Assembly: GCF_000739995.1 (NCBI RefSeq)
Contig: NZ_BBJX01000008.1
Coordinates: 62,001-126,000, forward strand
DNA: 64,000 bases
Direction of reading: 5' to 3'
Source of the DNA: Comamonas granuli NBRC 101663
GTDB lineage: Bacteria; Pseudomonadota; Gammaproteobacteria; Burkholderiales; Burkholderiaceae_C
The translations under genes and the position numbers were made by a program. Under the pieces are notes generated by a model that had not been told where the DNA came from, made no database searches, and saw nothing but the letters and a program-made list of their open reading frames with translations. Of this stretch, positions 1 to 64,000 are shown piece by piece; position 1 is the stretch's first letter; the number at the start of each line of letters is the position of its first letter.

Positions 1-73
1 AAGAATTTGTCGAATCCTGGACGCAGAGCTTGCCCGCTGGCGTTCTGCTTGGTTGTATTGAAGGAGCAAAGCT

Positions 74-3000
74 ATGGCGATTACCTCGTTTTCCGGTCTG
101 TCGTTGGATCAGATTTCCGCACTGTCCAAGGCGGACATCGCCAGCATCTCCAGCAATAGTGATGAGGTCAAAAAACTTACAGCGACACAGATCCAGGCTT
201 TTTCGGCCGAGCAGGTCAGTGGCCTGGACAGCAGCACCATCGTCAACCTGAGCGCCACGGCCCTCAAGGCACTGTCGGCCGATCAGGTTCGCTATGGCCT
301 CACCTCCGATCAGGTGGGTGGGCTATCGTCCACCCAGCTCAAGGCGCTGACCGCCGGGCAGATGGCGGCGTTGCAGTATGACCAGATCGACCAATTCCGG
401 GGTGATGCCAGCAAGCTTGCGGCCTTCGCCACGGCGCAGATTGCCGCGCTGACTGCCGACCAGCTTCGGCAAATCGAAAAAGACGACGCCAGCGGTCAGC
501 TCAACAACTTGCAGGTCCAGGCGCTCAAAGGTGAACAGCTCGACATCATCGACACATTCACCACCGACCAGATCCGCGCCTTGACGGCCACGCAAATGGG
601 CTCGTTGACGGAAGAGCAAATCCGCGCCATGAGTCCCGCCCAGGTGGGCGCACTTACCTCCGGCCAGGTCCAGGCGCTCAAGGCCACGCAGCTGAACGCC
701 ATTGACGCCCTGGGTAGTGCGGTGTCCATGCTGTCAGCCAAGCAATTGGCCGGGCTGAGCAACGACCAGATAGGCTTGCTGGGCAACGACCAGCTGCAGG
801 CCTTGAGTGGAACGCAGATCAAGGCTCTGGGCATCAAGGTGGCCAGTTTGTCTGATACACAAATCCGCAACCTGGGAGCCACCCAGGTGCGCGCGATGAC
901 CAATCAGCAACTCACCGCGCTCACGAATACCCAGGTAGCCGCTCTGTCCACCGACAACCTCAAGGCCCTGAGCGGCGCGCAGATCGGCGCCCTGGGTACC
1001 GATGTCAGCAGCTTCTCCGACGAGCAATTGAGCGCCCTGCTGCCCACGCAGGCCGCAGCGCTGAGCTCCACCCAGATCGCAGCGCTGGGCAGCAACCAGA
1101 TCGCATCGCTCAGCAGCGCGGCCATCAAGGCGCTGACCACTACCCAGATCAGCTACCTGTCGGGCGCGCAGCTCGGTGCCTTGACGGATGTGCAGCTTGG
1201 CGCCATGACGTCGGGGCAGGTGCGCATGCTGGTTGCCAACAAAGCCAACACTGACGGCATCAAGGCCCTGGCTTCGGACCAGGTTGCGGCCCTGTCCACG
1301 GCAGCCATTGCGGCGCTGTCCAATGCCCAGATTGGTCAATTCAGCTCCGATCACATCAAGGCGCTCTCCACAGACCAAGTGAATGCACTGACGGCCGCGC
1401 AAGTCAAGACGTTGGGGGCGACAACCGATGGTATCGGTGCGCTCAGCAACGAGCAGATCGCCGCGCTCTCCACACGCGCGGTGGCCGCCTTGACTACGGA
1501 CCAAATTCAGACCCTGAGCTCCACGCAGATCCAGGCCCTCACGGTGGGCCAGGTCGAAAAGCTCAACAAGGCCGCTGTGGGCAAGCTCAGTGCTGACCAG
1601 CTCAAGCTCATGGCCTATGACGAGGTGGCCAAGCTCGTCCCTACCCTGGCAGCCAGCCAGGTCGCCGCGCTGACAACCGACCAGGTCCAATCCCTCACGA
1701 GCACGCAGTTCAAGGCGCTCACCACGGCCCAGGTGGCCGCGCTCTCGACCGACCAGATTGCCGCGCTCACCACGCAGCAGTTGGATGCCATGACCACAGC
1801 GCAGGTCCGGGCCTTGAAGACTGACCAGTTGCAAAAGCTCAGCAACGAACAAATCGGCGCCCTGCAGGACGTGGCCATTGCCGCGCTCAAGACCGAGCAG
1901 GTCGAGAAGCTCAGCGCGGAACAGATCACGGCCTTGAAGGATTCCCAGGCAGCCAAACTGACCGCAGCGCAAGTCAAGGTGTTGGATGCCAGCCAGCTCA
2001 AGGCTCTGGAGGACAAGGACGTCCAGGAGCTGATCACCAAGATCCAGAGCGGTCAGATCGGGAGTTTGTCCGATACGCAGATCGCCGCGCTCAAGGATAC
2101 CGACATGGCCAAGCTGACCACCGGGCAGTTGGCGCAGCTCACCAATGCCCAGCTCGCCGCCCTGTCCGGCGCGCAGACGGCAAAGCTCGGTTCTGCCCAG
2201 GTGGCATCGCTCACCGCAACCAAGCTCAACCAGCTGACCTCGAGCGCCCTGCAGGGCATTACGGATACCGCGATCCAGGCGATCAGCACCGCACAACTGA
2301 AATTACTCTCCACGGAGCAGATTCGCAACCTGAAAGACACCCAGGTCGCGGCCCTGACCGATGCTCAGGTGGCCGCGCTGACCGCAGACCAGGTCAAGGC
2401 GCTGGAGTCGCAGGACATCGCGGCCAAACTCGCCAAGTTCCAGTCGGCCCAGATCCAGGGATTGAGCGCAGCGCAAATTAGCGCGCTGGATACTGATCAG
2501 GTCGCGGCGCTGACTACCGCGCAGGTGCGCGCCTTCACGACCGGCCAGCTGGCAGCCTTCTCTTATACCCAGATTGAGAAACTGACCGCCAGCCAGGCGC
2601 GTGCCTTGAGCGCGGACCAATTGAAGGCCTTGACGGCGGGCCAGATCGCCAATATTGAAACCGAGGATCTGGCGGCCCTGACGACGGCCCAGATCCAAGC
2701 CTTCAAGTCGGAGCAACTGCAGTTCCTGACCGGAACCCAGGTGAATAACATGACCAGCACCCAACTGCGCGCCCTAGGTGCCCCAGAGCTGGGCAGCGTG
2801 CTGGGCAAGCTGGATGCAACCAAGATCAAGGATCTGAGCACCACCCAGGTCGCAGCCTTGAGCACAGACCAGCTCTCCGGCATGGCCACCCAGCAACTCG
2901 CCGCCCTGACACAGGCGCAACTGCGCTCGCTCAATGGCAGTCAGTTGAACGTACTCCGGGACGTGATGGTTGCCGCGGATATCGCCAATATGACGCCGGA

Positions 3001-3814
3001 CCAGATCAAGGCGCTCGACCAAACGCAACTGCAAAAACTGACCTCGAAACAGGTCGATATGCTCAGTTCTGACCAGATCCAGGCGCTGGACAAGGACCAG
3101 ATCGGCTACATCTTGCCCAAGCTGAGCGAGCTGCGCGATTTGAGCACCGCTCAGGTGGCCGATCTCGACATGACCAAGGTCACACTGGCCAAGGTCACCA
3201 CTGCAAACAAGGGTTTGAGCGACGAACAGCTGCAGGCACTGACGGCAGCGCAACTCCAGCAGAAGCTCGACGATGGCACGGGCGCGCCCTCGGCCAATAC
3301 TCTGGTCCGCGATCTCGCTGCAGATATCGCCAAGCTCTCCGACGCCCAGGTTGTTGCGTTGAATTCGATAGGCATCAATATGCTGAGCGCGGCGCAGATC
3401 GGTCAGCTCACCGCCTCGCAAGTGGGCTCGCTGACCGATACGCAACTCAACAATCTTGGTGCCACAGAGTTCGCTGCTCTTGATATCACGAAGGTGCAGA
3501 ACACGCAGCTTCAAGGCTTGGTGGCGGGGCTTGCCAACCTGGATGCTACGCAGATCGGCGCCATGACGGCATCGCAGGTTCGCGCGTTGAGCCCGGACCA
3601 GATCGACGATCTGACCACCACTCAGCTCGGTGCGATCGATGGGGCCAATGTTTCGCAGCTCACACTGTCCCAAATCGCTGCGCTCGCGACCGCCGGTACT
3701 GCCCAAATAAACGCGCTGCAGGGTTTTGCAACCAATCTCACCGCCGACCAAAAGGACGTGATCAAGGGCATCCTCACTCCTGCGCAGTACGGCACCGACC
3801 TGGGGTTGACCTGA
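74..3814 (+). CDS. Giant octapeptide-repeat protein, function unknown
   Basis: This 1246-residue protein is almost wholly an eight-residue tandem repeat with the consensus L-[ST]-x-x-Q-[IV]-x-A (for example LTADQVKA, LSTAQIAA), in the order of a hundred or more units, broken at intervals by short insertions of 2-6 residues. The start is supported by the ribosome-binding site AAGGAG at 61-66, seven bases before ATG. There is no N-terminal signal peptide, no membrane segment, no cysteine-rich part and no GGxGxD RTX motif. The Ser/Thr-x-x-Gln pattern resembles a helix N-capping box, so each octad could be one short helix in a superhelical solenoid; a beta-solenoid is the alternative. Both are inference. 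I do not recognise a characterised family. It stands alone, convergent with metG, and its upstream neighbour lies outside the window. A large surface or secreted protein is possible, but nothing in the sequence proves export. Confidence 0.85.
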   Translation: MAITSFSGLSLDQISALSKADIASISSNSDEVKKLTATQIQAFSAEQVSGLDSSTIVNLSATALKALSADQVRYGLTSDQVGGLSSTQLKALTAGQMAALQYDQIDQFRGDASKLAAFATAQIAALTADQLRQIEKDDASGQLNNLQVQALKGEQLDIIDTFTTDQIRALTATQMGSLTEEQIRAMSPAQVGALTSGQVQALKATQLNAIDALGSAVSMLSAKQLAGLSNDQIGLLGNDQLQALSGTQIKALGIKVASLSDTQIRNLGATQVRAMTNQQLTALTNTQVAALSTDNLKALSGAQIGALGTDVSSFSDEQLSALLPTQAAALSSTQIAALGSNQIASLSSAAIKALTTTQISYLSGAQLGALTDVQLGAMTSGQVRMLVANKANTDGIKALASDQVAALSTAAIAALSNAQIGQFSSDHIKALSTDQVNALTAAQVKTLGATTDGIGALSNEQIAALSTRAVAALTTDQIQTLSSTQIQALTVGQVEKLNKAAVGKLSADQLKLMAYDEVAKLVPTLAASQVAALTTDQVQSLTSTQFKALTTAQVAALSTDQIAALTTQQLDAMTTAQVRALKTDQLQKLSNEQIGALQDVAIAALKTEQVEKLSAEQITALKDSQAAKLTAAQVKVLDASQLKALEDKDVQELITKIQSGQIGSLSDTQIAALKDTDMAKLTTGQLAQLTNAQLAALSGAQTAKLGSAQVASLTATKLNQLTSSALQGITDTAIQAISTAQLKLLSTEQIRNLKDTQVAALTDAQVAALTADQVKALESQDIAAKLAKFQSAQIQGLSAAQISALDTDQVAALTTAQVRAFTTGQLAAFSYTQIEKLTASQARALSADQLKALTAGQIANIETEDLAALTTAQIQAFKSEQLQFLTGTQVNNMTSTQLRALGAPELGSVLGKLDATKIKDLSTTQVAALSTDQLSGMATQQLAALTQAQLRSLNGSQLNVLRDVMVAADIANMTPDQIKALDQTQLQKLTSKQVDMLSSDQIQALDKDQIGYILPKLSELRDLSTAQVADLDMTKVTLAKVTTANKGLSDEQLQALTAAQLQQKLDDGTGAPSANTLVRDLAADIAKLSDAQVVALNSIGINMLSAAQIGQLTASQVGSLTDTQLNNLGATEFAALDITKVQNTQLQGLVAGLANLDATQIGAMTASQVRALSPDQIDDLTTTQLGAIDGANVSQLTLSQIAALATAGTAQINALQGFATNLTADQKDVIKGILTPAQYGTDLGLT

Positions 3815-3826
3815 TCCCGTGGAATC

Positions 3827-3857
3827 ATGAACCCCAGGCGCCAGGCCTGGGGTTCAT
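3827..3857. terminator. Perfect hairpin between convergent genes
   Basis: A perfect 13-bp inverted repeat (ATGAACCCCAGGC and its complement) with a 5-base loop lies between the stop of the repeat protein and the stop of metG. It could terminate transcription from both sides. There is no T-run after either arm, so it is not a classical intrinsic terminator and may only protect 3' ends. Confidence 0.55.
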
Positions 3858-3859
3858 GC

Positions 3860-5941
3860 TCAGCGCACCCGCATACCCGGCTGCGCGCCGGGGAAGGGCT
3901 CCAGCACGTAGATACCGGGGTTGGCTTTCTCGTCCGCATGGCTGGCGGCCAGCACCATGCCCTCGGACACGCCGAACTTCATCTTGCGCGGCGCCAGGTT
4001 GGCCACCACCACGGTGAGCTTGCCCGTGAGCTGCTCGGGCTGGTAGCTGCTGGCGATGCCTGAGAACACGTTGCGCGTGCGGCCCTCGCCCACGTCGAGC
4101 GTGAGGCGCAGCAGCTTGGTCGAGCCCTCCACGGCCTCGCAGTGGACGATCCGGGCGATGCGCAGGTCGATCTTGGCGAAGTCGTCGATGGTGATGGTCG
4201 GGGCCAGCTCCTCGCCGCCGGGAGCTACGGTTTCGGTAGCTGCCTGCGCTTGCTCCGCCTGGGCTGGAGGCTCAAACAAGGCCTCCAGTTGCTTCGCATC
4301 CACGCGCTGCATCAGGTGCTTGTACTCGCCGATCCCATGGCCCTTGCCGAGCGCGGTCTGTGCGTCGGCAAAGGTGAAGGGCGCGACCTTCAGGAAGGCC
4401 TCGACCTGCGCGGCCAGCGCCGGCAGCACGGGCTTGAGCAGGATGGTGAGCAGGCGGAAGGCCTCGATGCAGGTGGTGCACACGTCCTGCAGGCGGCCTT
4501 CCATGCCCTCCTGCTTGGCCAGTTCCCAGGGCTTGTTCTGGTCCACGTAGGCGTTCACGCGGTCGGCCAGCAGCATGGTCTCGCGCAGGGCCTTGCCGTA
4601 TTCGCGCTCGGCCAGCAGTTCGATGATGGCGGGGGCACCTGCGCGCAGGTGCTCCAGCAGCGCGTCGCCGTCGGCCGAGACCTCGCCGAGCTGGCCGCCA
4701 AAGCGCTTGGCAATGAAACCGGCGGCGCGGCTGGCAATGTTGACGTACTTGCCGATCAGGTCGGCGTTGACGCGCGCCATGAAGTCTTCGGCGTTGAAGT
4801 CGATGTCTTCGTTGCGGGCCGACAGCTTGGTGGCCAGGTAGTAGCGCAGCCACTCGGGGTTCATGCCCAGCTTCAGGTACTTGAGCGGGTCCAGGCCCGT
4901 GCCGCGGCTCTTGCTCATCTTTTCGCCGTTGTTCACCGTGAGGAAGCCGTGCACGAACACCGCATCGGGCACCTTGCGGCCGCTGAACTTCAGCGTGGCG
5001 GGCCAGAACAGGGTGTGGAAGGTGACGATGTCCTTGCCGATGAAGTGGTACTGCTCGAGCTGCGGGTCGGCCATGTAGGCCTCGTAGTCCTGGCCGCGCT
5101 TAGTCAAAAGGTTCTTCAGCGAGGCGAGGTAGCCGATGGGGGCGTCGAGCCACACGTAGAAGTACTTGCCCGGCGCATCGGGGATCTCGATGCCGAAGTA
5201 GGGCGCGTCGCGCGAGATGTCCCAGTCGCCCAGGCCCTCGCTGGTGCTGCCGTCGGGGTTGGTGCGCACGGTGAACCATTCGCGCACCTTGTTGGCCACC
5301 TCGGGTTGCAGGCGGCCGTCCTGCGTCCAGTCTTCCAGGAAGGCCACGCAGCGCGGGTCCGACAGCTTGAAGAAGAAGTGCTCCGAGTGCTTGAGCACCG
5401 GCTTGGCGCCCGAGAGGGCGGAGTAGGGGTTGATGAGGTCGGTGGGCGCGTACACCGCGCCGCAGACCTCGCAGTTGTCGCCGTACTGGTCCTTGGCGTG
5501 GCACTTGGGGCATTCGCCCTTGATGAAGCGGTCGGGCAGGAACATGTTCTTCTCGGGGTCGAAGAACTGCTCGATGGTGCGCGTCTCGATCAGGCCGTTG
5601 GCCTTGAGGTCGCGGTAGATGTCCTGCGCGAGCTGGTGGTTTTCCGGGGCGTCGGTGCTGTGCCAGTTGTCGAACTGGATGTGGAAGCCGTCGAGGTACT
5701 GCTGGCGGCCGGCGGCGATGTCGGCCACGAACTGCTGCGGCGTCTTGCCGGCCTTCTCGGCGGCGATCATGATGGGCGCGCCGTGCGTGTCGTCGGCGCC
5801 GACGAAGTTCACCTCGTTGCCCAGCAGCCGCTGCGTGCGCACCCAGATGTCGGCCTGGATGTACTCCATGATGTGGCCGATGTGGAAATGGCCGTTGGCA
5901 TAGGGCAGGGCGGTGGTGACAAAGAGTTTGCGTGCGGGCAT
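3860..5941 (-). CDS. metG: Methionyl-tRNA synthetase
   Basis: This is the 693-residue class I aminoacyl-tRNA synthetase that charges tRNA-Met in the cytoplasm. The Rossmann catalytic domain carries HIGH at residues 20-23 and KMSKS near residue 339. The zinc-binding insert has the cysteine pairs CPKC and CEVC. A C-terminal EMAPII/Trbp111-like tRNA-binding domain (from [16 protein letters not shown] to the end) marks the long, dimeric E. coli-type form, and the length fits it. The linker just before that domain (about residues 554-573) is Ala/Gln/Glu-rich and coincides with a copy of the dispersed 60-nt element. The start is the only ATG that retains the full catalytic N-terminus. The gene converges on the repeat protein and is separated by 128 bp from the lipase gene. 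Confidence 0.97.
4222..4281 (+). repeat. Dispersed two-hairpin element, copy 1 (inside metG)
   Basis: This copy has AGCTA...TAGCT for the first hairpin, then TGCGCTTG at the expected distance, aligning without gaps to the intergenic copies. The second arm is degenerate (CCTGGGCT). It lies antisense to metG and corresponds to the low-complexity linker before the C-terminal tRNA-binding domain. Confidence 0.5.
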
Positions 5942-6069
5942 GGATGCGGCTCTCGAAGCAGGCTCGCCTGGCTGGCGAAACGGTCAATTTTACGGGCTGG
6001 GTCGCGCTGCCGGCGGGCCGGCCCGGGCAAAGGCCCAGGGCGGCGCGCGCTGGCCGCGCGCCGTGCGGA

Positions 6070-7317
6070 TCACGTGGCCGGGCGCTGGGGCAACTCGGCG
6101 CCCGTATCCTGCCAGCCAAAGAAGCGGCACACGGCGGCACGCTGCGCCAGCGTGTCGGCCCGGCCCAGGGCCATGAGCTCGCGCGTGTAGCCCTGTTCGA
6201 ACAGCAGGTAGCTGGCCAGGGCGGCGCTGCGCACGTCCGGGCTTTTGGCCGAGACGCCCAGCGCGCCCAGCATGGCGCGCACGGGCGTGGGCAATTCGGC
6301 CAGGTGGCGCGCGGCCACGGCGTCCAGGCGCTGCGAGGGGGCGATCACCAGCAGCTCGATGGGGCGCAGGCTGCTGTGCGCGCGCGCCTCGGGCGGGATC
6401 AGCGAGATCGTCTGGTTGATGCGCTGCATGCGCTCCACGTCCACCCACAGGGCGTCGAGGAAGATGTTGGACAGCGCGTGGCCCGCGATCTGTGCGAGCG
6501 AGGGATAGCCCTGCGAGGCGGCGGCCGAGCGGTCGTTCTGCGGCTCGTGCATGCGGCCCGCGCCCACCACGAGCACGCGCTCGGCGCCCAGGTGGATGGC
6601 CGGCGCGATCGGGGCCGACTGGCGCATGGAGCCGTCGCCGAAATACTCGGTGTGGCCGTCGATGTCGATGGCCGTGGCCGGAAAGACGAAGGGGATGGCC
6701 GCCGAGGCCAGCAGGTGCTCGTGCGTGATGCGGTCGCGCACGGCGCGGCGCTGCGAGCGCACCCAGGGCCCCAGGCGTTCGCCCGCCTCGAAAAATGTGA
6801 CGTGCTCGCCCGAGCTGTAGCTCGATGCGGTGACTGCCAGCGCCTGCAGGTGTCCCTGCTGGAACAGGCGCGGCAGGCGCACGAGCGGCACCAGCTTGAC
6901 CAGCAGGCTGGTCAGGGGCGTGTTGTCCAGCAGCGAGAGTGGCCGCATGCGGCGCCAGCGCACCAGCACCCAGCCGAGCGAGAGCAGCGTGAGCCAGCGC
7001 GCGCCGCTGCGCATCACGCCGATGGAGTCGGCGCGGTAGATGTGGTGCGCATGGAAGTTGCTCCACACCCGTGCGATGCGGCGCACCGCGCGGTCGAACT
7101 GGTCGGCGCCGCAGGCCAGCGCGGCCGCATTGATGGCGCCGGCCGAGGTGCCGGTGACGATGGGGAAGGGGTTGGGCTCCTTGCCGGCGCCGCAGACCAG
7201 GCGCAGGTCGGCAATGGCTTCGAGCACGCCCACTTGGTATGCGGCGCGTGCCCCGCCGCCGGTGAGCAGCAGGCCGGTGGCGGGGCGGTGCGGTGGCGGG
7301 GCGGCGGTCGACGGCAT
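6070..7317 (-). CDS. Patatin-like phospholipase
   Basis: This 415-residue protein belongs to the patatin-like acyl hydrolases, which cleave ester bonds of membrane lipids with a Ser-Asp dyad. The oxyanion-hole motif TGGGARAAY is at residues 19-27, the nucleophile elbow GTSAG has Ser58, and the catalytic aspartate is in the DGS motif near residue 225. I chose the ATG at 7317 because the lipase fold begins 15 residues later; an in-frame ATG 29 codons upstream would add only an arginine/alanine-rich tail. There is no signal peptide, so it is likely cytosolic or membrane-peripheral. It is divergent from apbC across 157 bp. The substrate cannot be told from sequence. Confidence 0.9.
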   Translation of the reverse strand: MPSTAAPPPHRPATGLLLTGGGARAAYQVGVLEAIADLRLVCGAGKEPNPFPIVTGTSAGAINAAALACGADQFDRAVRRIARVWSNFHAHHIYRADSIGVMRSGARWLTLLSLGWVLVRWRRMRPLSLLDNTPLTSLLVKLVPLVRLPRLFQQGHLQALAVTASSYSSGEHVTFFEAGERLGPWVRSQRRAVRDRITHEHLLASAAIPFVFPATAIDIDGHTEYFGDGSMRQSAPIAPAIHLGAERVLVVGAGRMHEPQNDRSAAASQGYPSLAQIAGHALSNIFLDALWVDVERMQRINQTISLIPPEARAHSSLRPIELLVIAPSQRLDAVAARHLAELPTPVRAMLGALGVSAKSPDVRSAALASYLLFEQGYTRELMALGRADTLAQRAAVCRFFGWQDTGAELPQRPAT

Positions 7318-7474
7318 GGTGTGGCTGCCAGTGTGCGCCAGCGCGCGGCGCCGGGCCGCGTGGGGGAAACCCGCATGCGGCATGCCCGCCACAGTGGCGC
7401 GCAAGTGCGCAATGCCAGTGGGGTTGTGGGGTGCTTCGCTAGACTTCGCTGTCCCCTACTTGATACATCAGACC

Positions 7475-8566
7475 ATGGCGATCAATGAACAGAACCTGCT
7501 GGCGGCGCTGGCAGCGGTGCCGGATCCTTTGACGGGCAAGGACTTCGTCAGCACCAAGGCGGTGCAGAACCTGCGCATCCAGGGCGCGGCCGTGGCCTTC
7601 GAGGTGGAGCTGTCCTATCCCGCGCGCAGCCAGCACGAGGCCTTGCGCGCGCGCCTGGCAGCCGCGGCGCGCACGGTGGCCGGGGTGCAGGAGGTGGCGG
7701 TGGACATCCGCACGCACATCACGGCCCACGCCGTGCAGCGCGGCGTGCAGCTCCTGCCCGGGGTGAAGAACATCGTGGCCGTGGCCTCGGGCAAGGGCGG
7801 CGTGGGCAAGAGCACCACCGCCGCCAACCTGGCCCTGGCCCTGGCGGCCGAGGGCGCCAGCGTGGGCCTGCTCGACGCCGACATCTACGGCCCGAGCCAG
7901 CCCATGATGATGGGCATAGACCGCAAGCCCGACAGCCTGGACGGCAAGACCATGGAGCCGCTGGTCAACCACGGGGTGCAGGTCATGTCCATCGGCTTTC
8001 TCGTCACGCCGGACCAGGCCATGATCTGGCGCGGCCCCATGGCCACGCAGGCGCTGGAGCAGCTCCTGCGCCAGACGAACTGGAAGGACCTGGACTACCT
8101 CATCGTGGACATGCCGCCCGGCACGGGCGACATCCAGCTCACGCTCTCGCAGCGCGTGCCGCTCACCGGCGCGGTGATCGTGACCACGCCGCAGGACATC
8201 GCCCTGCTCGATGCCAAGAAGGGCATCACCATGTTCGAGAAAGTGGGCGTGCCCATCCTGGGCATCGTGGAGAACATGGCCGTGCACGTGTGCTCGCAGT
8301 GCGGGCATGCGGAACACATTTTCGGCGAGGGCGGCGCGCGCCGCCTGGCGCAGGAGCGCGGCATGCATTACCTGGGCGCCCTGCCGCTGGACCTGAACAT
8401 CCGCCTGCAGGCCGACAGCGGCCGCCCCACGGTGGTGGCACAACCCGCCAGCGAGGTGGCGCAGATCTACCTCCAGGTGGCGCGCGACGTGGCCGCGCGC
8501 ATCGCGCTGCAGTCCAAGGACTATTCCGCCAAGATTCCGAGCATCACCATCAGCCGCTCGACCTGA
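7475..8566 (+). CDS. apbC: Mrp/ApbC-type Fe-S cluster carrier ATPase
   Basis: This 363-residue P-loop NTPase of the Mrp/NBP35 family binds and transfers [4Fe-4S] clusters to apoproteins in the cytoplasm. An N-terminal MIP18/DUF59-like domain covers about residues 5-80. The deviant Walker A motif SGKGGVGKST is near residue 107, and the cluster-binding CxxC (CSQC) is near residue 272. The ATG at 7475 starts exactly at the family N-terminus; the frame stays open upstream, but that part reads as non-coding. It converges on the diguanylate cyclase gene with 18 bp between stops. Confidence 0.96.
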   Translation: MAINEQNLLAALAAVPDPLTGKDFVSTKAVQNLRIQGAAVAFEVELSYPARSQHEALRARLAAAARTVAGVQEVAVDIRTHITAHAVQRGVQLLPGVKNIVAVASGKGGVGKSTTAANLALALAAEGASVGLLDADIYGPSQPMMMGIDRKPDSLDGKTMEPLVNHGVQVMSIGFLVTPDQAMIWRGPMATQALEQLLRQTNWKDLDYLIVDMPPGTGDIQLTLSQRVPLTGAVIVTTPQDIALLDAKKGITMFEKVGVPILGIVENMAVHVCSQCGHAEHIFGEGGARRLAQERGMHYLGALPLDLNIRLQADSGRPTVVAQPASEVAQIYLQVARDVAARIALQSKDYSAKIPSITISRST

Positions 8567-8584
8567 GATCGCCCATGAGGCGCC

Positions 8585-10606
8585 TCAGGCGGCGGGCTCC
8601 AGCGGCTGCCAGGTCGCGGGGCAGGCCATCACGGTGTCGCGCCCGGCCTTTTTCGCGTTGTAGAGGGCCGAATCGGCCTGGTAGAACAGGGCGCGCGCAG
8701 CCTCGGCGGCCTCCGGGAAGGCGCCAGAGGCCATGAGCTCCTGGGGGTGCAGGCAGGTCACGCCGATGCTCACCGTCACGTGCCGGTTGCCCGGGCCGGC
8801 GGCGCGGTGCTCCAGCGCCAGGGCGCTGACGGCGGCGCGCATGTGCTCGGCCATCGCCAGGGCCGCGGGCAGGTCGGTGTGCGGCAGCAGCACGGCGAAT
8901 TCCTCGCCCCCGTAGCGGGCCACGACCTCGCCCGCGCGCCCGACCGCGGACGACAGGGCCTGCGCCACCTGCCGCAGGCAGTGGTCGCCCGCCACGTGGC
9001 CGTAGTGATCGTTGTAGGCCTTGAAGTGGTCCACGTCCACCATCAGCAGCGACAGGGCTGAGCCGCTGCGCGCGGCGCGGCTCCATTCGCTGGCCACGGC
9101 TTCGTCGAGGGCGCGGCGGTTGGCCACCTGGGTGAGCGGGTCGGTGCGCACCTGGGCTTCGAGGGCGCTGCGGTAGCCGGCCAGTTGCTCCTCGGTGAGC
9201 TTGCGCTCGGTGATGTCCTGCACCGTGCCCGTCATACGCGGGGCGCTGCCTTTCTCGGCCTGCGAGGGCTTCTCGTATTCCGCCCAGACCTGGACCCAGC
9301 GCACCTGCTGGTCGCTGGCGCGCAGGATGCGGTACTGCATGCGCAAGGGGCTGCGCTCGGCCATGGCCTGGCCGTGCACGGCCAGGATGTGCGCGCGCTC
9401 CTGCGGGTGCAGCAGGGCGGTCCATTGGTCCAGTCCCATGCGCCCGTCGGCGGGCAGGCCGTAGATCTGGCTGACCATGGGCGAAATGATGAATTCCTGG
9501 CTTTCGGTGTCATAGGCGAAGTAGCCCACCGCCGCTGCCTTTTGCGCGGTATCGAGCCAGCGCAGGTGGCGTTCGAGCTCGCGCTGCAGCCGGCGCTCGC
9601 GCCGGCGCGCGTTCCATTGCCAGAAGGCGGTGAGAAAACCGCCCAGCAGCAGCACCAGGCCGATGGGCAGGCCCAGCGACCACCATTCGCGCGCCTGCAC
9701 GTCGGTGAAGGCCTCGGCGATGTCCACTTCCGACACCAGGAACCAGGGCGAGTCGAGCACGGCACTGACCACCGCGAGCACGTTCTCCCCGCGGTAGTCG
9801 CGCCCGTAGAGAATGCCGCGCCCCCCGCGCACGGCCTGCACGGCGGTGTTGTCCGTCTGCGCCATGGACAGGCGCGCGGTCAGCGGCGGTTCGTTGCGGT
9901 GGCGCAGGGGGCTGAGGTAGAGCACCTCGTCACCGCTGCGCTGCACCAGCATGGATTCGGCGGTGCGGCTGTTCGTGGGCCAGGACTCCAGCAGCGGGTA
10001 CAGCGTGGTGCGCACGTCGGTCACCAGCCAGACGGCGCCCAGGGGCTCGATGCCGTCGAACAGCGGCGCAATCACACCGAGGAATGGAAAGGCGAAGATG
10101 GCGTCGCGCCGCGGCTCCACCAGCATGGCCTGGGCCTGCTGCAGCGCCTGCTGCAGCGCCTGCTGCTCGGGGTCGGGCAGGTGGCCCGGGCGCGGGCCGT
10201 CCGGTGCCAGCAGCAGGCGCCCGGCCGTGTCCACCAGGTACACGGCGCTGTAGCGGGCGCGTTCCTCGAGAATGCGCAGGCGCTCGCGCACCAGGGTTTG
10301 GCGGGCCATGGACGGGGCATGCAGCCAGTCGGCCACGGCACGGGCAAACAGCGCGTCGTCCGACAGGGCCATGGCGTCGAGCAGGCGGCGCTCGCGCCAT
10401 TCGCCCACGCTGCGCGCCTGCAACTGGCTGATAGCCAGCAGTTCGCGTTCGATCTGGTGGCGGTGCTCCTGCGCACGCGCCTGGTAGGTCACCTGCAAGC
10501 CCCAGGCAATGCCGCCCAGCAGGGCCAGCACGACCAGCGCCAGCAGGCCCCAGATCCAGGGCGATCGGGCCAGCGGGGGTGGCGAAGAAGGGCTGGAGAA
10601 GGGCAT
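8585..10606 (-). CDS. Membrane diguanylate cyclase, Cache-PAS-GGDEF
   Basis: This 673-residue protein probably makes cyclic di-GMP in response to a periplasmic signal. Residues about 17-38 are a first membrane segment. A periplasmic sensor domain of about 270 residues (Cache/dCache type) follows, then a second membrane segment near 312-333, a PAS domain (about 360-470) and a GGDEF domain with the intact active site GGEEF near residue 565. The product-inhibition site, normally RxxD five residues before GGEEF, reads RAGE here, so feedback inhibition may be weak or absent. There is no EAL domain. The gene starts 124 bp from the divergent solute-binding protein gene. Confidence 0.92.
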   Translation of the reverse strand: MPFSSPSSPPPLARSPWIWGLLALVVLALLGGIAWGLQVTYQARAQEHRHQIERELLAISQLQARSVGEWRERRLLDAMALSDDALFARAVADWLHAPSMARQTLVRERLRILEERARYSAVYLVDTAGRLLLAPDGPRPGHLPDPEQQALQQALQQAQAMLVEPRRDAIFAFPFLGVIAPLFDGIEPLGAVWLVTDVRTTLYPLLESWPTNSRTAESMLVQRSGDEVLYLSPLRHRNEPPLTARLSMAQTDNTAVQAVRGGRGILYGRDYRGENVLAVVSAVLDSPWFLVSEVDIAEAFTDVQAREWWSLGLPIGLVLLLGGFLTAFWQWNARRRERRLQRELERHLRWLDTAQKAAAVGYFAYDTESQEFIISPMVSQIYGLPADGRMGLDQWTALLHPQERAHILAVHGQAMAERSPLRMQYRILRASDQQVRWVQVWAEYEKPSQAEKGSAPRMTGTVQDITERKLTEEQLAGYRSALEAQVRTDPLTQVANRRALDEAVASEWSRAARSGSALSLLMVDVDHFKAYNDHYGHVAGDHCLRQVAQALSSAVGRAGEVVARYGGEEFAVLLPHTDLPAALAMAEHMRAAVSALALEHRAAGPGNRHVTVSIGVTCLHPQELMASGAFPEAAEAARALFYQADSALYNAKKAGRDTVMACPATWQPLEPAA

Positions 10607-10730
10607 GTGCTCTCGCGGCGGGGCGTGCGCTGGGTACTATGTCACACTTTGCTGCATTTGGTGGCAGGGCCGCCGGTCGTGGAAAACCCTCCAGCCACCG
10701 CCAGCCGCCTGCTCTGACAAGGTGATTCCC

Positions 10731-12218
10731 GTGAAGATTCTGCACAGCCTCTGGGCCCCCGCCCTGGCCCTGCTGCTGGTGCTGGCCCCGGGCGCGCAGG
10801 CCCAGCCGGCACCGCGCAGCGTGACCATCAACATCTCGCTCGAACCCGATACCCTGGACCCGACCATGGGGGCCGCCGCCGCCATCGGGGAGGTGGTGCA
10901 CTACAACGTGCTCGAGGGCCTGACCAAGATCGAGGAAAGCGGCGCCGTCGTGCCCCTGCTGGCCGATTCCTGGAGCGTGGACGCCAGCGGCAAGGTCTAC
11001 ACCTTCCGCCTGCGCCAGGGCGTGCGCTTTCAGGATGGCGCGGCCTTCGACGCCGTGGCCGTGCGCTATTCTTTCGAGCGCGCCGCGGCGCCCGAGTCCA
11101 CCAACAAGGCGCGCAAGGCGCTGTTCGACAACATCGCCGACATTGCCACGCCCGATCCGCACACCGTAGTGCTCACCCTGCACCGCCCCGACGCCAGCCT
11201 GCTGTTTCGCCTCGGTGAACCGCCGGCCGTGGTGCTGCACCCGGCCACGGCCGGCCAGGCGGCCACGCAGCCGGTGGGCACGGGGCCCTACCGCATCGCG
11301 CAGCGCACGCGCGGCCACAGCATCACCCTGCTCAAGGCCGACACCTACCGCGACGCCGCGCGCGTGCACATCGAGCGCGCCAGCTACCGCTTCATCCACG
11401 ACATGGCCGCGCAGTCGGCCGCCCTGCAGGCCGGCGAGGTGGATGTGTTCTTCAACCTGGCCACCCAGGACATTGCCCGCTTCCAGGGCGACAGCCGCTA
11501 CCAGGTGCTCATCGGCTCGTCGGCCAGCAAGGGGCTGCTGGCGCTCAACCAGCGGCGCGCGCCGCTGGGCGATGTGCGCGTGCGCCGTGCCATCACGCAC
11601 GCCATCGACCGCGAGGCCTTCATTCGCAAGGTGCTCGACGGCCGCGGCCGCGTGATCGGCAGCCACTTCTCGCCCACCGACCAGGGCTACGTGCACCTGG
11701 CGGGCATGTACCCCTATGACCCCGAGCGCGCACGCGCCCTGCTGCGCGAGGCAGAGGTCACGCTGCCGCTGCGGCTGACCCTGACGCTGCCGCCCACGCC
11801 CTACGCGCGCATGGGCGGGCCGGTGGTCGCGGCGGACCTGGCCAAGGTCGGCATCATCGTGCGCCTGGAGCAGGTCGAGTGGGCACAATGGCTCGCGGGG
11901 GCCTTCAAGGGGAATTTCGACATGACCCTGATCAACCATGTGGAGCCGCTGGACTACCTCATCTACACCGACCCCACGTACTACTTCGGCTACGACAGCG
12001 CCGACTTCCGCAGCCTGGCCGAACGCCATGCCGCCAGCAGCAACGCGCGCGAGCGCCAGATGCTGTTTGCCGACCTGCAGCGCCACCTGGCGCAGGATGC
12101 CGCCAACGTCTGGATCTTTGCGCCGCAGAACGCCGCCGTGGCGCGCAAGGGCCTGCGCGGCGTGTGGATGAATTACCCGATCACCGCGCACGACATCGGC
12201 GCCATGTGGTGGGAGTGA
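10731..12218 (+). CDS. ABC transporter solute-binding protein, peptide/dipeptide type (SBP_bac_5)
   Basis: This 495-residue periplasmic binding protein belongs to the family that captures peptides, nickel or opines for ABC importers. A Sec signal peptide ends at about residue 24 (AQA before Gln). The mature part begins with the family signature of an early beta-strand and LEPDTLDPT, and it contains the typical GTGPY stretch. I chose the GTG start at 10731 because AAGG lies eight bases upstream and the signal peptide begins there; another GTG three codons upstream is possible. No oligopeptide permease or ATPase gene is adjacent. The next gene, 5 bp downstream, is an FtsX-type permease of an unrelated class. 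The ligand is unknown. Confidence 0.9.
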   Translation: MKILHSLWAPALALLLVLAPGAQAQPAPRSVTINISLEPDTLDPTMGAAAAIGEVVHYNVLEGLTKIEESGAVVPLLADSWSVDASGKVYTFRLRQGVRFQDGAAFDAVAVRYSFERAAAPESTNKARKALFDNIADIATPDPHTVVLTLHRPDASLLFRLGEPPAVVLHPATAGQAATQPVGTGPYRIAQRTRGHSITLLKADTYRDAARVHIERASYRFIHDMAAQSAALQAGEVDVFFNLATQDIARFQGDSRYQVLIGSSASKGLLALNQRRAPLGDVRVRRAITHAIDREAFIRKVLDGRGRVIGSHFSPTDQGYVHLAGMYPYDPERARALLREAEVTLPLRLTLTLPPTPYARMGGPVVAADLAKVGIIVRLEQVEWAQWLAGAFKGNFDMTLINHVEPLDYLIYTDPTYYFGYDSADFRSLAERHAASSNARERQMLFADLQRHLAQDAANVWIFAPQNAAVARKGLRGVWMNYPITAHDIGAMWWE

Positions 12219-12223
12219 ACGCC

Positions 12224-14743
12224 ATGCCCCTCTCCGTGTTCTCCCTGGCCTGGCGCACCCTGTGGCGCGACTGGCGCGCCGGTGAGCTGCGCCTGCTGGC
12301 CGTGGCGGTCTGCCTGGCCGTCGCGGCGCTCAGTTCCGTGGCCTTTTTCGCCGACCGGCTCGAAGGCGGCCTGCAGCGCGATGCGCTGCAAATCCTCGGC
12401 GGCGACGCCGTCGTCGCCAGCGACAACCCCACGCCCGAGGCGTTCGTGCAGCACGCGCGCGACCTGGGCCTGGCCGCCGTCACCACCGTGGCCTTTCCCA
12501 CCATGGGCCGCGCCAGCGACGCCCGGGGCGGGGCCAGCCGCCTCGTCGCCTTCAAGAGCGTGGAGCCCGGCTACCCCCTGCGCGGCAGCCTGCGCGTGGC
12601 CGACGCCCCAGGCCAGGAGGGGCGCAGCACGCGCGACATTCCGGCGCCCGGCGAGGTGTGGGTGGACGCGCCCCTGCTCGACGCGCTGGGCCTGCAGATG
12701 GGCGACGAGCTGCTGCTGGGCGATGCCGCGCTGCGCATTGCGCGCATCATCGTCCTCGAACCCGACCGCGGCGCGGGCTTCATGGCCTTTGCCCCGCGTG
12801 TCATGGTCAACGCCGCCGACGTGGCCGCCACCGGCCTGGTGCAGCCCGCCAGCCGCCTGACCTACCGCTTTGCCGTGGCGGGCGAGCCGCGCGCCGTGCG
12901 CAGCTTCAGCACCTGGGCCGAGCAGCAGCTCGCGCACGGCAGCCTGCGCGGCGTGCGCCTGGAGTCGCTGGAGACGGGCCGCCCCGAGATGAAGCAGACG
13001 CTGGAGCGCGCGCAGAAATTCCTCAACCTCGTGGCCCTGCTCGCGGCCCTGCTCGCCGCCGTGGCCGTGGCCCTGGCCGCGCGCGGCTTTGCCGCCGGCC
13101 ACCTGGATGCCGCCGCCATGCTGCGCGTGCTGGGCCTGGGCCAGCGCGCCATTGCCCTGAGCTACGCGCTGGAGTTCCTGCTCGTGGGCCTGGCGGCCAG
13201 CGCCGCGGGCGTGCTGCTCGGCTGGGGCGTGCACTACGTGTTCGTGGCACTGCTGGCGGGCCTGGTCGAGTCCAGCCTGCCCGCGCCGGGGCTGTGGCCC
13301 GCGGCGCTGGGCCTGGGCGTGGGGGGCACGCTGCTGGCGGCCTTCGGCCTGCCGCCGGTGCTGCAGCTCGCCCAGGTGCCGCCGCTGCGCGTGATCCGGC
13401 GCGAGCTGGGCGCGCTGCGCCCGGCCTCGGCCGCCGTGCTGGGCCTGGGCGTGGCGGGCTTTGCCGCCCTGCTGCTCGTGGTCAGCAGCGACGTGCGGCT
13501 CGGGCTCATCGCCGTGGGCGGCTTTGCCGCGGCCGTGGCCCTGTTCGCCGTGCTGGGCTGGCTGGCCGTGTGGCTGCTGCGCCGCAGCGTGCGCGAGGCC
13601 ACCGCGCCGCGCTGGCTGGTGCTGGCCACGCGGCAACTGGCGGCGCGCCCGGCCTTTGCCGTGGTGCAGGTCAGCAGCCTGGCCGTGGGCCTGCTGGCGC
13701 TGGTGCTGCTGGTGCTGCTGCGCACCGACCTGATCGCAAGCTGGCGCCAGGCCACGCCGCCCGACGCGCCCAACCGCTTCGTCATCAACATCCAGCCCGA
13801 TCAGGCCGAGGCCTTCCGCCACATGCTCGGCGAGGCCGGCGTGCGCCGCTACGACTGGTACCCGATGTTCCGCGGCCGCCTCGTGGCCGTGAACGGGCAG
13901 CCCATCGCCCCGGACAGCTACCGCGAGGAGCGCGCCCAGCACCTGGTGGAGCGCGATTTCAACCTCTCCAACGCCGAGCAGCAGCCGCCGCACAACCAGG
14001 TCGTCGCCGGCCGCTGGACGCCGGGCGAACAGGGGGCCGCGAGCGTGGAAGAGGGCCTGGCCCAGACCCTGGGCCTCAAGCTGGGCGACACCCTGCGCTT
14101 TGACATGGCGGGCGTGCAGCAGGAGGTGCGCATCACCTCGCTGCGCAAGGTGGACTGGGCCTCCATGCGCGCCAACTTCTTCGTCATGTTCCCCGTGGCC
14201 CAGGTGCCCGATGCGCCGCTCACCTACCTGGCCGCCTACCGCGCGCCTGCGCAGGCGGGCTTCGACAACGCCCTCGTGCGCCAGTTTCCCAACGTCACCA
14301 ACGTGGACATGGGCGCCACGCTGCTGCAGGTGCAGAACGTGCTCGACCAGGTGGTGCGCGCCGTGGAATTCCTGTTCGGCTTCACCCTGGCCGCCGGGCT
14401 GGTGGTGCTGTTTGCCGCCGTCACCGCCACGCGCGAGGAGCGTGCGCGCGAGTACGCCATCATGCGCGCCCTGGGCGCCCCGGGCCGCCTGCTGCGCCAG
14501 GTGCAGCGCGCCGAGCTGGCGGGCGTGGGCCTGCTGGCCGGCCTGCTCGCCAGCAGCGCCGCCGTGGCCGTGGGCTGGGCGCTGGCGCGCTACGTGTTCG
14601 ACTTCGCCTGGACGGCGCCCGCGCTGGTGCCGCTGGCCGGCAGCCTGGCGGGCGCCGTGCTGGCGCTGCTGGCGGGCTGGTGGGGCCTGCGCGAGGTGCT
14701 GCAGCGCCCGGTGGTGGAGACACTGCGCAAGGCGGCCGAATGA
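12224..14743 (+). CDS. FtsX/MacB-type ABC permease, YbbP-like
   Basis: This 839-residue integral membrane protein has the YbbP layout. After a first membrane segment (about residues 20-40) comes a periplasmic MacB-like domain, then a block of about three membrane segments, further hydrophobic segments in the middle, a second periplasmic domain, and a final FtsX block near residues 710-830. Proteins of this class work with a LolD/YbbA-like ATPase in lipid or lipoprotein transactions or envelope signalling. No such ATPase gene is in the window, which is unusual because ybbA normally precedes ybbP. The start lies 5 bp after the solute-binding protein stop, so the two are probably co-transcribed. 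Its stop codon touches a copy of the dispersed 60-nt element. Confidence 0.88.
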   Translation: MPLSVFSLAWRTLWRDWRAGELRLLAVAVCLAVAALSSVAFFADRLEGGLQRDALQILGGDAVVASDNPTPEAFVQHARDLGLAAVTTVAFPTMGRASDARGGASRLVAFKSVEPGYPLRGSLRVADAPGQEGRSTRDIPAPGEVWVDAPLLDALGLQMGDELLLGDAALRIARIIVLEPDRGAGFMAFAPRVMVNAADVAATGLVQPASRLTYRFAVAGEPRAVRSFSTWAEQQLAHGSLRGVRLESLETGRPEMKQTLERAQKFLNLVALLAALLAAVAVALAARGFAAGHLDAAAMLRVLGLGQRAIALSYALEFLLVGLAASAAGVLLGWGVHYVFVALLAGLVESSLPAPGLWPAALGLGVGGTLLAAFGLPPVLQLAQVPPLRVIRRELGALRPASAAVLGLGVAGFAALLLVVSSDVRLGLIAVGGFAAAVALFAVLGWLAVWLLRRSVREATAPRWLVLATRQLAARPAFAVVQVSSLAVGLLALVLLVLLRTDLIASWRQATPPDAPNRFVINIQPDQAEAFRHMLGEAGVRRYDWYPMFRGRLVAVNGQPIAPDSYREERAQHLVERDFNLSNAEQQPPHNQVVAGRWTPGEQGAASVEEGLAQTLGLKLGDTLRFDMAGVQQEVRITSLRKVDWASMRANFFVMFPVAQVPDAPLTYLAAYRAPAQAGFDNALVRQFPNVTNVDMGATLLQVQNVLDQVVRAVEFLFGFTLAAGLVVLFAAVTATREERAREYAIMRALGAPGRLLRQVQRAELAGVGLLAGLLASSAAVAVGWALARYVFDFAWTAPALVPLAGSLAGAVLALLAGWWGLREVLQRPVVETLRKAAE

Positions 14744-14802
14744 TGCTATGGCTTCAGGAGCTGCCAGCGCTTGATGGATAAGCGCTAGAGGCCCAAAATG
14801 CT
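14743..14802 (+). repeat. Dispersed two-hairpin element, copy 2
   Basis: This copy begins on the last base of the permease stop codon. The second hairpin is a 7-bp stem, AGCGCTT with AAGCGCT around a 7-base loop. The first hairpin is reduced to GCT...AGC. GAGGCC follows, as in copy 6. Confidence 0.7.
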
Positions 14803-14889
14803 CCAAAATATGCCGACCGCCACGGCCGGCTGGGCCGGCTCTCTGCAGCAGCGCCCGGCGGGGGCACAGACCCAACAAGGAGGGAAACC

Positions 14890-15483
14890 ATGACGGCAAG
14901 CGGATGGATCATCGTGGGCGTGGCGGCGGCGACCGTGCTGTGGGCCATCGCGGCCTACAACCGGCTGGTGGAGCTGCGCAACCGCATCGCCAACGCCTTC
15001 GGCCAGATCGACGTGCAGCTCAAGCGCCGCCATGACCTGGTCCCCAACCTGGTGGAAGTGGCACGCGGCTACCTGCAGCACGAGGCCGCTACGCTGGAGG
15101 CCGTCATCCAGGCGCGCGGCCAGGCCCAGGGGGCGGCCGCCGCGGCGCGCACGGCGCCCACCAGCGCGGCCGCCATGGGCGCGCTGGCCGTGGCCGAAGG
15201 GGCGCTGGGCGGCAGCCTGGGGCGCCTCATGGCCGTGGCCGAGAACTACCCCGAGCTCAAGGCCGACGCCACCATGCGCCAGCTCAGCGAGGAGCTCACC
15301 AGCACGGAAAACCGCCTGGGTTTTGCGCGCCAGGCCTTCAACGACCAGGTGCTGGACTTCAACAACGCCGCCACCCGCTTCCCCGCGCTCATCGTGGCGC
15401 GGCTGCTGGGCTTTGCGCCCGCGCCCATGCTCGAGGCCACGCGCAGCGAGGCCGAGCGCGCCGCGCCCCAGGTCCGGTTCTGA
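14890..15483 (+). CDS. lemA: LemA family membrane protein
   Basis: This 197-residue protein has one N-terminal membrane segment (about residues 6-24) followed by a long helical, coiled-coil-rich domain. The family signature of short polar helices includes LVELRNRIANAFGQIDVQLKRR and DLVPNLVE, with LTSTENRLGFARQAFND further on. LemA proteins sit in the inner membrane with a periplasmic or outward-facing helical bundle; their biochemical role is not established. An AAGGAGG ribosome-binding site precedes the ATG. The gene is followed after 26 bp by an M48 metallopeptidase, a pairing common in proteobacteria. Confidence 0.93.
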   Translation: MTASGWIIVGVAAATVLWAIAAYNRLVELRNRIANAFGQIDVQLKRRHDLVPNLVEVARGYLQHEAATLEAVIQARGQAQGAAAAARTAPTSAAAMGALAVAEGALGGSLGRLMAVAENYPELKADATMRQLSEELTSTENRLGFARQAFNDQVLDFNNAATRFPALIVARLLGFAPAPMLEATRSEAERAAPQVRF

Positions 15484-15509
15484 CGCAGCCCCACGCGGCG
15501 GCGCCGGCC

Positions 15510-16604
15510 ATGCGTTTCTGGGACCAGCAGCACAGCGCCCGCGCCGAGACGCGCCGCCTGCTGCTGGCCTTTGCGCTGGCGGTGCTGCTGCTCGTGGCCG
15601 CCGTGCATGGCGCGCTGGTGCTGGCCTGGTGGCTCATGGCGCTGCTGCTGCCCGGGCACCTGCCGTTTCCCGCGGGCTTTCTCGCGGCCAACGTGGGTGT
15701 GTCCTTTCTGCTCATCTTGGGCGGCTGGTGGGTGGAGACGTCCAACCTGCGCGCCGGCGGCGTCCGGCTGGCGCGGCGCGTGGGCGCGCGCGAGCTGCGC
15801 CCTGCCGTCTCGCACGCCGAGCAGCGCCTGGCCAACGTCGTCGAGGAGCTGTGCATCGCCGCGCACATGCCGCGCCCCCAGGTCATGCTGCTGCCGCGCG
15901 CCGATGCCATCAACGCCTTTGCCGCGGGCTGGGACGCGCAGGACGCGGTGCTCGCCGTCACGCAGGGCGCGCTCGACTACCTCACGCGCGAGGAATTGCA
16001 GGGCATGGTGGCGCACGAACTCTCGCACCTGCACGAGGGCGACACGCGCCTGAAGATGCGCCTGGCGGGCATGGTGTTCGGCCTGGAGCTGGTGCACAAC
16101 TTCGGCGAAGAGATGCGCGAGCACGCCGGCCTGTCGTGGTGGTTCGGCACGGCCATCATGCTGGCCGGGTTTGCCGGCTGGCTCGCCGGGCGCCTGCTCA
16201 AGGCGGCGGTCTCGCGCCAGCGCGAATTCCTGGCCGACGCGCGCGCCGTGCAATGGACGCGCAGCAAGGACGGCCTGGGCGGCGTGCTGCGCAAGGTCAT
16301 GGCGCAGTGCGCAAACACCCCGCCCGGCTACGCGGAAAACCCCGACCGCATGGGCCTGGGCCACCCCTCGGTGCAGCACATGCTGTTGGTGGAGGCCGGC
16401 GGCGCCCACGGCCTGGAGCGCTGGCTCGACAGCCACCCCAGCCTGGCCGAGCGCGTGCGCCGGATCTACGGCCGCAGCATGGCCCCGCTCACGCCCCACC
16501 CGGTCAGCGTTGCGCCCGAGCCTGCAGCGTCCCACGGCGGGGGCGGTGCCCCGGGCGCGGTGCCGCTGGCCGCGCTGGTGGACCCGTTCGCGCGCCTGCC
16601 GTGA
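15510..16604 (+). CDS. M48 family membrane metallopeptidase (HtpX-like)
   Basis: This 364-residue zinc peptidase has two N-terminal membrane segments (about residues 17-45 and 55-75) and the catalytic HELSH motif with the supporting glutamate in a later REFLADARAV motif. A further hydrophobic pair (about 210-230) lies between them. The arrangement is like HtpX, which degrades damaged membrane proteins with its active site on the cytoplasmic face. It is paired with lemA. The last 50 residues are a Pro/Gly/Ala-rich tail of no recognisable type. The start is the first ATG after the lemA stop that keeps both membrane segments. Confidence 0.92.
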   Translation: MRFWDQQHSARAETRRLLLAFALAVLLLVAAVHGALVLAWWLMALLLPGHLPFPAGFLAANVGVSFLLILGGWWVETSNLRAGGVRLARRVGARELRPAVSHAEQRLANVVEELCIAAHMPRPQVMLLPRADAINAFAAGWDAQDAVLAVTQGALDYLTREELQGMVAHELSHLHEGDTRLKMRLAGMVFGLELVHNFGEEMREHAGLSWWFGTAIMLAGFAGWLAGRLLKAAVSRQREFLADARAVQWTRSKDGLGGVLRKVMAQCANTPPGYAENPDRMGLGHPSVQHMLLVEAGGAHGLERWLDSHPSLAERVRRIYGRSMAPLTPHPVSVAPEPAASHGGGGAPGAVPLAALVDPFARLP

Positions 16605-16661
16605 AGGCGCGGGCGCCGCAGCGCCGGGCAGCCTCCGCGGTCCGTGCCTGCTGCGGGCAAA

Positions 16662-16696
16662 GAAAAAGGCCGCACGTTCTTGCAACGGTGCGGCCT
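16662..16696 (-). terminator. Intrinsic terminator of tRNA-Arg
   Basis: On the minus strand the stem AGGCCGCAC pairs with GTGCGGCCT (9 bp, 12-base loop) and is followed directly by TTTTTC. It lies just downstream of the tRNA, so it most likely ends the tRNA transcript. Confidence 0.85.
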
Positions 16697-16701
16697 GGGC
16701 G

Positions 16702-16776
16702 TGGTCCCCCCGACAGGAATCGAACCTGTATCTAGCGCTTAGGAGGCACTCGTTCTATCCATTGAACTACGGGGAG
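16702..16776 (-). tRNA. tRNA-Arg (anticodon CCT)
   Basis: The minus strand folds as a complete cloverleaf. The acceptor pairs CTCCCCG with CGGGGGG, the D stem GTTC with GAAC, the anticodon stem AGTGC with GCGCT around loop CTCCTAA, and the T stem ACAGG with CCTGT around TTCGATT. The anticodon CCT reads AGG codons, which are rare in DNA of this composition. The CCA end is encoded. Confidence 0.93.
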
Positions 16777-16826
16777 GTGGCCGAGCATTGTAAGGGCAGG
16801 GCGCGGGCCGGCGGTGCGGCTGCCGG

Positions 16827-16886
16827 ATGCTCTTGTTTGTATAGCTGCCTGCGCTTGTCCGGTAAGCGCTGCAGCCCATTTTGATG
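16827..16886 (+). repeat. Dispersed two-hairpin element, copy 3
   Basis: The second hairpin GCGCTT...AAGCGC is perfect; the first, GCTCT...ATAGC, has one mismatch. Its 3' end (TTTTGATGC) lies one base from the tamB stop codon. Confidence 0.7.
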
Positions 16887-16887
16887 C

Positions 16888-19800
16888 TCAATCGTAGCGC
16901 ACGGTAAAGACCAGGTCGATGGCGCTTTGCTCGCCGGTCTGACCGCGCAGGGTCAGGCGCTGGGACAGGTCGTAGAAGATGTACAGCGTGCCCATGACGC
17001 CCGAGAGGCTGCGCTCGTAGCTCAGGTACAAGTCCTGCGAGATGCGCTTGCCCAGCGTGAGGGCGGCGCTGCTGGCCTCGCTGCCCGCCTGCGGGCCTTT
17101 GATGCCCACTTCGTCCAGGCCCAGGCGCTGGGCGATGCGGCTGCCCGGGTCGCTGCCGCCGCCCAGCAGGGCCAGCGCGGCCTGCTGCATGAGGGCGGCC
17201 TCGGCGCCGCCGGCGGCCGCGCTGCGGCCCAGCACGACCCAGGAGAGCTTTTCCGCGTCGGGCAGGTCGGGGTCGGCGTACAGGCGCACCTGCGGCGCCC
17301 GGGCCGTGCCGCTGACCTGCACGCCCGCGCGCACGCGGATGTGCGGGCGCAGGGCCAGGATGTCGAGCTGCGGGTCGTCGTAGGGGCCGTTCCAGCGCAG
17401 CAGGCCGCTTTCCACGTCCAGCTCCTGGCCCCAGGCGCGGTAGCGGCCCTGCTCGGTGCGCACCTCGCCGGTGACGCGCGGCGGCGCCTGCGCGGCGCCG
17501 CTGCGCTGCAGCTCCAGGCGGCCGCTCAGGCGCGTGGTCAGGCCGTGGCCTTGCAGCGCGAAGTCCGGGCCCAGGTCCAGCGTGAGCGCGATGTCGGGGG
17601 CGCGCGCGGGCGCCACGCGGCCCGGCGCCGCGGGCGCGCCGCCCTGCCGCGGCGCGGCGCTGGTGTGCACGACCACGTCCGGGCCGAGCGCGGGCGCGCC
17701 GGCCTCGGGTAGCAGCAGGGTGGCGCGGTCGGCGCGCAGCGCGCCGCGCAGCGTGAACTGGCCGTCCTGCAACTGCGCGTGCAGGTCGCCCGAGACGCTG
17801 AGCTGCCGGTCCGCGCGCACCAGCAACTGCAGGGCCTGCGCCTGGGCGCGCAGGTCCAGGGCGATGCGGCCGTCCGCCCAGGACAACTGGCCCGTGCCGG
17901 CGAGGCGCCCGCCGTCGGCCGGGGCCGCCGTGCGGTTGCCGCTGTAGCCCGGGATGCGCGCGCGGCTGCCCGGGCCGCCGCGCCACAGCAGCTCGGTGAT
18001 CTCCAGGCGCTCGCCCTGCAGGCGGGCGCGCAGGCGGCCGTCGCGCAGGTCCACGCCGTCGAGCACCGAGCGCACGGTGAACTGGTCGGCCGCGAGCTGG
18101 CCGTTCCAGCGCGGTGCGCTGCGCGTGCCCGAGAGGCGCGCGTCGGCCTGCAGGCTGCCGCGCACGCGCCAGCCCGGCGGGGCGAAGGCGGTCCACACGC
18201 CCAGGTCCGGCAGGTCGGCGCGCACCTGGCCGTCCAGGGGCGCGCCGGCGGGCCAGAGCCAGCCGCTGGCGCTGCGCTCCAGGCGCGTGCGCGCCTCGGC
18301 CTGCACGCGGCCTGCGCGCTCGCTGTCCCAGTGCAGGCGGGCGAGCAGTGCGTCGCCGTCGGCCTCGATCTGCAGCGCCGCCTGGCGCAGGCCGGCCGTG
18401 GCGGCGGGCGCGCTTACGGCGTTGGTGGCGGCGGCGTCGGCGGCGCTCAGGCGCAGGTCGCCGCTGGCGCGCTGCAGGCTGATGCGGGCGCGCAGGCTGC
18501 TGGCCGCGGCGATGTCCCAATGGCCGTCGAACACCAGGTCGCCCGCCAGGCCCAGGCGTGCGAGCGCGCCCGCCCCCCCGTCCGGGGCCCAGGCGTCAGC
18601 CCAGGCGAGCGGCAGGCCCTGCAGCGTGCCCTGGCTGCGCCACTGCGGCGCCCCGTCGGCGGCCTGGGCGTACTGCAGGGGCTTCCAGCGCAGCAGCGCG
18701 CTGCTGCCGGCGGGCGCGGGCGCGTGCAGGCGCGCTGCGCCCGCGCCCGCCTGCACCTGCAGGCGCGGCTGCGTCTGCAGCGCCAGGGCCAGCGGCCCGG
18801 CCAGTTCCAGGCGCCAGGGGGCGCGCGCGCCGGCGGGCGCGGCCTGGGCCTGCAGGGCGTCCAGCTCGGCCTGCCAGCGGCCGGCGCCCTGGGCCGTGGC
18901 GCTGGCGCGCAGTTGCAGGCGCGCCTGCTGCGCGCCCTGGCGCAGCGCGCCGTCGATCTCCACCTCGGCCCGGGGCAGGGTGGCGCGCAGGCTGGCGCGC
19001 GTCTCCAGCAGCTCGATGGCGGCGGCCGGCGCTGGCGGCTGCAGCCGCAGGCGCGGGCTGCTCCATTGCGCCTGCAGCGTGGCGCTGCCGGGGGGGCGGG
19101 CGGCGGCCTGCCAGGGCTGCTGCAGGGCCTGCCAGCCGCCCTGCCACTGCGCCTGCAGCGTGGCGCCCCCCTGCAGGCGCGTGGCCAGCAGGGGGGTGGG
19201 CAGGCCCTGCAGCAGCGGGCCGGGCAGGGCGGCAAGCCACTGCTGGGCCAGGGCGGCGTCCGCCAGTTGCAGGTCCAGGGCGCCGCTGCCGGTGTGCGCG
19301 GCGATGCTGCCGTCCAGCGCCAGCGTGGCGCCCGGCACGCGGGCCTGCACGCGGCCGCGGGCCTGGGGGGCGGCGGTGTCGATCTGCAGGGCCTGCGCCT
19401 GCAGCCGGGCCTGCAGGGCGGTGAGCTCCAGCCGGGCGAGGCTGAGCTGCGTGCCCTGCCAGCGGCCCTGGGCCGCCAGGTGCAGCGCGCCGGCGCGGCG
19501 CACGGCGGGCACGGGGCTGCGCAGGTCGGCGCTGAAGTCCACGCCGCCATCGGCCTGCAGGGCTGCGCTGGCGCTGCCGCTCACCGGGGCGGACGGGAAC
19601 TGGCTGTGCCACTGCGCCGGGTCGATGCCGCGCACCTGCACCTGGCCCTGCAGCGCCTGGCGTGCGGGTGTGTAGCGGCCCTGGGCCGTGGCGCTGCCGC
19701 CGCCGGCGCGCAGGTGGGCGTGCTCCAGGGTCCAGGTGCCGTCCTGCAGGTGCGCCTGGGCCTGCAGCGCGGCCAGGGGCAGGCGCTGGCGGTCCCAGGG

Positions 19801-20790
19801 ACCGGGGCGGGCGTTGCGCAGGTCGGCCTCGACCTGCCAGCCGTCGCCGTCCGCGGGGGCCAGCCGGGCGCTGCCGTCCAGTTGCGTGGCGGGCGCCTGG
19901 GGCCAGAGCGCGGCCAGGTCCAGGGCCTGCAGCGTGGCCTGGGCCTGCCGCAGGGGCTGCGCGGCCCAGGGGGCGATGTGCGCCTGCAGGTCGGCGTGCA
20001 CGGGCGCCGCGGCCTGTGCTGCGCTGCGCACGCGCGCCTGCACGGCGACCTGCGCGTCGGCGCCGGCCAGCGTGCCCTGGGCCTGGGCCTCGGCCTCCCA
20101 GGGCCGGGCGGGGCCGGCGCCGGGCACGGCGGCCGCGACGCGGCCCTGCACGCGCGCCTGCAGCGCCAGGGGCGCGTGCGCCTGCAGCGTGGCCTGCAGG
20201 GCGTAGCGGCCCTGCGCGATGTCCAGGGTGGCGATGTCCAGGTGGTGCTGGCTGCCGTCATAGCGGTAGTGCGCGGCCAGGCCGCCGAGCTCCAGCGGGC
20301 GCGCGCCGGCCCAATGGATGCGCTGCACGCGCAGCGGCAGCTCCACGGGCAGCGGCAGCGTGAGTTGCTGCGGCGGCATGGGCGGCGCGGTGCTGGCGGC
20401 GGGCGGTGCGTCCTGCGGCGTGAGGGTCAGGCGCGCGGCCTGCAGCGTGCTGAACTGCAGGCGGCCCTGCAGCAGCGGCGCGAGCTGCCAGCGCAGTTCG
20501 GCGTCCTGCACCTGCAGCTCCAGCGTGGGGCTGCGCCAGCGCAGTGCGGCAATGCGCCCGCCCGCGCGCAGCGTGCCGTCCACGCCCTCAGCCTCCAGGG
20601 TCTGGTCCGCGGGCAGGGCGCGCGCGGCCCAGGCGAGCAGCGTGGCCAGCGAGCCCGGCGTGCCCGCCCACCACCACAGCCCCCCGGGCAGCGCGAGCAG
20701 GCCCAGGGCCAGTAGCGCGGCAGCGCGCGCCGCCCGGCGCCAGGGGCGGCGGGGCGGGGCAGCAGGGCGGGGTGGGTCGTGCGGGGGCAT
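16888..20790 (-). CDS. tamB: Translocation and assembly module protein TamB
   Basis: This 1300-residue protein is anchored in the inner membrane by one N-terminal segment (about residues 22-44). A very long periplasmic region, extremely Ala/Gln/Leu-rich, has the repeated amphipathic strands of the AsmA/TamB superfamily. The C-terminal DUF490 domain is clear, with the stretches SRIAQRLGLDEVGIKG and LSYERSLSGVMGTLYIFYDL and the final strand IDLVFTVRYD. TamB forms a hydrophobic groove bridging the two membranes and works with TamA in outer-membrane protein insertion or phospholipid transport. tamA lies 107 bp upstream on the same strand, with a partial copy of the dispersed element between them. 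The length is at the family norm. Confidence 0.95.
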   Translation of the reverse strand: MPPHDPPRPAAPPRRPWRRAARAAALLALGLLALPGGLWWWAGTPGSLATLLAWAARALPADQTLEAEGVDGTLRAGGRIAALRWRSPTLELQVQDAELRWQLAPLLQGRLQFSTLQAARLTLTPQDAPPAASTAPPMPPQQLTLPLPVELPLRVQRIHWAGARPLELGGLAAHYRYDGSQHHLDIATLDIAQGRYALQATLQAHAPLALQARVQGRVAAAVPGAGPARPWEAEAQAQGTLAGADAQVAVQARVRSAAQAAAPVHADLQAHIAPWAAQPLRQAQATLQALDLAALWPQAPATQLDGSARLAPADGDGWQVEADLRNARPGPWDRQRLPLAALQAQAHLQDGTWTLEHAHLRAGGGSATAQGRYTPARQALQGQVQVRGIDPAQWHSQFPSAPVSGSASAALQADGGVDFSADLRSPVPAVRRAGALHLAAQGRWQGTQLSLARLELTALQARLQAQALQIDTAAPQARGRVQARVPGATLALDGSIAAHTGSGALDLQLADAALAQQWLAALPGPLLQGLPTPLLATRLQGGATLQAQWQGGWQALQQPWQAAARPPGSATLQAQWSSPRLRLQPPAPAAAIELLETRASLRATLPRAEVEIDGALRQGAQQARLQLRASATAQGAGRWQAELDALQAQAAPAGARAPWRLELAGPLALALQTQPRLQVQAGAGAARLHAPAPAGSSALLRWKPLQYAQAADGAPQWRSQGTLQGLPLAWADAWAPDGGAGALARLGLAGDLVFDGHWDIAAASSLRARISLQRASGDLRLSAADAAATNAVSAPAATAGLRQAALQIEADGDALLARLHWDSERAGRVQAEARTRLERSASGWLWPAGAPLDGQVRADLPDLGVWTAFAPPGWRVRGSLQADARLSGTRSAPRWNGQLAADQFTVRSVLDGVDLRDGRLRARLQGERLEITELLWRGGPGSRARIPGYSGNRTAAPADGGRLAGTGQLSWADGRIALDLRAQAQALQLLVRADRQLSVSGDLHAQLQDGQFTLRGALRADRATLLLPEAGAPALGPDVVVHTSAAPRQGGAPAAPGRVAPARAPDIALTLDLGPDFALQGHGLTTRLSGRLELQRSGAAQAPPRVTGEVRTEQGRYRAWGQELDVESGLLRWNGPYDDPQLDILALRPHIRVRAGVQVSGTARAPQVRLYADPDLPDAEKLSWVVLGRSAAAGGAEAALMQQAALALLGGGSDPGSRIAQRLGLDEVGIKGPQAGSEASSAALTLGKRISQDLYLSYERSLSGVMGTLYIFYDLSQRLTLRGQTGEQSAIDLVFTVRYD

Positions 20791-20850
20791 GTGCTTTCAA
20801 AAAGAGAGCGGCTGGCGCTTGATTCTCAAAGGATTGAAAATAAAAAGTAC
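20791..20850 (+). repeat. Dispersed two-hairpin element, copy 4 (partial)
   Basis: This degenerate copy abuts the tamB start codon, so it lies in the tamB leader in antisense orientation. TGCTTT, AGC and GGCTGGCGCTTGAT fall at the same spacings as in other copies, but the right arm is eroded. A further fragment resembling the left arm (TTTTGATAGCT) occurs at about 20887-20897 beside the tamA stop. Confidence 0.45.
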
Positions 20851-20897
20851 CTGAATTGCTTGTGAATGAAGCGCGAGAAGCTCATGTTTTGATAGCT

Positions 20898-22760
20898 TCA
20901 GAAACTGAAACCCAGCCGCAGGTGCAGGCGCAACTGGTGCGACTGCACGCCCCAGGCGAGGTCGGCCTGCAGCGGGCCCACGGGGCTGCGCCAGCGCAGG
21001 CCTGCGCCCAGGCCCACGCGCGCGCGCAGGGCGCCCGGGGTGTCGGCCACGGCGCCGGCGTCGATGAACACGGCGCTCTCGAAGTCCGTGCGGTTGCCGC
21101 GCAGCGTGACCGGGCGCTGCCACTCCAGGCTGCCCACGGCCAGGTAGCGCCCGCCGTAGAGCGTGCCCGCCTGGTCGCGCGCGGCGATGCTGCGGTAGCC
21201 GTAGCCGCGCACGGTGGTGTCGCCGCCGGTCAGGAAGAGCTGGGTCACGGGGATGTCCGCCGCCTTGCGCGCCAGCACGGCGCCGCCCTCCAGGCGCAGC
21301 GCCAGGCGGCTGCGGCGCTGCACGTTCTCGCCCAGGTCCACGCGGGCCAGAGGCACGAAGCCCTGCCAGCGCAGCAGCAGGCGCGCGAAGGGGTCGTAGC
21401 GCGGGTGCAGCGTGCTGCCCAGGCCGCTCTCCAGGGCCAGGCCCCAGCCGCGCGTGGGCGCCGTGGCCTGGTCGAAGCGGCGCGCCGTCCAGCCGTGGTT
21501 CAGGCTCAGCGCGCTGCTGCGCGGCGGTGCGCCCGGGCCCTGGCTGCTGGCGGTGTCGCTCTGCAGGTAGAGGCTGCGGGTGATGCGTTCGTCCTCGCGC
21601 GTGCTGCCGGCGCGCAGGCGCGTGCTGTTCACGTCGTAGCTGCCCGTGGCCTCGCGCTGCAGCAGCGCGCTGGCAAACCAGCGCCAGCCATTGGCCTGCG
21701 GCAGGCCGCTCCAGGCGCTGGAGAGGCGCTGCTGCGTGCGGTCCAGCGCCACCTGGCTGAGCGCGCGCCAGCCCAGGCCCGGCAGACGGTTGTGCGTGTG
21801 GTCCAGCGACAGGCGCGCGCCGCTGTCGGTGGACAGGCCCGCGCCCAGCACCAGCTTTTGCAGCGGCGCATCGCGCACCTGGGCGATGACGGGGGCGGCC
21901 TGCGGGTCGGGCGCCGCGGTGTCCAGCGTGAGGAAGACGGAGTCGTAGTAGCCGCTGGCGGCCAGGCGCTGCTGGGCGTCGAGCAGCAGCGCCGCGCTGT
22001 AGTCGGCGTCCGCGGGCAGGCGGGCGATGCGCTCGGCGCCCAGCGGGTCGTAGCGCGTGCTGCCGTGCACCTGCAGTGCGCCCAGGCGGTAGGCGGGCCC
22101 GGTGGCGTAGCGCACGCTCAGGTGTGCCTGGGCCGGGTCGGCGGCGATGTCGGCGCGGCTGTCGGCGATGCGCGCCGTGGGGTAGCTGCGCGCCTGGAGC
22201 TGGCGCAGGCCCTCGGCCTTGGCTGCGTCCCAGCCCTGCTGGGTGAAGGGCGTGCCCGGCGGCAGGCTCCAGGCGCCGGCGATCTGCGCCTGGCGGTGCG
22301 CGCGCTGCGCATCGTCTGCGGGGCCTTCGAGCGTGATGTCGGCGCGGGCCACCTGCGTGCGCGCCCCGGGCGTGACCTGCACGGTGATGGCGGGCAGGGC
22401 GCCGGGCGCGGGCGCCGGCTGCGTGGTGATGCGGATGGCGGGACTGAAGTAGCCCAGCGTGGCCAGCAGTTCGCGCGCATTGCCTTCGGCGGCGGTGGCC
22501 AGGCGCTCGCGCTCGCTGGCCTGCAGGTCCGGCAGGTGGCGAAAGCGCTGCAGTTCCAGGTGGCGCAGCAGGTAGGCGCGCAGGGACTCGTCATGTGCGT
22601 CCACCTGCAGGGTGAAGGCGGGGCTGGGGGCGTCTTCGGCGGGCGCCGCAGGCGCTGCGCCGCGGCGCAGCGCGCAGCCGGTGGTCGTGCCCAGGGCCAG
22701 GGCCAGCAGCAGAAACCACAGCGCCGGCCACCGGGCCGGCGCCGCGTGGGGTGGGGTCAT
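20898..22760 (-). CDS. tamA: Translocation and assembly module protein TamA (Omp85/BamA superfamily)
   Basis: This 620-residue outer-membrane protein has POTRA domains in its N-terminal half and a 16-strand beta-barrel. The barrel carries the Omp85 signature GGDTTVRGYGYRS near residue 515 and ends in a C-terminal Phe (LRLGFSF), as expected for Bam recognition. With TamB it forms the translocation and assembly module. The ATG at 22760 gives a signal sequence; the frame is open upstream, but that part overlaps the VWA gene. The signal region ends in GTTTGC, which resembles a weak lipoprotein box, so N-terminal lipidation is conceivable. It starts 5 bp after the VWA gene stop. Confidence 0.95.
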   Translation of the reverse strand: MTPPHAAPARWPALWFLLLALALGTTTGCALRRGAAPAAPAEDAPSPAFTLQVDAHDESLRAYLLRHLELQRFRHLPDLQASERERLATAAEGNARELLATLGYFSPAIRITTQPAPAPGALPAITVQVTPGARTQVARADITLEGPADDAQRAHRQAQIAGAWSLPPGTPFTQQGWDAAKAEGLRQLQARSYPTARIADSRADIAADPAQAHLSVRYATGPAYRLGALQVHGSTRYDPLGAERIARLPADADYSAALLLDAQQRLAASGYYDSVFLTLDTAAPDPQAAPVIAQVRDAPLQKLVLGAGLSTDSGARLSLDHTHNRLPGLGWRALSQVALDRTQQRLSSAWSGLPQANGWRWFASALLQREATGSYDVNSTRLRAGSTREDERITRSLYLQSDTASSQGPGAPPRSSALSLNHGWTARRFDQATAPTRGWGLALESGLGSTLHPRYDPFARLLLRWQGFVPLARVDLGENVQRRSRLALRLEGGAVLARKAADIPVTQLFLTGGDTTVRGYGYRSIAARDQAGTLYGGRYLAVGSLEWQRPVTLRGNRTDFESAVFIDAGAVADTPGALRARVGLGAGLRWRSPVGPLQADLAWGVQSHQLRLHLRLGFSF

Positions 22761-22765
22761 GCAGG

Positions 22766-23953
22766 CTATTTTGACAAAAGCCGCATGGTTTCCTCGAGGC
22801 CTTTGAGTGACAAAGGGTACATGCGGTGGCCCAGGAGCTGCTGGATGATGCTGATGCTCTGGCGGTACTGCCACACGCCCTGCGGCTCGGGGTTGATCCA
22901 GGCGAACTTGGGGAAGGCGTGCGTGAGGCGCTGCAGCCACTCGGCGCCCGCTTCCTCGTTGTTGTATTCCACGCTGCCGCCGGGCTGCAGGATCTCGTAG
23001 GGACTCATGGTGGCGTCGCCCACGAAGATCAGCTTGTAGTCCTTGTTGTACTTGCGGATGATGTCCCAGGTCGGGAACTTCTCGGCAAAGCGGCGGCGGT
23101 TGTTCTTCCACATGAAGTCGTAGACGCAGTTGTGGAAGTAGTAGAACTCCAGGTGCTTGAACTCGCTTTTCACGGCGGAGAACAGCTCCTCGACGCGCTG
23201 GATGTGCTCGTCCATGGTGCCGCCCACGTCCATGAGCAGCAGCACCTTCACGTTGTTGTGGCGCTCGGGCACCATCTTGATGTCGAGGTAGCCGGCGTTG
23301 GCCGCCGTGCTGCGGATGGTGTCGGGCAGGTCGAGTTCGAGCTCGTGGCCCTCGCGCGCGAACTTGCGCAGGCGGCGCAGCGCCACCTTGATGTTGCGCG
23401 TGCCCAGCTCCTGCTGGTCGTCGTAGTCGCGGTAGGCGCGCTGCTCCCAGACCTTGACGGCGCTCTTGTTCTTGCCAGCGCCGCCGATGCGCACGCCCTG
23501 CGGGTTGTAGCCGCCGTGGCCGAAGGGGCTGGTGCCGCCCGTACCTATCCACTTGCTGCCGCCTTCGTGGCGGCCCTTTTGCTCTTCCAGGCGCTTTTTC
23601 AACGTCTCCATGAGCTCGTCCCAGCCCATCTTCTCGATGGCGGCCTTCTCCTCGGGGCTGAGTTCGCGCTCCAGCACCTGGCGCAGCCAGTCGGCCGGGA
23701 TCTCCTTGGTGAAGTCGGCCAGCATCTCCACGCCCTTGAAGTAGGCGGCAAAGGCGCGGTCGAACTTGTCGAAGTGCTTTTCATCCTTGACCAGCGCGGT
23801 GCGCGCCAGGAAGTAGAAGTCGTCCAGGCTCCAGGCGTCCTCTGACTTGGGGCCCACCACGCCGGCCTGCAGGGCTTCGAGCAGGCCCAGGAACTCCTTG
23901 ACGGACACCGGCAGCTTGGCCGCGCGCAGGGTGTAGAAAAAGTCGATCAGCAT
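22766..23953 (-). CDS. VWA domain protein, CoxE-like
   Basis: This 395-residue protein has a CoxE/VWA-type C-terminal half (about residues 215-395) and a helical N-terminal half. It corresponds to the VWA partners of MoxR AAA+ ATPases, which act together as chaperones for metal-cofactor or multisubunit complexes. The moxR gene is three genes upstream on the same strand. The expected metal-site motif DxSxS reads DVGGT here, so both serines are replaced and divalent-metal binding at this site is doubtful. There is no signal peptide or membrane segment, so it is cytoplasmic. The stop is 5 bp before tamA and the start 3 bp after the GNAT gene, consistent with one operon. Confidence 0.9.
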   Translation of the reverse strand: MLIDFFYTLRAAKLPVSVKEFLGLLEALQAGVVGPKSEDAWSLDDFYFLARTALVKDEKHFDKFDRAFAAYFKGVEMLADFTKEIPADWLRQVLERELSPEEKAAIEKMGWDELMETLKKRLEEQKGRHEGGSKWIGTGGTSPFGHGGYNPQGVRIGGAGKNKSAVKVWEQRAYRDYDDQQELGTRNIKVALRRLRKFAREGHELELDLPDTIRSTAANAGYLDIKMVPERHNNVKVLLLMDVGGTMDEHIQRVEELFSAVKSEFKHLEFYYFHNCVYDFMWKNNRRRFAEKFPTWDIIRKYNKDYKLIFVGDATMSPYEILQPGGSVEYNNEEAGAEWLQRLTHAFPKFAWINPEPQGVWQYRQSISIIQQLLGHRMYPLSLKGLEETMRLLSK

Positions 23954-23956
23954 GTT

Positions 23957-24574
23957 TCAGGTCTCCAGCGCCCGTCCATCCTGCGTATGGCGCTGCAAAA
24001 GATAGAGCAGCTGCGCGCGGGCCTCGGGCCATTCGCCGGCGCGCATGCTGTACATCACGGTGTCGCGGATGGTGCCGTCGCGGCGCAGCGCATGGCCGCG
24101 GATCACGCCGTCCTTGCGCGCGCCCAGGCGCTCGATGGCGCGCTGCGAGGCGAAGTTGAAGTTGTCCGTGCGCCAGCCCACCACATGGCATTGCAGCGTG
24201 TCAAACGCATGGCCCAGCAGCAGCAGCTTGGCCGTGGTGTTCACATGCGTGCGCTGCACGCTCGCGGCGTACCAGGTGTAGCCGATCTCCACGCGGCGCA
24301 CGGCGGGGAGGATGTCGTGGTAGCTCGTCGTGCCCAGCACGCGGCCCGTGGCGGCGTCGAGCACGGCAAAGGCGAAGCGGCTGCCCTGCTCGCGCATGGC
24401 CAGCGCCGTCTCGATGTAGGCGCGCGTGTCCTGCGGTTCGGGCACGGAGGTGACGCGCAGCCGCCACAGCGCGCCATCGGCGGCGGCGGCGGCCAGGCCC
24501 GCCTCGTGCGCCAGGGCCAGGGGCTCCAGGCGCACGCCGCGGTCCTGCAGCACGACGGGCTCGACAAAGGCCAT
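23957..24574 (-). CDS. GNAT family N-acetyltransferase, RimJ/RimL-like
   Basis: This 205-residue protein resembles RimJ/RimL-type acetyltransferases. The fold runs from a first strand VRLEPLALAH to the late motif SQRAIERLGARKDG, which is typical of the RimL branch, with GTTSYHDI and the acetyl-CoA region TWYAASVQRTHVNTTAK in between. The donor is acetyl-CoA. The substrate, perhaps a protein N-terminus or an antibiotic-like amine, cannot be inferred. It sits inside the moxR-to-tamB block with 3-5 bp spacing on both sides. Confidence 0.9.
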   Translation of the reverse strand: MAFVEPVVLQDRGVRLEPLALAHEAGLAAAAADGALWRLRVTSVPEPQDTRAYIETALAMREQGSRFAFAVLDAATGRVLGTTSYHDILPAVRRVEIGYTWYAASVQRTHVNTTAKLLLLGHAFDTLQCHVVGWRTDNFNFASQRAIERLGARKDGVIRGHALRRDGTIRDTVMYSMRAGEWPEARAQLLYLLQRHTQDGRALET

Positions 24575-24579
24575 GGCGG

Positions 24580-24810
24580 TTACTCCGCGTCCTGCGGCTT
24601 GCGCGCGGCGCGCCAGCGGCGCGCCGCCTGCAGCCCGCCGCCGCCGCCCAGGCCCACGAGCACGATGCCCAGCAGGCTGGCCGTGCCGTAGCCTTCGTGG
24701 AAGATGTCCAGGCCCAGCAACAGGCCCAGCCAGTAGCCCGCCAGGGCGCCGCCCAGGAAGCCTGCGGCGTCGGTGAGGCCTTCCATCAATAATCGGTTTG
24801 CTGTGGTCAT
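24580..24810 (-). CDS. Small membrane protein, unknown
   Basis: This 76-residue protein begins MTTANRLLMEGLTDAAGFL and has two hydrophobic segments (about residues 11-31 and 38-58), a Gly-rich end to the second, and a basic tail (ARRWRAARK). It is probably an inner-membrane protein. I chose the ATG at 24810 because upstream in-frame sequence is part of a GC-rich intergenic repeat. It is 5 bp from the GNAT gene and about 100 bp from moxR. I do not recognise a family. Confidence 0.7.
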   Translation of the reverse strand: MTTANRLLMEGLTDAAGFLGGALAGYWLGLLLGLDIFHEGYGTASLLGIVLVGLGGGGGLQAARRWRAARKPQDAE

Positions 24811-24827
24811 GGGATCAGTCCAGGTTT

Positions 24828-24910
24828 GCGGCCGGCCCGCCGCCGGGCCGCCCCAAGGCGGGCCAGCCCCCCTGGGGGGCAGCGACCCGTGCAACGGCGG
24901 AGCGTGGGGG
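24828..24910 (-). repeat. GC-rich intergenic repeat of the Comamonadaceae type
   Basis: The gap between moxR and the small membrane gene holds very GC-rich sequence with nested inverted repeats: GGCCCGCC with GGCGGGCC, and GCCCCCCTGGGGGGC. I recall closely similar sequence scattered through Comamonadaceae genomes, but no second copy is in this window, so its repeat nature rests on general knowledge. Confidence 0.45.
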
Positions 24911-25765
<855 letters not shown>

Positions 25766-25784
25766 GAAATTTAATGCAGTTTCG

Positions 25785-25818
25785 TTGACAAATAGACTTG
25801 ACAAGTGCTGGCTATAAT
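25785..25818 (+). promoter_or_regulatory. Probable promoter region of the cytochrome c gene
   Basis: A perfect -10 hexamer TATAAT is at 25813-25818, about 67 bp before the cytochrome start. Two TTGACAA copies (25785 and 25798, 13 bp apart) lie upstream, but their distances to the -10 box (22 and 9 bp) are not the usual 17, so the -35 box is uncertain. The duplicated heptamer could instead be a regulator site. The same gap serves moxR in the other direction. Confidence 0.5.
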
Positions 25819-25884
25819 CTTTGCAGCGCCGCGACTCCAGGGCACGGCCCCGGGGTTTCCATCCACGAAGATTGTGCTCGCAAA

Positions 25885-26547
25885 ATGAAAAAGACGCTTC
25901 TCACGTTGGCCGCTCTGGCTGTCGCATGCGGGACCGCCGCCACCCATGCCCAGGACATCGCGGGCAACGCCCAGGCTGGCGAGCAGAAAAACGCCATGTG
26001 CATCGGCTGCCACGGCATTGTGGGCTACCAGTCCAGCTTTCCCGAGGTGCACCGTGTGCCCATGATCTCCGGGCAGAACGCCGGCTACCTCGTGGCCGCG
26101 CTGCAGGCCTACCAGAAGGGCGAGCGCAAGCACCCCACCATGCGCGGCATCTCCGTGAGCCTGAGCGCGCAGGACATCGCCGACCTGGCGGCCTTCTACG
26201 CCCAGCAGGGCCAGGGCGCCGAGCCGCCCGCCACCCCCAGCCGCCAGCCCAGCCCGCAGGTGGCGGCGCTGCTGCAAAAGGGCGCCTGCGTCTCCTGCCA
26301 TGGCGACAACTTCGCCAAGCCCATCGACCCCTCCTACCCCAAGATCGCTGGCCAGCACGCGGACTACCTGTACGTGGCGCTCAAGTCCTACCAGGCCCAG
26401 CCCGGCCAGCACTACGTGGGGCGCGGCAACCCGGTCATGGGCGGGGTGGCGTCGCAGTTCACCCACGCCGAACTCAAGGCCCTGGCGCAGTACATCGGCA
26501 AGCTCGACGGCGATCTGCGCGTGGTGCCGCAGTCGCGTTTCCGCTGA
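25885..26547 (+). CDS. Diheme cytochrome c4-type protein
   Basis: This 220-residue periplasmic electron carrier has a Sec signal peptide (residues 1-22, ending THA before Gln) and two c-type cytochrome domains. The covalent heme sites are CIGCH (about residue 38) and CVSCH (about residue 136), with methionine ligands likely in HPTMRG and NPVMGG. The layout fits cytochrome c4, which passes electrons from the bc1 complex to terminal oxidases. The ATG at 25885 is the first that gives a clean signal peptide. It is transcribed away from moxR; about 185 bp with a repeat copy follows. Confidence 0.94.
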   Translation: MKKTLLTLAALAVACGTAATHAQDIAGNAQAGEQKNAMCIGCHGIVGYQSSFPEVHRVPMISGQNAGYLVAALQAYQKGERKHPTMRGISVSLSAQDIADLAAFYAQQGQGAEPPATPSRQPSPQVAALLQKGACVSCHGDNFAKPIDPSYPKIAGQHADYLYVALKSYQAQPGQHYVGRGNPVMGGVASQFTHAELKALAQYIGKLDGDLRVVPQSRFR

Positions 26548-26671
26548 AAGCAAGCGCACCGCCCTTCAGGCGCTGCGCGCAGGGGAACGCAGCCTTCGCG
26601 GCGGGCTTGCCCTGGCCTGGGCCCGTTTCATGCCGCGTGGGTGGGGTGCAGTGCCCCAGATCGCTGATACG

Positions 26672-26731
26672 CGGTTTTGAGGCCTGTGGCGCCCGCAGAC
26701 AGGGCGCCAGCAGCTATTGAAAGAATAGCGT
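26672..26731 (-). repeat. Dispersed two-hairpin element, copy 5
   Basis: This is the best-folded copy. GCTATT pairs with AATAGC around 5 bases, and TGGCGCCC pairs with GGGCGCCA (8 bp) around 7 bases. Here the second stem keeps pairing although GCGCTT has become GCGCCC, with AAGCGC becoming GGGCGC. It begins one base after the DUF1841 stop codon, in the same direction as that gene. Confidence 0.75.
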
Positions 26732-26732
26732 T

Positions 26733-27167
26733 TCAGTCCCGCGTGGCCAGGCGTTGCACCTGCGCCACGTAGGCCTCGCCGTCGGGCGCGCGCCCGGCGC
26801 GCTGGGCCTCCCAGAGCATCTGGCCCAGGCAGTCCATGGCCGCGTGGTGCGCGTCGTGCAGTGAATCCAGCCTTCTGGCGAGCAATTCCACCGCCTGGCG
26901 GATGCCGCGCGGCTGGTCGATGCTGCACTGCTCGCTGATCGACAGGTGCATGGACAGGTGCAGGAACGGGTTGGTGCGGCCCGGCGCCTCGTCGTAGTTG
27001 CGCGCCAGGGCGGCGTCCACGTCGGCCAGCTCGGCGTGGTACTCGGGGTGCTCGGCGATCCACAGGCTGGCCAGGGTTTCTATGGCCTCCATGGGGCTGC
27101 CCGCCAGTGCCTTGGCGTGTGTGGCACAGAAGAAGCGGCGGACGTCGGCTTGGCTGGGCTGGAACAT
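26733..27167 (-). CDS. DUF1841 family protein
   Basis: This 144-residue protein begins MFQPSQADVRRFFC, the usual start of DUF1841 proteins, and has the conserved middle HPEYHAELAD and NPFLHLSMHLSISEQ. It is all-helical in appearance and cytoplasmic, without a known function. Its stop codon is followed one base later by copy 5 of the dispersed element. It is divergent from the LysE-type exporter. Confidence 0.92.
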   Translation of the reverse strand: MFQPSQADVRRFFCATHAKALAGSPMEAIETLASLWIAEHPEYHAELADVDAALARNYDEAPGRTNPFLHLSMHLSISEQCSIDQPRGIRQAVELLARRLDSLHDAHHAAMDCLGQMLWEAQRAGRAPDGEAYVAQVQRLATRD

Positions 27168-27251
27168 GCGGGCAGTGTAGTGCGTTGCAGCACGCGCGGG
27201 GCGGGGTTGCTAAGATGTCCGGCTCGCAGCATCGCATTTCCCGCGTACACC

Positions 27252-27890
27252 ATGGACCTCCATACCTGGCTCGCATTTCTCGCCGCTTCCTGCCTGATCG
27301 CGGTTTCGCCCGGCTCGGGGGCCGTGCTTTCCATGAGCCATGGCCTGAACTACGGCGTGCGCAAGACCGGGGCCACCATCCTGGGCCTGCAGCTCGGCCT
27401 GTTGCTGGTGCTGGTGATCGCCGGGGCCGGCGTGGGCTCCTTGCTGCTGGCGTCGGAGACGGCCTTCGGCGTGGTCAAGGTTCTGGGCGCGTGCTACCTC
27501 ATCTGGGTGGGCCTGAGCCAATGGCGCGCAGGCGCCGCCGCGCCGCAGCAGGCGCAGGGGGAGGACGGCAGCGGCACCTGGCAGCGGCGCTGCCTCACGG
27601 GCTTTCTGACGAACGCCACCAACCCCAAGAGCATCGTCTTCATGGTCGCCGTGCTGCCCCAGTTCCTGACGCCCGCGCGCCCGCTGTGGACGCAGCTCCT
27701 GGTGCTCGCGGCCACCTCCGTGGCGGTGGACGTGGTGGTCATGCACGGCTATGCCGCGGGCGCCAGCCAGTTGCGCCGCTTCCTGCAGAGCGCGCGGGCG
27801 CTGCGCATGCAGAACCGCGTCTTCGGCGGCCTGCTCATGGCCGTGGGGGCCGGGCTGTTCTTTGTGCGGCGCAGTGCGCAAAGTGTTTGA
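27252..27890 (+). CDS. LysE/RhtB family amino-acid exporter
   Basis: This 212-residue inner-membrane protein has about six hydrophobic segments and the N-terminal family motif SPGSGAVLSMSHGLNYG (residues about 19-35). The loop LTGFLTNATNPKSIVF in the middle is also typical. LysE/RhtB proteins export amino acids or related small metabolites. The substrate is not predictable. Its stop codon is followed immediately by copy 6 of the dispersed element. Confidence 0.93.
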   Translation: MDLHTWLAFLAASCLIAVSPGSGAVLSMSHGLNYGVRKTGATILGLQLGLLLVLVIAGAGVGSLLLASETAFGVVKVLGACYLIWVGLSQWRAGAAAPQQAQGEDGSGTWQRRCLTGFLTNATNPKSIVFMVAVLPQFLTPARPLWTQLLVLAATSVAVDVVVMHGYAAGASQLRRFLQSARALRMQNRVFGGLLMAVGAGLFFVRRSAQSV

Positions 27891-27950
27891 ATGCTATAGG
27901 TTGGATAGCTGCTGGCGCTTGCTGGGTAAGCGTTAGAGGCCTGTTTGATG
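27891..27950 (+). repeat. Dispersed two-hairpin element, copy 6
   Basis: This copy begins at the first base after the LysE-type stop codon. GCTAT pairs with ATAGC (7-base loop), GCGCTT with AAGCG(T), then GAGGCC. It can serve as the reference copy for the family. Confidence 0.75.
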
Positions 27951-27982
27951 CACAGTGGCGCGCTGGCGCCAGGAGGTGAACC

Positions 27983-28600
27983 ATGCCGGTGCTCGTCGTC
28001 GCCAATCCCAAGGGGGGTGTGGGCAAGTCCACGCTGGCCACGCAGGCGGCCGGCTACTGGGCGCGCCAGGGCCATGCGGTCGCCCTGGGCGATGCCGACC
28101 GCCAGCAGTCCTCCCGCCTGTGGCTGGGCCTGCGCCCGCCGCAGGCGCGTGCCATTGCGCTGTGGGATGCGGGGGCCGACCTCATCACGCGGCCGCCGCG
28201 CGCCTGCACGCACGCCGTGCTCGACACCCCCGCAGGCCTGCAGGGCTGGCGCCTGAGCGACGCGCTCAAGCTCGCCGACAAGGTCATCGTGCCGCTGCAG
28301 CCCAGCCTGTTCGACATCTACGCCACGCGCGCCTTCCTCGATGAGCTGGCCGCGCACCGCCGCGCCGGGCGCCTGCAGGTGGGCATCGTGGGCATGCGCG
28401 TGGATGAGCGCACGCGCGCGGCCGAGCAGTGGCAGCATTTCGTCTCCACCCTGGGCCTGCCCGTGCTGGGGGCGCTGCGCAGCACGCAGAACTACGTGCA
28501 GCTCGCGGCGCACGGCCTCACGCTGTTCGACCTGGCGCCGGGCCGCGTGGCGCGCGACCTGGAGCAGTGGCAGGGCATTGGCCAGTGGCTGGACGCATGA
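27983..28600 (+). CDS. Orphan ParA/MinD-like ATPase
   Basis: This 205-residue protein has the deviant Walker A motif KGGVGKST (residues 10-17), the switch region LGDADRQQSS and the later LDTPAG. It is a soluble cytoplasmic ParA-type ATPase of the short orphan class, shorter than chromosomal ParA and lacking an N-terminal DNA-binding domain. A strong AGGAGG site precedes the ATG. No parB-like gene or other partner is adjacent, so its cargo is unknown. Confidence 0.9.
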   Translation: MPVLVVANPKGGVGKSTLATQAAGYWARQGHAVALGDADRQQSSRLWLGLRPPQARAIALWDAGADLITRPPRACTHAVLDTPAGLQGWRLSDALKLADKVIVPLQPSLFDIYATRAFLDELAAHRRAGRLQVGIVGMRVDERTRAAEQWQHFVSTLGLPVLGALRSTQNYVQLAAHGLTLFDLAPGRVARDLEQWQGIGQWLDA

Positions 28601-28654
28601 GGCGCTGTCACCTGCCCGACAAGCGGGGCGCGGGGGCGGCGCTACATTGGCCGC

Positions 28655-29119
28655 ATGAAAACCTTTCGCTCCTACTCCGAAGTCAGCGCCAGCGTAGGCC
28701 AGGAAGTGGCCGTCACCGACTGGATCACCATCACGCAAGAGCAGGTCAACCAGTTTGCCGAGGCGACGGGCGACCACCAGTGGATCCATGTGGACCCCGA
28801 GCGCGCCAAGGCCGGGCCGTTCGGCGCGCCCATTGCGCATGGTTTTCTCACGCTGTCGCTGATTCCGCGCTTCTTCGAGATGGGCATCCACATCGAGGGC
28901 GCGCGCATGGGCGTGAACTACGGTCTCAACCGCGTGCGCTTCACCGCGCCGGTGCCCGTGGGCAGCCGCCTGCGTGCGCGCCTGCTGCTGCAGGCCACCG
29001 AGTCGCTGCCGCCCGACGGCCTGCAACTGCAGTGGCTGGTGACCGTGGAGCGCGAGGGCTCGGAAAAGCCCGCCTGCGTGGCCGAATCGCTCTCGCGCGT
29101 CTACGGCGCGCCCGCCTGA
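28655..29119 (+). CDS. MaoC-like (R)-specific enoyl-CoA hydratase
   Basis: This 154-residue hot-dog-fold protein contains the hydratase-2 motif ATGDHQWIHVDPERA with the expected catalytic Asp40 and His45. It is followed by FGAPIAHGFLTLSL, which is also typical. Such enzymes add water to trans-2-enoyl-CoA to give (R)-3-hydroxyacyl-CoA, in fatty-acid breakdown or to feed polyhydroxyalkanoate synthesis. The acyl chain preference is unknown. The LysR regulator gene begins 38 bp downstream in the same direction. Confidence 0.93.
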   Translation: MKTFRSYSEVSASVGQEVAVTDWITITQEQVNQFAEATGDHQWIHVDPERAKAGPFGAPIAHGFLTLSLIPRFFEMGIHIEGARMGVNYGLNRVRFTAPVPVGSRLRARLLLQATESLPPDGLQLQWLVTVEREGSEKPACVAESLSRVYGAPA

Positions 29120-29157
29120 CGCCTCTGCCGCACACCGCGGCCGCGGGGGCCTGAGCC

Positions 29158-30105
29158 ATGGACCGCCTGCAGGCCATGCGGGTGTTCGCCCGCGTCGTGG
29201 ACGAGGGCAGCTTTGCCGCGGCGGCGCGCGCGCTCGACATGTCGCCGCCCGTGGTCACGCGCCTGGTGGCCGACCTGGAGCAGCACCTGGGCACGCGCCT
29301 GCTGCAGCGCACCACGCGCAAGCTGGCGCTCACCGACGCGGGCCAGCGCTACCTCGAGCGCGTGCGCGCCATCCTTTTCGACATCGACGACGCCGAGGCC
29401 AGCGCCGCGGCCAGCGCGCGCGAGCTGCGCGGCCACCTGCACGTGCTGGCCACGCCGGTGCTCGCCACGCACTTCCTCGCGCCGCTGGTGGCGCCGTGGC
29501 GGGCGCGCTACCCGCGCCTGCTGCTGGACATCGCCACCGACAACCAGGCCACGGCGCGTGTGGAGGAGTTCGACCTCACCTTCATGGTCGTGCCCGAGGA
29601 CTATGACGGCAACATCGTCGCGCGCCCGCTGTTCCAGGGCGAGGCCATCGTCGTGGCCGCGCCTGCCTACCTGCAGCACGCCGGGCTGCCGGGCACGCCG
29701 GCCGAGCTGGCCCGGCACCAGTACCTGCGCGACAGCGGCGTGGCGGCGCGCACGCAGTTCGGCCGCAAGCTCCACCTGCGCCACGTGCAGGGCGCACACC
29801 CGGCGCAGGAGGTGGACATGCCGCAGGTGGTGCTGCAGTCCGTGAGCACCGAGCTGCTGCTGCGCGCCGCGCTCGACGGCGTGGGCGTGGCGGTGATGGC
29901 GCGCCTGCTGGTCGAGCCCTACCTGGCCAGCGGCGCGCTGGTGCACCTGCTGCCCGACTGGATGTTCGCGCGCTACACCGTGTACGCGGCCCTGCCCACG
30001 CGGCGCATGGTGCCCGCGCGCACCAAGGCCTTTCTCGATTTCGTCACCGAGCAGGTGCCCCAGGCCGTGGCGCAGCGGCGCGTCGCGGCGGCGCCGGCCG
30101 GATGA
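29158..30105 (+). CDS. LysR family transcriptional regulator
   Basis: This 315-residue regulator has a winged helix-turn-helix at residues about 1-60 (FARVVDEGSFAAAARAL, LVADLEQHLGTRLLQRTTR). The LysR substrate-binding domain of two Rossmann-like lobes covers about residues 90-295. It belongs to the CrgA/DsdC-like branch common in Burkholderiales. The target is unknown; because it is co-directional with maoC and not divergent, the usual LysR rule does not name one. The stop is 3 bp from the convergent trmL. Confidence 0.92.
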   Translation: MDRLQAMRVFARVVDEGSFAAAARALDMSPPVVTRLVADLEQHLGTRLLQRTTRKLALTDAGQRYLERVRAILFDIDDAEASAAASARELRGHLHVLATPVLATHFLAPLVAPWRARYPRLLLDIATDNQATARVEEFDLTFMVVPEDYDGNIVARPLFQGEAIVVAAPAYLQHAGLPGTPAELARHQYLRDSGVAARTQFGRKLHLRHVQGAHPAQEVDMPQVVLQSVSTELLLRAALDGVGVAVMARLLVEPYLASGALVHLLPDWMFARYTVYAALPTRRMVPARTKAFLDFVTEQVPQAVAQRRVAAAPAG

Positions 30106-30108
30106 GGC

Positions 30109-30579
30109 TCAGGCCGCGCCGGCAAAGCCGTTCTGGCGCCAGGCCTCGAACACCGTCACCGCCACGGCGTTGGACAGGTTGAGGCTGCGCTGGCCCGGCT
30201 GCATGGGCAGGCGCAACTGCTGCTGCGGCGCAAACGCCGCCTGCAGCGCCGGCGGCAGCCCGCGCGACTCGGCGCCAAACACCAGCCAGTCTCCCGGCGC
30301 AAAGCGCGTGCCGTAGACCTGGCCCGTGCCCTGGGTCGTCAGGGCGAACATGCGCGCGCGCTCGGGCTGCTGCGACTGCAGCAGGGCGTTCCAGTCGGCG
30401 TGGCGCAGCACCGTGGCGTACTCGTGGTAGTCCAGCCCGGCGCGGCGCATCAGGCGGTCTTCCATGGAAAAGCCCAGCGGCTCGACCAGGTGCAGCGTGC
30501 AGCCCGTGTTTGCCGCGAGGCGGATCACATTGCCCGTGTTGGGCGGGATCTCGGGTTCGACCAGAACGATGTGGAACAT
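30109..30579 (-). CDS. trmL: tRNA (cytidine/uridine-2'-O)-methyltransferase TrmL
   Basis: This 156-residue SPOUT-class enzyme methylates the ribose of the wobble base in tRNA-Leu isoacceptors using S-adenosylmethionine. The conserved motifs are NTGNVIRLAANTG (about 14-26), LVFGAESRGLP and the knot motif SLNLSNAVAV near the C-terminus. The length is typical. It follows comF by 13 bp on the same strand. Confidence 0.94.
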   Translation of the reverse strand: MFHIVLVEPEIPPNTGNVIRLAANTGCTLHLVEPLGFSMEDRLMRRAGLDYHEYATVLRHADWNALLQSQQPERARMFALTTQGTGQVYGTRFAPGDWLVFGAESRGLPPALQAAFAPQQQLRLPMQPGQRSLNLSNAVAVTVFEAWRQNGFAGAA

Positions 30580-30592
30580 GCCGCGTATTGTC

Positions 30593-31324
30593 TCAGTCCG
30601 CCCCGGCCGGCGGCGTGCGCGCCAGCACCAGGGCCGAAACCTGCGCCGCCCCCGCCTGGCGCAGCGCCAGCGCGGCCGCCTGCAGCGTGGCGCCCGTGGT
30701 CATCACGTCGTCCACCAGCAGCACCTGGCGGCCTTGCAGCGCAGGGGCACGCAGCGGCTCCACGGCCAGCGCTCCGGCCAGGTTGCGCAGGCGCTGCGCT
30801 CGCGCCAGGCCGCTTTGCGCCGGGGTGTCGTGCAGGCGCAGCAGCAGGGCGGCATCGGTCTTGCGCGCGCCCAGCTGGCGCGCCAGCAGCAGCGACTGGT
30901 TGAAGCCGCGTGCGCGCAGGCGTTCGCGCGACAGCGGCACGGGCACCAGCACATCGGCGGCGTCCAGCAGCGGCCCGGCCCAGGGCGTGCTGGCCATCAG
31001 CCCCGCGAGCATGGCCGCCCAGCCCGGGTCGGCGTGGAACTTGAACTGCGCGAGGATGCCGTCCCAAGGCCAGGCGTAGTCCACGGCGGCCACGCAGGTC
31101 TGCAGCGCCAGCGGGGCCTGCAGGCAGGCGCCGCAGCGCAGGCCGGGCGCCGGCAGGGGCAGGGCGCAGCCCGTGCAGCGCGGCCGCGGCTGCGCAAAGC
31201 GGGCCGCGCAGGCATCGCACACGCGCTGTGCCGGCCAGGCGCGGCAGATGGCGCATTGGCTCGGCAGGTGCGCCAGCACGCGCTGCCCGGCAGCGCGCCA
31301 CCCATGGGCATCAGGGGTATGCAT
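30593..31324 (-). CDS. ComF family phosphoribosyltransferase-like protein
   Basis: This protein of about 243 residues has an N-terminal zinc-ribbon-like cluster (CAIC, CDAC, CTGC and CGAC pairs) and a C-terminal phosphoribosyltransferase fold with the PRPP-loop motif VLLVDDVMTTGATL. ComF proteins take part in DNA uptake by transformation in several bacteria; the biochemical reaction is not settled. Two ATG starts are possible, at 31324 and nine codons upstream at 31351; I prefer the shorter. It lies back to back with the BioC-like gene and about 12 bp ahead of trmL. Confidence 0.88.
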   Translation of the reverse strand: MHTPDAHGWRAAGQRVLAHLPSQCAICRAWPAQRVCDACAARFAQPRPRCTGCALPLPAPGLRCGACLQAPLALQTCVAAVDYAWPWDGILAQFKFHADPGWAAMLAGLMASTPWAGPLLDAADVLVPVPLSRERLRARGFNQSLLLARQLGARKTDAALLLRLHDTPAQSGLARAQRLRNLAGALAVEPLRAPALQGRQVLLVDDVMTTGATLQAAALALRQAGAAQVSALVLARTPPAGAD

Positions 31325-31377
31325 GATCGTGTCCAATATAGGGCAAACCATGGCGCTGCTGCGCCCCCCGTGCCCCC

Positions 31378-32286
31378 ATGACCACCGAACGACCGCCCAC
31401 CATCGACCCGGCTGCCGCCTTGCGCTGGCACCGCGCTGCCCCCGCCACCTCCCCCTGGCTGCACGAGGAGGTGGCGCGCCGCATGGAGCAGCGCCTGCAG
31501 TGGATACGCCAGGCGCCCGCGGCCTGGTGCCACTGGGAGCCGGTGCGCGGCGGCCTGCAGGCGCACGCCCTGCTGCGCGCGCGCTATCCGCAGGCGCCGT
31601 GCCACGTGGTCGAGACCACGCCCCGGCGCCAGGCCTTCGCCGCGCAGGCGCTGATTCCGGCGTGGTGGAGCGCAGAGCGCTGGAAGGGCGGCGCCGTGCG
31701 TTTCGAGGCGCCCGCCCCCGGCGCCGTGCAAATGCTCTGGGCGAACATGCAGTTGCACATGGCGGCCGACCCGCAGGCGCTCATCGCCCAATGGCAGCAG
31801 GCGCTGAGCGCCGATGGCTACCTCATGTTCTCGTGCCTGGGGCCCGATACGCTGCGCGAGCTGCACGCGCTCTACGCCGCGCTGGGCTGGCCGCCGCCGG
31901 CCCATGCCTGCACCGACATGCACGACTGGGGCGACATGCTGCTGGCACACGGCTTTGCCGAGCCCGTGGTGGACATGGAGCACATCACGCTCACCTTCCC
32001 CAGCGCCGCGCGCCTGCTGCAGGAGCTGCGCGAACTCGGCGGCAACCTGCACCCCGGCCGCTTTGCCGGCCTGCGCGGACGCCGCTGGAAGCAGCGCCTG
32101 GAGCAGGCCCTGACCGAGCGCCTGGCGCGGCCCGAGCATGGCGGGCAACTGGCGCTGACCTTCGAGATCATCTACGGCCACGCCTACAAGCCCCTGCCGC
32201 GCAAGCCGGGCGTGCCGGTGGCGGATGAGTCCGCCGTCTCGCTGCAGGACATGCGCGCCATGCTGCGCGGCAACCGGCAGCGCTGA
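31378..32286 (+). CDS. BioC-like methyltransferase with eroded SAM motif
   Basis: This 302-residue protein aligns by eye with BioC-type malonyl-ACP O-methyltransferases in its second half: MLWANMQLHMAADPQALI, GYLMFSCLGPDTLRELH and the late DMHDWGDMLLAHGF. Those enzymes prime pimeloyl synthesis for biotin. The glycine-rich SAM motif I expected near residue 50 is not recognisable; the corresponding stretch reads HWEPVRGGLQ. It could be an inactive or altered relative. No other biotin genes are in the window. The gene converges on hpnE. Confidence 0.75.
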   Translation: MTTERPPTIDPAAALRWHRAAPATSPWLHEEVARRMEQRLQWIRQAPAAWCHWEPVRGGLQAHALLRARYPQAPCHVVETTPRRQAFAAQALIPAWWSAERWKGGAVRFEAPAPGAVQMLWANMQLHMAADPQALIAQWQQALSADGYLMFSCLGPDTLRELHALYAALGWPPPAHACTDMHDWGDMLLAHGFAEPVVDMEHITLTFPSAARLLQELRELGGNLHPGRFAGLRGRRWKQRLEQALTERLARPEHGGQLALTFEIIYGHAYKPLPRKPGVPVADESAVSLQDMRAMLRGNRQR

Positions 32287-32324
32287 GCGCAGAGGCCTGC
32301 GCCGCGGCGTGCCGGTGTCCCCTT

Positions 32325-33635
32325 TCACCCGGCAAGTGCCCGCGCCGCCTGCACGCCGCTGCGCACCGCGCCTTCCAGCGTCGCCGGGTAGGGGCCGGCG
32401 ATGTAGTCCCCGCAGGCCCACAGGCCGGGGGCGATGGCCGCTCCGGGCCGGCGCAGGCCTGGGGTGCAGGCGAAGGTCGCGCGCTTTTCCACCACCGTCT
32501 GCACCACCTCGGCCTGCAGCAGGGCGAGCTGGCTGCGCGCCTGGGCCAGCACCTGGTGCTCCAGCCGTGCGCGCTCGCCCTGGCTGGTGCTCACGACAAA
32601 GGCCAGCAGGCCCGGCGGCCCGCCCAGCACGCCGCGGTCGAAGACGAACTGCGCCGGCGCCTGGGCGTGGCTGGGCAGTGCCAGCATGGGCCGCGCCAGC
32701 GTGCGCCCGCCGGCGCCCGGCACGGCCTGCACATAGACCGTGGCAATGGACTCGAAGCGCAGCGCCTGGGTGGCGCCAGCCCAGTCGCACAGCGGCACGA
32801 TGAGCGCGCCGGGCGCCGTCTGCGCGCACTGCGAGACCAGCCGCGCTGCCTCGGTGCTGGCGGTGGCCAGCAGCACGGCGTCGAAGGCTGCGCCGTCCAC
32901 CAGCCAGCCCTGGCCCTGGGGCGCGGCGGCCAGGGCCTGCACGCGCCGCCCGGTTTCCAGGTGGGCGCCGCGCGCCTGCAGCCAGCGTGCGGCGGCATCA
33001 GGGAACAGCGCTCCCAGGTCCTGGCGCGGTAGCAGCAGGTCGCTGCCGCCGCGTGCGCCGAACAGGCTGTCCTGCAGCACGCGCAGGAACACCTGGCCGC
33101 TGGCCTGCGCTGCCGGGGTGTTGAGCGCGGCCACGCACAGCGGGTCGATGAAATCCTCGCGCAGCCGCGCGGGCAGCTCGGCGCACAGGTCGGCCACGCT
33201 GGCGTGCTCTGCACAGGCAAAGCCCGCGCGCTGCCAGGCGCGGGCGGTGCGCAGCAGCGCCCATTTGTCGCTCCAGCGCCAGCCGCGCGCGCGCACGATG
33301 CCCCACAGGGCGTTCCAGGGCGCCGGGGCGCTGGGCAGTTGCAGACCGCTGCCGCCGGGCTGGCACAGGGCCAGCGGCAGGCGCAGCAGGGCGGCCGGCA
33401 CGTCCACGCCGGCCAGTTGCATGCAGCGCAAGGTCTCGGTGTAGGCGCCGATCAGGATGTGCTGGCCGTTGTCCAGCAGCAGCGCCGTGCCGTCCGGCCG
33501 CGCAAGCGGCAGGCCGCGCGCGCGCCCGCCCACGCTGCGGGCCGCTTCGAAGATGCGGACCTGGTGGCCGGCGGCGACCAGCTCCAGGGCCGCAGCCAGG
33601 CCGGCCCAGCCGGCACCGATGAGGGCAATGCGCAT
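32325..33635 (-). CDS. hpnE: Hydroxysqualene dehydroxylase HpnE (FAD-dependent)
   Basis: This 436-residue amine-oxidase-fold flavoprotein begins with the FAD-binding motif IGAGWAGLAAALELVAAG (residues 5-22) and then the GGR-type motif VGGRARG. In the HpnCDE pathway the enzyme removes the hydroxyl of hydroxysqualene to give squalene for hopanoids. The C-terminal FAD contact WACGDYIAGPYPATLEGAV is intact. The start at 33635 places the Rossmann motif at the N-terminus as in the family. hpnD lies 11 bp upstream. Confidence 0.92.
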   Translation of the reverse strand: MRIALIGAGWAGLAAALELVAAGHQVRIFEAARSVGGRARGLPLARPDGTALLLDNGQHILIGAYTETLRCMQLAGVDVPAALLRLPLALCQPGGSGLQLPSAPAPWNALWGIVRARGWRWSDKWALLRTARAWQRAGFACAEHASVADLCAELPARLREDFIDPLCVAALNTPAAQASGQVFLRVLQDSLFGARGGSDLLLPRQDLGALFPDAAARWLQARGAHLETGRRVQALAAAPQGQGWLVDGAAFDAVLLATASTEAARLVSQCAQTAPGALIVPLCDWAGATQALRFESIATVYVQAVPGAGGRTLARPMLALPSHAQAPAQFVFDRGVLGGPPGLLAFVVSTSQGERARLEHQVLAQARSQLALLQAEVVQTVVEKRATFACTPGLRRPGAAIAPGLWACGDYIAGPYPATLEGAVRSGVQAARALAG

Positions 33636-33646
33636 GGTGCCTGCGC

Positions 33647-34486
33647 TCACATGCGCCCGAGGGCCTGCATCTTCCACGCCAGCCAGAACTTGCGCAGTGG
33701 CGTGAGGCTGATGCGCTGGTGTAGCACCTGGAAGTCTTCGTCCTCGATCTCGCGCAGCAGCGTGCGGTAGATGCTGGCCATCATCAGGCCGGGCTTCTGG
33801 CTGCGACGGTCGGCCAGGGGCAGCAGGGCCAGGGCCTCGTCGTAGAGGCGGTGCGCGCGCTCGGCCTGGAAGCGCATCAGGGCGGTGAAGCGCTCGGAGT
33901 ATTCGCGCTGCAGGATCTCGTGCGCCTTCACGTCGAAGCGCTGCAGCTCGTTCACCGGCAGGTAGATGCGCCCGCGCATGGCGTCCTCGCCCACGTCGCG
34001 GATGATGTTGGTCAGTTGCAGGGCCTGGCCCAGCGTGTGGGCGTAGCGCGTGGTGGCCTCCTGCGTCTGGCCGAAGATGCGCGCCGCCACCTCGCCCACC
34101 ACGCCGGCCACCAGGTGGCAGTAGCGCTGCAGGCCGGGGTAGTCCAGGTAGCGCGTCTGCTCCAGGTCCATCTGGCAGCCTTCGATGACGGCCAGCAGGT
34201 GGCGCGGCTCGATCTGGTAGGTGTCCACGTGCGGCATCAGCGCCTGCGTGACCGGGTGCGTGGGCTGCCCGCGGAAGGCCTGGGCCACTTCGCCCTGCCA
34301 CCAGGCCAGCTTGCGCTGCGCCACACTGGCGTCGGCGACTTCGTCGACCACGTCGTCCACGGCGCGGCAAAAGGCGTAAAAGGCCGTGATGGCCGCGCGC
34401 CGGGGCCGCGGCAGGAACAGGAAGGCGTAATAAAAACTGCTGCCCGAGGCGGCGGCCTGTTGCTCGACGTACTGGTCCGGAGTCAT
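33647..34486 (-). CDS. hpnD: Presqualene diphosphate synthase HpnD
   Basis: This 279-residue squalene/phytoene synthase-family enzyme carries both aspartate-rich motifs, DDVVDEVAD near residue 45 and NIIRDVGEDAMRGRIYLP near residue 155. It condenses two farnesyl diphosphates to presqualene diphosphate. Together with HpnE it indicates squalene or hopanoid synthesis. The third gene, hpnC, is not adjacent. I chose the ATG at 34486 because MTPDQYVEQQAAASGSSFYY is the usual family N-terminus. It is divergent from the chemoreceptor gene. Confidence 0.93.
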   Translation of the reverse strand: MTPDQYVEQQAAASGSSFYYAFLFLPRPRRAAITAFYAFCRAVDDVVDEVADASVAQRKLAWWQGEVAQAFRGQPTHPVTQALMPHVDTYQIEPRHLLAVIEGCQMDLEQTRYLDYPGLQRYCHLVAGVVGEVAARIFGQTQEATTRYAHTLGQALQLTNIIRDVGEDAMRGRIYLPVNELQRFDVKAHEILQREYSERFTALMRFQAERAHRLYDEALALLPLADRRSQKPGLMMASIYRTLLREIEDEDFQVLHQRISLTPLRKFWLAWKMQALGRM

Positions 34487-34598
34487 GGGGGACGATTGTC
34501 CCATGCCCCCGCGCCTGCGCCGGCGGGGCCGGCTGCGCACAAAGACCCAGCGCCTCGCTGGGGTGTCCGGAGCGCGGACGGCAGCGGTTACCATTTGA

Positions 34599-34610
34599 GA
34601 CTTATAAGTC
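34599..34610. promoter_or_regulatory. Palindrome GACTTATAAGTC before the chemoreceptor gene
   Basis: A perfect 12-bp AT-rich palindrome lies 15 bp upstream of the chemoreceptor start in an otherwise GC-rich gap. Its centre resembles a -10 box. It may be an operator or promoter part; I cannot assign a regulator. Confidence 0.35.
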
Positions 34611-34625
34611 TTTTGCCTTGATGCT

Positions 34626-36302
34626 ATGTGGAACAACCTGCGGATCACCCAGCGATTCATCCTGGTACTGAGCTTTTTCTGGCTGTCGGGCGCGGCGGTG
34701 ATTGCGGTCAGCTACTGGGGCCTGTATTCGGCGCGCGATAGCCTCAAGACCCTGCATGACCATTCCATGGCCTTGGCGCTGCGCGCCAACGACCTGGCCG
34801 ATCTGACGGTGCAGAACCGCCTGCAGGTGCTGCTGGCGTTCCAGCATGCGCCCGACAGCCCATTGGCGGCCATCCACCAGCATCCGGTCGATGAGCACCT
34901 GGCGGCCGTGGCGGCCAACCGCGAAAAGGTGCTGCAGGCCGTGCAGTCCATCAATGCGGCCATCACCGACCCCGAGGAAAAGAAGATCGCGGCCGACATC
35001 CATACCGCACGCAACGCCTGGGTGGCCAAGCTCGATGAGGCCACCAAGGCCGTGCAGGCCGGGCAGTTCAGCCCGGAGGTGATGGCCGCCTTCCTGGCCG
35101 CAGGGCGCACCGAGGGCGAGGCGGTGATCCGCAGCGTGCAGCGCTTTCGCGATTACCAGGTGCAGCGCGCCGATGCGTCCTACAAGGAGGGCCAGCGGCG
35201 CTATGACATCGGTTTGATCATCTTCTTCATCGCCACCTTCCTGCTGGGCCTGCCCGGGTCGGCGCTGGGCTTCCTGCTGCTGGCGCGCATGGTGCGCGGC
35301 TTTCGGGCGGCCAATGCCGCGGCTGCGGCCATTGCCGCCAGCGACCTGGCCCACCCCATCGCGCATGAGGGCAAGGACGAGATCGGCGTGATGCTCACGC
35401 AGATGGAGACCATGCGCAGCAACCTCAACCGCATCGTCAGCCAGGTGCACGAGGGTGCCGACACCATCGCCGGCGCCGCGACGCAGGTGGCCACGGGTAC
35501 GCTCGACCTGTCCTCGCGCACCGAGCAGCAGGCCAGCGCGCTGGAGCAGACGGCCTCGGCCACGGAGCAGCTCTCGGGCACCGTACAGCACAACGCCGAC
35601 AACGCCGCCCAGGCCAGCCAGCTCGCCGCGGCGGCCACGGGCGTGGTGCACCGCGGCGGCGCCGTGGTGGGGCAGGTGGTGCAGACCATGGAGGCCATCA
35701 ACACCTCCTCGCGCAAGATCGTGGACATCATCGGCGTGATCGACGGCATCGCCTTCCAGACCAACATCCTGGCCCTCAATGCCGCCGTGGAAGCGGCGCG
35801 TGCGGGCGAGCAGGGGCGGGGCTTCGCCGTGGTGGCCAGCGAGGTGCGCTCCCTGGCCGGGCGCAGCGCCGAGGCCGCCAAGGAGGTCAAGGCGCTCATC
35901 ACCGACTCGGTGGAGAAGGTCGGCATCGGCACCGAGCAGGTCGCCCAGGCCGGCGCCACCATGCAGGAAATCGTCGACGGCATCCAGCGCGTGGCCGACA
36001 TCGTCGGCGAGATCGCCTCGGCCAGCCGCGAGCAGTCCCTGGGCCTGTCGCAGATCAACCAGGCCGTGGCGCACCTGGACGGCGTGACGCAGCAGAACGC
36101 CGCCCTGGTCGAGGAGACCTCGGCCGCGTCCAGCGCGCTGCAGGACCAGGCCCGCCACCTGGCCGCTTTGGCCGGCACCTTCCAGCTCGAGCGCGGCGCC
36201 AAGCTGCGCACTGCCCAGGCCGCAGCCCCCGTGGCGGCGGGCGGGCAGCCGTCCGCGGCCGCCGCCTTGGGCGCGGCGCAGCCGCGCGCCCTGGGACAGT
36301 AA
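34626..36302 (+). CDS. Methyl-accepting chemotaxis protein
   Basis: This 558-residue transmembrane chemoreceptor has a first membrane segment (about 9-31), a periplasmic four-helix-bundle sensor (about 32-190, with many predicted helices), a second membrane segment (about 193-216), a HAMP domain and a long signalling domain. The conserved hairpin tip ([20 protein letters not shown] and [15 protein letters not shown]) near residues 378-412 binds CheA/CheW. The C-terminal tail is Ala/Gly-rich and lacks the NWETF-type pentapeptide, so CheR/CheB tethering through it is not expected. The ligand is unknown. The gene is monocistronic in appearance. Confidence 0.95.
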
Positions 36303-36319
36303 GCACTCTGCGGCTTACC

Positions 36320-36341
36320 CCTTCCCGCATGCGGGAAGGGC
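36320..36341. terminator. Hairpin between the chemoreceptor gene and tsaD
   Basis: CCCTTCCCGC pairs with GCGGGAAGGG around two central bases, making a 22-bp perfect palindrome 18 bp after the chemoreceptor stop. No T-run follows, so factor-independent termination is uncertain. Confidence 0.5.
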
Positions 36342-36365
36342 GCAGGCCCTACACTGGGCGCCACC

Positions 36366-37421
36366 ATGGTCGGACAAGCAGAACAGTGCGTGCTGGGCAT
36401 AGAGTCCTCGTGCGATGAAACCGGCGTGGCGCTGGTGCGCACGCAGGGCGCGGGCGTGCCCGCGCTGCTGGCGCACGCCCTGCACAGCCAGATCGACATG
36501 CACCAGCCCTACGGCGGCGTGGTGCCCGAGCTGGCCAGCCGCGACCACATCCGCCGCGTGCTGCCGCTCACCGACGCCGTGCTGGCCGAGGCCGGCGCTA
36601 CGCTGGCCGAAGTGGACGTGGTGGCCTACACGCGCGGCCCCGGCCTGGCGGGCGCGCTGCTCGTGGGGGCGGGCGTAGCCGCGGCGCTGGCCTGCGCCCT
36701 GGGCAAGCCGGTGCTGGGCGTGCACCACCTCGAGGGGCATCTGCTCTCGCCCTTTCTGAGCAGCGATCCGCCGCAATTCCCCTTCGTGGCCCTGCTGGTG
36801 TCGGGCGGGCACACCCAGCTCATGCGTGTGGACGGCGTGGGCCGCTACACCCTGCTGGGCGAAACCATCGACGACGCGGCCGGCGAGGCCTTCGACAAGT
36901 CCGCCAAGCTGCTGGGCCTGGGCTATCCGGGCGGGCCGGCGCTGGCGCGTCTGGCCGAGTTTGGCGACCCCACGGCCTATGCGCTGCCGCGCCCGCTGCT
37001 GCACAGCGGCAACCTGGACTTCTCCTTTGCCGGCCTCAAGACGGCCGTGCTCACCCAGGCGCGCAAGATCGAGGGCGCGCCCTGCGAGCAGCCGCGCGCC
37101 GACCTGGCGGCGAGTACGCAGGCGGCCATCGTCGAGGTGTTGGTGAAGAAATCGCTCAAGGCCCTGGACGCCACGGGCCTGGCGCGCCTCGTGGTGGCCG
37201 GCGGCGTGGGCGCCAACCGCCTGCTGCGCGAGCAGCTCGATGCGGCCTGCGCCCGGCGCGGCGTGCGCGTGCACTACCCCGAGCTGCACCTGTGCACCGA
37301 CAACGGCGCCATGATCGCGCTGGCCGCGGCCATGCGCCTGCAGGCCGGACTGGAGCAGCCGCGCCGCGACTACGCCTTCGACGTCAAGCCGCGCTGGCCC
37401 CTGGACGCCATCGGCGGCTGA
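36366..37421 (+). CDS. tsaD: tRNA N6-adenosine threonylcarbamoyltransferase TsaD
   Basis: This 351-residue ASKHA-fold enzyme transfers the threonylcarbamoyl group to A37 of ANN-decoding tRNAs, together with TsaB and TsaE. It has the N-terminal phosphate-binding motif [13 protein letters not shown], the conserved [16 protein letters not shown], the metal-binding histidines in HHLEGH and the late nucleotide motif [14 protein letters not shown]. The length is typical. The stop lies 9 bp from the stop of the convergent Na/Pi protein gene. The other tsa genes are not in the window. Confidence 0.96.
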
Positions 37422-37430
37422 GACTGCGGC

Positions 37431-39122
37431 TCAGGCCGGCGGGCGCGGTGCGCCCGCGGAGCGCCGCGCGGGTGCGGCGTCTTCGGTGCGCAGGCGGCTG
37501 GGGGCGAGCACGCCCGCGGTCTCCAGGATGGGGTAGGCCATGGAGCACAGCAGCGAGTTGATGCGCTTGAGCTCGCTCAGCAGGTCGATGTGCAGCGAGC
37601 TCGTCTCTATGCTTTGCACCGAGCGGTCGGCCAGGCGCTCCAGGTGTGCCGTGGCGTAGTCGCGCTCCAGGTCGCGAAAACGCACCTTCTCTTCGAGCAG
37701 GCGCTGCGCGTCGCGCACATCGCCGCTCAGGAACACCCCCATGGCCAGGCGCAGATTGCCCTGCAGGCGGGCGTGCAGCTCGCTGATCTCCTGCATGCCG
37801 GCCTCGGAGAACTGAAAACCCTTCTTGATCTTCTTGTCTTCGATGTCGATGAGCACGCGCTCGATGATGTCGCCGATCTGCTCCATGTTGATGGTGAAGC
37901 CGATGATCTCGGTCCAGCGCCGGCCCTCGCGCTCGTCGAGCTCGGCGCGCGAGAGCTTGGTCAGGTAGTACTTGATGGCCGAGTAGAGCTCGTCCACCGA
38001 ATCGTCGAGCCGGCGCAGCTCGGCCGAGAGCTGGAGGTCGTCGGTGCGGATGACGGTGTGCATGCCCACGAGCATGGTCTCGACCAGGTCGGCCTGGTGC
38101 AGGGCCTCGCGCGCGGCGCAGGAGATGGCCAGCGAGGGCATGGCCAGCGCCGAGGGGTCCAGGTGGTGCGGGCGCAGTGGGCTCTTGCGCGCCGGGTCCT
38201 GCTCGGGGATGAGTCGCGCCATGGCCTGCGCCACCCATTGCGTCAGGCCGATGAAGCCCAGGCTGATGACCACGTTGTAGCCCAGGTGGAACAGCACCAC
38301 GCTGGCGGCGGCGTCGCCGATCAGGGGGTGCGCATGGCGCAGCCACAGGCCGATGAAGGGCGCCACCAGGGCCACGCCCAGCACCTTGAAGGCCATGTTG
38401 CCCAGGGTCACCTGGCGCACCTCGGCCGGGGTCTTGAGCGTGGTCAGCACGGCCAGCAGGCCGCTGCCCAGGTTGGCGCCCAGCACCAGGCCGAAGGCCA
38501 CCTCGATGGGCACCACATGCGCGGCCGCCATGGCCGCGATGAGCAGCACCACGGCCAGGCTGGAGTAGGAGACCACGGCCAGCGTGGCGCCCACGGCCAG
38601 CTCGGTGGGCAGGTCGCTGGTGATGCTGCCCAGGAGCTGGCGCACCATGGGCGCGGCCAGCAGGGGTTCGCTCGCCTCCATCACCAGGCGCAGCGCCAGC
38701 AGGATCAGCCCCAGGCCGATGAGCACGCGCCCCACGCGCCCCGTGGTGCTCTCCTGGCGCGCCAGGAACAGCACCACGCCCACGAAGATGCACAGCGGCG
38801 AGAGCCAGGACAGGTCGGTGGAGAACAGCACCGCCATGAGCGCCGTGCCCACGTCGGCCCCGCGCATGACGGCCAGCGCCGCGGGCAGGGTGATCAGGCC
38901 CTGGCCCACGAAGGACGAGGTCATCAGGGCCGTGGCCGTGCTCGACTGCACCAGCGCGGTCACGCCGATGCCCGAGAGCGCGGCCGTGAAGCGGTTGCCC
39001 ATGCTGCGCGCCAGCAGGCCGCGCAGCTTGGCGCCAAACACCCGCAGCACGCCGGTGCGCACGAGGTAGGTGCCCCAGACGAGCAGGGCAATGGCGGCCA
39101 ACAGGTTGAGCAGGTGCTTCAT
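37431..39122 (-). CDS. Na/Pi cotransporter family protein with PhoU domain
   Basis: This 563-residue protein has an N-terminal SLC34-like transporter part with about eight to nine membrane segments and the family motif QSSTATALMTSSF near residue 59. A C-terminal cytoplasmic PhoU-like helical domain covers about residues 345-540. Such proteins move phosphate with sodium, and the PhoU part probably senses or regulates phosphate. The second inverted-repeat motif is weaker (GANLGSG). It stands alone, convergent with tsaD; 155 bp separate its start from the end of lspA. Confidence 0.93.
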   Translation of the reverse strand: MKHLLNLLAAIALLVWGTYLVRTGVLRVFGAKLRGLLARSMGNRFTAALSGIGVTALVQSSTATALMTSSFVGQGLITLPAALAVMRGADVGTALMAVLFSTDLSWLSPLCIFVGVVLFLARQESTTGRVGRVLIGLGLILLALRLVMEASEPLLAAPMVRQLLGSITSDLPTELAVGATLAVVSYSSLAVVLLIAAMAAAHVVPIEVAFGLVLGANLGSGLLAVLTTLKTPAEVRQVTLGNMAFKVLGVALVAPFIGLWLRHAHPLIGDAAASVVLFHLGYNVVISLGFIGLTQWVAQAMARLIPEQDPARKSPLRPHHLDPSALAMPSLAISCAAREALHQADLVETMLVGMHTVIRTDDLQLSAELRRLDDSVDELYSAIKYYLTKLSRAELDEREGRRWTEIIGFTINMEQIGDIIERVLIDIEDKKIKKGFQFSEAGMQEISELHARLQGNLRLAMGVFLSGDVRDAQRLLEEKVRFRDLERDYATAHLERLADRSVQSIETSSLHIDLLSELKRINSLLCSMAYPILETAGVLAPSRLRTEDAAPARRSAGAPRPPA

Positions 39123-39277
39123 GGGGGGTGCGGGGTCTCCTGGACGGGGGCGGGCCGGGCCACAGGGCCGCGGGCGCGCTGGCGATGGAAAACCTTACAG
39201 CATACCGGTAAATGGCGGTGCCTGCCCGGCGCGCCGCCTATGCTGGCACACGACCTGGGGTTGTTGGGCGTGCGGCC

Positions 39278-39799
39278 TCAGCGTGTGCCGCGCACGCGCA
39301 GCAGCTCGTCGAGCACCAGGCAGGCCGCACCCACGGTGATGCCCGCGTCGGCGATGTTGAAGGCCGGGAAATGCCCGCCCGGGAACATGCCGGCCAGAAA
39401 GGCCCAGTGGAAGTCCAGCATGTCCACCACGTAGCCGTGCAGCAGCCGGTCCAGCACATTGCCCACGGCGCCGCCCAGGATGCTCGAGAGCGCGAACGCA
39501 AAAAGCCTTTGCCCCGGGTGCTGGCGCAATTGCCAGACGATGAACACCGCCGCCGCCACGCCGATGCCGGTGAACAGCCAGCGCTGCCAGCCTCCGGCCG
39601 AAGCCAGGAAGGAGAACGCCGCCCCGGTGTTGTGCGCGCGCACGATATTGAAGAAGCTGGTGACGTGCGTGGCGTCGCCGAGCTGGTAGTAGCCCAGGAT
39701 CAGTGTCTTGGTGAACTGGTCCAGGAGCAGGATGAGCAGCGCCCAGCCCAGCCAGGGCCAGACGCTGGCGCGTGCGCCCGCTGCGGTGGTGCGCGCCAT
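39278..39799 (-). CDS. lspA: Lipoprotein signal peptidase LspA
   Basis: This 173-residue inner-membrane aspartyl protease cleaves signal peptides of lipidated prolipoproteins. It has four membrane segments and both catalytic-aspartate motifs, NVLDRL and FNIADAGI, as well as NTGAAFS. The ATG at 39799 is two bases after the ileS stop, so translation is probably coupled. The order ribF-ileS-lspA is the widespread bacterial arrangement. Confidence 0.96.
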
Positions 39800-39801
39800 G
39801 C

Positions 39802-42684
39802 TCAGGCGCAGGTCCGGCTCTCGCCGGGGCCTTCCAGGTTGCTCACGCAGCGGCCGCACAGCGTCGGGTGCGCGGCGCTCTGGCCCACGTCGGCGCTGTA
39901 GTGCCAGCAGCGTTCGCATTTGGTATCGGAACTGGCTAAAACGCTGATCTGTAAAGCGTCACCAGCTACCAATTCAATAGCGGACACAATGCACACGAAC
40001 TTCAGGTCCGCGCCCAGGCTGGCGAGCAGGGCGTGGTCTTCCGGCGGCGCCGTGAGGCGCACCGTGGCCTGCAGCGAGGAGCCCACGGTGCCGGCCGCGC
40101 GCACGTTCTCGATCTCCTTGTTCACGGCGTCGCGCAGCGCGCGGATGCGCTCCCACTTGGCCAGCAGGCCTTCGTCGCCCTGGGGCAGGGTCTGGAAGGT
40201 TTCGAGGAAGATGGACGCCGAGTGGCCGAACACCTTCCAGGCCTCCTCGGCGGTGAAGGAGAGGAAGGGCGCCATCCAGCGCAGCATGGCGTGCGTGATC
40301 TGGTACAGCGCGGTCTGCGCGCTGCGCCGCGCCAGGCTCTTGGGGGCCGTGGTGTAGAGGCGGTCCTTGAGCACGTCCAGGTAAAAGCCGCCCAGGTCCT
40401 CGGAGCAATAGAGCTGCAGCTTGGCCACCACGGGGTGGAATTCATACACCTGGTAATGCGCCAGGATGTCCTGCTGCAGCTGCGCCGCACGCGCCAGCGC
40501 CCAGCGGTCGATCTCCAGCATGTCGGTGAAGGGCACGGCGTCCTGCGCGGCGTCGAAGTCGCTCACGTTGGCCAGCAGAAAGCGCAGGGTGTTGCGGATG
40601 CGGCGGTAGGCGTCGACCACGCGCGCGAGGATCTTGTCGTCGATGGCCAGGTCGCCCGAGTAGTCGGTGGCGGCGCACCACAGGCGGATGATCTCGGCGC
40701 CGAGCTTGTTGCTCACCTCCTGCGGCGAGACGGTGTTGCCCAGCGACTTGCTCATCTTCTTGCCCTGGCCGTCCACCGTGAAGCCGTGCGTGAGCAGGCC
40801 GCGGTAGGGTGCGCGGCCGAAGATGGCGCTGGCCAGCAGCAGCGAGCTGTGGAACCAGCCGCGGTGCTGGTCATGGCCTTCGAGGTAGAGGTCGGCCTCG
40901 GGGCCCTCGTCGTGGTGCATGCCCGCGTGCGTGCCGCGCAGCACATGCCAGAAGGTGGAGCCGGAGTCGAACCAGACCTCCAGGATGTCGGTGCTCTTGG
41001 TGTAGACCTGGGCGTCCTGCGCGCCCAGGATGTCCTCGGTGCGCACGCGGCTCCAGGCCTCGACGCCGCCCTGCTCGACGATGTCTGCCGCCTGGTCGAT
41101 GATCTCCATGGTGCGCGGGTGCAGCTCGCCCGAATCCTGGTGCAGGAAGAAGGGCAGCGGTACGCCCCAGGAGCGCTGGCGCGAGATGCACCAGTCGGGC
41201 CGGCCGGCGATCATGTCGCGCAGGCGCGCCTTGCCGTTCTCGGGGTAGAAATGCGTGTGCTCGATGGCCTGCAGCGCGATCTGGCGCAGCGTCTGGGCGG
41301 GCTTTTGCGCCGGGTCGGTGAACACGCCTTCGCCCTCGTCCATGCGCACGAACCACTGCGCCGCGGCGCGGTAGATCACGGGCGACTTGTGGCGCCAGCA
41401 GTGCGGGTAGCTGTGCGTGATGGTGGTGGTGCCCATCAGGCGCCCGGCGGCCTGCAGCGCCTCGATGATGATGGGGCAGGCCTTCCAGATGTTCATGCCG
41501 CCGAACAGGGCCAGCGATTCGTCGTAGCGGCCGTTGCCCAGCACGGGGTTGAGGATGTCGTCGTACTCCAGGCCGTGCGCCACGCAGGAGTTGAAGTCTT
41601 CCACGCCGTAGGCAGGCGAGGAGTGCACGATACCCGTGCCGTCGCTGGCCGTGGCGTAGTCGGCCAGGTACACGGGCGAGAGGCGCTTGTAGCCCTCGTG
41701 CACGTCGTGCAACGGGTGCTCGAACTCGATGCCCGCGAGCTTCTCGCCCTGGGTGTAGGCGACGATGCCAAATTTTCCATCTTGGTCAAGCTCGTATCTT
41801 GAGAGGCACGATGCGACCAGCGATGACGCAAGAATTAGAAGACCACGTTCGGTATCAACCAGCGAGTATTCAAGTTCAGGATTCAGATTCAGGGCCTGGT
41901 TTGCCGGGATGGTCCAAGCTGTAGTAGTCCAGATGACGATAAAAATGTCTTTGGCTTGATATTTTGATGAGTCCTTAACTCCAAAAGCGTCAAATACTTG
42001 CTGACGGTCGTGCGCCTTGAAGGCAACGTCCAGCGTCTGGCTCTTCTTGTCCTGGTATTCGATCTCGAACTCGGCCAGCGAGGAGCCGCAGTCAAAGCAC
42101 CAGTACACGGGCTTGAGGCCGCGGTAGACGAAGCCACGCTCCATGACTTTCTTGAGCGCGCGCAATTGCCCCGCCTCGCTGGCGAAGTTCATGGTCTTGT
42201 AGGGGTTGTCCCACTCCCCGAGCACGCCCAGGCGCTTGAAGTCCGCCATCTGCTGGGCGATCTGCTCGGTGGCGAAGGCGCGGCCGCGCGCTTGCATCTC
42301 GTCGCGCGGCAGGTTGCGGCCGTGCAGCTTTTCGATGGCGTTCTCGATCGGCAGTCCGTGGCAGTCCCAGCCCGGGGTGTAGAGCGCGTCGAAGCCCTCG
42401 AGCTGGCGCGCCTTGGTGATCATGTCCTTGAGGACCTTGTTCACTGCGTGGCCGATGTGGATCTGCCCGTTGGCGTAGGGCGGGCCGTCGTGCAGGATGA
42501 ACTTCGGCGCGCCGCGGCGCGCGGCGCGCAGCTTCTTGTAGACGCCCTTCTCGTCCCATTCCCGGGCCCATTGCGGCTCGCGCTTGGGCAGGTCGCCGCG
42601 CATGGGGAACGGCGTGTCGGGCATGTTGAGCGTGGCGCGGTAGCCGCTCGCGGGGGCGTTCTTGGCGTTCGTCGGTTCGGACAT
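39802..42684 (-). CDS. ileS: Isoleucyl-tRNA synthetase
   Basis: This 960-residue class I synthetase has the HIGH motif in [14 protein letters not shown] (near residue 72), the CP1 editing domain opening with [19 protein letters not shown] in [12 protein letters not shown] and a C-terminal zinc site (CERCWHY ... CGRC). It charges and proofreads tRNA-Ile. The ATG at 42684 is the first that starts at the family N-terminus. Two anomalies are visible: a low-GC patch over the start of the editing domain (41761-42000), and a copy of the dispersed 60-nt element before the zinc site (about residues 901-920). Neither breaks the frame or a core motif. Confidence 0.97.
39924..39983 (-). repeat. Dispersed two-hairpin element, copy 7 (inside ileS)
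   Basis: GCTA pairs with TAGC, and ACGCT pairs with AGCGT in the second hairpin; both halves of the second stem have changed together compared with AGCGCT copies. It is in the same sense as ileS and encodes the variable stretch just before the C-terminal zinc motif. Confidence 0.55.
41761..42000 (-). other. Low-GC mosaic patch within ileS
   Basis: By direct count this 240-bp stretch is about 45% G+C (the last 60 bp about 33%), while the rest of ileS looks well above 60%. It uses codons such as AAA, GAT, TCA and ATT that are rare in the flanks. It covers the beginning of the CP1 editing domain and remains in frame. Confidence 0.75.
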
Positions 42685-42782
42685 GGTGAAACCTTCCAAT
42701 CGGGGGTTGCGGGCGCCGGGCCGGCAACACGGATGCAGAGAGGGCAGGGCGGAGCCTGCCGGACGGGGCGAAGGCGACCCCG

Positions 42783-43817
42783 TCAAATTCGGTCGCGCGT
42801 GGTCTGGCGGCGGGTTTCGGCGTGGGCGGCGAACCAGGCGCGCGCATCCGCACAGTCCCGGGCGATGCCTTGGGTGAGGGCGTCCAGGCTGTCGTACTTC
42901 AACTCGTCGTGCAGTTTGTGCAGCAGTTCCACGCGGATGATTTTACCGTAGCCCCCCTCGGGCCCCAGATGCCGCGGCCACTCCAGGCAATGCGTCTCCA
43001 GCAGCACGCGGCCGCCGTTGACGTCGCGCGCGTCCAGCGAGGGGCGCACCCCCAGGTTGGCCACGCCGGGCAGGGGCGTCTCGTGCAGGCCGTGCACCCA
43101 CACGGCGAAGATGCCGCTGGCGGCGGGCTTCCAGTGCGCAAAGCGCAGGTTCAGGGTGCGAAAGCCGTCGCCCGCGCCCTGGCGGGCCTCGCCCAGGCTG
43201 CGTCCCAGCCGGCGCCCGCGCACCACATGGCCGCTGATGGCGTAGGGGCGGCCCAGCAACTGCTCGGCGTCCTGCAGGCGGCCGGCGGCCAGCGCGGCGC
43301 GCACCTCGGAGCTGGAGACGCGCAGGCCGTGCACCTCGTAGCTGTTCATGCGCGCCACGTCGAAGCCCTGGGCCTGCCCTGCGGCGTCAAGCAGCCCATA
43401 GTCGCCCGCGCGCTGCGCGCCGAAGCGGAAGTCGTCGCCCACCAGCACGTAGCGCGCGCCCAGGCCGCGCACCAGCACCTCGTCGATGAAGGCCTGCGGC
43501 GACTGCGCGGCCAGGCGCGCATCGAAAGGCAGCACCACGGCCTGCTGCACGCCGCAGCGCGCCAGCTCGGCGAGCTTGTCGCGCAGCGTGCCGATGCGCG
43601 CCGGGGCGAGTTCGGGCTTGTTCAGCGCCTGGGCGAAGTAGTCGCGCGGGTGCGGCTCGAAGGTGAGCGCGCAGCTGGGCACGCCGCGCTGCGCCGCCTC
43701 GCTGTTGAGCAGGGCGATCATCGCCTGGTGCCCGCGGTGCACGCCGTCGAAGTTGCCGATGGTGAGGGCGCACGCGGGGGCGATGTCCGGGTGGCGGAAT
43801 CCGCGGAAGATCTTCAT
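42783..43817 (-). CDS. ribF: Bifunctional riboflavin kinase / FAD synthetase
   Basis: This 344-residue enzyme phosphorylates riboflavin to FMN and adenylates it to FAD. The N-terminal nucleotidyltransferase domain has [10 protein letters not shown] at residues 22-31 and VGDDFRFG near residue 126. The C-terminal riboflavin kinase domain includes [11 protein letters not shown]. It is first in the ribF-ileS-lspA block, about 98 bp before ileS. A degenerate copy of the dispersed element lies just upstream of its start. No FMN riboswitch is visible. Confidence 0.95.
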
Positions 43818-43820
43818 GGG

Positions 43821-43880
43821 GCGGTATCTTTTTTGTAGCGCCTGGCGCGCGGCCCTGCAGCGCAGGACATCGATGGGACA
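43821..43880 (+). repeat. Dispersed two-hairpin element, copy 8 (degenerate)
   Basis: TAT, TAGC and TGGCGC fall at the family spacings, but both stems carry mismatches. It is three bases upstream of the ribF start in antisense orientation. Confidence 0.3.
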
Positions 43881-43990
43881 GGAAATGAGCGTATATTGTG
43901 ACGCAGCCGCGCCGGCCCCCGGTCCGGGCAGGCGCGGCGCCAGGCATTTGCATCGATTCCTTGCCCGTGGCTTGTACGAGGAGGCGTGTC

Positions 43991-44548
43991 GTGAAGGTCT
44001 TGAAGCTCTCCGCCCAGGGCTTGCCCCAGGCGTGGATTTCGCTGGAGCAGGCGGTGCTGCACTACGCCGCCGGCGAGGTGCGCTGGGAGTCCGGGGGCGA
44101 GATCGCCGTGTTCCACGGCGGGCACAACGCCCTCACGGGGCGGCAGTCGGTGATCGCGGTCAACAGCATCATCGGCACCCGCGGTGTGCCGGTCATCAAC
44201 CCCTTCGAGCTGCAGCCCGGCCTCACCAACGGCAAGCTCTTCGTGCGCGACCGCCAGGTCTGCGCCTACTGCGGCGGGCATTTTCCCGAGGAGCTGCTCA
44301 CGCGCGAGCACATCGTCCCCTGCGCCAAGGGGGGGCGGGACCACTGGATGAACGTGGTCACGGCCTGCCGCCCGTGCAACCACCGCAAGGGCCCGCGCAC
44401 GCCCGAGCAGGCGCACATGCCCCTGCTGTACGCGCCCTATGTGCCCAGCCTGTGGGAGGACTTCATCCTGCGCAACCGGCGCATCCTGGCCGACCAGATG
44501 CAATTCCTGATGGCGCATGTGCCCAAGTCTTCGCGTCTGTTGCATTGA
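43991..44548 (+). CDS. HNH endonuclease-like protein
   Basis: This 185-residue protein contains a complete HNH nuclease core: CAYCGG, then REHIVPCAKGG, then NVVTACRPCNHRKG (about residues 92-135). The two CxxC pairs bind structural zinc and the histidines form the metal-dependent active site. The N-terminal 90 residues are a domain I do not recognise. The GTG start at 43991 has a GAGGAGG site six bases upstream; reading further upstream would add a proline/arginine-rich stretch. There is no restriction-modification partner nearby, so its role (repair, RNA processing or other) is open. Confidence 0.88.
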   Translation: MKVLKLSAQGLPQAWISLEQAVLHYAAGEVRWESGGEIAVFHGGHNALTGRQSVIAVNSIIGTRGVPVINPFELQPGLTNGKLFVRDRQVCAYCGGHFPEELLTREHIVPCAKGGRDHWMNVVTACRPCNHRKGPRTPEQAHMPLLYAPYVPSLWEDFILRNRRILADQMQFLMAHVPKSSRLLH

Positions 44549-44581
44549 TGGTGAGACGCCCCCAGGGCGCGCGCATCCATG

Positions 44582-44606
44582 AAAAAACGCGGCCGGGGGC
44601 CGCGTT
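44582..44606 (-). terminator. Intrinsic terminator of the acyl-CoA dehydrogenase operon
   Basis: On the minus strand AACGCGGCC pairs with GGCCGCGTT around three bases, followed by a run of T. It lies 20 bp beyond the stop of the small acyl-CoA dehydrogenase. The other strand could form the same stem and serve the HNH gene less well. Confidence 0.85.
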
Positions 44607-44626
44607 GGTGGGGGCATGGCGCGCCG

Positions 44627-45742
44627 TCAGGCAAACACGCCGGCCGTCTCCTGCATGCGTGCCGATACCTCGCCCAGGTGGTGCAGGGTGTCGCCCCAGG
44701 TCATTTCGAGCTGGGTGAGCGTCTTGAAGTAGTGGCTGACGATGTACTCGTCGGTCACGCCGATGCCGCCGTGCATCTGCACGCACTGCTGGCCCACGAA
44801 GCGTATGGACTGGCCCAGTTGCACCTTGGCCTGGGCCAGGGCGCGGCGGCGCTCGGCCGCGGGGGCGCCGAGCTTGAGGCTGGCGTAGTAGCTCATGGAG
44901 CGCGCCAGTTCAAGCTGCATCTTCACGTCGGCCGCGCGGTGGCGCAGGGCCTGGAAGCTGGCGATGGGCACGCCGAACTGCTTGCGCTGGTTCAGGTAGT
45001 CGAAGGTGACGGTGGCGGTCTGGTCCATCACGCCCACGGCGTAGGCGCAGGCACAGGCGATGCCGGTGTCCACAGCCAGCTCCAGCGCGGCCAGGCCGTC
45101 GGTGGTGAGCAGGGTGGCGGGGGCCTGGTCCAGCACCAGCTCGGCGGCGCGGCTGCCGTCCTGCGTGCCGTAGCCGCGCGCGGCCACGCCGCTGGCGGCG
45201 CGCTCGACGAGGAACAGGGCGATGCGCCCGTCCCAGTGCGCGGGCACGATGAAGGCGTCGGCCTGGTCACCGGCGGGAACTATGCTTTTGCTAGCTGTCA
45301 GCGCATATCCTGCGGGCGTTTGCACCGCTTTTGCTTCGCAAACGTCGAGGCGGTAGCGCGCCTTGCGCTCCTGGTGGGCGAGCACCACCAGGGCCTCGCC
45401 GCTGGCCATGCGCGGCAGCCAGGCGGCCTGCACGGCTGCGGGGGCATGCTGCGCCAGCACGCGGGTGGCCACGTAGGTCTGCGCCAGCGGCTCGAGCACG
45501 ATGCCGCGGCCCAGCTCCTCCATGGCGACCATGGCGTCCACCGCGCCCTGGCCCAGGCCGTCGTGCTGCTCGGGCACCGTGAGGGCGGTCAGGCCCAGTT
45601 CGGCCAGCTCGCCGTAGGCTGCGCGGTCAAAGCCGCCCGCGGCGACGATGGCGCGCCGGCGCTCGAAGCTGTAGCCCTTGCCCACCCACTTGCGCACGGC
45701 ATCGCGCAGGGACTGCTGGTCGTCGGAAAAATCGAAATCCAT
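44627..45742 (-). CDS. Acyl-CoA dehydrogenase, pimeloyl-CoA dehydrogenase small-subunit type
   Basis: This 371-residue FAD enzyme of the acyl-CoA dehydrogenase family has the usual helical N-terminal domain, a beta domain and a C-terminal helical domain with RKQFGVPIASFQAL and QMHGGIGVTDEY. Together with the larger paralogue 44 bp upstream it matches the PimC/PimD pair thought to oxidise dicarboxylyl-CoA esters such as pimeloyl-CoA; the assignment is from family resemblance. The stretch at about residues 135-155 overlaps copy 9 of the dispersed element yet still fits the family pattern (GYALTASKSIV). An intrinsic terminator follows. Confidence 0.88.
   Translation of the reverse strand: MDFDFSDDQQSLRDAVRKWVGKGYSFERRRAIVAAGGFDRAAYGELAELGLTALTVPEQHDGLGQGAVDAMVAMEELGRGIVLEPLAQTYVATRVLAQHAPAAVQAAWLPRMASGEALVVLAHQERKARYRLDVCEAKAVQTPAGYALTASKSIVPAGDQADAFIVPAHWDGRIALFLVERAASGVAARGYGTQDGSRAAELVLDQAPATLLTTDGLAALELAVDTGIACACAYAVGVMDQTATVTFDYLNQRKQFGVPIASFQALRHRAADVKMQLELARSMSYYASLKLGAPAAERRRALAQAKVQLGQSIRFVGQQCVQMHGGIGVTDEYIVSHYFKTLTQLEMTWGDTLHHLGEVSARMQETAGVFA
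45277..45336 (+). repeat. Dispersed two-hairpin element, copy 9 (inside acyl-CoA dehydrogenase)
   Basis: CTA...TAG, AGCTG, CAGCGC and GGGCG occur at the family spacings, antisense to the gene. The encoded residues still fit the acyl-CoA dehydrogenase consensus, so chance or adaptation cannot be excluded. Confidence 0.35.
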
Positions 45743-45786
45743 GTTCTTACTCCTGATGCTGCCCTGCTGGGGCTCCTGTCGCGAAA

Positions 45787-46968
45787 TCAGCCCAAGACGG
45801 TTTGAGCGACGATGTTGCGCTGCACTTCGTTGGAGCCGCCATAGATGGTGGTCTTGCGCAGGTTGAAGTAGGTCGATGCCAGGGGCGCGTTGGCCACCAC
45901 GCCGCCGGGGAAGTCGCCTTGCCAGCCCGCCTCCATGGCCTCTTCGATGAAGGGCAGGGCAAACGGCCCGGCAGCCAGCATCATCAGCTCGGAGTAGCGC
46001 TGCTGGATCTCGCTGCCCTTGATCTTGAGCAGGCCGGCGATGTCCAGCGGGTTCTTGCCGCTCTTTTCCATGGAGAGCACGCGCAGCACCAGCATCTCCA
46101 GGGCCACGATGTCGACTTCGAGCAGGGCGATCTGGTCGCGAAAGCGCGTGTCGTCCCACAGACCTTCGGTCTTGGCGATGCGCTTCAAGCGCTCGAGCTC
46201 GCGCTTGCTGCGGTTGACGTCGGCGATGTTGGTGCGCTCGTGCGAGAGCAGGTGCTTGGCGTAGGTCCAGCCCTTGTTCTCCTCGCCGACCAGGTTTTCC
46301 ACCGGCACTTCGACGTTGTCGAAGAACACCTCGTTGACTTCGCACTCGCCGTCGAGCAGCTTGATGGGGCGCACCGTCACGCCCGGGCTCTTCATGTCGA
46401 TCAGCAGGAAGGAGATACCCGTCTGCGGCTTGCCCTCGTTGCTGGTGCGCACCAGGTTGAACATCCACTCGCCATACTGGCCCAGCGTGGTCCAGGTCTT
46501 CTGGCCGTTGACGATGTACTTGTCGCCCACGCGCTCGGCGCGCGTCTTGACGCTGGCCAGGTCGGAGCCCGAGCCGGGCTCGCTGTAGCCCTGGCTCCAC
46601 CAGACCTCGCCGCTGGCGATGCCGGGCAGGAAGCGCTGCTGCTGCTCGGGCGTGCCATAGGCCATGATGACCGGGGCCACCATCACCGGCCCGAAGGGCA
46701 CGATGCGCGGGGCGCCGGCCAGCGCGCATTCTTCTTCAAACAGGTGCTTTTGCACGGCGGTCCAGCCCGGGCCGCCGAACTGCTGGGGCCAGCCAAAGGC
46801 CAGCCAGCCCTTTTTGCCGAGTATCTTGGCCCAGCCCTGCATGTCCTCGCGCGTCAGGCGCAGGGCGTTGTGGACTTTGTGGGCGATGTGCGCGGGCAGG
46901 TGGGCGCGCACCCAGGCGCGTACCTCTTCGCGGAACGCCTGCTCTTCGGGGGTGAATGCGAGATCCAT
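45787..46968 (-). CDS. Acyl-CoA dehydrogenase, pimeloyl-CoA dehydrogenase large-subunit type
   Basis: This 393-residue FAD-dependent acyl-CoA dehydrogenase carries the flavin and substrate contact motif YSEPGSGSDLAS, KYIVNGQKTWTT, and the C-terminal TIYGGSNEVQRNIVAQ typical of the family. It belongs to the same subgroup as PimC and probably forms a heteromer with the product of the next gene. The electron acceptor should be electron-transfer flavoprotein, whose genes are not in the window. The start codon fits the family N-terminus MDLAFTPEEQAFREEVR. It is 45 bp from yceH on the same strand. Confidence 0.9.
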   Translation of the reverse strand: MDLAFTPEEQAFREEVRAWVRAHLPAHIAHKVHNALRLTREDMQGWAKILGKKGWLAFGWPQQFGGPGWTAVQKHLFEEECALAGAPRIVPFGPVMVAPVIMAYGTPEQQQRFLPGIASGEVWWSQGYSEPGSGSDLASVKTRAERVGDKYIVNGQKTWTTLGQYGEWMFNLVRTSNEGKPQTGISFLLIDMKSPGVTVRPIKLLDGECEVNEVFFDNVEVPVENLVGEENKGWTYAKHLLSHERTNIADVNRSKRELERLKRIAKTEGLWDDTRFRDQIALLEVDIVALEMLVLRVLSMEKSGKNPLDIAGLLKIKGSEIQQRYSELMMLAAGPFALPFIEEAMEAGWQGDFPGGVVANAPLASTYFNLRKTTIYGGSNEVQRNIVAQTVLG

Positions 46969-47013
46969 GCGGTTGTCTCCAGTGAAGCGGTATTTGTAGC
47001 ACGACCGTTCGTT

Positions 47014-47727
47014 TTAGTCCTGTCCGGGTGGTGACAACGGCGCTTCGGCCTGCGGCGGCACGCCCAACTCGGCGCACAGGCGGCGCACCGTGGCCTGCAG
47101 GGCGGCGACGTCGGCCTCCAGGGCCTCCACACGCGCCTGCAGTGCCGCGCCGGCCGGTGCGGCGCCGGGGCTGGATGCGGCTGCGGCGGCCGACAGGGCC
47201 TGCATGTCCACGGGGCCGCACAGCAGATGGGCCCAGCGCGGCTCGCGGGTGCCCGGGGCGCGCGGCAGCAGCACCACCAGGGGGCCGCCCTTGTCCGCGC
47301 TGCGCTCGCGCAGCTCGTCCAGAAAGGCCTCGACCGAGGAGATGTCGGCAAAGCGGTGCCAGCGCTCGGCGTTGATGCGCAGCTCGCCCGCCGTCTGCGG
47401 GCCGCGCAGCATGAGCAGGCCCAGCAGCGCCGCCGACTGCTCGGGCACGCCCACCACGCGCTGGAAGTTGTGCTCGTAGCGCGTGGCCCGCCCGCCGCTG
47501 CTCTCGCACACCAGCGAGCGCAGGCGCAGGCTGTCGAGCGCCTCCTGCGCCTGCGCGTCGCTGACCTGCATGACGGGCTCGCGCGCGGTCTTCTGGTTGC
47601 AGCCGGTGGTCACGGCGTTGAGCGTGAGGGGGTAGCTGTCGGGCACGGTGCGCTCTTTTTCCATCAGCGTGGCCAGCACGCGGGCCTCCAGGGCGCTCAA
47701 GGGGTGGGATGCGGGGTCAAAAGGCAT
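47014..47727 (-). CDS. yceH: YceH family protein (DUF480)
   Basis: This 237-residue protein begins with [41 protein letters not shown], split here as two winged-helix-like repeats characteristic of DUF480. The second half contains [14 protein letters not shown], and the C-terminus has a heptad-like stretch ([20 protein letters not shown]). The fold suggests nucleic-acid or protein binding, but the function is not known. It is divergent from purN across 20 bp. Confidence 0.92.
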
Positions 47728-47747
47728 GGCAGGGATAATCGCGGCAA

Positions 47748-48329
47748 ATGAAGAACATCGTGATTTTGATCTCTGGCGGCGGCTCCAACATGGCGGCCAT
47801 CGTGCGCGCGGCCGAGCAGCAGCACTGGGGCCAGCGCCTGGGCGCGCGCGTGGCGGCCGTGGTGAGCAACAAGGCCGACGCCAAGGGGCTGGTGTTCGCG
47901 CGCGAGCACGGCGTCGCCACCGAGGTGCTGGAGCACCAGGGCTTTGCCAGCCGCGAGGCCTTCGACACCGCGCTGCAGCAGGTCATAGACCGGTACGACC
48001 CCGCCGTCGTCGTGCTGGCCGGCTTCATGCGCATCCTCTCGCCGGGCTTCGTGGCGCATTACGCGGGGCGGCTGCTCAACATTCATCCTTCGCTGCTGCC
48101 CGCCTTCACCGGGCTGCACACGCACCAGCGCGCCCTGGACGCGGGCTGCAAGTTCGCCGGCTGCACGGTGCACCAGGTCACGGCCGAGCTGGACGTGGGC
48201 CCCATCGTCGAGCAGGCCGTGGTTCCCGTGCTGCCGGGCGACACGGCCGCCACCCTGGCGGCCCGGGTGCTCACGCAGGAGCATGTGATCTACCCGCGCG
48301 CCGTGGCCAATTTGCTATCAACCATGTAG
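47748..48329 (+). CDS. purN: Phosphoribosylglycinamide formyltransferase 1 (GAR transformylase)
   Basis: This 193-residue enzyme transfers the formyl group of 10-formyltetrahydrofolate to glycinamide ribonucleotide in purine synthesis. It has the phosphate loop ISGGGSNM (8-15), the catalytic Asn and His in [12 protein letters not shown], and the catalytic Asp in [13 protein letters not shown]. The last five codons and the stop codon (LLSTM-TAG) lie within copy 10 of the dispersed element, so the native C-terminus appears to have been replaced or trimmed. There is no strong ribosome-binding site before the ATG. Confidence 0.95.
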
Positions 48330-48371
48330 CTTGCAGCGCTGGCTGGACGGGCGCTCAAGCCATTTTTCGTC
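48312..48371 (+). repeat. Dispersed two-hairpin element, copy 10
   Basis: GCTA pairs with TAGC and AGCGC with GCGCT; the loop between the second arms is longer than in other copies. It supplies the last five codons and the stop codon of purN, in the same sense. Confidence 0.65.
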
Positions 48372-48463
48372 CTCTCCATACTGCCGCGGACGGCGCGCGC
48401 GGCCGCCAGGGGGTGGGGGCCGGTTAGCATGGATGCCCGGCAAGCGTCTTGGAGGGCAGGAGC

Positions 48464-50317
48464 GTGGATCAGGCCGATTTCGTCCATCTGGTGCGCATGA
48501 GCGAGATTGCCAGCGCCGAAAACAGCCGCGCCTACCGCTGGCGCGTGGCGGCCTTTGCAGCCCTGGGCTACGCCTGGGTGCTGGGCGGCCTGCTGCTGGC
48601 CCTGGGCATGCTCGCCTGGGCCTTGCCGCCCTTGCTGCAGGGGCGCTTCAGGTTCGGGCTGGTGCTGGCGCTCATCGGCGGCCTGGCGCTGCTGTGGACC
48701 AGCCTGCAGGCGCTGTGGCTGCGCAGCGCCCCGCCCGAGGGCGTGGAGATCACGGCGCTGGACGCGCCCGCCCTGTTCGAGGCGCTCGAGCGCATCCGCC
48801 GCAAGATCCAGGGCCCGCACATCCACCATGTCTACCTGGACGGCGCGTTCAACGCCTGCATCCGCCAGCAGCCGCGCTACGGCCTGCTGGGCGGCGCGGT
48901 CAACCACCTCACCATCGGCCTGCCGCTGTTCATGGCGCTGGACCGCCCGCGCCTGCTGGCCGTGCTGGGCCACGAATACGGCCATTTGCGCGGCGGCCAT
49001 GGGCGCTTTGCCGCCTGGATCTACCGCACCCGCATAGCCTGGCTGCGCATGCACCAGGGCCTGCGCGAGGACGGCGGCATCGTGGCGGCGGCGTCCAACG
49101 CCTTCATGCGCTGGTATTTGCCGCGCTTTGCCGCACGCAGCTTCGCACTGGCGCGCCAGGACGAGTACGAGGCGGACCGCATCGCCGGGCGCCTGGTGGG
49201 CCGCGAGGTGGTGGCTGCGGCCTGGGTGGAAATCGAGGTGCGCAGCGCCTGGATGGAGCGCCATTTCTGGGCGCGCCACTGGAGCAAGGCGGCCGCGCAG
49301 CCCCTGCCCGTGGGGCCGTACCGCTCGCTGCGCAGGCGCCTGGCGCGCATGCCCGAGCAGGCCTTCGCCAACGACGCGCTGCGCCAGGCCCTCAAGCGTC
49401 TGGGCAGCGTGGACGACACCCACCCCGGCCTGCGCGAGCGCATCGAGGCGCTGGAGGTGGCGCCCCTTCTGCCGGATTGGTCGCAAGGCAGCGCGCTGGA
49501 GTTGCTGGGCAGCGATGCCAAGCGCTGGATCGCGCATTTCGACAAGCAGTGGTGCCGCGACCACGCCAGCGAATGGAAGCGGCACCACGCCTGGCTGGCG
49601 CAGGTGCGCGAGCGCGTGCACCAGCTCTGCGCGGCCCAGGCGCACAGCAGCGCCGACGCGCTGGTGGAGCAGGCGCGCCTGTCGCTCCAGCTCGATCCGC
49701 GTGCCGACGTGCGCCCCCTGTACGAGCAGGCCCTGCAGCGCAGCCCCGGGCATGCCGGTGCCTTGCGCGGTCTGGAGCCCTGCCTGCCCGACGCAGACCG
49801 CCAGGGCAAGCTCCAGTACCTGGACCAGCTCTGGGACGGCGACGGCGACAGCCGCTGGTGGGCGGCGCGCACCGCACTGGCCGAGCTGGAGACCGCACGC
49901 CCCGGCATGGAACACGACGCTGGCGCCTACAAGCAGTGGCGCAAGCGCCTGGAGCGTGCCCAGGAGGCCGAGGAGCGCGCGGGCGAGGAACTGGCGGCCA
50001 CGGCCTTCTTCACGCGCGCCGTGCGCCACGATCTGAGCGCCTTCGAGCAGGCTGAGCTGCAGGTCCAGCTCGCGCGCCACCGGCCGGTGGCGCGCGCCTG
50101 GCTGGTGCGCAAGCACCTGCGCGAGTTCCCGCGGCGGCGCGCCTACCTGTTGTTCCTGGACCTGCCTGGGCTGGAGGCCGCCGACAGCCTGGCGCTGTGC
50201 CACCGGCTCGAATACGGCCTCGCGCTGCCCGGGCCCCTGCTGGTGCTCGATGCCGCCCAGGCCAGCACGCCCGAGGAGCTGCAGCGCCACGCCGCGGACC
50301 CCGTGTTCGTGCGCTGA
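48464..50317 (+). CDS. M48 family membrane metallopeptidase, long form
   Basis: This 617-residue protein has two adjacent N-terminal membrane segments (about residues 32-60 and 65-85), then a zinc-peptidase domain with HEYGH (near residue 168) and the third ligand in DEYEADRIAG. The C-terminal 300 residues are helical, with TPR-like stretches (ARLSLQLDPRADVRPLYEQALQ is cut here to its key part ADVRPLYEQAL). It is much longer than HtpX and may combine membrane proteolysis with protein binding. The start is a GTG with GGAGGG seven bases upstream. There is no visible partner. Confidence 0.87.
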   Translation: MDQADFVHLVRMSEIASAENSRAYRWRVAAFAALGYAWVLGGLLLALGMLAWALPPLLQGRFRFGLVLALIGGLALLWTSLQALWLRSAPPEGVEITALDAPALFEALERIRRKIQGPHIHHVYLDGAFNACIRQQPRYGLLGGAVNHLTIGLPLFMALDRPRLLAVLGHEYGHLRGGHGRFAAWIYRTRIAWLRMHQGLREDGGIVAAASNAFMRWYLPRFAARSFALARQDEYEADRIAGRLVGREVVAAAWVEIEVRSAWMERHFWARHWSKAAAQPLPVGPYRSLRRRLARMPEQAFANDALRQALKRLGSVDDTHPGLRERIEALEVAPLLPDWSQGSALELLGSDAKRWIAHFDKQWCRDHASEWKRHHAWLAQVRERVHQLCAAQAHSSADALVEQARLSLQLDPRADVRPLYEQALQRSPGHAGALRGLEPCLPDADRQGKLQYLDQLWDGDGDSRWWAARTALAELETARPGMEHDAGAYKQWRKRLERAQEAEERAGEELAATAFFTRAVRHDLSAFEQAELQVQLARHRPVARAWLVRKHLREFPRRRAYLLFLDLPGLEAADSLALCHRLEYGLALPGPLLVLDAAQASTPEELQRHAADPVFVR

Positions 50318-50343
50318 GCGGCAGGGGTGGGACAATCCCGCCC

Positions 50344-51663
50344 ATGCATCCCACCGCCCTCCTGCAAGCCTGCGCCGAACTGGTGCGCCTCACCCTCACC
50401 CTGGAGCACCCGGCCGACGCCGTGGTCTCGCGCTTTTTCCGCGACCACCGCCACCTTGGCCCGCGCGAGCGTGCCGCCCTGGCCGAGACGGCCTACGCCG
50501 TGCTGCGCAAGAAGCTGCTGTTCGACCACCTGGCCCCCTCGGGCAGCGGCCCGCGTGAGCGGCGCCTGGCCATCCTGGGCTTTGCCCAGTGGCAGGACGA
50601 AGAGGCGCGCCGCAGCCACCCGCAGGCGGCGCACGGCCCGCGCGACTTCCTCAAGGCGGCGCTGAACGAGCGTGAAAAGCAGTGGCTCGACCAGTGCGAC
50701 GCCATTGCCGAGGACGACCTGCTCGAGCGCCACCGCCACAACCTGCCCGAGTGGCTGGCCGAGCCGCTCAAGGCGCAACTGGGCACGGAGTTCTGGCCCC
50801 TGGTGCAGGCCTTGTCCACCAGCGCGCCGCTGGACCTGCGGGTCAATATCCTGAAGGAAAAACGCGAGCTGGTGCAGAAGGAGCTTGCGCAAGCAGCTAT
50901 CAAAACAGAAGCAACACCGTACTCGCCCTGGGGCCTGCGCGTGCAGGGCAAGCCCGCGCTCGCCAAGCTGCCCGCCTTCGTGCGCGGCGCCATCGAGGTG
51001 CAGGACGAAGGCTCCCAGTTGCTGGCCCTGCTGCTGGACGCCAAGCGCGGCGAAATGGTGGTGGACTTCTGCGCGGGTGCCGGCGGCAAGACCCTAGCCA
51101 TCGGCGCGACCATGCGCAGCACCGGGCGGCTGTACGCCTTCGACGTGTCCGCCCACCGGCTCGACGCCCTCAAGCCGCGGCTGGCGCGCAGCGGGCTGTC
51201 CAATGTGCACCCTGCGGCCATTGCGCACGAGCGCGACGAGCGCGTCAAGCGCCTGGCGGGCAAGATCGACCGCGTGCTGGTCGATGCCCCCTGCTCCGGC
51301 CTGGGCACGCTGCGCCGCAACCCCGACCTCAAGTGGCGCCAGTCGCCCCAGGCGCTCGCGGAGCTGGTGGCCAAGCAGACGGCCATCCTGGAGAGCGCGG
51401 CGCGCCTGCCCAAACCGGGCGGGCGCCTGGTGTACGCCACCTGCAGCCTGTTGCCGCAGGAGAACGAGGCGATTGCCGAGGCCTTCACCCAGGCGCACGG
51501 CGACTACGAACTGCTGGAGGCGGGCGCGCTGCTCACCCAGCTCAAGGTGCCGCAGGCCGCCAGCCTGTGCGCCGGCGGCGAGGACGGCCAGCGCTACCTG
51601 CGCCTGTGGCCGCACCGCCATCAGACCGACGGCTTCTTCGCCGCCGTCTGGCAGCGCCGGTGA
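50344..51663 (+). CDS. RsmB/NOP family RNA (cytosine-5) methyltransferase
   Basis: This 439-residue SAM-dependent enzyme has the motif I region VVDFCAGAGGKTLAIGA (near residue 240), motif IV with DAPCSGLGTLRRNPD and motif VI with the catalytic cysteine in YATCSLLPQEN. It methylates C5 of cytosine in RNA, probably 16S rRNA, though the target is not proven because the N-terminal domain is not a clear NusB-like domain. The ATG at 50344 fits the family start. A half copy of the dispersed element overlaps residues about 181-190. Confidence 0.92.
   Translation: MHPTALLQACAELVRLTLTLEHPADAVVSRFFRDHRHLGPRERAALAETAYAVLRKKLLFDHLAPSGSGPRERRLAILGFAQWQDEEARRSHPQAAHGPRDFLKAALNEREKQWLDQCDAIAEDDLLERHRHNLPEWLAEPLKAQLGTEFWPLVQALSTSAPLDLRVNILKEKRELVQKELAQAAIKTEATPYSPWGLRVQGKPALAKLPAFVRGAIEVQDEGSQLLALLLDAKRGEMVVDFCAGAGGKTLAIGATMRSTGRLYAFDVSAHRLDALKPRLARSGLSNVHPAAIAHERDERVKRLAGKIDRVLVDAPCSGLGTLRRNPDLKWRQSPQALAELVAKQTAILESAARLPKPGGRLVYATCSLLPQENEAIAEAFTQAHGDYELLEAGALLTQLKVPQAASLCAGGEDGQRYLRLWPHRHQTDGFFAAVWQRR
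50885..50914 (-). repeat. Dispersed two-hairpin element, copy 11 (left half, in methyltransferase gene)
   Basis: Only the first 30 bases match (GCT, TTTTGATAGCTGCTTGCGC); the right half is absent. It is antisense to the host gene, and the encoded residues (AQAAIKTEA) fit a variable position of the family. Confidence 0.35.
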
Positions 51664-51678
51664 CGCGGGTTTTGCGTT

Positions 51679-51732
51679 CCCGCCACACGGCGGGTCAACA
51701 TCAGGTTACATCTCTCCCCGTCCCTGGGGAGA
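51679..51732. terminator. Two hairpins between the methyltransferase gene and the pilus operon
   Basis: CCCGCC pairs with GGCGGG (51679-51694) and TCTCCCC with GGGGAGA (51713-51732). They follow the methyltransferase stop and precede the AT-richer leader of the pilus operon. There is no T-run, so their role as terminators is tentative. Confidence 0.4.
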
Positions 51733-51788
51733 ATGCACTATCATTTTCAACAACATCTTGTAAATGATTGATCTGAAAAGAATTTGCC

Positions 51789-53309
51789 TTGTCTTCCCTC
51801 TACCTTGAACACTTCCGGCTGGGTGAGGCTCCGTTCGGCATCACGCCGAACGGCAAATTCTTTTTCGAGGGGCAGGCGCGCGGCGCCATCCTGGATGCGC
51901 TGCACCATGCCGTGCTCGACGAGGATGGCATCGTCGTGGTCGTGGGCGAGGTGGGCAGCGGCAAGACCATGCTGTGCCGCATGCTGGCCGAGCGCCTGCC
52001 GCGCGCTCAGGTCGATCTGGTCTATCTGGCCAACCCCTCGTTCGGCCCGCGCGAGATCCTGCTGTCGCTGATCGCCGACTGGGGCCTGCAGCCCCCGGCC
52101 GAAGGCCAGCCCCTGGTGCTGACCATCCAGCAGGCGCTGCTGCAGCGCCACGCCCAGGGGCGGCGCGCCGTGGTGCTCATCGACGAGGCCCAGGCCATGC
52201 CGCCCGAATCGCTGGAGGAGATCAAGCTCCTGTCCAACCTGGAGACGGCCCAGCACAAGCTGCTGCAGATCGTGCTGTTTGGCCAGCCCGAGCTGGACGC
52301 GCTGCTGGCCCTGCCCAAGCTGCGCCAGGTGCGCGACCGGGTGGTGCACCGCTTTGAACTGCAGCCCCTCAACGGTCCCGAAGCGGCGGCCTATATCGAG
52401 CACCGCCTGCGCCGCGCGGGCTGGCAGGGCGGAGCCCTGTTCGAGCCGCGCGCCCTGCACGCGCTCACCGAGGCTTCGGGCGGGCGCATCCGCGCCATCC
52501 ACCTGCTGGCCGACAAGGCCCTGCTGGCGGCATTCGCCCAGGGGGCGCGCCAGGTGGGGCGTGCGCATGTGCGCATGGCGGTGGCCGAGGTCCAGGGCGG
52601 CGGCGCAGCCCTGCGCAAGGCGCCTGCGCCCGCCGCACGCTGGCGCCGCCCCGTGCAGTGGCTGGCCTTGGCCGCGGTGGCGGGCCTGGGTGCCGGGGTG
52701 GCCGTGGGTTACGGCCTGGGCCAGCGCAGCGCCCCGGCGGCCATGGCTGCGGCGCCGCAGGCGCTCGATGGCGCGCCGGCGCCGGTGCCCGGACCGGGCG
52801 CGGAGCCTGCGGCCTCTGCCCCCCATGGCGCTGCCGAGGCGGCCCTGCCGGCCGCGGCCCCGGCGCCGCCCCCCGAGGAGACTGAGGCCGAACGCCCGGT
52901 GGCCGCCGCCCCCCCCATGCCCCCGCAGGACGCCACGGGGCAGCGCTACGCTGCATTGCCGGCGGCGCTGCGCGAGGCCGTCCTGCGCACCCGCGCGGTC
53001 TTTGACGATCCGGCGCAGGAGTTCTGGGTGCTGCAGATCGGCCTGGCCGACAGCGCCGCCGGGGCCTTGCGCCTGCTGGAGCAGGCGCGCCAGCCCGGTA
53101 CCGAGGTGTGGGTCCAGGACCGCATCTACCCCGGCTCCAGGGCTCCGGCGGCGCCGGTGTGGGCCGTGTACGTGGGGCGCCATGCCAGCCGGGCGCAGGC
53201 CGTGCAGAACCTGCAAGAATGGCCCGCCAGCCGGAAGACCCATAAACCCCTGCCGCGCTCCCTGGGTCGCCTGCGCGCAGAAACCTATCCCGAACGGGCG
53301 CCGTCATGA
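51789..53309 (+). CDS. MshM/ExeA-like AAA ATPase with C-terminal SPOR-like domain
   Basis: This 506-residue protein opens the pilus operon. Residues about 1-260 form an ExeA/GspA-type ATPase (YLEHFRLGEAPFGITP, Walker A VGEVGSGKT, Walker B AVVLIDEAQAMP). A membrane segment follows (about 285-310), then a long Ala/Pro linker and a C-terminal SPOR-like domain (WVLQIGLADSAAGALRLLEQ ... AVYVGRHASRAQAVQNL). ExeA-like proteins help place the secretin through peptidoglycan, and SPOR domains bind peptidoglycan, so the fusion fits that job. TTG at 51789 is the only workable start: an in-frame stop lies 15 bp upstream and the next ATG falls within Walker A. The stop overlaps the next start (ATGA). Confidence 0.88.
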   Translation: MSSLYLEHFRLGEAPFGITPNGKFFFEGQARGAILDALHHAVLDEDGIVVVVGEVGSGKTMLCRMLAERLPRAQVDLVYLANPSFGPREILLSLIADWGLQPPAEGQPLVLTIQQALLQRHAQGRRAVVLIDEAQAMPPESLEEIKLLSNLETAQHKLLQIVLFGQPELDALLALPKLRQVRDRVVHRFELQPLNGPEAAAYIEHRLRRAGWQGGALFEPRALHALTEASGGRIRAIHLLADKALLAAFAQGARQVGRAHVRMAVAEVQGGGAALRKAPAPAARWRRPVQWLALAAVAGLGAGVAVGYGLGQRSAPAAMAAAPQALDGAPAPVPGPGAEPAASAPHGAAEAALPAAAPAPPPEETEAERPVAAAPPMPPQDATGQRYAALPAALREAVLRTRAVFDDPAQEFWVLQIGLADSAAGALRLLEQARQPGTEVWVQDRIYPGSRAPAAPVWAVYVGRHASRAQAVQNLQEWPASRKTHKPLPRSLGRLRAETYPERAPS

Positions 53310-55144
53310 AGTCTGGAACCCCGCCTTGCTCCCTGAAATCTGCCTGCGGCCTGCGGCCGCTGGCGCTGCTGCTGGCCCTGGGCCTGACGGCCTGTGCCAG
53401 CAACGCGCCTGCGCCGGGGGGCGGTCACCTGCGGCCCGCAGCGGCAGCACCCGGCCAGCCCCCGGCGCTGGTCGATGCGCCCTTGCTGCCGCCTCCGCCC
53501 AGCGCCTCGCGGGCCAAGGCCGATGTGTTTTCCGTGAGCGTGCACAACGTGGACATCCGCAGCCTGCTGTTCGCCATCGCACGGGATGCTCGGTTGAATC
53601 TGGACGTGCATCCGGATCTGGCCGGCACGGTGAGCATGAATGCCATCGACCAGACGCTGACCGAGATCCTGGACCGTGCGGCGCTGCAGGTGAACATGCG
53701 CTATGAGATGGAGGGGCGCAATCTGTTCGTCATGCCCGATGCGCCCGTGCTGCGGCACTACCGGGTCGATTACCTCAACGTGGCGCGCGAGGCGCGCAGC
53801 GAAATCGGTGCCAGCACCAGCATCGCACGCGGCGCCAGCGCAGGCGGCTCGGGGGCAGGCAACAGTTCGAGCAGCGCGCTCACCAACAATTCCAACAACC
53901 GTTTCTGGGAGACGCTGACCCAGAACATCCGCGACCTGCTGCGCGAGACGGACAAGATCATCCCCGAGGGCGCGGCTGCCGCGCCGGCCGCGGTGGCGCC
54001 ACCGGCCGCGGGCCCTGCGGCGGCGGCTTCGGCGCCGGTGGCTGGCGCGGCAGCCGCGCCGGCCCTGCCTGCAGCGGCGCCAGCGCGGTTTCGCGAGTCC
54101 GCCTCGGTCATCGCCAACCCGGAAACGGGCGTGATTTCCGTGCGCGCCACCTACCGCCAGCACATGCGCGTGCGCGAGTTCATCGACCGCGTGATGAAAA
54201 GCGCCGGCCGCCAGGTGATGATCGAGGCCACCATCGTCGAGGTCAACCTGTCCGACGAGTACCAGCAGGGCATCAACTGGTCCCTGGTGCGCAACGGCCT
54301 GCCCTTGCTGCAGGTGGGGCCCGCGGGCACGGTCCTGCCCTCGGGCGTGCCGGTCAGCGGTGTCATTCCCAGCATGGCGAACTTCACGCCTTCGTACACC
54401 CGCATGGGCGGCAACAACACCATGCAGTTGTTCGTGGCGCTGCGCCTGCTGGAGTCCTTTGGCAATACCAAGGTGCTGTCCAGCCCCAAGATCAGCGCGC
54501 TCAACAACCAGGCGGCGCTGCTCAAGGTCACCGAGGACCTGGTGTATTTCACGCTGTCGGCCAACTACACGCCGGGCTCGGCCGGTTCGGCGCCCACGTT
54601 CACGCTCACGTCCACGCCCAACACGGTGTCGGTGGGGCTGGTCATGAGTGTCATGCCGCAGGTGGGCGAGGGCGATGAGGTCACCCTGATCCTGCGGCCC
54701 ACGCTTTCGCGGGTGGTCAGCTACGTCGATGATCCGGCCGTGCCCATCTACCTGGCCCAGGCGCGCAACGACGGCATCAACATCTCGGAAATCAGCAGCC
54801 GCATCCCGCAGATCCAGACGCGTGAGATGGAGTCGGTCATCAAGGTGCGCTCGGGGGACACGGCCGTGCTGGGCGGCCTGATGCGCGACGATGTGGCGGG
54901 CAGCACCGACCAGACGCCCGGTATCGGCAGCGTGCCGGTGCTGGGTGAACTGTTCAAGTACAAGAAAAAAGCCAGCAGCAAGAGCGAGCTGGTCATCTTT
55001 TTGCGGCCCACGGTGGTTTCCAGCGCCAGCCTCACCGGGGACTACCAGGCCTTTGAGCCCCACCTGAGTGAAGCCCTGCGCCCCATGCCCGAGCGCATGA
55101 AGCCCGCGCCTGCGCCAGAATCCGCCGCCGGAGGCCGCCCATGA
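53306..55144 (+). CDS. mshL: MSHA-type pilus secretin MshL (outer-membrane lipoprotein)
   Basis: This 612-residue secretin forms the outer-membrane ring of a type IV pilus or type II secretion-like machine. A lipoprotein signal ends in LTAC (about residue 30). The N-terminal secretin/TonB short domain (VFSVSVHNVDIRSLLFAIA) is followed by an N0/N1-type region, a Ser/Asn- then Ala/Pro-rich linker, and the secretin core with VRATYRQHMRVREFIDRV, VMIEATIVEVNL, KVLSSPKISALNNQ and the late SGDTAVLGGLMRDD. The gene overlaps both neighbours by the ATGA junction. Confidence 0.93.
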   Translation: MKSGTPPCSLKSACGLRPLALLLALGLTACASNAPAPGGGHLRPAAAAPGQPPALVDAPLLPPPPSASRAKADVFSVSVHNVDIRSLLFAIARDARLNLDVHPDLAGTVSMNAIDQTLTEILDRAALQVNMRYEMEGRNLFVMPDAPVLRHYRVDYLNVAREARSEIGASTSIARGASAGGSGAGNSSSSALTNNSNNRFWETLTQNIRDLLRETDKIIPEGAAAAPAAVAPPAAGPAAAASAPVAGAAAAPALPAAAPARFRESASVIANPETGVISVRATYRQHMRVREFIDRVMKSAGRQVMIEATIVEVNLSDEYQQGINWSLVRNGLPLLQVGPAGTVLPSGVPVSGVIPSMANFTPSYTRMGGNNTMQLFVALRLLESFGNTKVLSSPKISALNNQAALLKVTEDLVYFTLSANYTPGSAGSAPTFTLTSTPNTVSVGLVMSVMPQVGEGDEVTLILRPTLSRVVSYVDDPAVPIYLAQARNDGINISEISSRIPQIQTREMESVIKVRSGDTAVLGGLMRDDVAGSTDQTPGIGSVPVLGELFKYKKKASSKSELVIFLRPTVVSSASLTGDYQAFEPHLSEALRPMPERMKPAPAPESAAGGRP

Positions 55145-56673
55145 GCCTGCTGCTTGAAGCCCTGCAGCGCAGCCAGAACAAGCCGCTGGCGCTGGAGCCC
55201 GCTGCGTCGCCCGCAGCGGCGCCCGCAGCGGCGCCCGCAGCGGCGCCCGCAGCGCTCGCCCCGGAGCCGGCCGCAGCCGGCGGGCCGGAGCTGACGCTGG
55301 CCCCGGTGCCGCAGCCTGCTGCGCCAGAGGCAGCGCCCATGTCGCCGCCCGCGCCGCCACCCGCGGCGTCCACGCCCGAGGCACCGCAGGCGCCCGCTGC
55401 CCCTACACCCCCCCCGGCGCCTGTCCGCCAGCCCGCCGCCCCTGCCTCCGGCACTGGCGCGCCAGCGGCCCCGGGCATGGCCCCCATGGCGGCGCGCGCG
55501 GCCGCCCAGGCCATGGTGGGCACTGCTGCGCAGCCGCCGCAGCGCGACGGAGCGCGGGTGCGCCGCATGGTGTGGGGCCTGCTCGTCGGCATGGCGCTGG
55601 CGGTGCTGTCCTGGCTGGGTTGGCAATACTGGCTGGCGCAGCAACGCCCTGGCCTTGCCCCGGTGGGCATGGCGCCGCCACCCGTGGCCGGGTCTGCTGC
55701 TGCGCAGGGGGAGGTGGAGCCGCCACTGGAGGCGGCCTCGCAGGCCACGGACGGAGCCGCCGTGACACCGGGCACCGCCGAACTCGCGGCCTCGGTGCCG
55801 GCGGTGGCGGCCGTTGCCGCAGCATCCCTTCCGCCGCCGGCCCCGCTGGCCATGCCGGCCAGGCAGCCCGCTGTCCCCGCCGCCCCCGCGAGGCAGGGCG
55901 TTGCGCCACGGGCGGATCGCCCGGACGCTGTGCCCCAGCCACCGGCCGCCAGTCCATCGCCCCCCCAGGAGGCGCCCGGCCCGCAGTCGGGCCCAGCACC
56001 CACGCCGGAACCCCGGCGCCGCCCTGCCTTGATGGCTGCTGCGGCGGCGGCGGCCCCGGCAAGCCCCGCCGCCAGCGCGGCAGCGGCCACACTGGTGCGC
56101 TCGCAGGCCCAGGCGCAGTTGCAGGCCGCCTGGGCGGCGCTGCGCCAGGGGGAGGCCGCACGTGCCCAGGCGCTGTACCAGCAGGTGCTGGCCGAGCGGC
56201 CGGACGACCCCGATGCGGCCCTGGGCCTGGCCGTGGCCCTGCACCGCCAGCGCCAACTCGAACCTGCCTGGGCGGCTTACCAGCGCAGCCTGCAGCTCTG
56301 GCCCGACAACGACACCGCGCGCACCGGCATGCTGGCCATCCTCTCCGAATCCGATCCGGCCACGGCGGAAAGCCGACTGCAGGAATGGGTGCAGGCCCGC
56401 CCGCGCGATGCGGCTGCGCAGGCGGCGCTGGGCAATCTGCTGGGCCGCCAGGGACGCTGGCCCGAAGCGCTGGGGCCGCTGACGCTGGCGCAGTCGCTCG
56501 CCCCCGGCCACGTCGCCTACGCCTACAACCTGGCCGTGGCGCTGGACCAGGCGCGGCGTTACGAAGAGGCCCTGCGCATGTACCGCCTGGCGCTGCAATG
56601 GGGTGCGGCGGGCGTGCCGGTGCGCTCTGTGGAGCGGCGCATCGACGAATTGCAGGAGCTGTGGACGCAATGA
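55141..56673 (+). CDS. MshN-like TPR protein
   Basis: This 510-residue bitopic protein begins MSLLLEALQRSQNK, the N-terminal motif seen in MshN/GspB-type pilus proteins. A long Ala/Pro-rich stretch surrounds a membrane segment at about residues 145-162, and the C-terminal third has tetratricopeptide repeats (AQALYQQVLAERPDDPDAAL and similar). It probably links the inner-membrane platform to periplasmic parts of the machine. Near-identical 12-bp repeats (GCGCCCGCAGCG, almost four copies at 55209-55254) encode an APAA run and may vary in number. ATGA overlaps join it to both neighbours. Confidence 0.82.
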   Translation: MSLLLEALQRSQNKPLALEPAASPAAAPAAAPAAAPAALAPEPAAAGGPELTLAPVPQPAAPEAAPMSPPAPPPAASTPEAPQAPAAPTPPPAPVRQPAAPASGTGAPAAPGMAPMAARAAAQAMVGTAAQPPQRDGARVRRMVWGLLVGMALAVLSWLGWQYWLAQQRPGLAPVGMAPPPVAGSAAAQGEVEPPLEAASQATDGAAVTPGTAELAASVPAVAAVAAASLPPPAPLAMPARQPAVPAAPARQGVAPRADRPDAVPQPPAASPSPPQEAPGPQSGPAPTPEPRRRPALMAAAAAAAPASPAASAAAATLVRSQAQAQLQAAWAALRQGEAARAQALYQQVLAERPDDPDAALGLAVALHRQRQLEPAWAAYQRSLQLWPDNDTARTGMLAILSESDPATAESRLQEWVQARPRDAAAQAALGNLLGRQGRWPEALGPLTLAQSLAPGHVAYAYNLAVALDQARRYEEALRMYRLALQWGAAGVPVRSVERRIDELQELWTQ

Positions 56674-58415
56674 GCGACACCCCGACCGCCGCTGCACCAT
56701 CCGCCCCGCCCGCAGGCCAGGCGCCCATGCGTCTGGGCGACCGGCTCCAGCACATGGGGCTGGTATCGGCCGACCAGATCCAGATCGCCCTGCTGGAGCA
56801 GCGCAAGACCGGCAAGCAGCTCGGCGACGCGCTGATCGCTCTGGGTTTCGTGACCGAAGAGGCCATGCGCGAGGCCCTGGGCCAGACGCTGGGCCAGCAG
56901 ACCATCCAGTTGCAGACGGTGCTGGCCGACCCGGAGGCGCTCGCGCGCCTGCCCAAGGCCATGGCGCTGCGCTTCCAGGTGTTCCCGGTGTCGTTCCAGG
57001 CCGAGACGCAAAAGCTCGTGCTCGCCAGCCCCAAGCCCAACGACATCATCGCGGGCGACCAGATCCGCGCGCACGTGGGGCTGGGGGTGTCGATCTCCTG
57101 GCGCCTGGCCAGTGCGGCCGATGTGCTCGCCGCCATCGACCAGTTCTACGGCTACGAACTGTCCATCGACGGCATCATCCAGGAGATCGAGACCGGGCAG
57201 ATCGACATGGCCTCGCTCTCGCAGGGGCAGGGCGGCTACAGCCACCCGGTGGTGCGCCTGGTGGACGCGCTGCTGTCCGACGGCGTGCACAAGCTGGCGT
57301 CGGACATCCACTTCGAGCCCGAGGGCCAGTTCCTGCGCATCCGCTACCGCATCGACGGTGTGCTGCGCCAGGTGCGCGTGCTGCACGGCCGCTACTGGAA
57401 CGCCATGCTGGTGCGCCTCAAGCTGGTGGCGGGCATGAACATCGCCGAGAGCCGTGCGCCGCAGGACGGGCGGGTGTCGCTGTCCATCGGCGGGCGCAGC
57501 GTGGACTTCCGCGCCGCCGTGCAGCCCACCATCCATGGCGAGAACTTCGTGCTGCGCGTGCTCGACGCCAAGCGCGGCATCGTCGAATACAGCAAGCTGG
57601 GGTTGACCGAGGAGCAGTACTACCTGCTCGACCTGATGCTGGCGCGGCCCGAGGGCATCATCCTCGTGACCGGCCCCACGGGTTCGGGCAAGACGACCAC
57701 GCTGTACTCCGTGCTCAGCCACATGAACGAGGAAAGCGTCAACATCATGACGCTGGAGGACCCGGTCGAGTACCCCATCACGCGCATCCGGCAGACCTCC
57801 ATCTCGGACGGCAGCAAGATCGACTTTTCCGACGGCGTGCGCTCGCTCATGCGCCAGGACCCGGACATCATCCTGGTGGGCGAGGTGCGCGACAAGGACA
57901 CCGCCGAAATGGCCTTCCGCGCCGCCATGACGGGCCACCAGGTGTTCTCCACGCTGCACACCAACTCGGCGCTGCGCAGTTTCCAGCGCATCAAGGATCT
58001 GGGTGTCTCGCCCGAGGTGATGGCGGGCAACATCATCGGCATCGTGGCCCAGCGCCTGGTGCGGCGCGTGTGCACGCACTGCCGCGAGGAGGTGCAGGTC
58101 ACCGAGGGCAGCATCGAAGCCCGCCTCATCGGCGCGCACGCCATCGGGCGCACGGTGTACCGCGCCCACCCCGGCGGCTGCGAGGCCTGCGGCTTCCAGG
58201 GCTACCGTGGGCGCCTGGCCATCATGGAGCTGCTGCGCATGGACAGCATGCTGGACGAGCTCATCACGCGCAACGCCACTTTGGGCGAGTTGACCGCGCA
58301 CGCCATGGCCCACGGCTTCGTGCCCATGGCCGAGGACGGGCTGCGCCGCGTGCTCGAGGGCATCACCACCGTGGAAGAGGTGGGCCGGGTGGTCGACCTG
58401 ACCACCAGGCTGTAA
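56670..58415 (+). CDS. mshE: MshE/GspE-type pilus assembly ATPase
   Basis: This 581-residue hexameric ATPase powers pilus or pseudopilus assembly. The N-terminal MshEN-type domain (about residues 15-170, LGDRLQHMGLVSADQI) binds cyclic di-GMP in homologues. The catalytic domain has GPTGSGKTTTLYS (Walker A), the Asp box, DPDIILVGEVRDKDTAEMA (Walker B) and the His box GHQVFSTLHTNSA. A tetracysteine zinc site (CTHC ... CEAC) is near residue 470-510. The start overlaps the previous stop. Confidence 0.95.
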   Translation: MSDTPTAAAPSAPPAGQAPMRLGDRLQHMGLVSADQIQIALLEQRKTGKQLGDALIALGFVTEEAMREALGQTLGQQTIQLQTVLADPEALARLPKAMALRFQVFPVSFQAETQKLVLASPKPNDIIAGDQIRAHVGLGVSISWRLASAADVLAAIDQFYGYELSIDGIIQEIETGQIDMASLSQGQGGYSHPVVRLVDALLSDGVHKLASDIHFEPEGQFLRIRYRIDGVLRQVRVLHGRYWNAMLVRLKLVAGMNIAESRAPQDGRVSLSIGGRSVDFRAAVQPTIHGENFVLRVLDAKRGIVEYSKLGLTEEQYYLLDLMLARPEGIILVTGPTGSGKTTTLYSVLSHMNEESVNIMTLEDPVEYPITRIRQTSISDGSKIDFSDGVRSLMRQDPDIILVGEVRDKDTAEMAFRAAMTGHQVFSTLHTNSALRSFQRIKDLGVSPEVMAGNIIGIVAQRLVRRVCTHCREEVQVTEGSIEARLIGAHAIGRTVYRAHPGGCEACGFQGYRGRLAIMELLRMDSMLDELITRNATLGELTAHAMAHGFVPMAEDGLRRVLEGITTVEEVGRVVDLTTRL

Positions 58416-58430
58416 CGGAGCCCAGCGCGC

Positions 58431-59630
58431 ATGCCACGCTACCGTTACCGCGCCATCAACGAGGGCAAGGAAATCGTCAAGGGCGAGATCACCGCCCTGC
58501 ACGAGGCCGACCTGCAGGCGCAACTGCGTGCCTCGGGCCTGTCGCTGATCCGCTTCTCCACGGTGCGCAGCCGTGCGCTGCGCCTGGCCAGCCTGCCCAC
58601 GCGCGAGCTCATCAACCTGCTGTTTCACATGCAGATGCTGCTGCGCGCGGGCGTGCCGCTGATTGGCGCCCTGCAGGACCTGCGCGACGGCGCCGACAGC
58701 CTGGAGTTGCGCCAGGTGGCCGCCAGCCTGATGGACCGCATCCAGAACGGCAGCACCCTGGCCGACGCCATGGCCGCAGACCCTGGCATCTTCTCCGACG
58801 TGATGGTGCACCTGGTGCGCTCGGGCGAGGTCACCGGCCAGTTGGCCGAGGTGCTGGGGGAGCTGGTGCGTTCGCTCAAGTGGCAGGCCGAACTGGCGGC
58901 GCAGACCAAGAAGCTGCTCATGTACCCGGCGTTTGTCACCATCACCATCTCCGGCGTCGTGGTGTTCCTCATGGTGTACCTGGTGCCGCAACTGGTCAGC
59001 TTCATCCGCAACATGGGGCAGGAGATCCCGCTGCAGACGCGGCTGCTGATCTGGCTGTCCGAGGCCTTCGTCGGCTACTGGTGGCTCATCCTGCCCACGC
59101 CGGTGGCGCTGGTGATCGGTGTCGCACTGGCGGCGCGTGCCAACGAGCAGCTGCGCTTCAAGCTGCACCAGGCCCTGCTGGCCATTCCGGCCGTGGGGCC
59201 GGTCATCAAGAAGATCATCCTGGCGCGGCTGATGGACAGCTTTGCGCTCATGTACCGCACCGGCATCCCGGTGATCGAGGCCCTGGGCTACTGTGAAAAG
59301 ATCACCGGCAACCTGCCCGTGCAGCGCGCCCTGGTGCGCGCGCGCGAGCGCATTGCCAACGGCACCTCCATCAGCGACGCCTTCGCCATGGAAAACCTCT
59401 TTCCCTCGCTCGTGGTGCGCATGCTGCGCGTGGGCGAGGCCACGGGCGCGCTGGATGAGGCCCTGGCCAACGTGAGCTATTTCTTCACGCGCGACATCGA
59501 CGAGTCCATAGGCCGCGTGCAGGCGCTCATCGAGCCGGTGCTCACCGTGGTGCTGGGCATGATCCTGGGCTGGATCATGCTGGCCGTGCTGGGCCCCATC
59601 TACGACACCATTTCCAAGATCCGGGCATGA
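58431..59630 (+). CDS. mshG: MshG/GspF-type inner-membrane platform protein
   Basis: This 399-residue protein has two GspF repeats (about residues 60-185 and 265-385) with three membrane segments, at about 165-190, 215-240 and 370-390. It anchors the assembly ATPase and guides pilin subunits. Conserved elements include LLRAGVPLIGALQDL and its partner MYRTGIPVIEALGYC, and the exits VRSGEVTGQL and VGEATGALDEAL. It starts 15 bp after mshE and its stop overlaps the next gene. Confidence 0.95.
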   Translation: MPRYRYRAINEGKEIVKGEITALHEADLQAQLRASGLSLIRFSTVRSRALRLASLPTRELINLLFHMQMLLRAGVPLIGALQDLRDGADSLELRQVAASLMDRIQNGSTLADAMAADPGIFSDVMVHLVRSGEVTGQLAEVLGELVRSLKWQAELAAQTKKLLMYPAFVTITISGVVVFLMVYLVPQLVSFIRNMGQEIPLQTRLLIWLSEAFVGYWWLILPTPVALVIGVALAARANEQLRFKLHQALLAIPAVGPVIKKIILARLMDSFALMYRTGIPVIEALGYCEKITGNLPVQRALVRARERIANGTSISDAFAMENLFPSLVVRMLRVGEATGALDEALANVSYFFTRDIDESIGRVQALIEPVLTVVLGMILGWIMLAVLGPIYDTISKIRA

Positions 59631-61081
59631 CGCAGCGCTCATCCTCCCGCACCCACCTGCTGCTCGTCAACCCCGCACAGGCGCAGTGGCTCGACGCCCG
59701 GGGCCTGGCCCTGCCCGCGCCGCCTGGCGCGCCCGCCGGAGTGCGCGTGGTGGCCGACCTGGTGGAGGAAACCCATGTGCGCATCGAGGTGCCCGGCCTC
59801 ATGGGCGGGGACCGGCAAAGCTTCATCCAGGTGCAATACCAGGCCCTGCTGCCCGATGTGCCGCTGCACGCCAGTTGGGAGGCCGCTTCGGCCCAGCCGC
59901 TGCTGCCCAAGCCCTTCGGGCTGCATGCCGTGGGTGTGTCGTCCCCGGTGTTGATGGCGCAGCTCGATGCGCTGGTGCAGGCGCAGCACCCCGTCGAGGG
60001 CGTCTGGACGCTGAGCTACCTCATGGCCCACTGGGCGGCGCGCCAGGCCCACCTGCCGCGCCATGGCTGGCTGCTGCTGTGCCTGGGCCTGCCGTATGGC
60101 ATGCGCATGGTGCTGCTGCACGACCGCGTGCCCGTATTCTCGCGCCTGCTGCTGGAAACCGAGCCCGACCTGCAGGCCCGCGAGGTGGCGCTCACGCTCA
60201 AATACCTGGCCGACAACCGCATCATCGAGCGTGACATTGCGCCGCAGGTCCTGCCCATGGACCCAGCGCCCGAGCTGCTCCAAAGCCTGCAAAACCAGGG
60301 CCTTGCGCTCCTTGCCGCCGCAGCGCCGCGCCAAGCCGGCGCCATGCTGGCCGAGGTGCTCGCCTGGGCGGGCCGTGGTGCACCGGGGCAACTGGCACCG
60401 CCGGAGTTGCGCCGCCACCACCTGGCCCGGCGTGCGCGCCGGGGCCTCATGGCGGCCACGGCCGTCGTGCTGCTTGCCGGACTGGCAGGCCTGGCGCTGC
60501 AGACCAGGGCCTTGCTGGGAGCGGCGGAGCAAAGTCGCGCCTGGATAGAGCAGAGCGCAGACATGCAGGCCCAGGCCCAGGCCATCCGGGAAGACCTGGC
60601 CCAGCGCCAGATCGACGTGCCCTTGCTGCGCCTGGCCATGGAAGTGCAGCGCCAGGAACTGCAGCACGGCATCGACCCCGTGCAGCCTTTGTGGATGCTG
60701 GGGCAGTTGCTGCAGGCCCACCCCCAGGCCCAGCTGGTGCGCACCGAACAGGCCCTGCGCACCCAGGCCTGCGCAGGTACGCAGCCTTTGGCGGGAGAGG
60801 CCGATCCCGCGGCACCGGGCACGACCGCCCTGCAGGCCGAGTGGCAGTTCGAGATCCGCCCGGACGCCGGCCTGCTGCCGCGCCAGCGCCAGGCGCTGCT
60901 GGAGGCGCTGGGCCAGTCGGTGGCGGCCTGGCCGCAGTGGCAGGTGCGCACCGACCCGGTGCGCGCCGAGGGGGCGATGGCCCTGGCCGGTGGCGGGAAC
61001 GCCGGGGCCGATGCCGCCGCCAACGCCTGGCGCTGGTGCCTGGGGCCGCGCACGGCCGATACTGCGGGAGAGTCCTCATGA
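59627..61081 (+). CDS. MshI/GspL-like pilus assembly protein
   Basis: This 484-residue bitopic protein has a cytoplasmic N-terminal domain of about 270 residues with PilM/GspL-like character, a membrane segment at about 275-295 (MAATAVVLLAGLAGLALQT) and a periplasmic helical domain of about 190 residues. Its place after mshG and before a PilO-like gene suggests the platform role of MshI/GspL, linking the ATPase to the periplasm. The sequence motifs are weak, so the assignment leans on gene order and topology. ATGA overlaps occur on both sides. Confidence 0.75.
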   Translation: MTQRSSSRTHLLLVNPAQAQWLDARGLALPAPPGAPAGVRVVADLVEETHVRIEVPGLMGGDRQSFIQVQYQALLPDVPLHASWEAASAQPLLPKPFGLHAVGVSSPVLMAQLDALVQAQHPVEGVWTLSYLMAHWAARQAHLPRHGWLLLCLGLPYGMRMVLLHDRVPVFSRLLLETEPDLQAREVALTLKYLADNRIIERDIAPQVLPMDPAPELLQSLQNQGLALLAAAAPRQAGAMLAEVLAWAGRGAPGQLAPPELRRHHLARRARRGLMAATAVVLLAGLAGLALQTRALLGAAEQSRAWIEQSADMQAQAQAIREDLAQRQIDVPLLRLAMEVQRQELQHGIDPVQPLWMLGQLLQAHPQAQLVRTEQALRTQACAGTQPLAGEADPAAPGTTALQAEWQFEIRPDAGLLPRQRQALLEALGQSVAAWPQWQVRTDPVRAEGAMALAGGGNAGADAAANAWRWCLGPRTADTAGESS

Positions 61082-61683
61082 AGCGCCTGTGGCCTGTGGT
61101 CTTTCCGCTGGTGCGGCCCGCCGTGTGGGCACTGGCCGGGGTGCTGGCGGCCCTGCTGCTTGCGATGCTGGCCCTGTGGGGCGTGCGCCATTTTCTGGTC
61201 CCTGGCTGGCAGCAGGCCGAGGCCGCGCAGCAGGCGGCGCAGGCCCTGCTCGAAGAGGCACGCGCCGAACAAGCCGACGTGCAAAGCCACCTGCCGCAGT
61301 ACCAGCAACTGGTGGCCGCCGGGCTGGTGGGCGGTGAGCCCCGCGCCCAGTGGGTCGAAGACCTGCTGCGCATCCTCCAGGCGCAGGACCTGCAAAGCCA
61401 CACCAGCTTCACGCTGGCCGCGCCCGAGACCGTGGAGCTGCCTCTGGCCGAAGCGGCCCAGGCGCGGGTACAACGCCATGTGCTGGAGCTGCAATTTGCC
61501 CGGATGCACGAGATCGAGGTGCTGCGCGTGCTGGAGCAACTGCGCGCGCACCATGCCCGCGTGTCGCGCGTGGCAGGCTGTGCATTCGAGCAAGCCACGC
61601 CCGAAGGGCTTTCGGCGCGCTGCCGTGTCAGCTTTCTGCACATTGACCCGGCCCCTGGCGCTGACCACAATGCCAAGCCGTAG
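61078..61683 (+). CDS. PilO/MshJ-like pilus assembly protein
   Basis: This 201-residue protein has one N-terminal membrane segment (about residues 15-37), a coiled-coil stretch rich in Ala/Glu/Gln (about 42-75) and a small alpha/beta periplasmic domain. That is the layout of PilO, GspM and MshJ. It probably pairs with the MshI/GspL-like protein. The assignment is by topology and order; there is little motif conservation. The ATGA overlap with the upstream gene suggests coupling. Confidence 0.75.
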   Translation: MKRLWPVVFPLVRPAVWALAGVLAALLLAMLALWGVRHFLVPGWQQAEAAQQAAQALLEEARAEQADVQSHLPQYQQLVAAGLVGGEPRAQWVEDLLRILQAQDLQSHTSFTLAAPETVELPLAEAAQARVQRHVLELQFARMHEIEVLRVLEQLRAHHARVSRVAGCAFEQATPEGLSARCRVSFLHIDPAPGADHNAKP

Positions 61684-61704
61684 GCCCTACCGAGGTACGC
61701 CGCC

Positions 61705-62187
61705 ATGCCCCACGCCCCCGCGCTCCTGCGTCTTGCCGCCATGCTGGCTGCGCTGTGCGGCCTGCTGGCGGGCCCGGCGGACGCTGCCAGCGCAGCGCCA
61801 CTGCCCAGCCCGGGCGATCCCGAGGCCGCCCATCTGTGGCCGCGCGTGTTCTATACCCCGCAGCAGCGCGCCAGCATAGAAGCCGCACGCAGGCTACCCC
61901 CCGGCGGCACGGACCAGCCCACTGCTGCCCTTGTCACCCAGGCGGCCCCCACCTTCCAACTGGACGGCCTGGCCCTGGGCCGCAAGAACGCCACCGCCTG
62001 GATCAATGGCCAGATGCTGCAGCACGGCGAGACCTACGCGGGCCGGACGGTGCACATCGACCAGAGCGCAGTGCGCCTGCGCCAGAGCGGCGAGAGCGAC
62101 ATCGTGCTGCGCCCCGGCCAGCAGGTCAGCGACACCGGTGCGGTGCTCGGCGATGTGGTGGCCCCCGGAGTCGTGCGGAAGAAATAG
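61705..62187 (+). CDS. MshK/PilP-like periplasmic pilus protein
   Basis: This 160-residue protein has a Sec signal peptide (cleavage near ADA at about residue 27) and a C-terminal domain with short strands: LDGLALGRKNATAWINGQML and GETYAGRTVHIDQSAVRL. These resemble the PilP/GspC/MshK homology region, which contacts the secretin. It lacks a lipoprotein box. The stop codon is at the 3' end of copy 12 of the dispersed element. Confidence 0.72.
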   Translation: MPHAPALLRLAAMLAALCGLLAGPADAASAAPLPSPGDPEAAHLWPRVFYTPQQRASIEAARRLPPGGTDQPTAALVTQAAPTFQLDGLALGRKNATAWINGQMLQHGETYAGRTVHIDQSAVRLRQSGESDIVLRPGQQVSDTGAVLGDVVAPGVVRKK

Positions 62188-62237
62188 GGCCGTAACGCCC
62201 TGTTCATAAGCGCGAAAAGCTATGAAAACAATAGCAT
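62178..62237 (-). repeat. Dispersed two-hairpin element, copy 12 (spans a start codon)
   Basis: GCTAT pairs with ATAGC (7-base loop); GCGCTT and GGGCGTTA with GGCC follow at the family spacings. It fills the whole 34-bp gap between the MshK-like and pseudopilin genes, antisense to both, and includes the pseudopilin start codon and first five codons. Confidence 0.65.
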
Positions 62238-63109
62238 CTCATGCATCTGCCCCTGCCACTGCGAGCCCGCTGGGTGCTCGGGGGCATGGCTTCTCGCTGG
62301 TGGAGATGGCGCTGGTCCTGCTCATCGTGGGCCTGCTCGCGGCCGTATTCCTGCCCGCCACCAACACCCTGCTGGACAACAACCGCCGCAAGGAAACCCG
62401 CGCCAAGCTGGAGGCGCTGGAGCAGGCGATGGTGCGGTTTGTGGTGGTGAATGGTCGATTGCCGTGTCCGGCAAACGGCGCATTGGCGGCGGGCAGCCCC
62501 GAACAGGGTTTGGAGCAACCCCATCCAGGGACCGCCGCCTGCACTGCCGCTGGCCTGGACAACGGTGTGGTGCCCTGGCGCACTCTGGGCTTGGCGCAGG
62601 GCGATGCGATGGATGCCTGGAATACCATGGTCAGCTATCGGGTTTGGGCAGGTGCAACGGTGGCCGCCTCTGCATTGACACGCCCGGCAGGGATGGATAT
62701 GCACAACCTGGATCCGGCCACCATGACTCCGCAGATTCAGGCTTTTCTGCAGGCCAGTGGCTTTCGGGTATGCAACGCCAATCCATGCAACGCCGGGGCG
62801 GCGCCCGAACTGGCGTCACGAACCGGGATGACGGGCGCTGCCTATGTGCTGATCAGCCATGGCGCCAACAGGGTCGGGGGCTATACCAGCGAAGGGGTTT
62901 ACCTGAATGCGCCCAGCGGGCCAGGTCCGGGGCCGTTGGAAAACATCAACTTCAATGCTGCGGCGCCGCGCACAGGTTTCCCCGGTGACTTCTACATCGA
63001 TGCAGACTACGCAGAGAGCCCAGCCGCATACTTTGACGACATCGTGCTGCGTCCGACGGTCATCTCGGTAGCCATGGCTGCAGGCCTGGGGCCCCGCAAG
63101 GCGCCCTGA
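62222..63109 (+). CDS. Type IV pilin-like/pseudopilin protein with large C-terminal domain
   Basis: This 295-residue protein has a canonical type III signal: a 23-residue leader ending in Gly and then FSLVEMALVLLIVGLLAAVF, with Phe at +1 and Glu at +5, so prepilin peptidase should process it. The membrane helix continues to about residue 55. The globular part holds RLPCPANGAL, VVPWRTLGLAQGDAMDAW and AAYVLISHGANRVGGY, shared with the next gene. Its length is far above that of a major pilin, suggesting a minor pilin or tip-type subunit. The start codon lies inside copy 12 of the dispersed element. The stop overlaps the next ATG. Confidence 0.88.
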   Translation: MKTIASHASAPATASPLGARGHGFSLVEMALVLLIVGLLAAVFLPATNTLLDNNRRKETRAKLEALEQAMVRFVVVNGRLPCPANGALAAGSPEQGLEQPHPGTAACTAAGLDNGVVPWRTLGLAQGDAMDAWNTMVSYRVWAGATVAASALTRPAGMDMHNLDPATMTPQIQAFLQASGFRVCNANPCNAGAAPELASRTGMTGAAYVLISHGANRVGGYTSEGVYLNAPSGPGPGPLENINFNAAAPRTGFPGDFYIDADYAESPAAYFDDIVLRPTVISVAMAAGLGPRKAP

Positions 63110-64000
63110 TGCCCCGTTTTATCCACCCGGCCATGCGAGCACACGCACCCCGCACATTGTCCCGGCGGCCCAGGCAGGCGGGCGGGATTGTGCTGGCGAT
63201 GATTGCGACGCTCTTGGTGGTGGCGGCAACCACGCTGGCCATTCGCATGGCAAGGCAGGTGGAAGATCGCAAGGAACGGGTCACACAGACCCAGGTGCGT
63301 TTGGAACGCATTCGTGCTGCGCTGCATGCCTTTGCCGCCAGCCAGGGGCGCTTGCCGTGCCCCGCCGCCGGGGCCTTAGATGCCGGACTGGCTGTGCCGC
63401 CCAATGCGGTGGATCTGTGCACCAACCGTGATGGAACGGTGCCCTGGGTCAGTCTGGGGCTGCGCGCCGATGATGCACTGGATGCCTGGGGGAGAAAGAT
63501 CTCGTATCGCGTGTACGACGGCTTAACGGGCATGACGCGGGACAAAGGGGCCGACATGACCGACTGTGACACGGTAGAAAGCGCACCGACTTCTCCGGCA
63601 GCGCCCCATTTTCAGTGCACAGCAGCCCACGATGTGATGCCTGGACCTGGCGCGGGCACCTATCTCGATCCTGCGATCCGACCGGGTCTCACCGTGCGTG
63701 TAGGCAGCGTCCCCCAGACGCAGATGGCCTGGGTGTTGATCAGCCACGGGGCCAGCGGCCAAGGTGCATGGATGTCTGCCGGAGCGCGTATCCCGGTTCC
63801 GGCCAGTGTGGATGAGCTTGCGAATGCGCAGGCACCGGTGGTTTCACCCGCCCCCTCCATCCCCTTTGTCCAGCGGGACGAAAACATCGTCGATCTTGAC
63901 CCGGCCACCGCTGCTGCGCACTTTGACGACCTGCTGCTGTTCGAGACCATTTCCCAGCTTGTCCAGGCGGCAGGCAGGGAGGCAAGGGATTGGCCCGAAG
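63109..64000 (+). CDS. Paralogous pseudopilin-like protein lacking the canonical prepilin motif (3' end cut by window)
   Basis: The reading frame is open from the ATG at 63109 to the window edge, at least 297 residues. After a basic leader (RRPRQAGG) comes one hydrophobic segment (IVLAMIATLLVVAATTLAI) and a soluble domain. The soluble part repeats the signature of the upstream gene: RLPCPAAGAL, TVPWVSLGLRADDALDAW, KISYRVYDG and AWVLISHGASGQGAW. The hydrophobic segment has Gly-Ile in place of Gly-Phe and no Glu at +5, so it resembles PilX/MshP/GspK-type minor pilins or is not processed. ATGA overlap with the preceding gene supports one operon. Confidence 0.85.
   Translation, partial: MPRFIHPAMRAHAPRTLSRRPRQAGGIVLAMIATLLVVAATTLAIRMARQVEDRKERVTQTQVRLERIRAALHAFAASQGRLPCPAAGALDAGLAVPPNAVDLCTNRDGTVPWVSLGLRADDALDAWGRKISYRVYDGLTGMTRDKGADMTDCDTVESAPTSPAAPHFQCTAAHDVMPGPGAGTYLDPAIRPGLTVRVGSVPQTQMAWVLISHGASGQGAWMSAGARIPVPASVDELANAQAPVVSPAPSIPFVQRDENIVDLDPATAAAHFDDLLLFETISQLVQAAGREARDWPE

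What the first reader, a model, noticed from the sequence alone, without database searches (positions are those of the whole stretch)
4222..62237. A family of dispersed 60-nt two-hairpin elements with covarying stems
Up to twelve sequences (4222, 14743, 16827, 20791, 26672-, 27891, 39924-, 43821, 45277, 48312, 50885-, 62178-) line up over about 60 nt with little or no gap. The core is GCTAT, a 7-base loop, ATAGC, a short spacer, GCGCTT, a 7-base loop, AAGCGC, then GGCC. In the second stem both arms change together: AGCGCTT/AAGCGCT (14743), TGGCGCCC/GGGCGCCA (26672-), ACGCT/AGCGT (39924-), GCGCTT/AAGCGC (16827). Such compensation argues for selection on folding and against chance similarity. 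No protein is encoded and I see no target-site duplication, so this looks like a REP/RPE-like non-autonomous element. I cannot tell whether it has been described.
Basis: seen in the sequence. Interest (0 to 1): 0.85.

Follow-up and report, generated by a model that had tools for sequence, protein, structure and literature searches.

The report
67-bp uptake-signal-like motif, Comamonadaceae chromosomes
Hundreds of copies of one 67-base DNA signature are scattered through the chromosomes of a bacterial family, some of them inside essential genes where they arose without changing the length of the gene, which makes the signature look like a self-DNA tag for natural transformation rather than a jumping hairpin element.

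Summary
The repeat is real and larger than reported, but its reading changes. A position matrix finds 120 copies above 10 bits in 779 kb of the window's genome; reversed sequence gives none above 0.

The covariation claim does not hold. Over 120 copies, helix 1 shows none and helix 2 little. Sequence is conserved, not pairing.

'No protein is encoded' is wrong for part of the family: 27 of 120 copies lie in genes. Trimmed genes hold 22, synonymous shuffles a mean of 1.35. In ileS, moaC, cca, rfbB, rsmB and rfbD, some relatives carry the motif and others encode the same length without it. So these copies were gained or lost by substitution in place, not by insertion.

No copy lay beside 10 Y1-transposase loci examined. 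Best explanation: a long DNA-uptake-sequence-like signal (confidence 0.5). Some Acidovorax and Verminephrobacter are naturally transformable, the latter with signs of selective uptake (PMC4212676, passages). The uptake function is inferred, not shown.

The parts
4220..4286 (+). motif copy inside metG (gene on the - strand, 3860-5941), antisense
   Evidence: matrix 23.0 bits; Pfam tRNA-synt_1g; copies in metG of G422, G004 and G012, none in G002 and G005
14741..14807 (+). intergenic motif copy starting at the stop codon of gene 12206-14743
   Evidence: R1 59.8 bits, matrix 73.6
16825..16891 (+). intergenic motif copy between a tRNA gene (16705-16776 -) and the stop codon of gene 16888-20790 (-)
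   Evidence: R1 69.2 bits, matrix 77.3
20789..20855 (+). intergenic motif copy, partial
   Evidence: matrix 22.2 bits
   Evidence: matrix 47.0 bits, R1 18.2
   Evidence: matrix 16.6 bits, R1 10.9
26667..26733 (-). intergenic motif copy starting at the stop of gene 26733-27167 (-); by eye also occupied, diverged, in the five relatives aligned
   Evidence: R1 55.6 bits, matrix 44.3, alignment
27889..27955 (+). intergenic motif copy starting at the stop of gene 27333-27890
   Evidence: R1 70.9 bits, matrix 77.5; by eye a copy, in part decayed, in the 13 relatives aligned
39919..39985 (-). in-frame sense motif copy inside ileS (39802-42684 -), coding the segment before KCERCWHY
   Evidence: R1 58.7, matrix 51.6; by eye motif-like at the same site in 14 of 16 relatives, no indel; Pfam
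45275..45341 (+). motif copy inside an acyl-CoA dehydrogenase gene (44627-45742 -), antisense
   Evidence: matrix 34.7, R1 20.8, Pfam; copy of 39.8 bits in the G012 orthologue
48310..48376 (+). motif copy over the stop of gene 47748-48329
   Evidence: R1 52.0, matrix 53.4
50850..50916 (-). motif copy inside rsmB (50344-51663 +), antisense
   Evidence: matrix 30.2; copies in G422, G004 and G012, none in G002 and G005, 0 gap columns; Pfam RsmB
62173..62239 (-). motif copy beside and slightly over the 3' end of called gene 61705-62187 (+)
   Evidence: R1 51.6, matrix 59.4

Best explanation
The family is a chromosome-wide DNA signal of about 67 bp, conserved as sequence. It works like a DNA uptake sequence: the type IV pilus competence machinery prefers free DNA carrying it. 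Fragments with it are then taken up and recombined more often, so the motif accumulates and is kept wherever the genome tolerates it, often just after stop codons and also inside genes at permissive codons. Shown here: the motif, its copy number, its distribution, its sequence-level conservation, and its gain or loss in place inside several genes. From the literature: natural transformation of Acidovorax temperans, A. facilis and Verminephrobacter eiseniae, with signs of selective uptake in the last. Inferred: that this motif is what the uptake machinery recognises.
For: (1) 120 copies in 779 kb, reversed control 0. (2) Pairing is not conserved: C21 is invariant while its partner G5 is A in 21 of 120; C28 is kept in 119 of 120 while its partner G44 is C in 26; G29 is invariant while C43 is G in 17. 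(3) 22 in-gene hits at 12 bits or more in 623 kb of trimmed genes; synonymous codon shuffles give means of 0.35 sense and 1.0 antisense over 20 replicates. (4) In-place gain or loss: rfbB, rsmB and rfbD orthologues in G004, G012 and G422 score 17 to 64 bits, in motif-poor G002 and G005 -28 to -47, with 0 gap columns. ileS, moaC and two cca sites behave alike. The rare Ile codon ATA (1.9% of Ile codons) is kept in the first cca site in 20 of 23 genomes. (5) Both orientations; no replichore bias in the 150 best hits of G004 if base 1 is the origin (84 of 150, P 0.16); even spread over tenths of the chromosome (P 0.52). (6) Permissive siting: convergent 2.23, codirectional 1.08, divergent 0.37 per kb of intergenic DNA. 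(7) Information content of 63.7 bits against the 13.7 needed to locate the copies, as drive but not ordinary site selection would give. (8) PMC4212676 (passages): transformation through type IV pili; the effect of added foreign DNA levels off, read there as selective binding. (9) blastn of the consensus matches 30 of 72,556 plasmid records and no phage record; this is insensitive to diverged copies and had no chromosomal control.
Against: No uptake or binding experiment exists. At 67 bp it is far longer than DUS (10-12) or USS (about 30). Density is about one per 6.5 kb, against one per 1.1-1.5 kb in Neisseria (PMC2397512, passage). In PMC4212676 A. temperans took no DNA from three other Acidovorax species, although the motif consensus hardly differs between the groups that I compared, so the motif cannot explain that barrier. 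A. defluvii and A. delafieldii, which carry the pattern, gave no transformants there. Even spacing is weak: P 0.04 in G004 and in C33, 0.40 in C34 and in the window. Competence genes were not compared between motif-rich and motif-poor genomes. In-gene sites were chosen because G000 matches there, so the 41 against 3 synonymous count is partly circular; the orthologues in other species are not. 43 stretches of IMG/VR contigs carry the exact core and hold 60 copies in 429 kb, so viral or misassigned DNA is not free of it. Some genomes with many hits have an unlike ileS segment (for example G393, G347, G144, G086, G176).
Confidence: 0.5

Rival explanations
1. Binding site of a chromosome-organising or replication-linked protein (like matS, SlmA sites, or gyrase/IHF sites of REPs; recalled examples), selected at DNA level and evolved in place.
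For: DNA-level sequence conservation, dyad symmetry of the consensus, in-place evolution inside genes, both orientations, chromosome-wide spread.
Against: 63.7 bits of conservation against 13.7 needed. No ori/ter gradient and no strand bias among the 150 best hits of G004. Two genomes of the same genus, G002 and G005, have no copy above 0 bits in the roughly 70 kb examined of each and 1 and 7 weak R1 hits in all.
Confidence: 0.2
2. A REP/RPE-like mobile element, possibly RAYT-driven, that inserted long ago, mostly behind stop codons, and is now immobile.
For: Copy-like length and excess conservation. 42 of 92 placed intergenic copies have an end within 6 nt of a stop codon, 19 of 92 within 6 nt of a start. 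A regular array of copies on an integron-bearing plasmid. G005 has a shorter spacer at site 16825.
Against: In-gene copies keep the length of orthologues lacking the motif at ileS, moaC, cca, rfbB, rsmB and rfbD; those in rfbB and cca overlap segments conserved in the genomes compared. No linkage to the 10 PF01797 loci examined. In the G426/G012 pair, three aligned sites without a listed hit in the other genome have about the same length (867/867, 875/882, 828/809), and the one read shows a decayed copy. Hairpins not conserved.
Confidence: 0.12
3. Templated overwriting: copies convert similar resident sequence through ectopic recombination or annealing of single-stranded DNA, without changing length.
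For: Length-neutral presence and absence in several genes, full-length including the tail.
Against: Loops vary between copies. Changes in rfbB are scattered over synonymous positions rather than in a block. No donor or enzyme identified.
Confidence: 0.1
4. An RNA-level 3'-end element: terminator, mRNA stabiliser or structured RNA.
For: Siting at gene 3' ends, two potential stem-loops, a T-run in the tail of many copies.
Against: Sense and antisense copies are about equal (24 and 22 codirectional). Pairing not conserved. No Rfam match. In the one site read a separate G+C-rich inverted repeat with T-run lies downstream. 15 of 27 in-gene copies are antisense.
Confidence: 0.06

Closest known systems
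DNA uptake sequence (DUS) of Neisseriaceae
   Same: Dispersed, in and between genes, frequent at permissive sites, related dialects within one family, inverted pairs at terminators (PMC3630211 and PMC2397512, passages).
   Different: 67 bp instead of 10-12; about one per 6.5 kb instead of one per 1.1-1.5 kb; different family; no receptor (ComP) or uptake effect tested.
Uptake signal sequence (USS) of Pasteurellaceae
   Same: G+C-rich core with A/T tracts (PMC7811141, passages); accumulates inside coding sequence (recalled).
   Different: Unlike sequence, about half as long; no 10-11 nt A/T phasing found in the present motif (column permutations 1143/5000 as high).
REP elements and RAYT transposases
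   Same: Hundreds of short palindrome-bearing repeats, mostly behind genes.
   Different: Pairing not conserved, no linkage to the transposase loci examined, in-place copies inside genes.
Rickettsia palindromic elements (RPE; recalled, not searched)
   Same: In-frame copies inside proteins.
   Different: RPEs add residues (recalled); here six genes compared show no change of length.
Beta-proteobacterial repeat element BRE (PMC3110155, section 14 read)
   Same: Small repeat in Bordetella and Comamonadaceae, some copies inside coding sequence.
   Different: 75-91 bp, 69% G+C and tandem in Bordetella, at most 29 copies in a genome, 1 in Acidovorax sp. JS42. Its sequence alignment is a figure and was not seen.

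Membership tests
REP / RAYT system | conserved palindrome whose folding is maintained | tested here: not met
   120 copies, helix 1 no covariation, helix 2 weak
REP / RAYT system | cognate RAYT gene flanked by the repeat | tested here: inconclusive
   10 of 42 PF01797 places of the genus were held with about 1.5 kb on each side where the contig allows; best R1 hit 13.1 bits; only three (L079, L080, L081) have frames of RAYT-like length
REP / RAYT system | gain by insertion (occupied and empty sites) | tested here: inconclusive
   in-gene copies length-neutral at six genes; G426/G012 pair no site short of one unit among those aligned; intergenic spacers too variable
DUS / USS | strong over-representation, both orientations, chromosome-wide | tested here: met
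DUS / USS | presence inside genes at permissive codons without change of length | tested here: met
   (dapF, metG and murE show gaps in some relatives)
DUS / USS | core-genome bias, absence from recently acquired DNA | tested here: inconclusive
   one motif-poor stretch of C34 was listed and judged by sequence starts only; no core/accessory test; few plasmid and no phage matches by an insensitive search; copies in IMG/VR stretches
DUS / USS | host naturally transformable | not tested
DUS / USS | motif raises uptake or transformation | not testable with these tools
   needs an assay
DUS / USS | short motif, 10-30 bp | tested here: not met
   conserved block of 67-69 columns, flat outside
structured RNA family (Rfam) | match to a family model | tested here: not met
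   window, gathering: one tRNA only; 5 loci with copies, E up to 1, none
BRE | 75-91 bp, often tandem, about 69% G+C (in Bordetella) | tested here: not met
   67-69 bp, mean gaps of 4.8-7.1 kb between copies, 46-57% G+C in the 7 best window copies

The most novel reading that the evidence does not exclude
The repeat spreads by overwriting: an unknown templated process rewrites partly similar resident DNA into the 67-bp sequence without changing length, even inside essential genes, giving a selfish sequence that moves without inserting.
Probability: 0.1. Interest if true: 0.95.

Novelty: new variant of a known kind. Interest (0 to 1): 0.8.

Why it matters
The papers seen here describe uptake sequences for Neisseriaceae and Pasteurellaceae (PMC7811141 abstract in a listing; PMC3630211 passages). 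A third, independent and much longer one would let the question of how such sequences arise and spread (molecular drive or selection) be tested in a transformable environmental genus. Motif-rich and motif-poor species of one genus offer a natural contrast. It also warns that sequence-conserved DNA signals with dyads can be mistaken for covarying hairpins.

Tried and rejected
Rejected: a covarying hairpin family; RAYT-driven REP, as far as tested; an Rfam family; BRE. An early idea that the family was seeded from ileS (note) was dropped when moaC, cca and rfbB behaved the same way. The ileS copy ranks 55th against 57 others at non-stem positions, a typed consensus of relatives' ileS 36th; its own shuffles never reach it (0/5000), and its first loop ranks first.

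Led nowhere: literature searches for the repeat, its letters or the host names, for DUF1010 and for uptake sequences in these genera; A/T helical phasing; reading insertion from intergenic spacers. Alignment A2 was made but not used. Six motif deserts were sized and the genes of two adjoining ones listed, not annotated.
Full report
WHAT WAS CHECKED. The window is part of contig C27 of a 3.5-Mb genome. Genomes sharing its genus label include contigs whose lengths equal those of named records (Acidovorax sp. 210-6; a Burkholderiales MAG). A pattern with 25 fixed bases occurs 13 times in the genome and 0 times read backwards. A covariance model from 18 copies scores 150 copies in the genome, which is the cap, and 7 strong ones in the window. 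In 397 family genomes, with at most 13 candidates scored in each, 159 of 388 good genomes and 66 of 126 genera have a hit at E up to 0.001. In the 30 genomes it is abundant (137-150 hits) in 15 of 18 of the genus, the window's own included; the other three, G002, G005 and G008, have 1, 7 and 3 hits, and the 12 of other families 0-1. The named-record scan listed 80 loci of 119 stretches and stopped at its limit: Acidovorax, Giesbergeria, Simplicispira, Diaphorobacter, Paracidovorax, Rhodoferax, Polaromonas, Ramlibacter, Ottowia, and MAGs labelled Rubrivivax and Gammaproteobacteria, among others.

HOW MANY AND WHERE. A 67-column matrix from 52 intergenic copies finds 120 copies above 10 bits in 779 kb (window plus contigs C33 and C34, about a fifth of the genome); reversed sequence gives none above 0 bits. 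Conservation covers columns 1 to about 69 and is flat beyond. The window holds 13 copies. Of 120 copies 27 lie in genes (12 sense, 15 antisense), and per kb of intergenic DNA copies are six times denser between convergent than between divergent genes. Genes are my own codon-usage calls.

SEQUENCE, NOT PAIRING. The matrix carries no pair terms, so its 120 copies are a fair test, although it was trained on hits of a hairpin model, which if anything favours pairing. In helix 1 the 3' arm letters AGC are nearly fixed and the 5' arm varies without compensation; pairs form in 0.805 of cells against 0.814 when arms are permuted. In helix 2 the figure is 0.797 against 0.779 (30/2000), and two pairs show a few double changes (P about 0.03 each). 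In the 27 in-gene copies neither helix exceeds permutation.

COPIES INSIDE GENES ARE MADE OR LOST IN PLACE. Trimmed genes (660, 623 kb) hold 10 sense and 12 antisense hits at 12 bits or more; 20 synonymous codon shuffles average 0.35 and 1.0. In ileS the motif encodes the segment before KCERCWHY; by eye 14 of 16 relatives aligned have it, and motif-poor G002 and G005 encode the same length with unlike, G+C-richer DNA. Burkholderiales of other families have about the same length there, with a few residues' variation (the 30 loci saved of 80 genomes searched). A flanking pattern found the segment in 157 of 397 family genomes; by eye about 46 of the listed rows are motif-like, each from a genome with at least 4 hits, while some genomes with many hits have an unlike segment. 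In moaC 20 sequences spanned the site, 10 of them motif-like; at the two cca sites 23 and 24 sequences show presence and absence; no gaps were seen. Further sites: rfbB, rsmB and rfbD score 17-64 bits in G004, G012 and G422, and -28 to -47 in G002 and G005, with 0 gap columns. dapF (G422 71, G004 70 bits) and metG (33-38 bits in three) lack the motif in G002 and G005, with 1-5 gap columns there, and G012 metG has an insertion. murE is weak: 16 in G422, 21 in G012, -2.7 in G004, -40 in G002. One search used the 30 loci saved of 61 places matched. At 7 sites in 6 genes, each against one relative lacking the motif, synonymous differences at informative columns favour the motif 41 to 3 in G000, against 698 to 1991 for shifted controls; since the sites were picked for matching in G000, the motif in the other species is the stronger evidence.

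STABILITY. In 160 kb of G426 against 200 kb of G012, about 107 kb align in pieces over 1.5 kb. Most copies in fully aligned sites are shared. Three fully or nearly fully aligned sites have no listed hit in the other genome but about the same length; the one read shows a decayed copy. Several copies lie in unaligned stretches. By eye the site at 27889 holds a copy, in part degenerate, in the 13 relatives aligned.

MECHANISM. A sequence signal that arises in place inside genes, in both orientations, with far more conservation than needed to find it (63.7 against 13.7 bits) and without replichore bias in the 150 best hits of G004, behaves like uptake sequences, which pile up by biased uptake and recombination. 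That the host group is transformable by type IV pili, with evidence of selective binding in V. eiseniae, comes from PMC4212676 (passages). The link between motif and uptake is inference, and the species barrier reported there is not explained by a motif that the species share. Among the 8 papers listed and the 4 I saw none that names an uptake sequence for these genera; only PMC4212676 was opened, in passages.

VERDICT. Observation largely right, interpretation mostly not borne out, finding more interesting than claimed: a candidate third uptake-sequence system, new in length and family.

Noticed in passing
L423 2986-3052 and 1790-1856 (E. coli plasmid NZ_KJ541071.1): Two cassettes annotated DUF1010, in an array with sul1 and qacEdelta1, carry the motif (63.5 and 60.5 bits). 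They may have come from Comamonadaceae chromosomes.
   Followed up: partly
L424 2349-4011 (plasmid LC623924.1): Six motif copies at 319-320 bp spacing, largely in a stretch without annotated genes, between resistance cassettes.
   Followed up: no
L423 2834-3151 (-): Pfam DUF1010 (PF06231) matches residues 34-99 and the motif covers about residues 34-56, so part of this protein family may be the translation of a DNA signal.
   Followed up: partly
L081 1159-1872 (-), G000 contig C34: A single RAYT-like Y1 transposase beside what by eye looks like gltB; matches with open frames of 234-373 aa occur in 21 of 26 genomes of the genus, motif-poor G002, G005 and G008 included.
   Followed up: partly
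G000 contig C34 182620-231200: A stretch of nearly 49 kb with one motif copy, holding export-type and polysaccharide-type genes as judged by eye from sequence starts.
   Followed up: no
window 20789-20900: Two motif copies on opposite strands overlap by 22 bases in one intergenic region.
   Followed up: no
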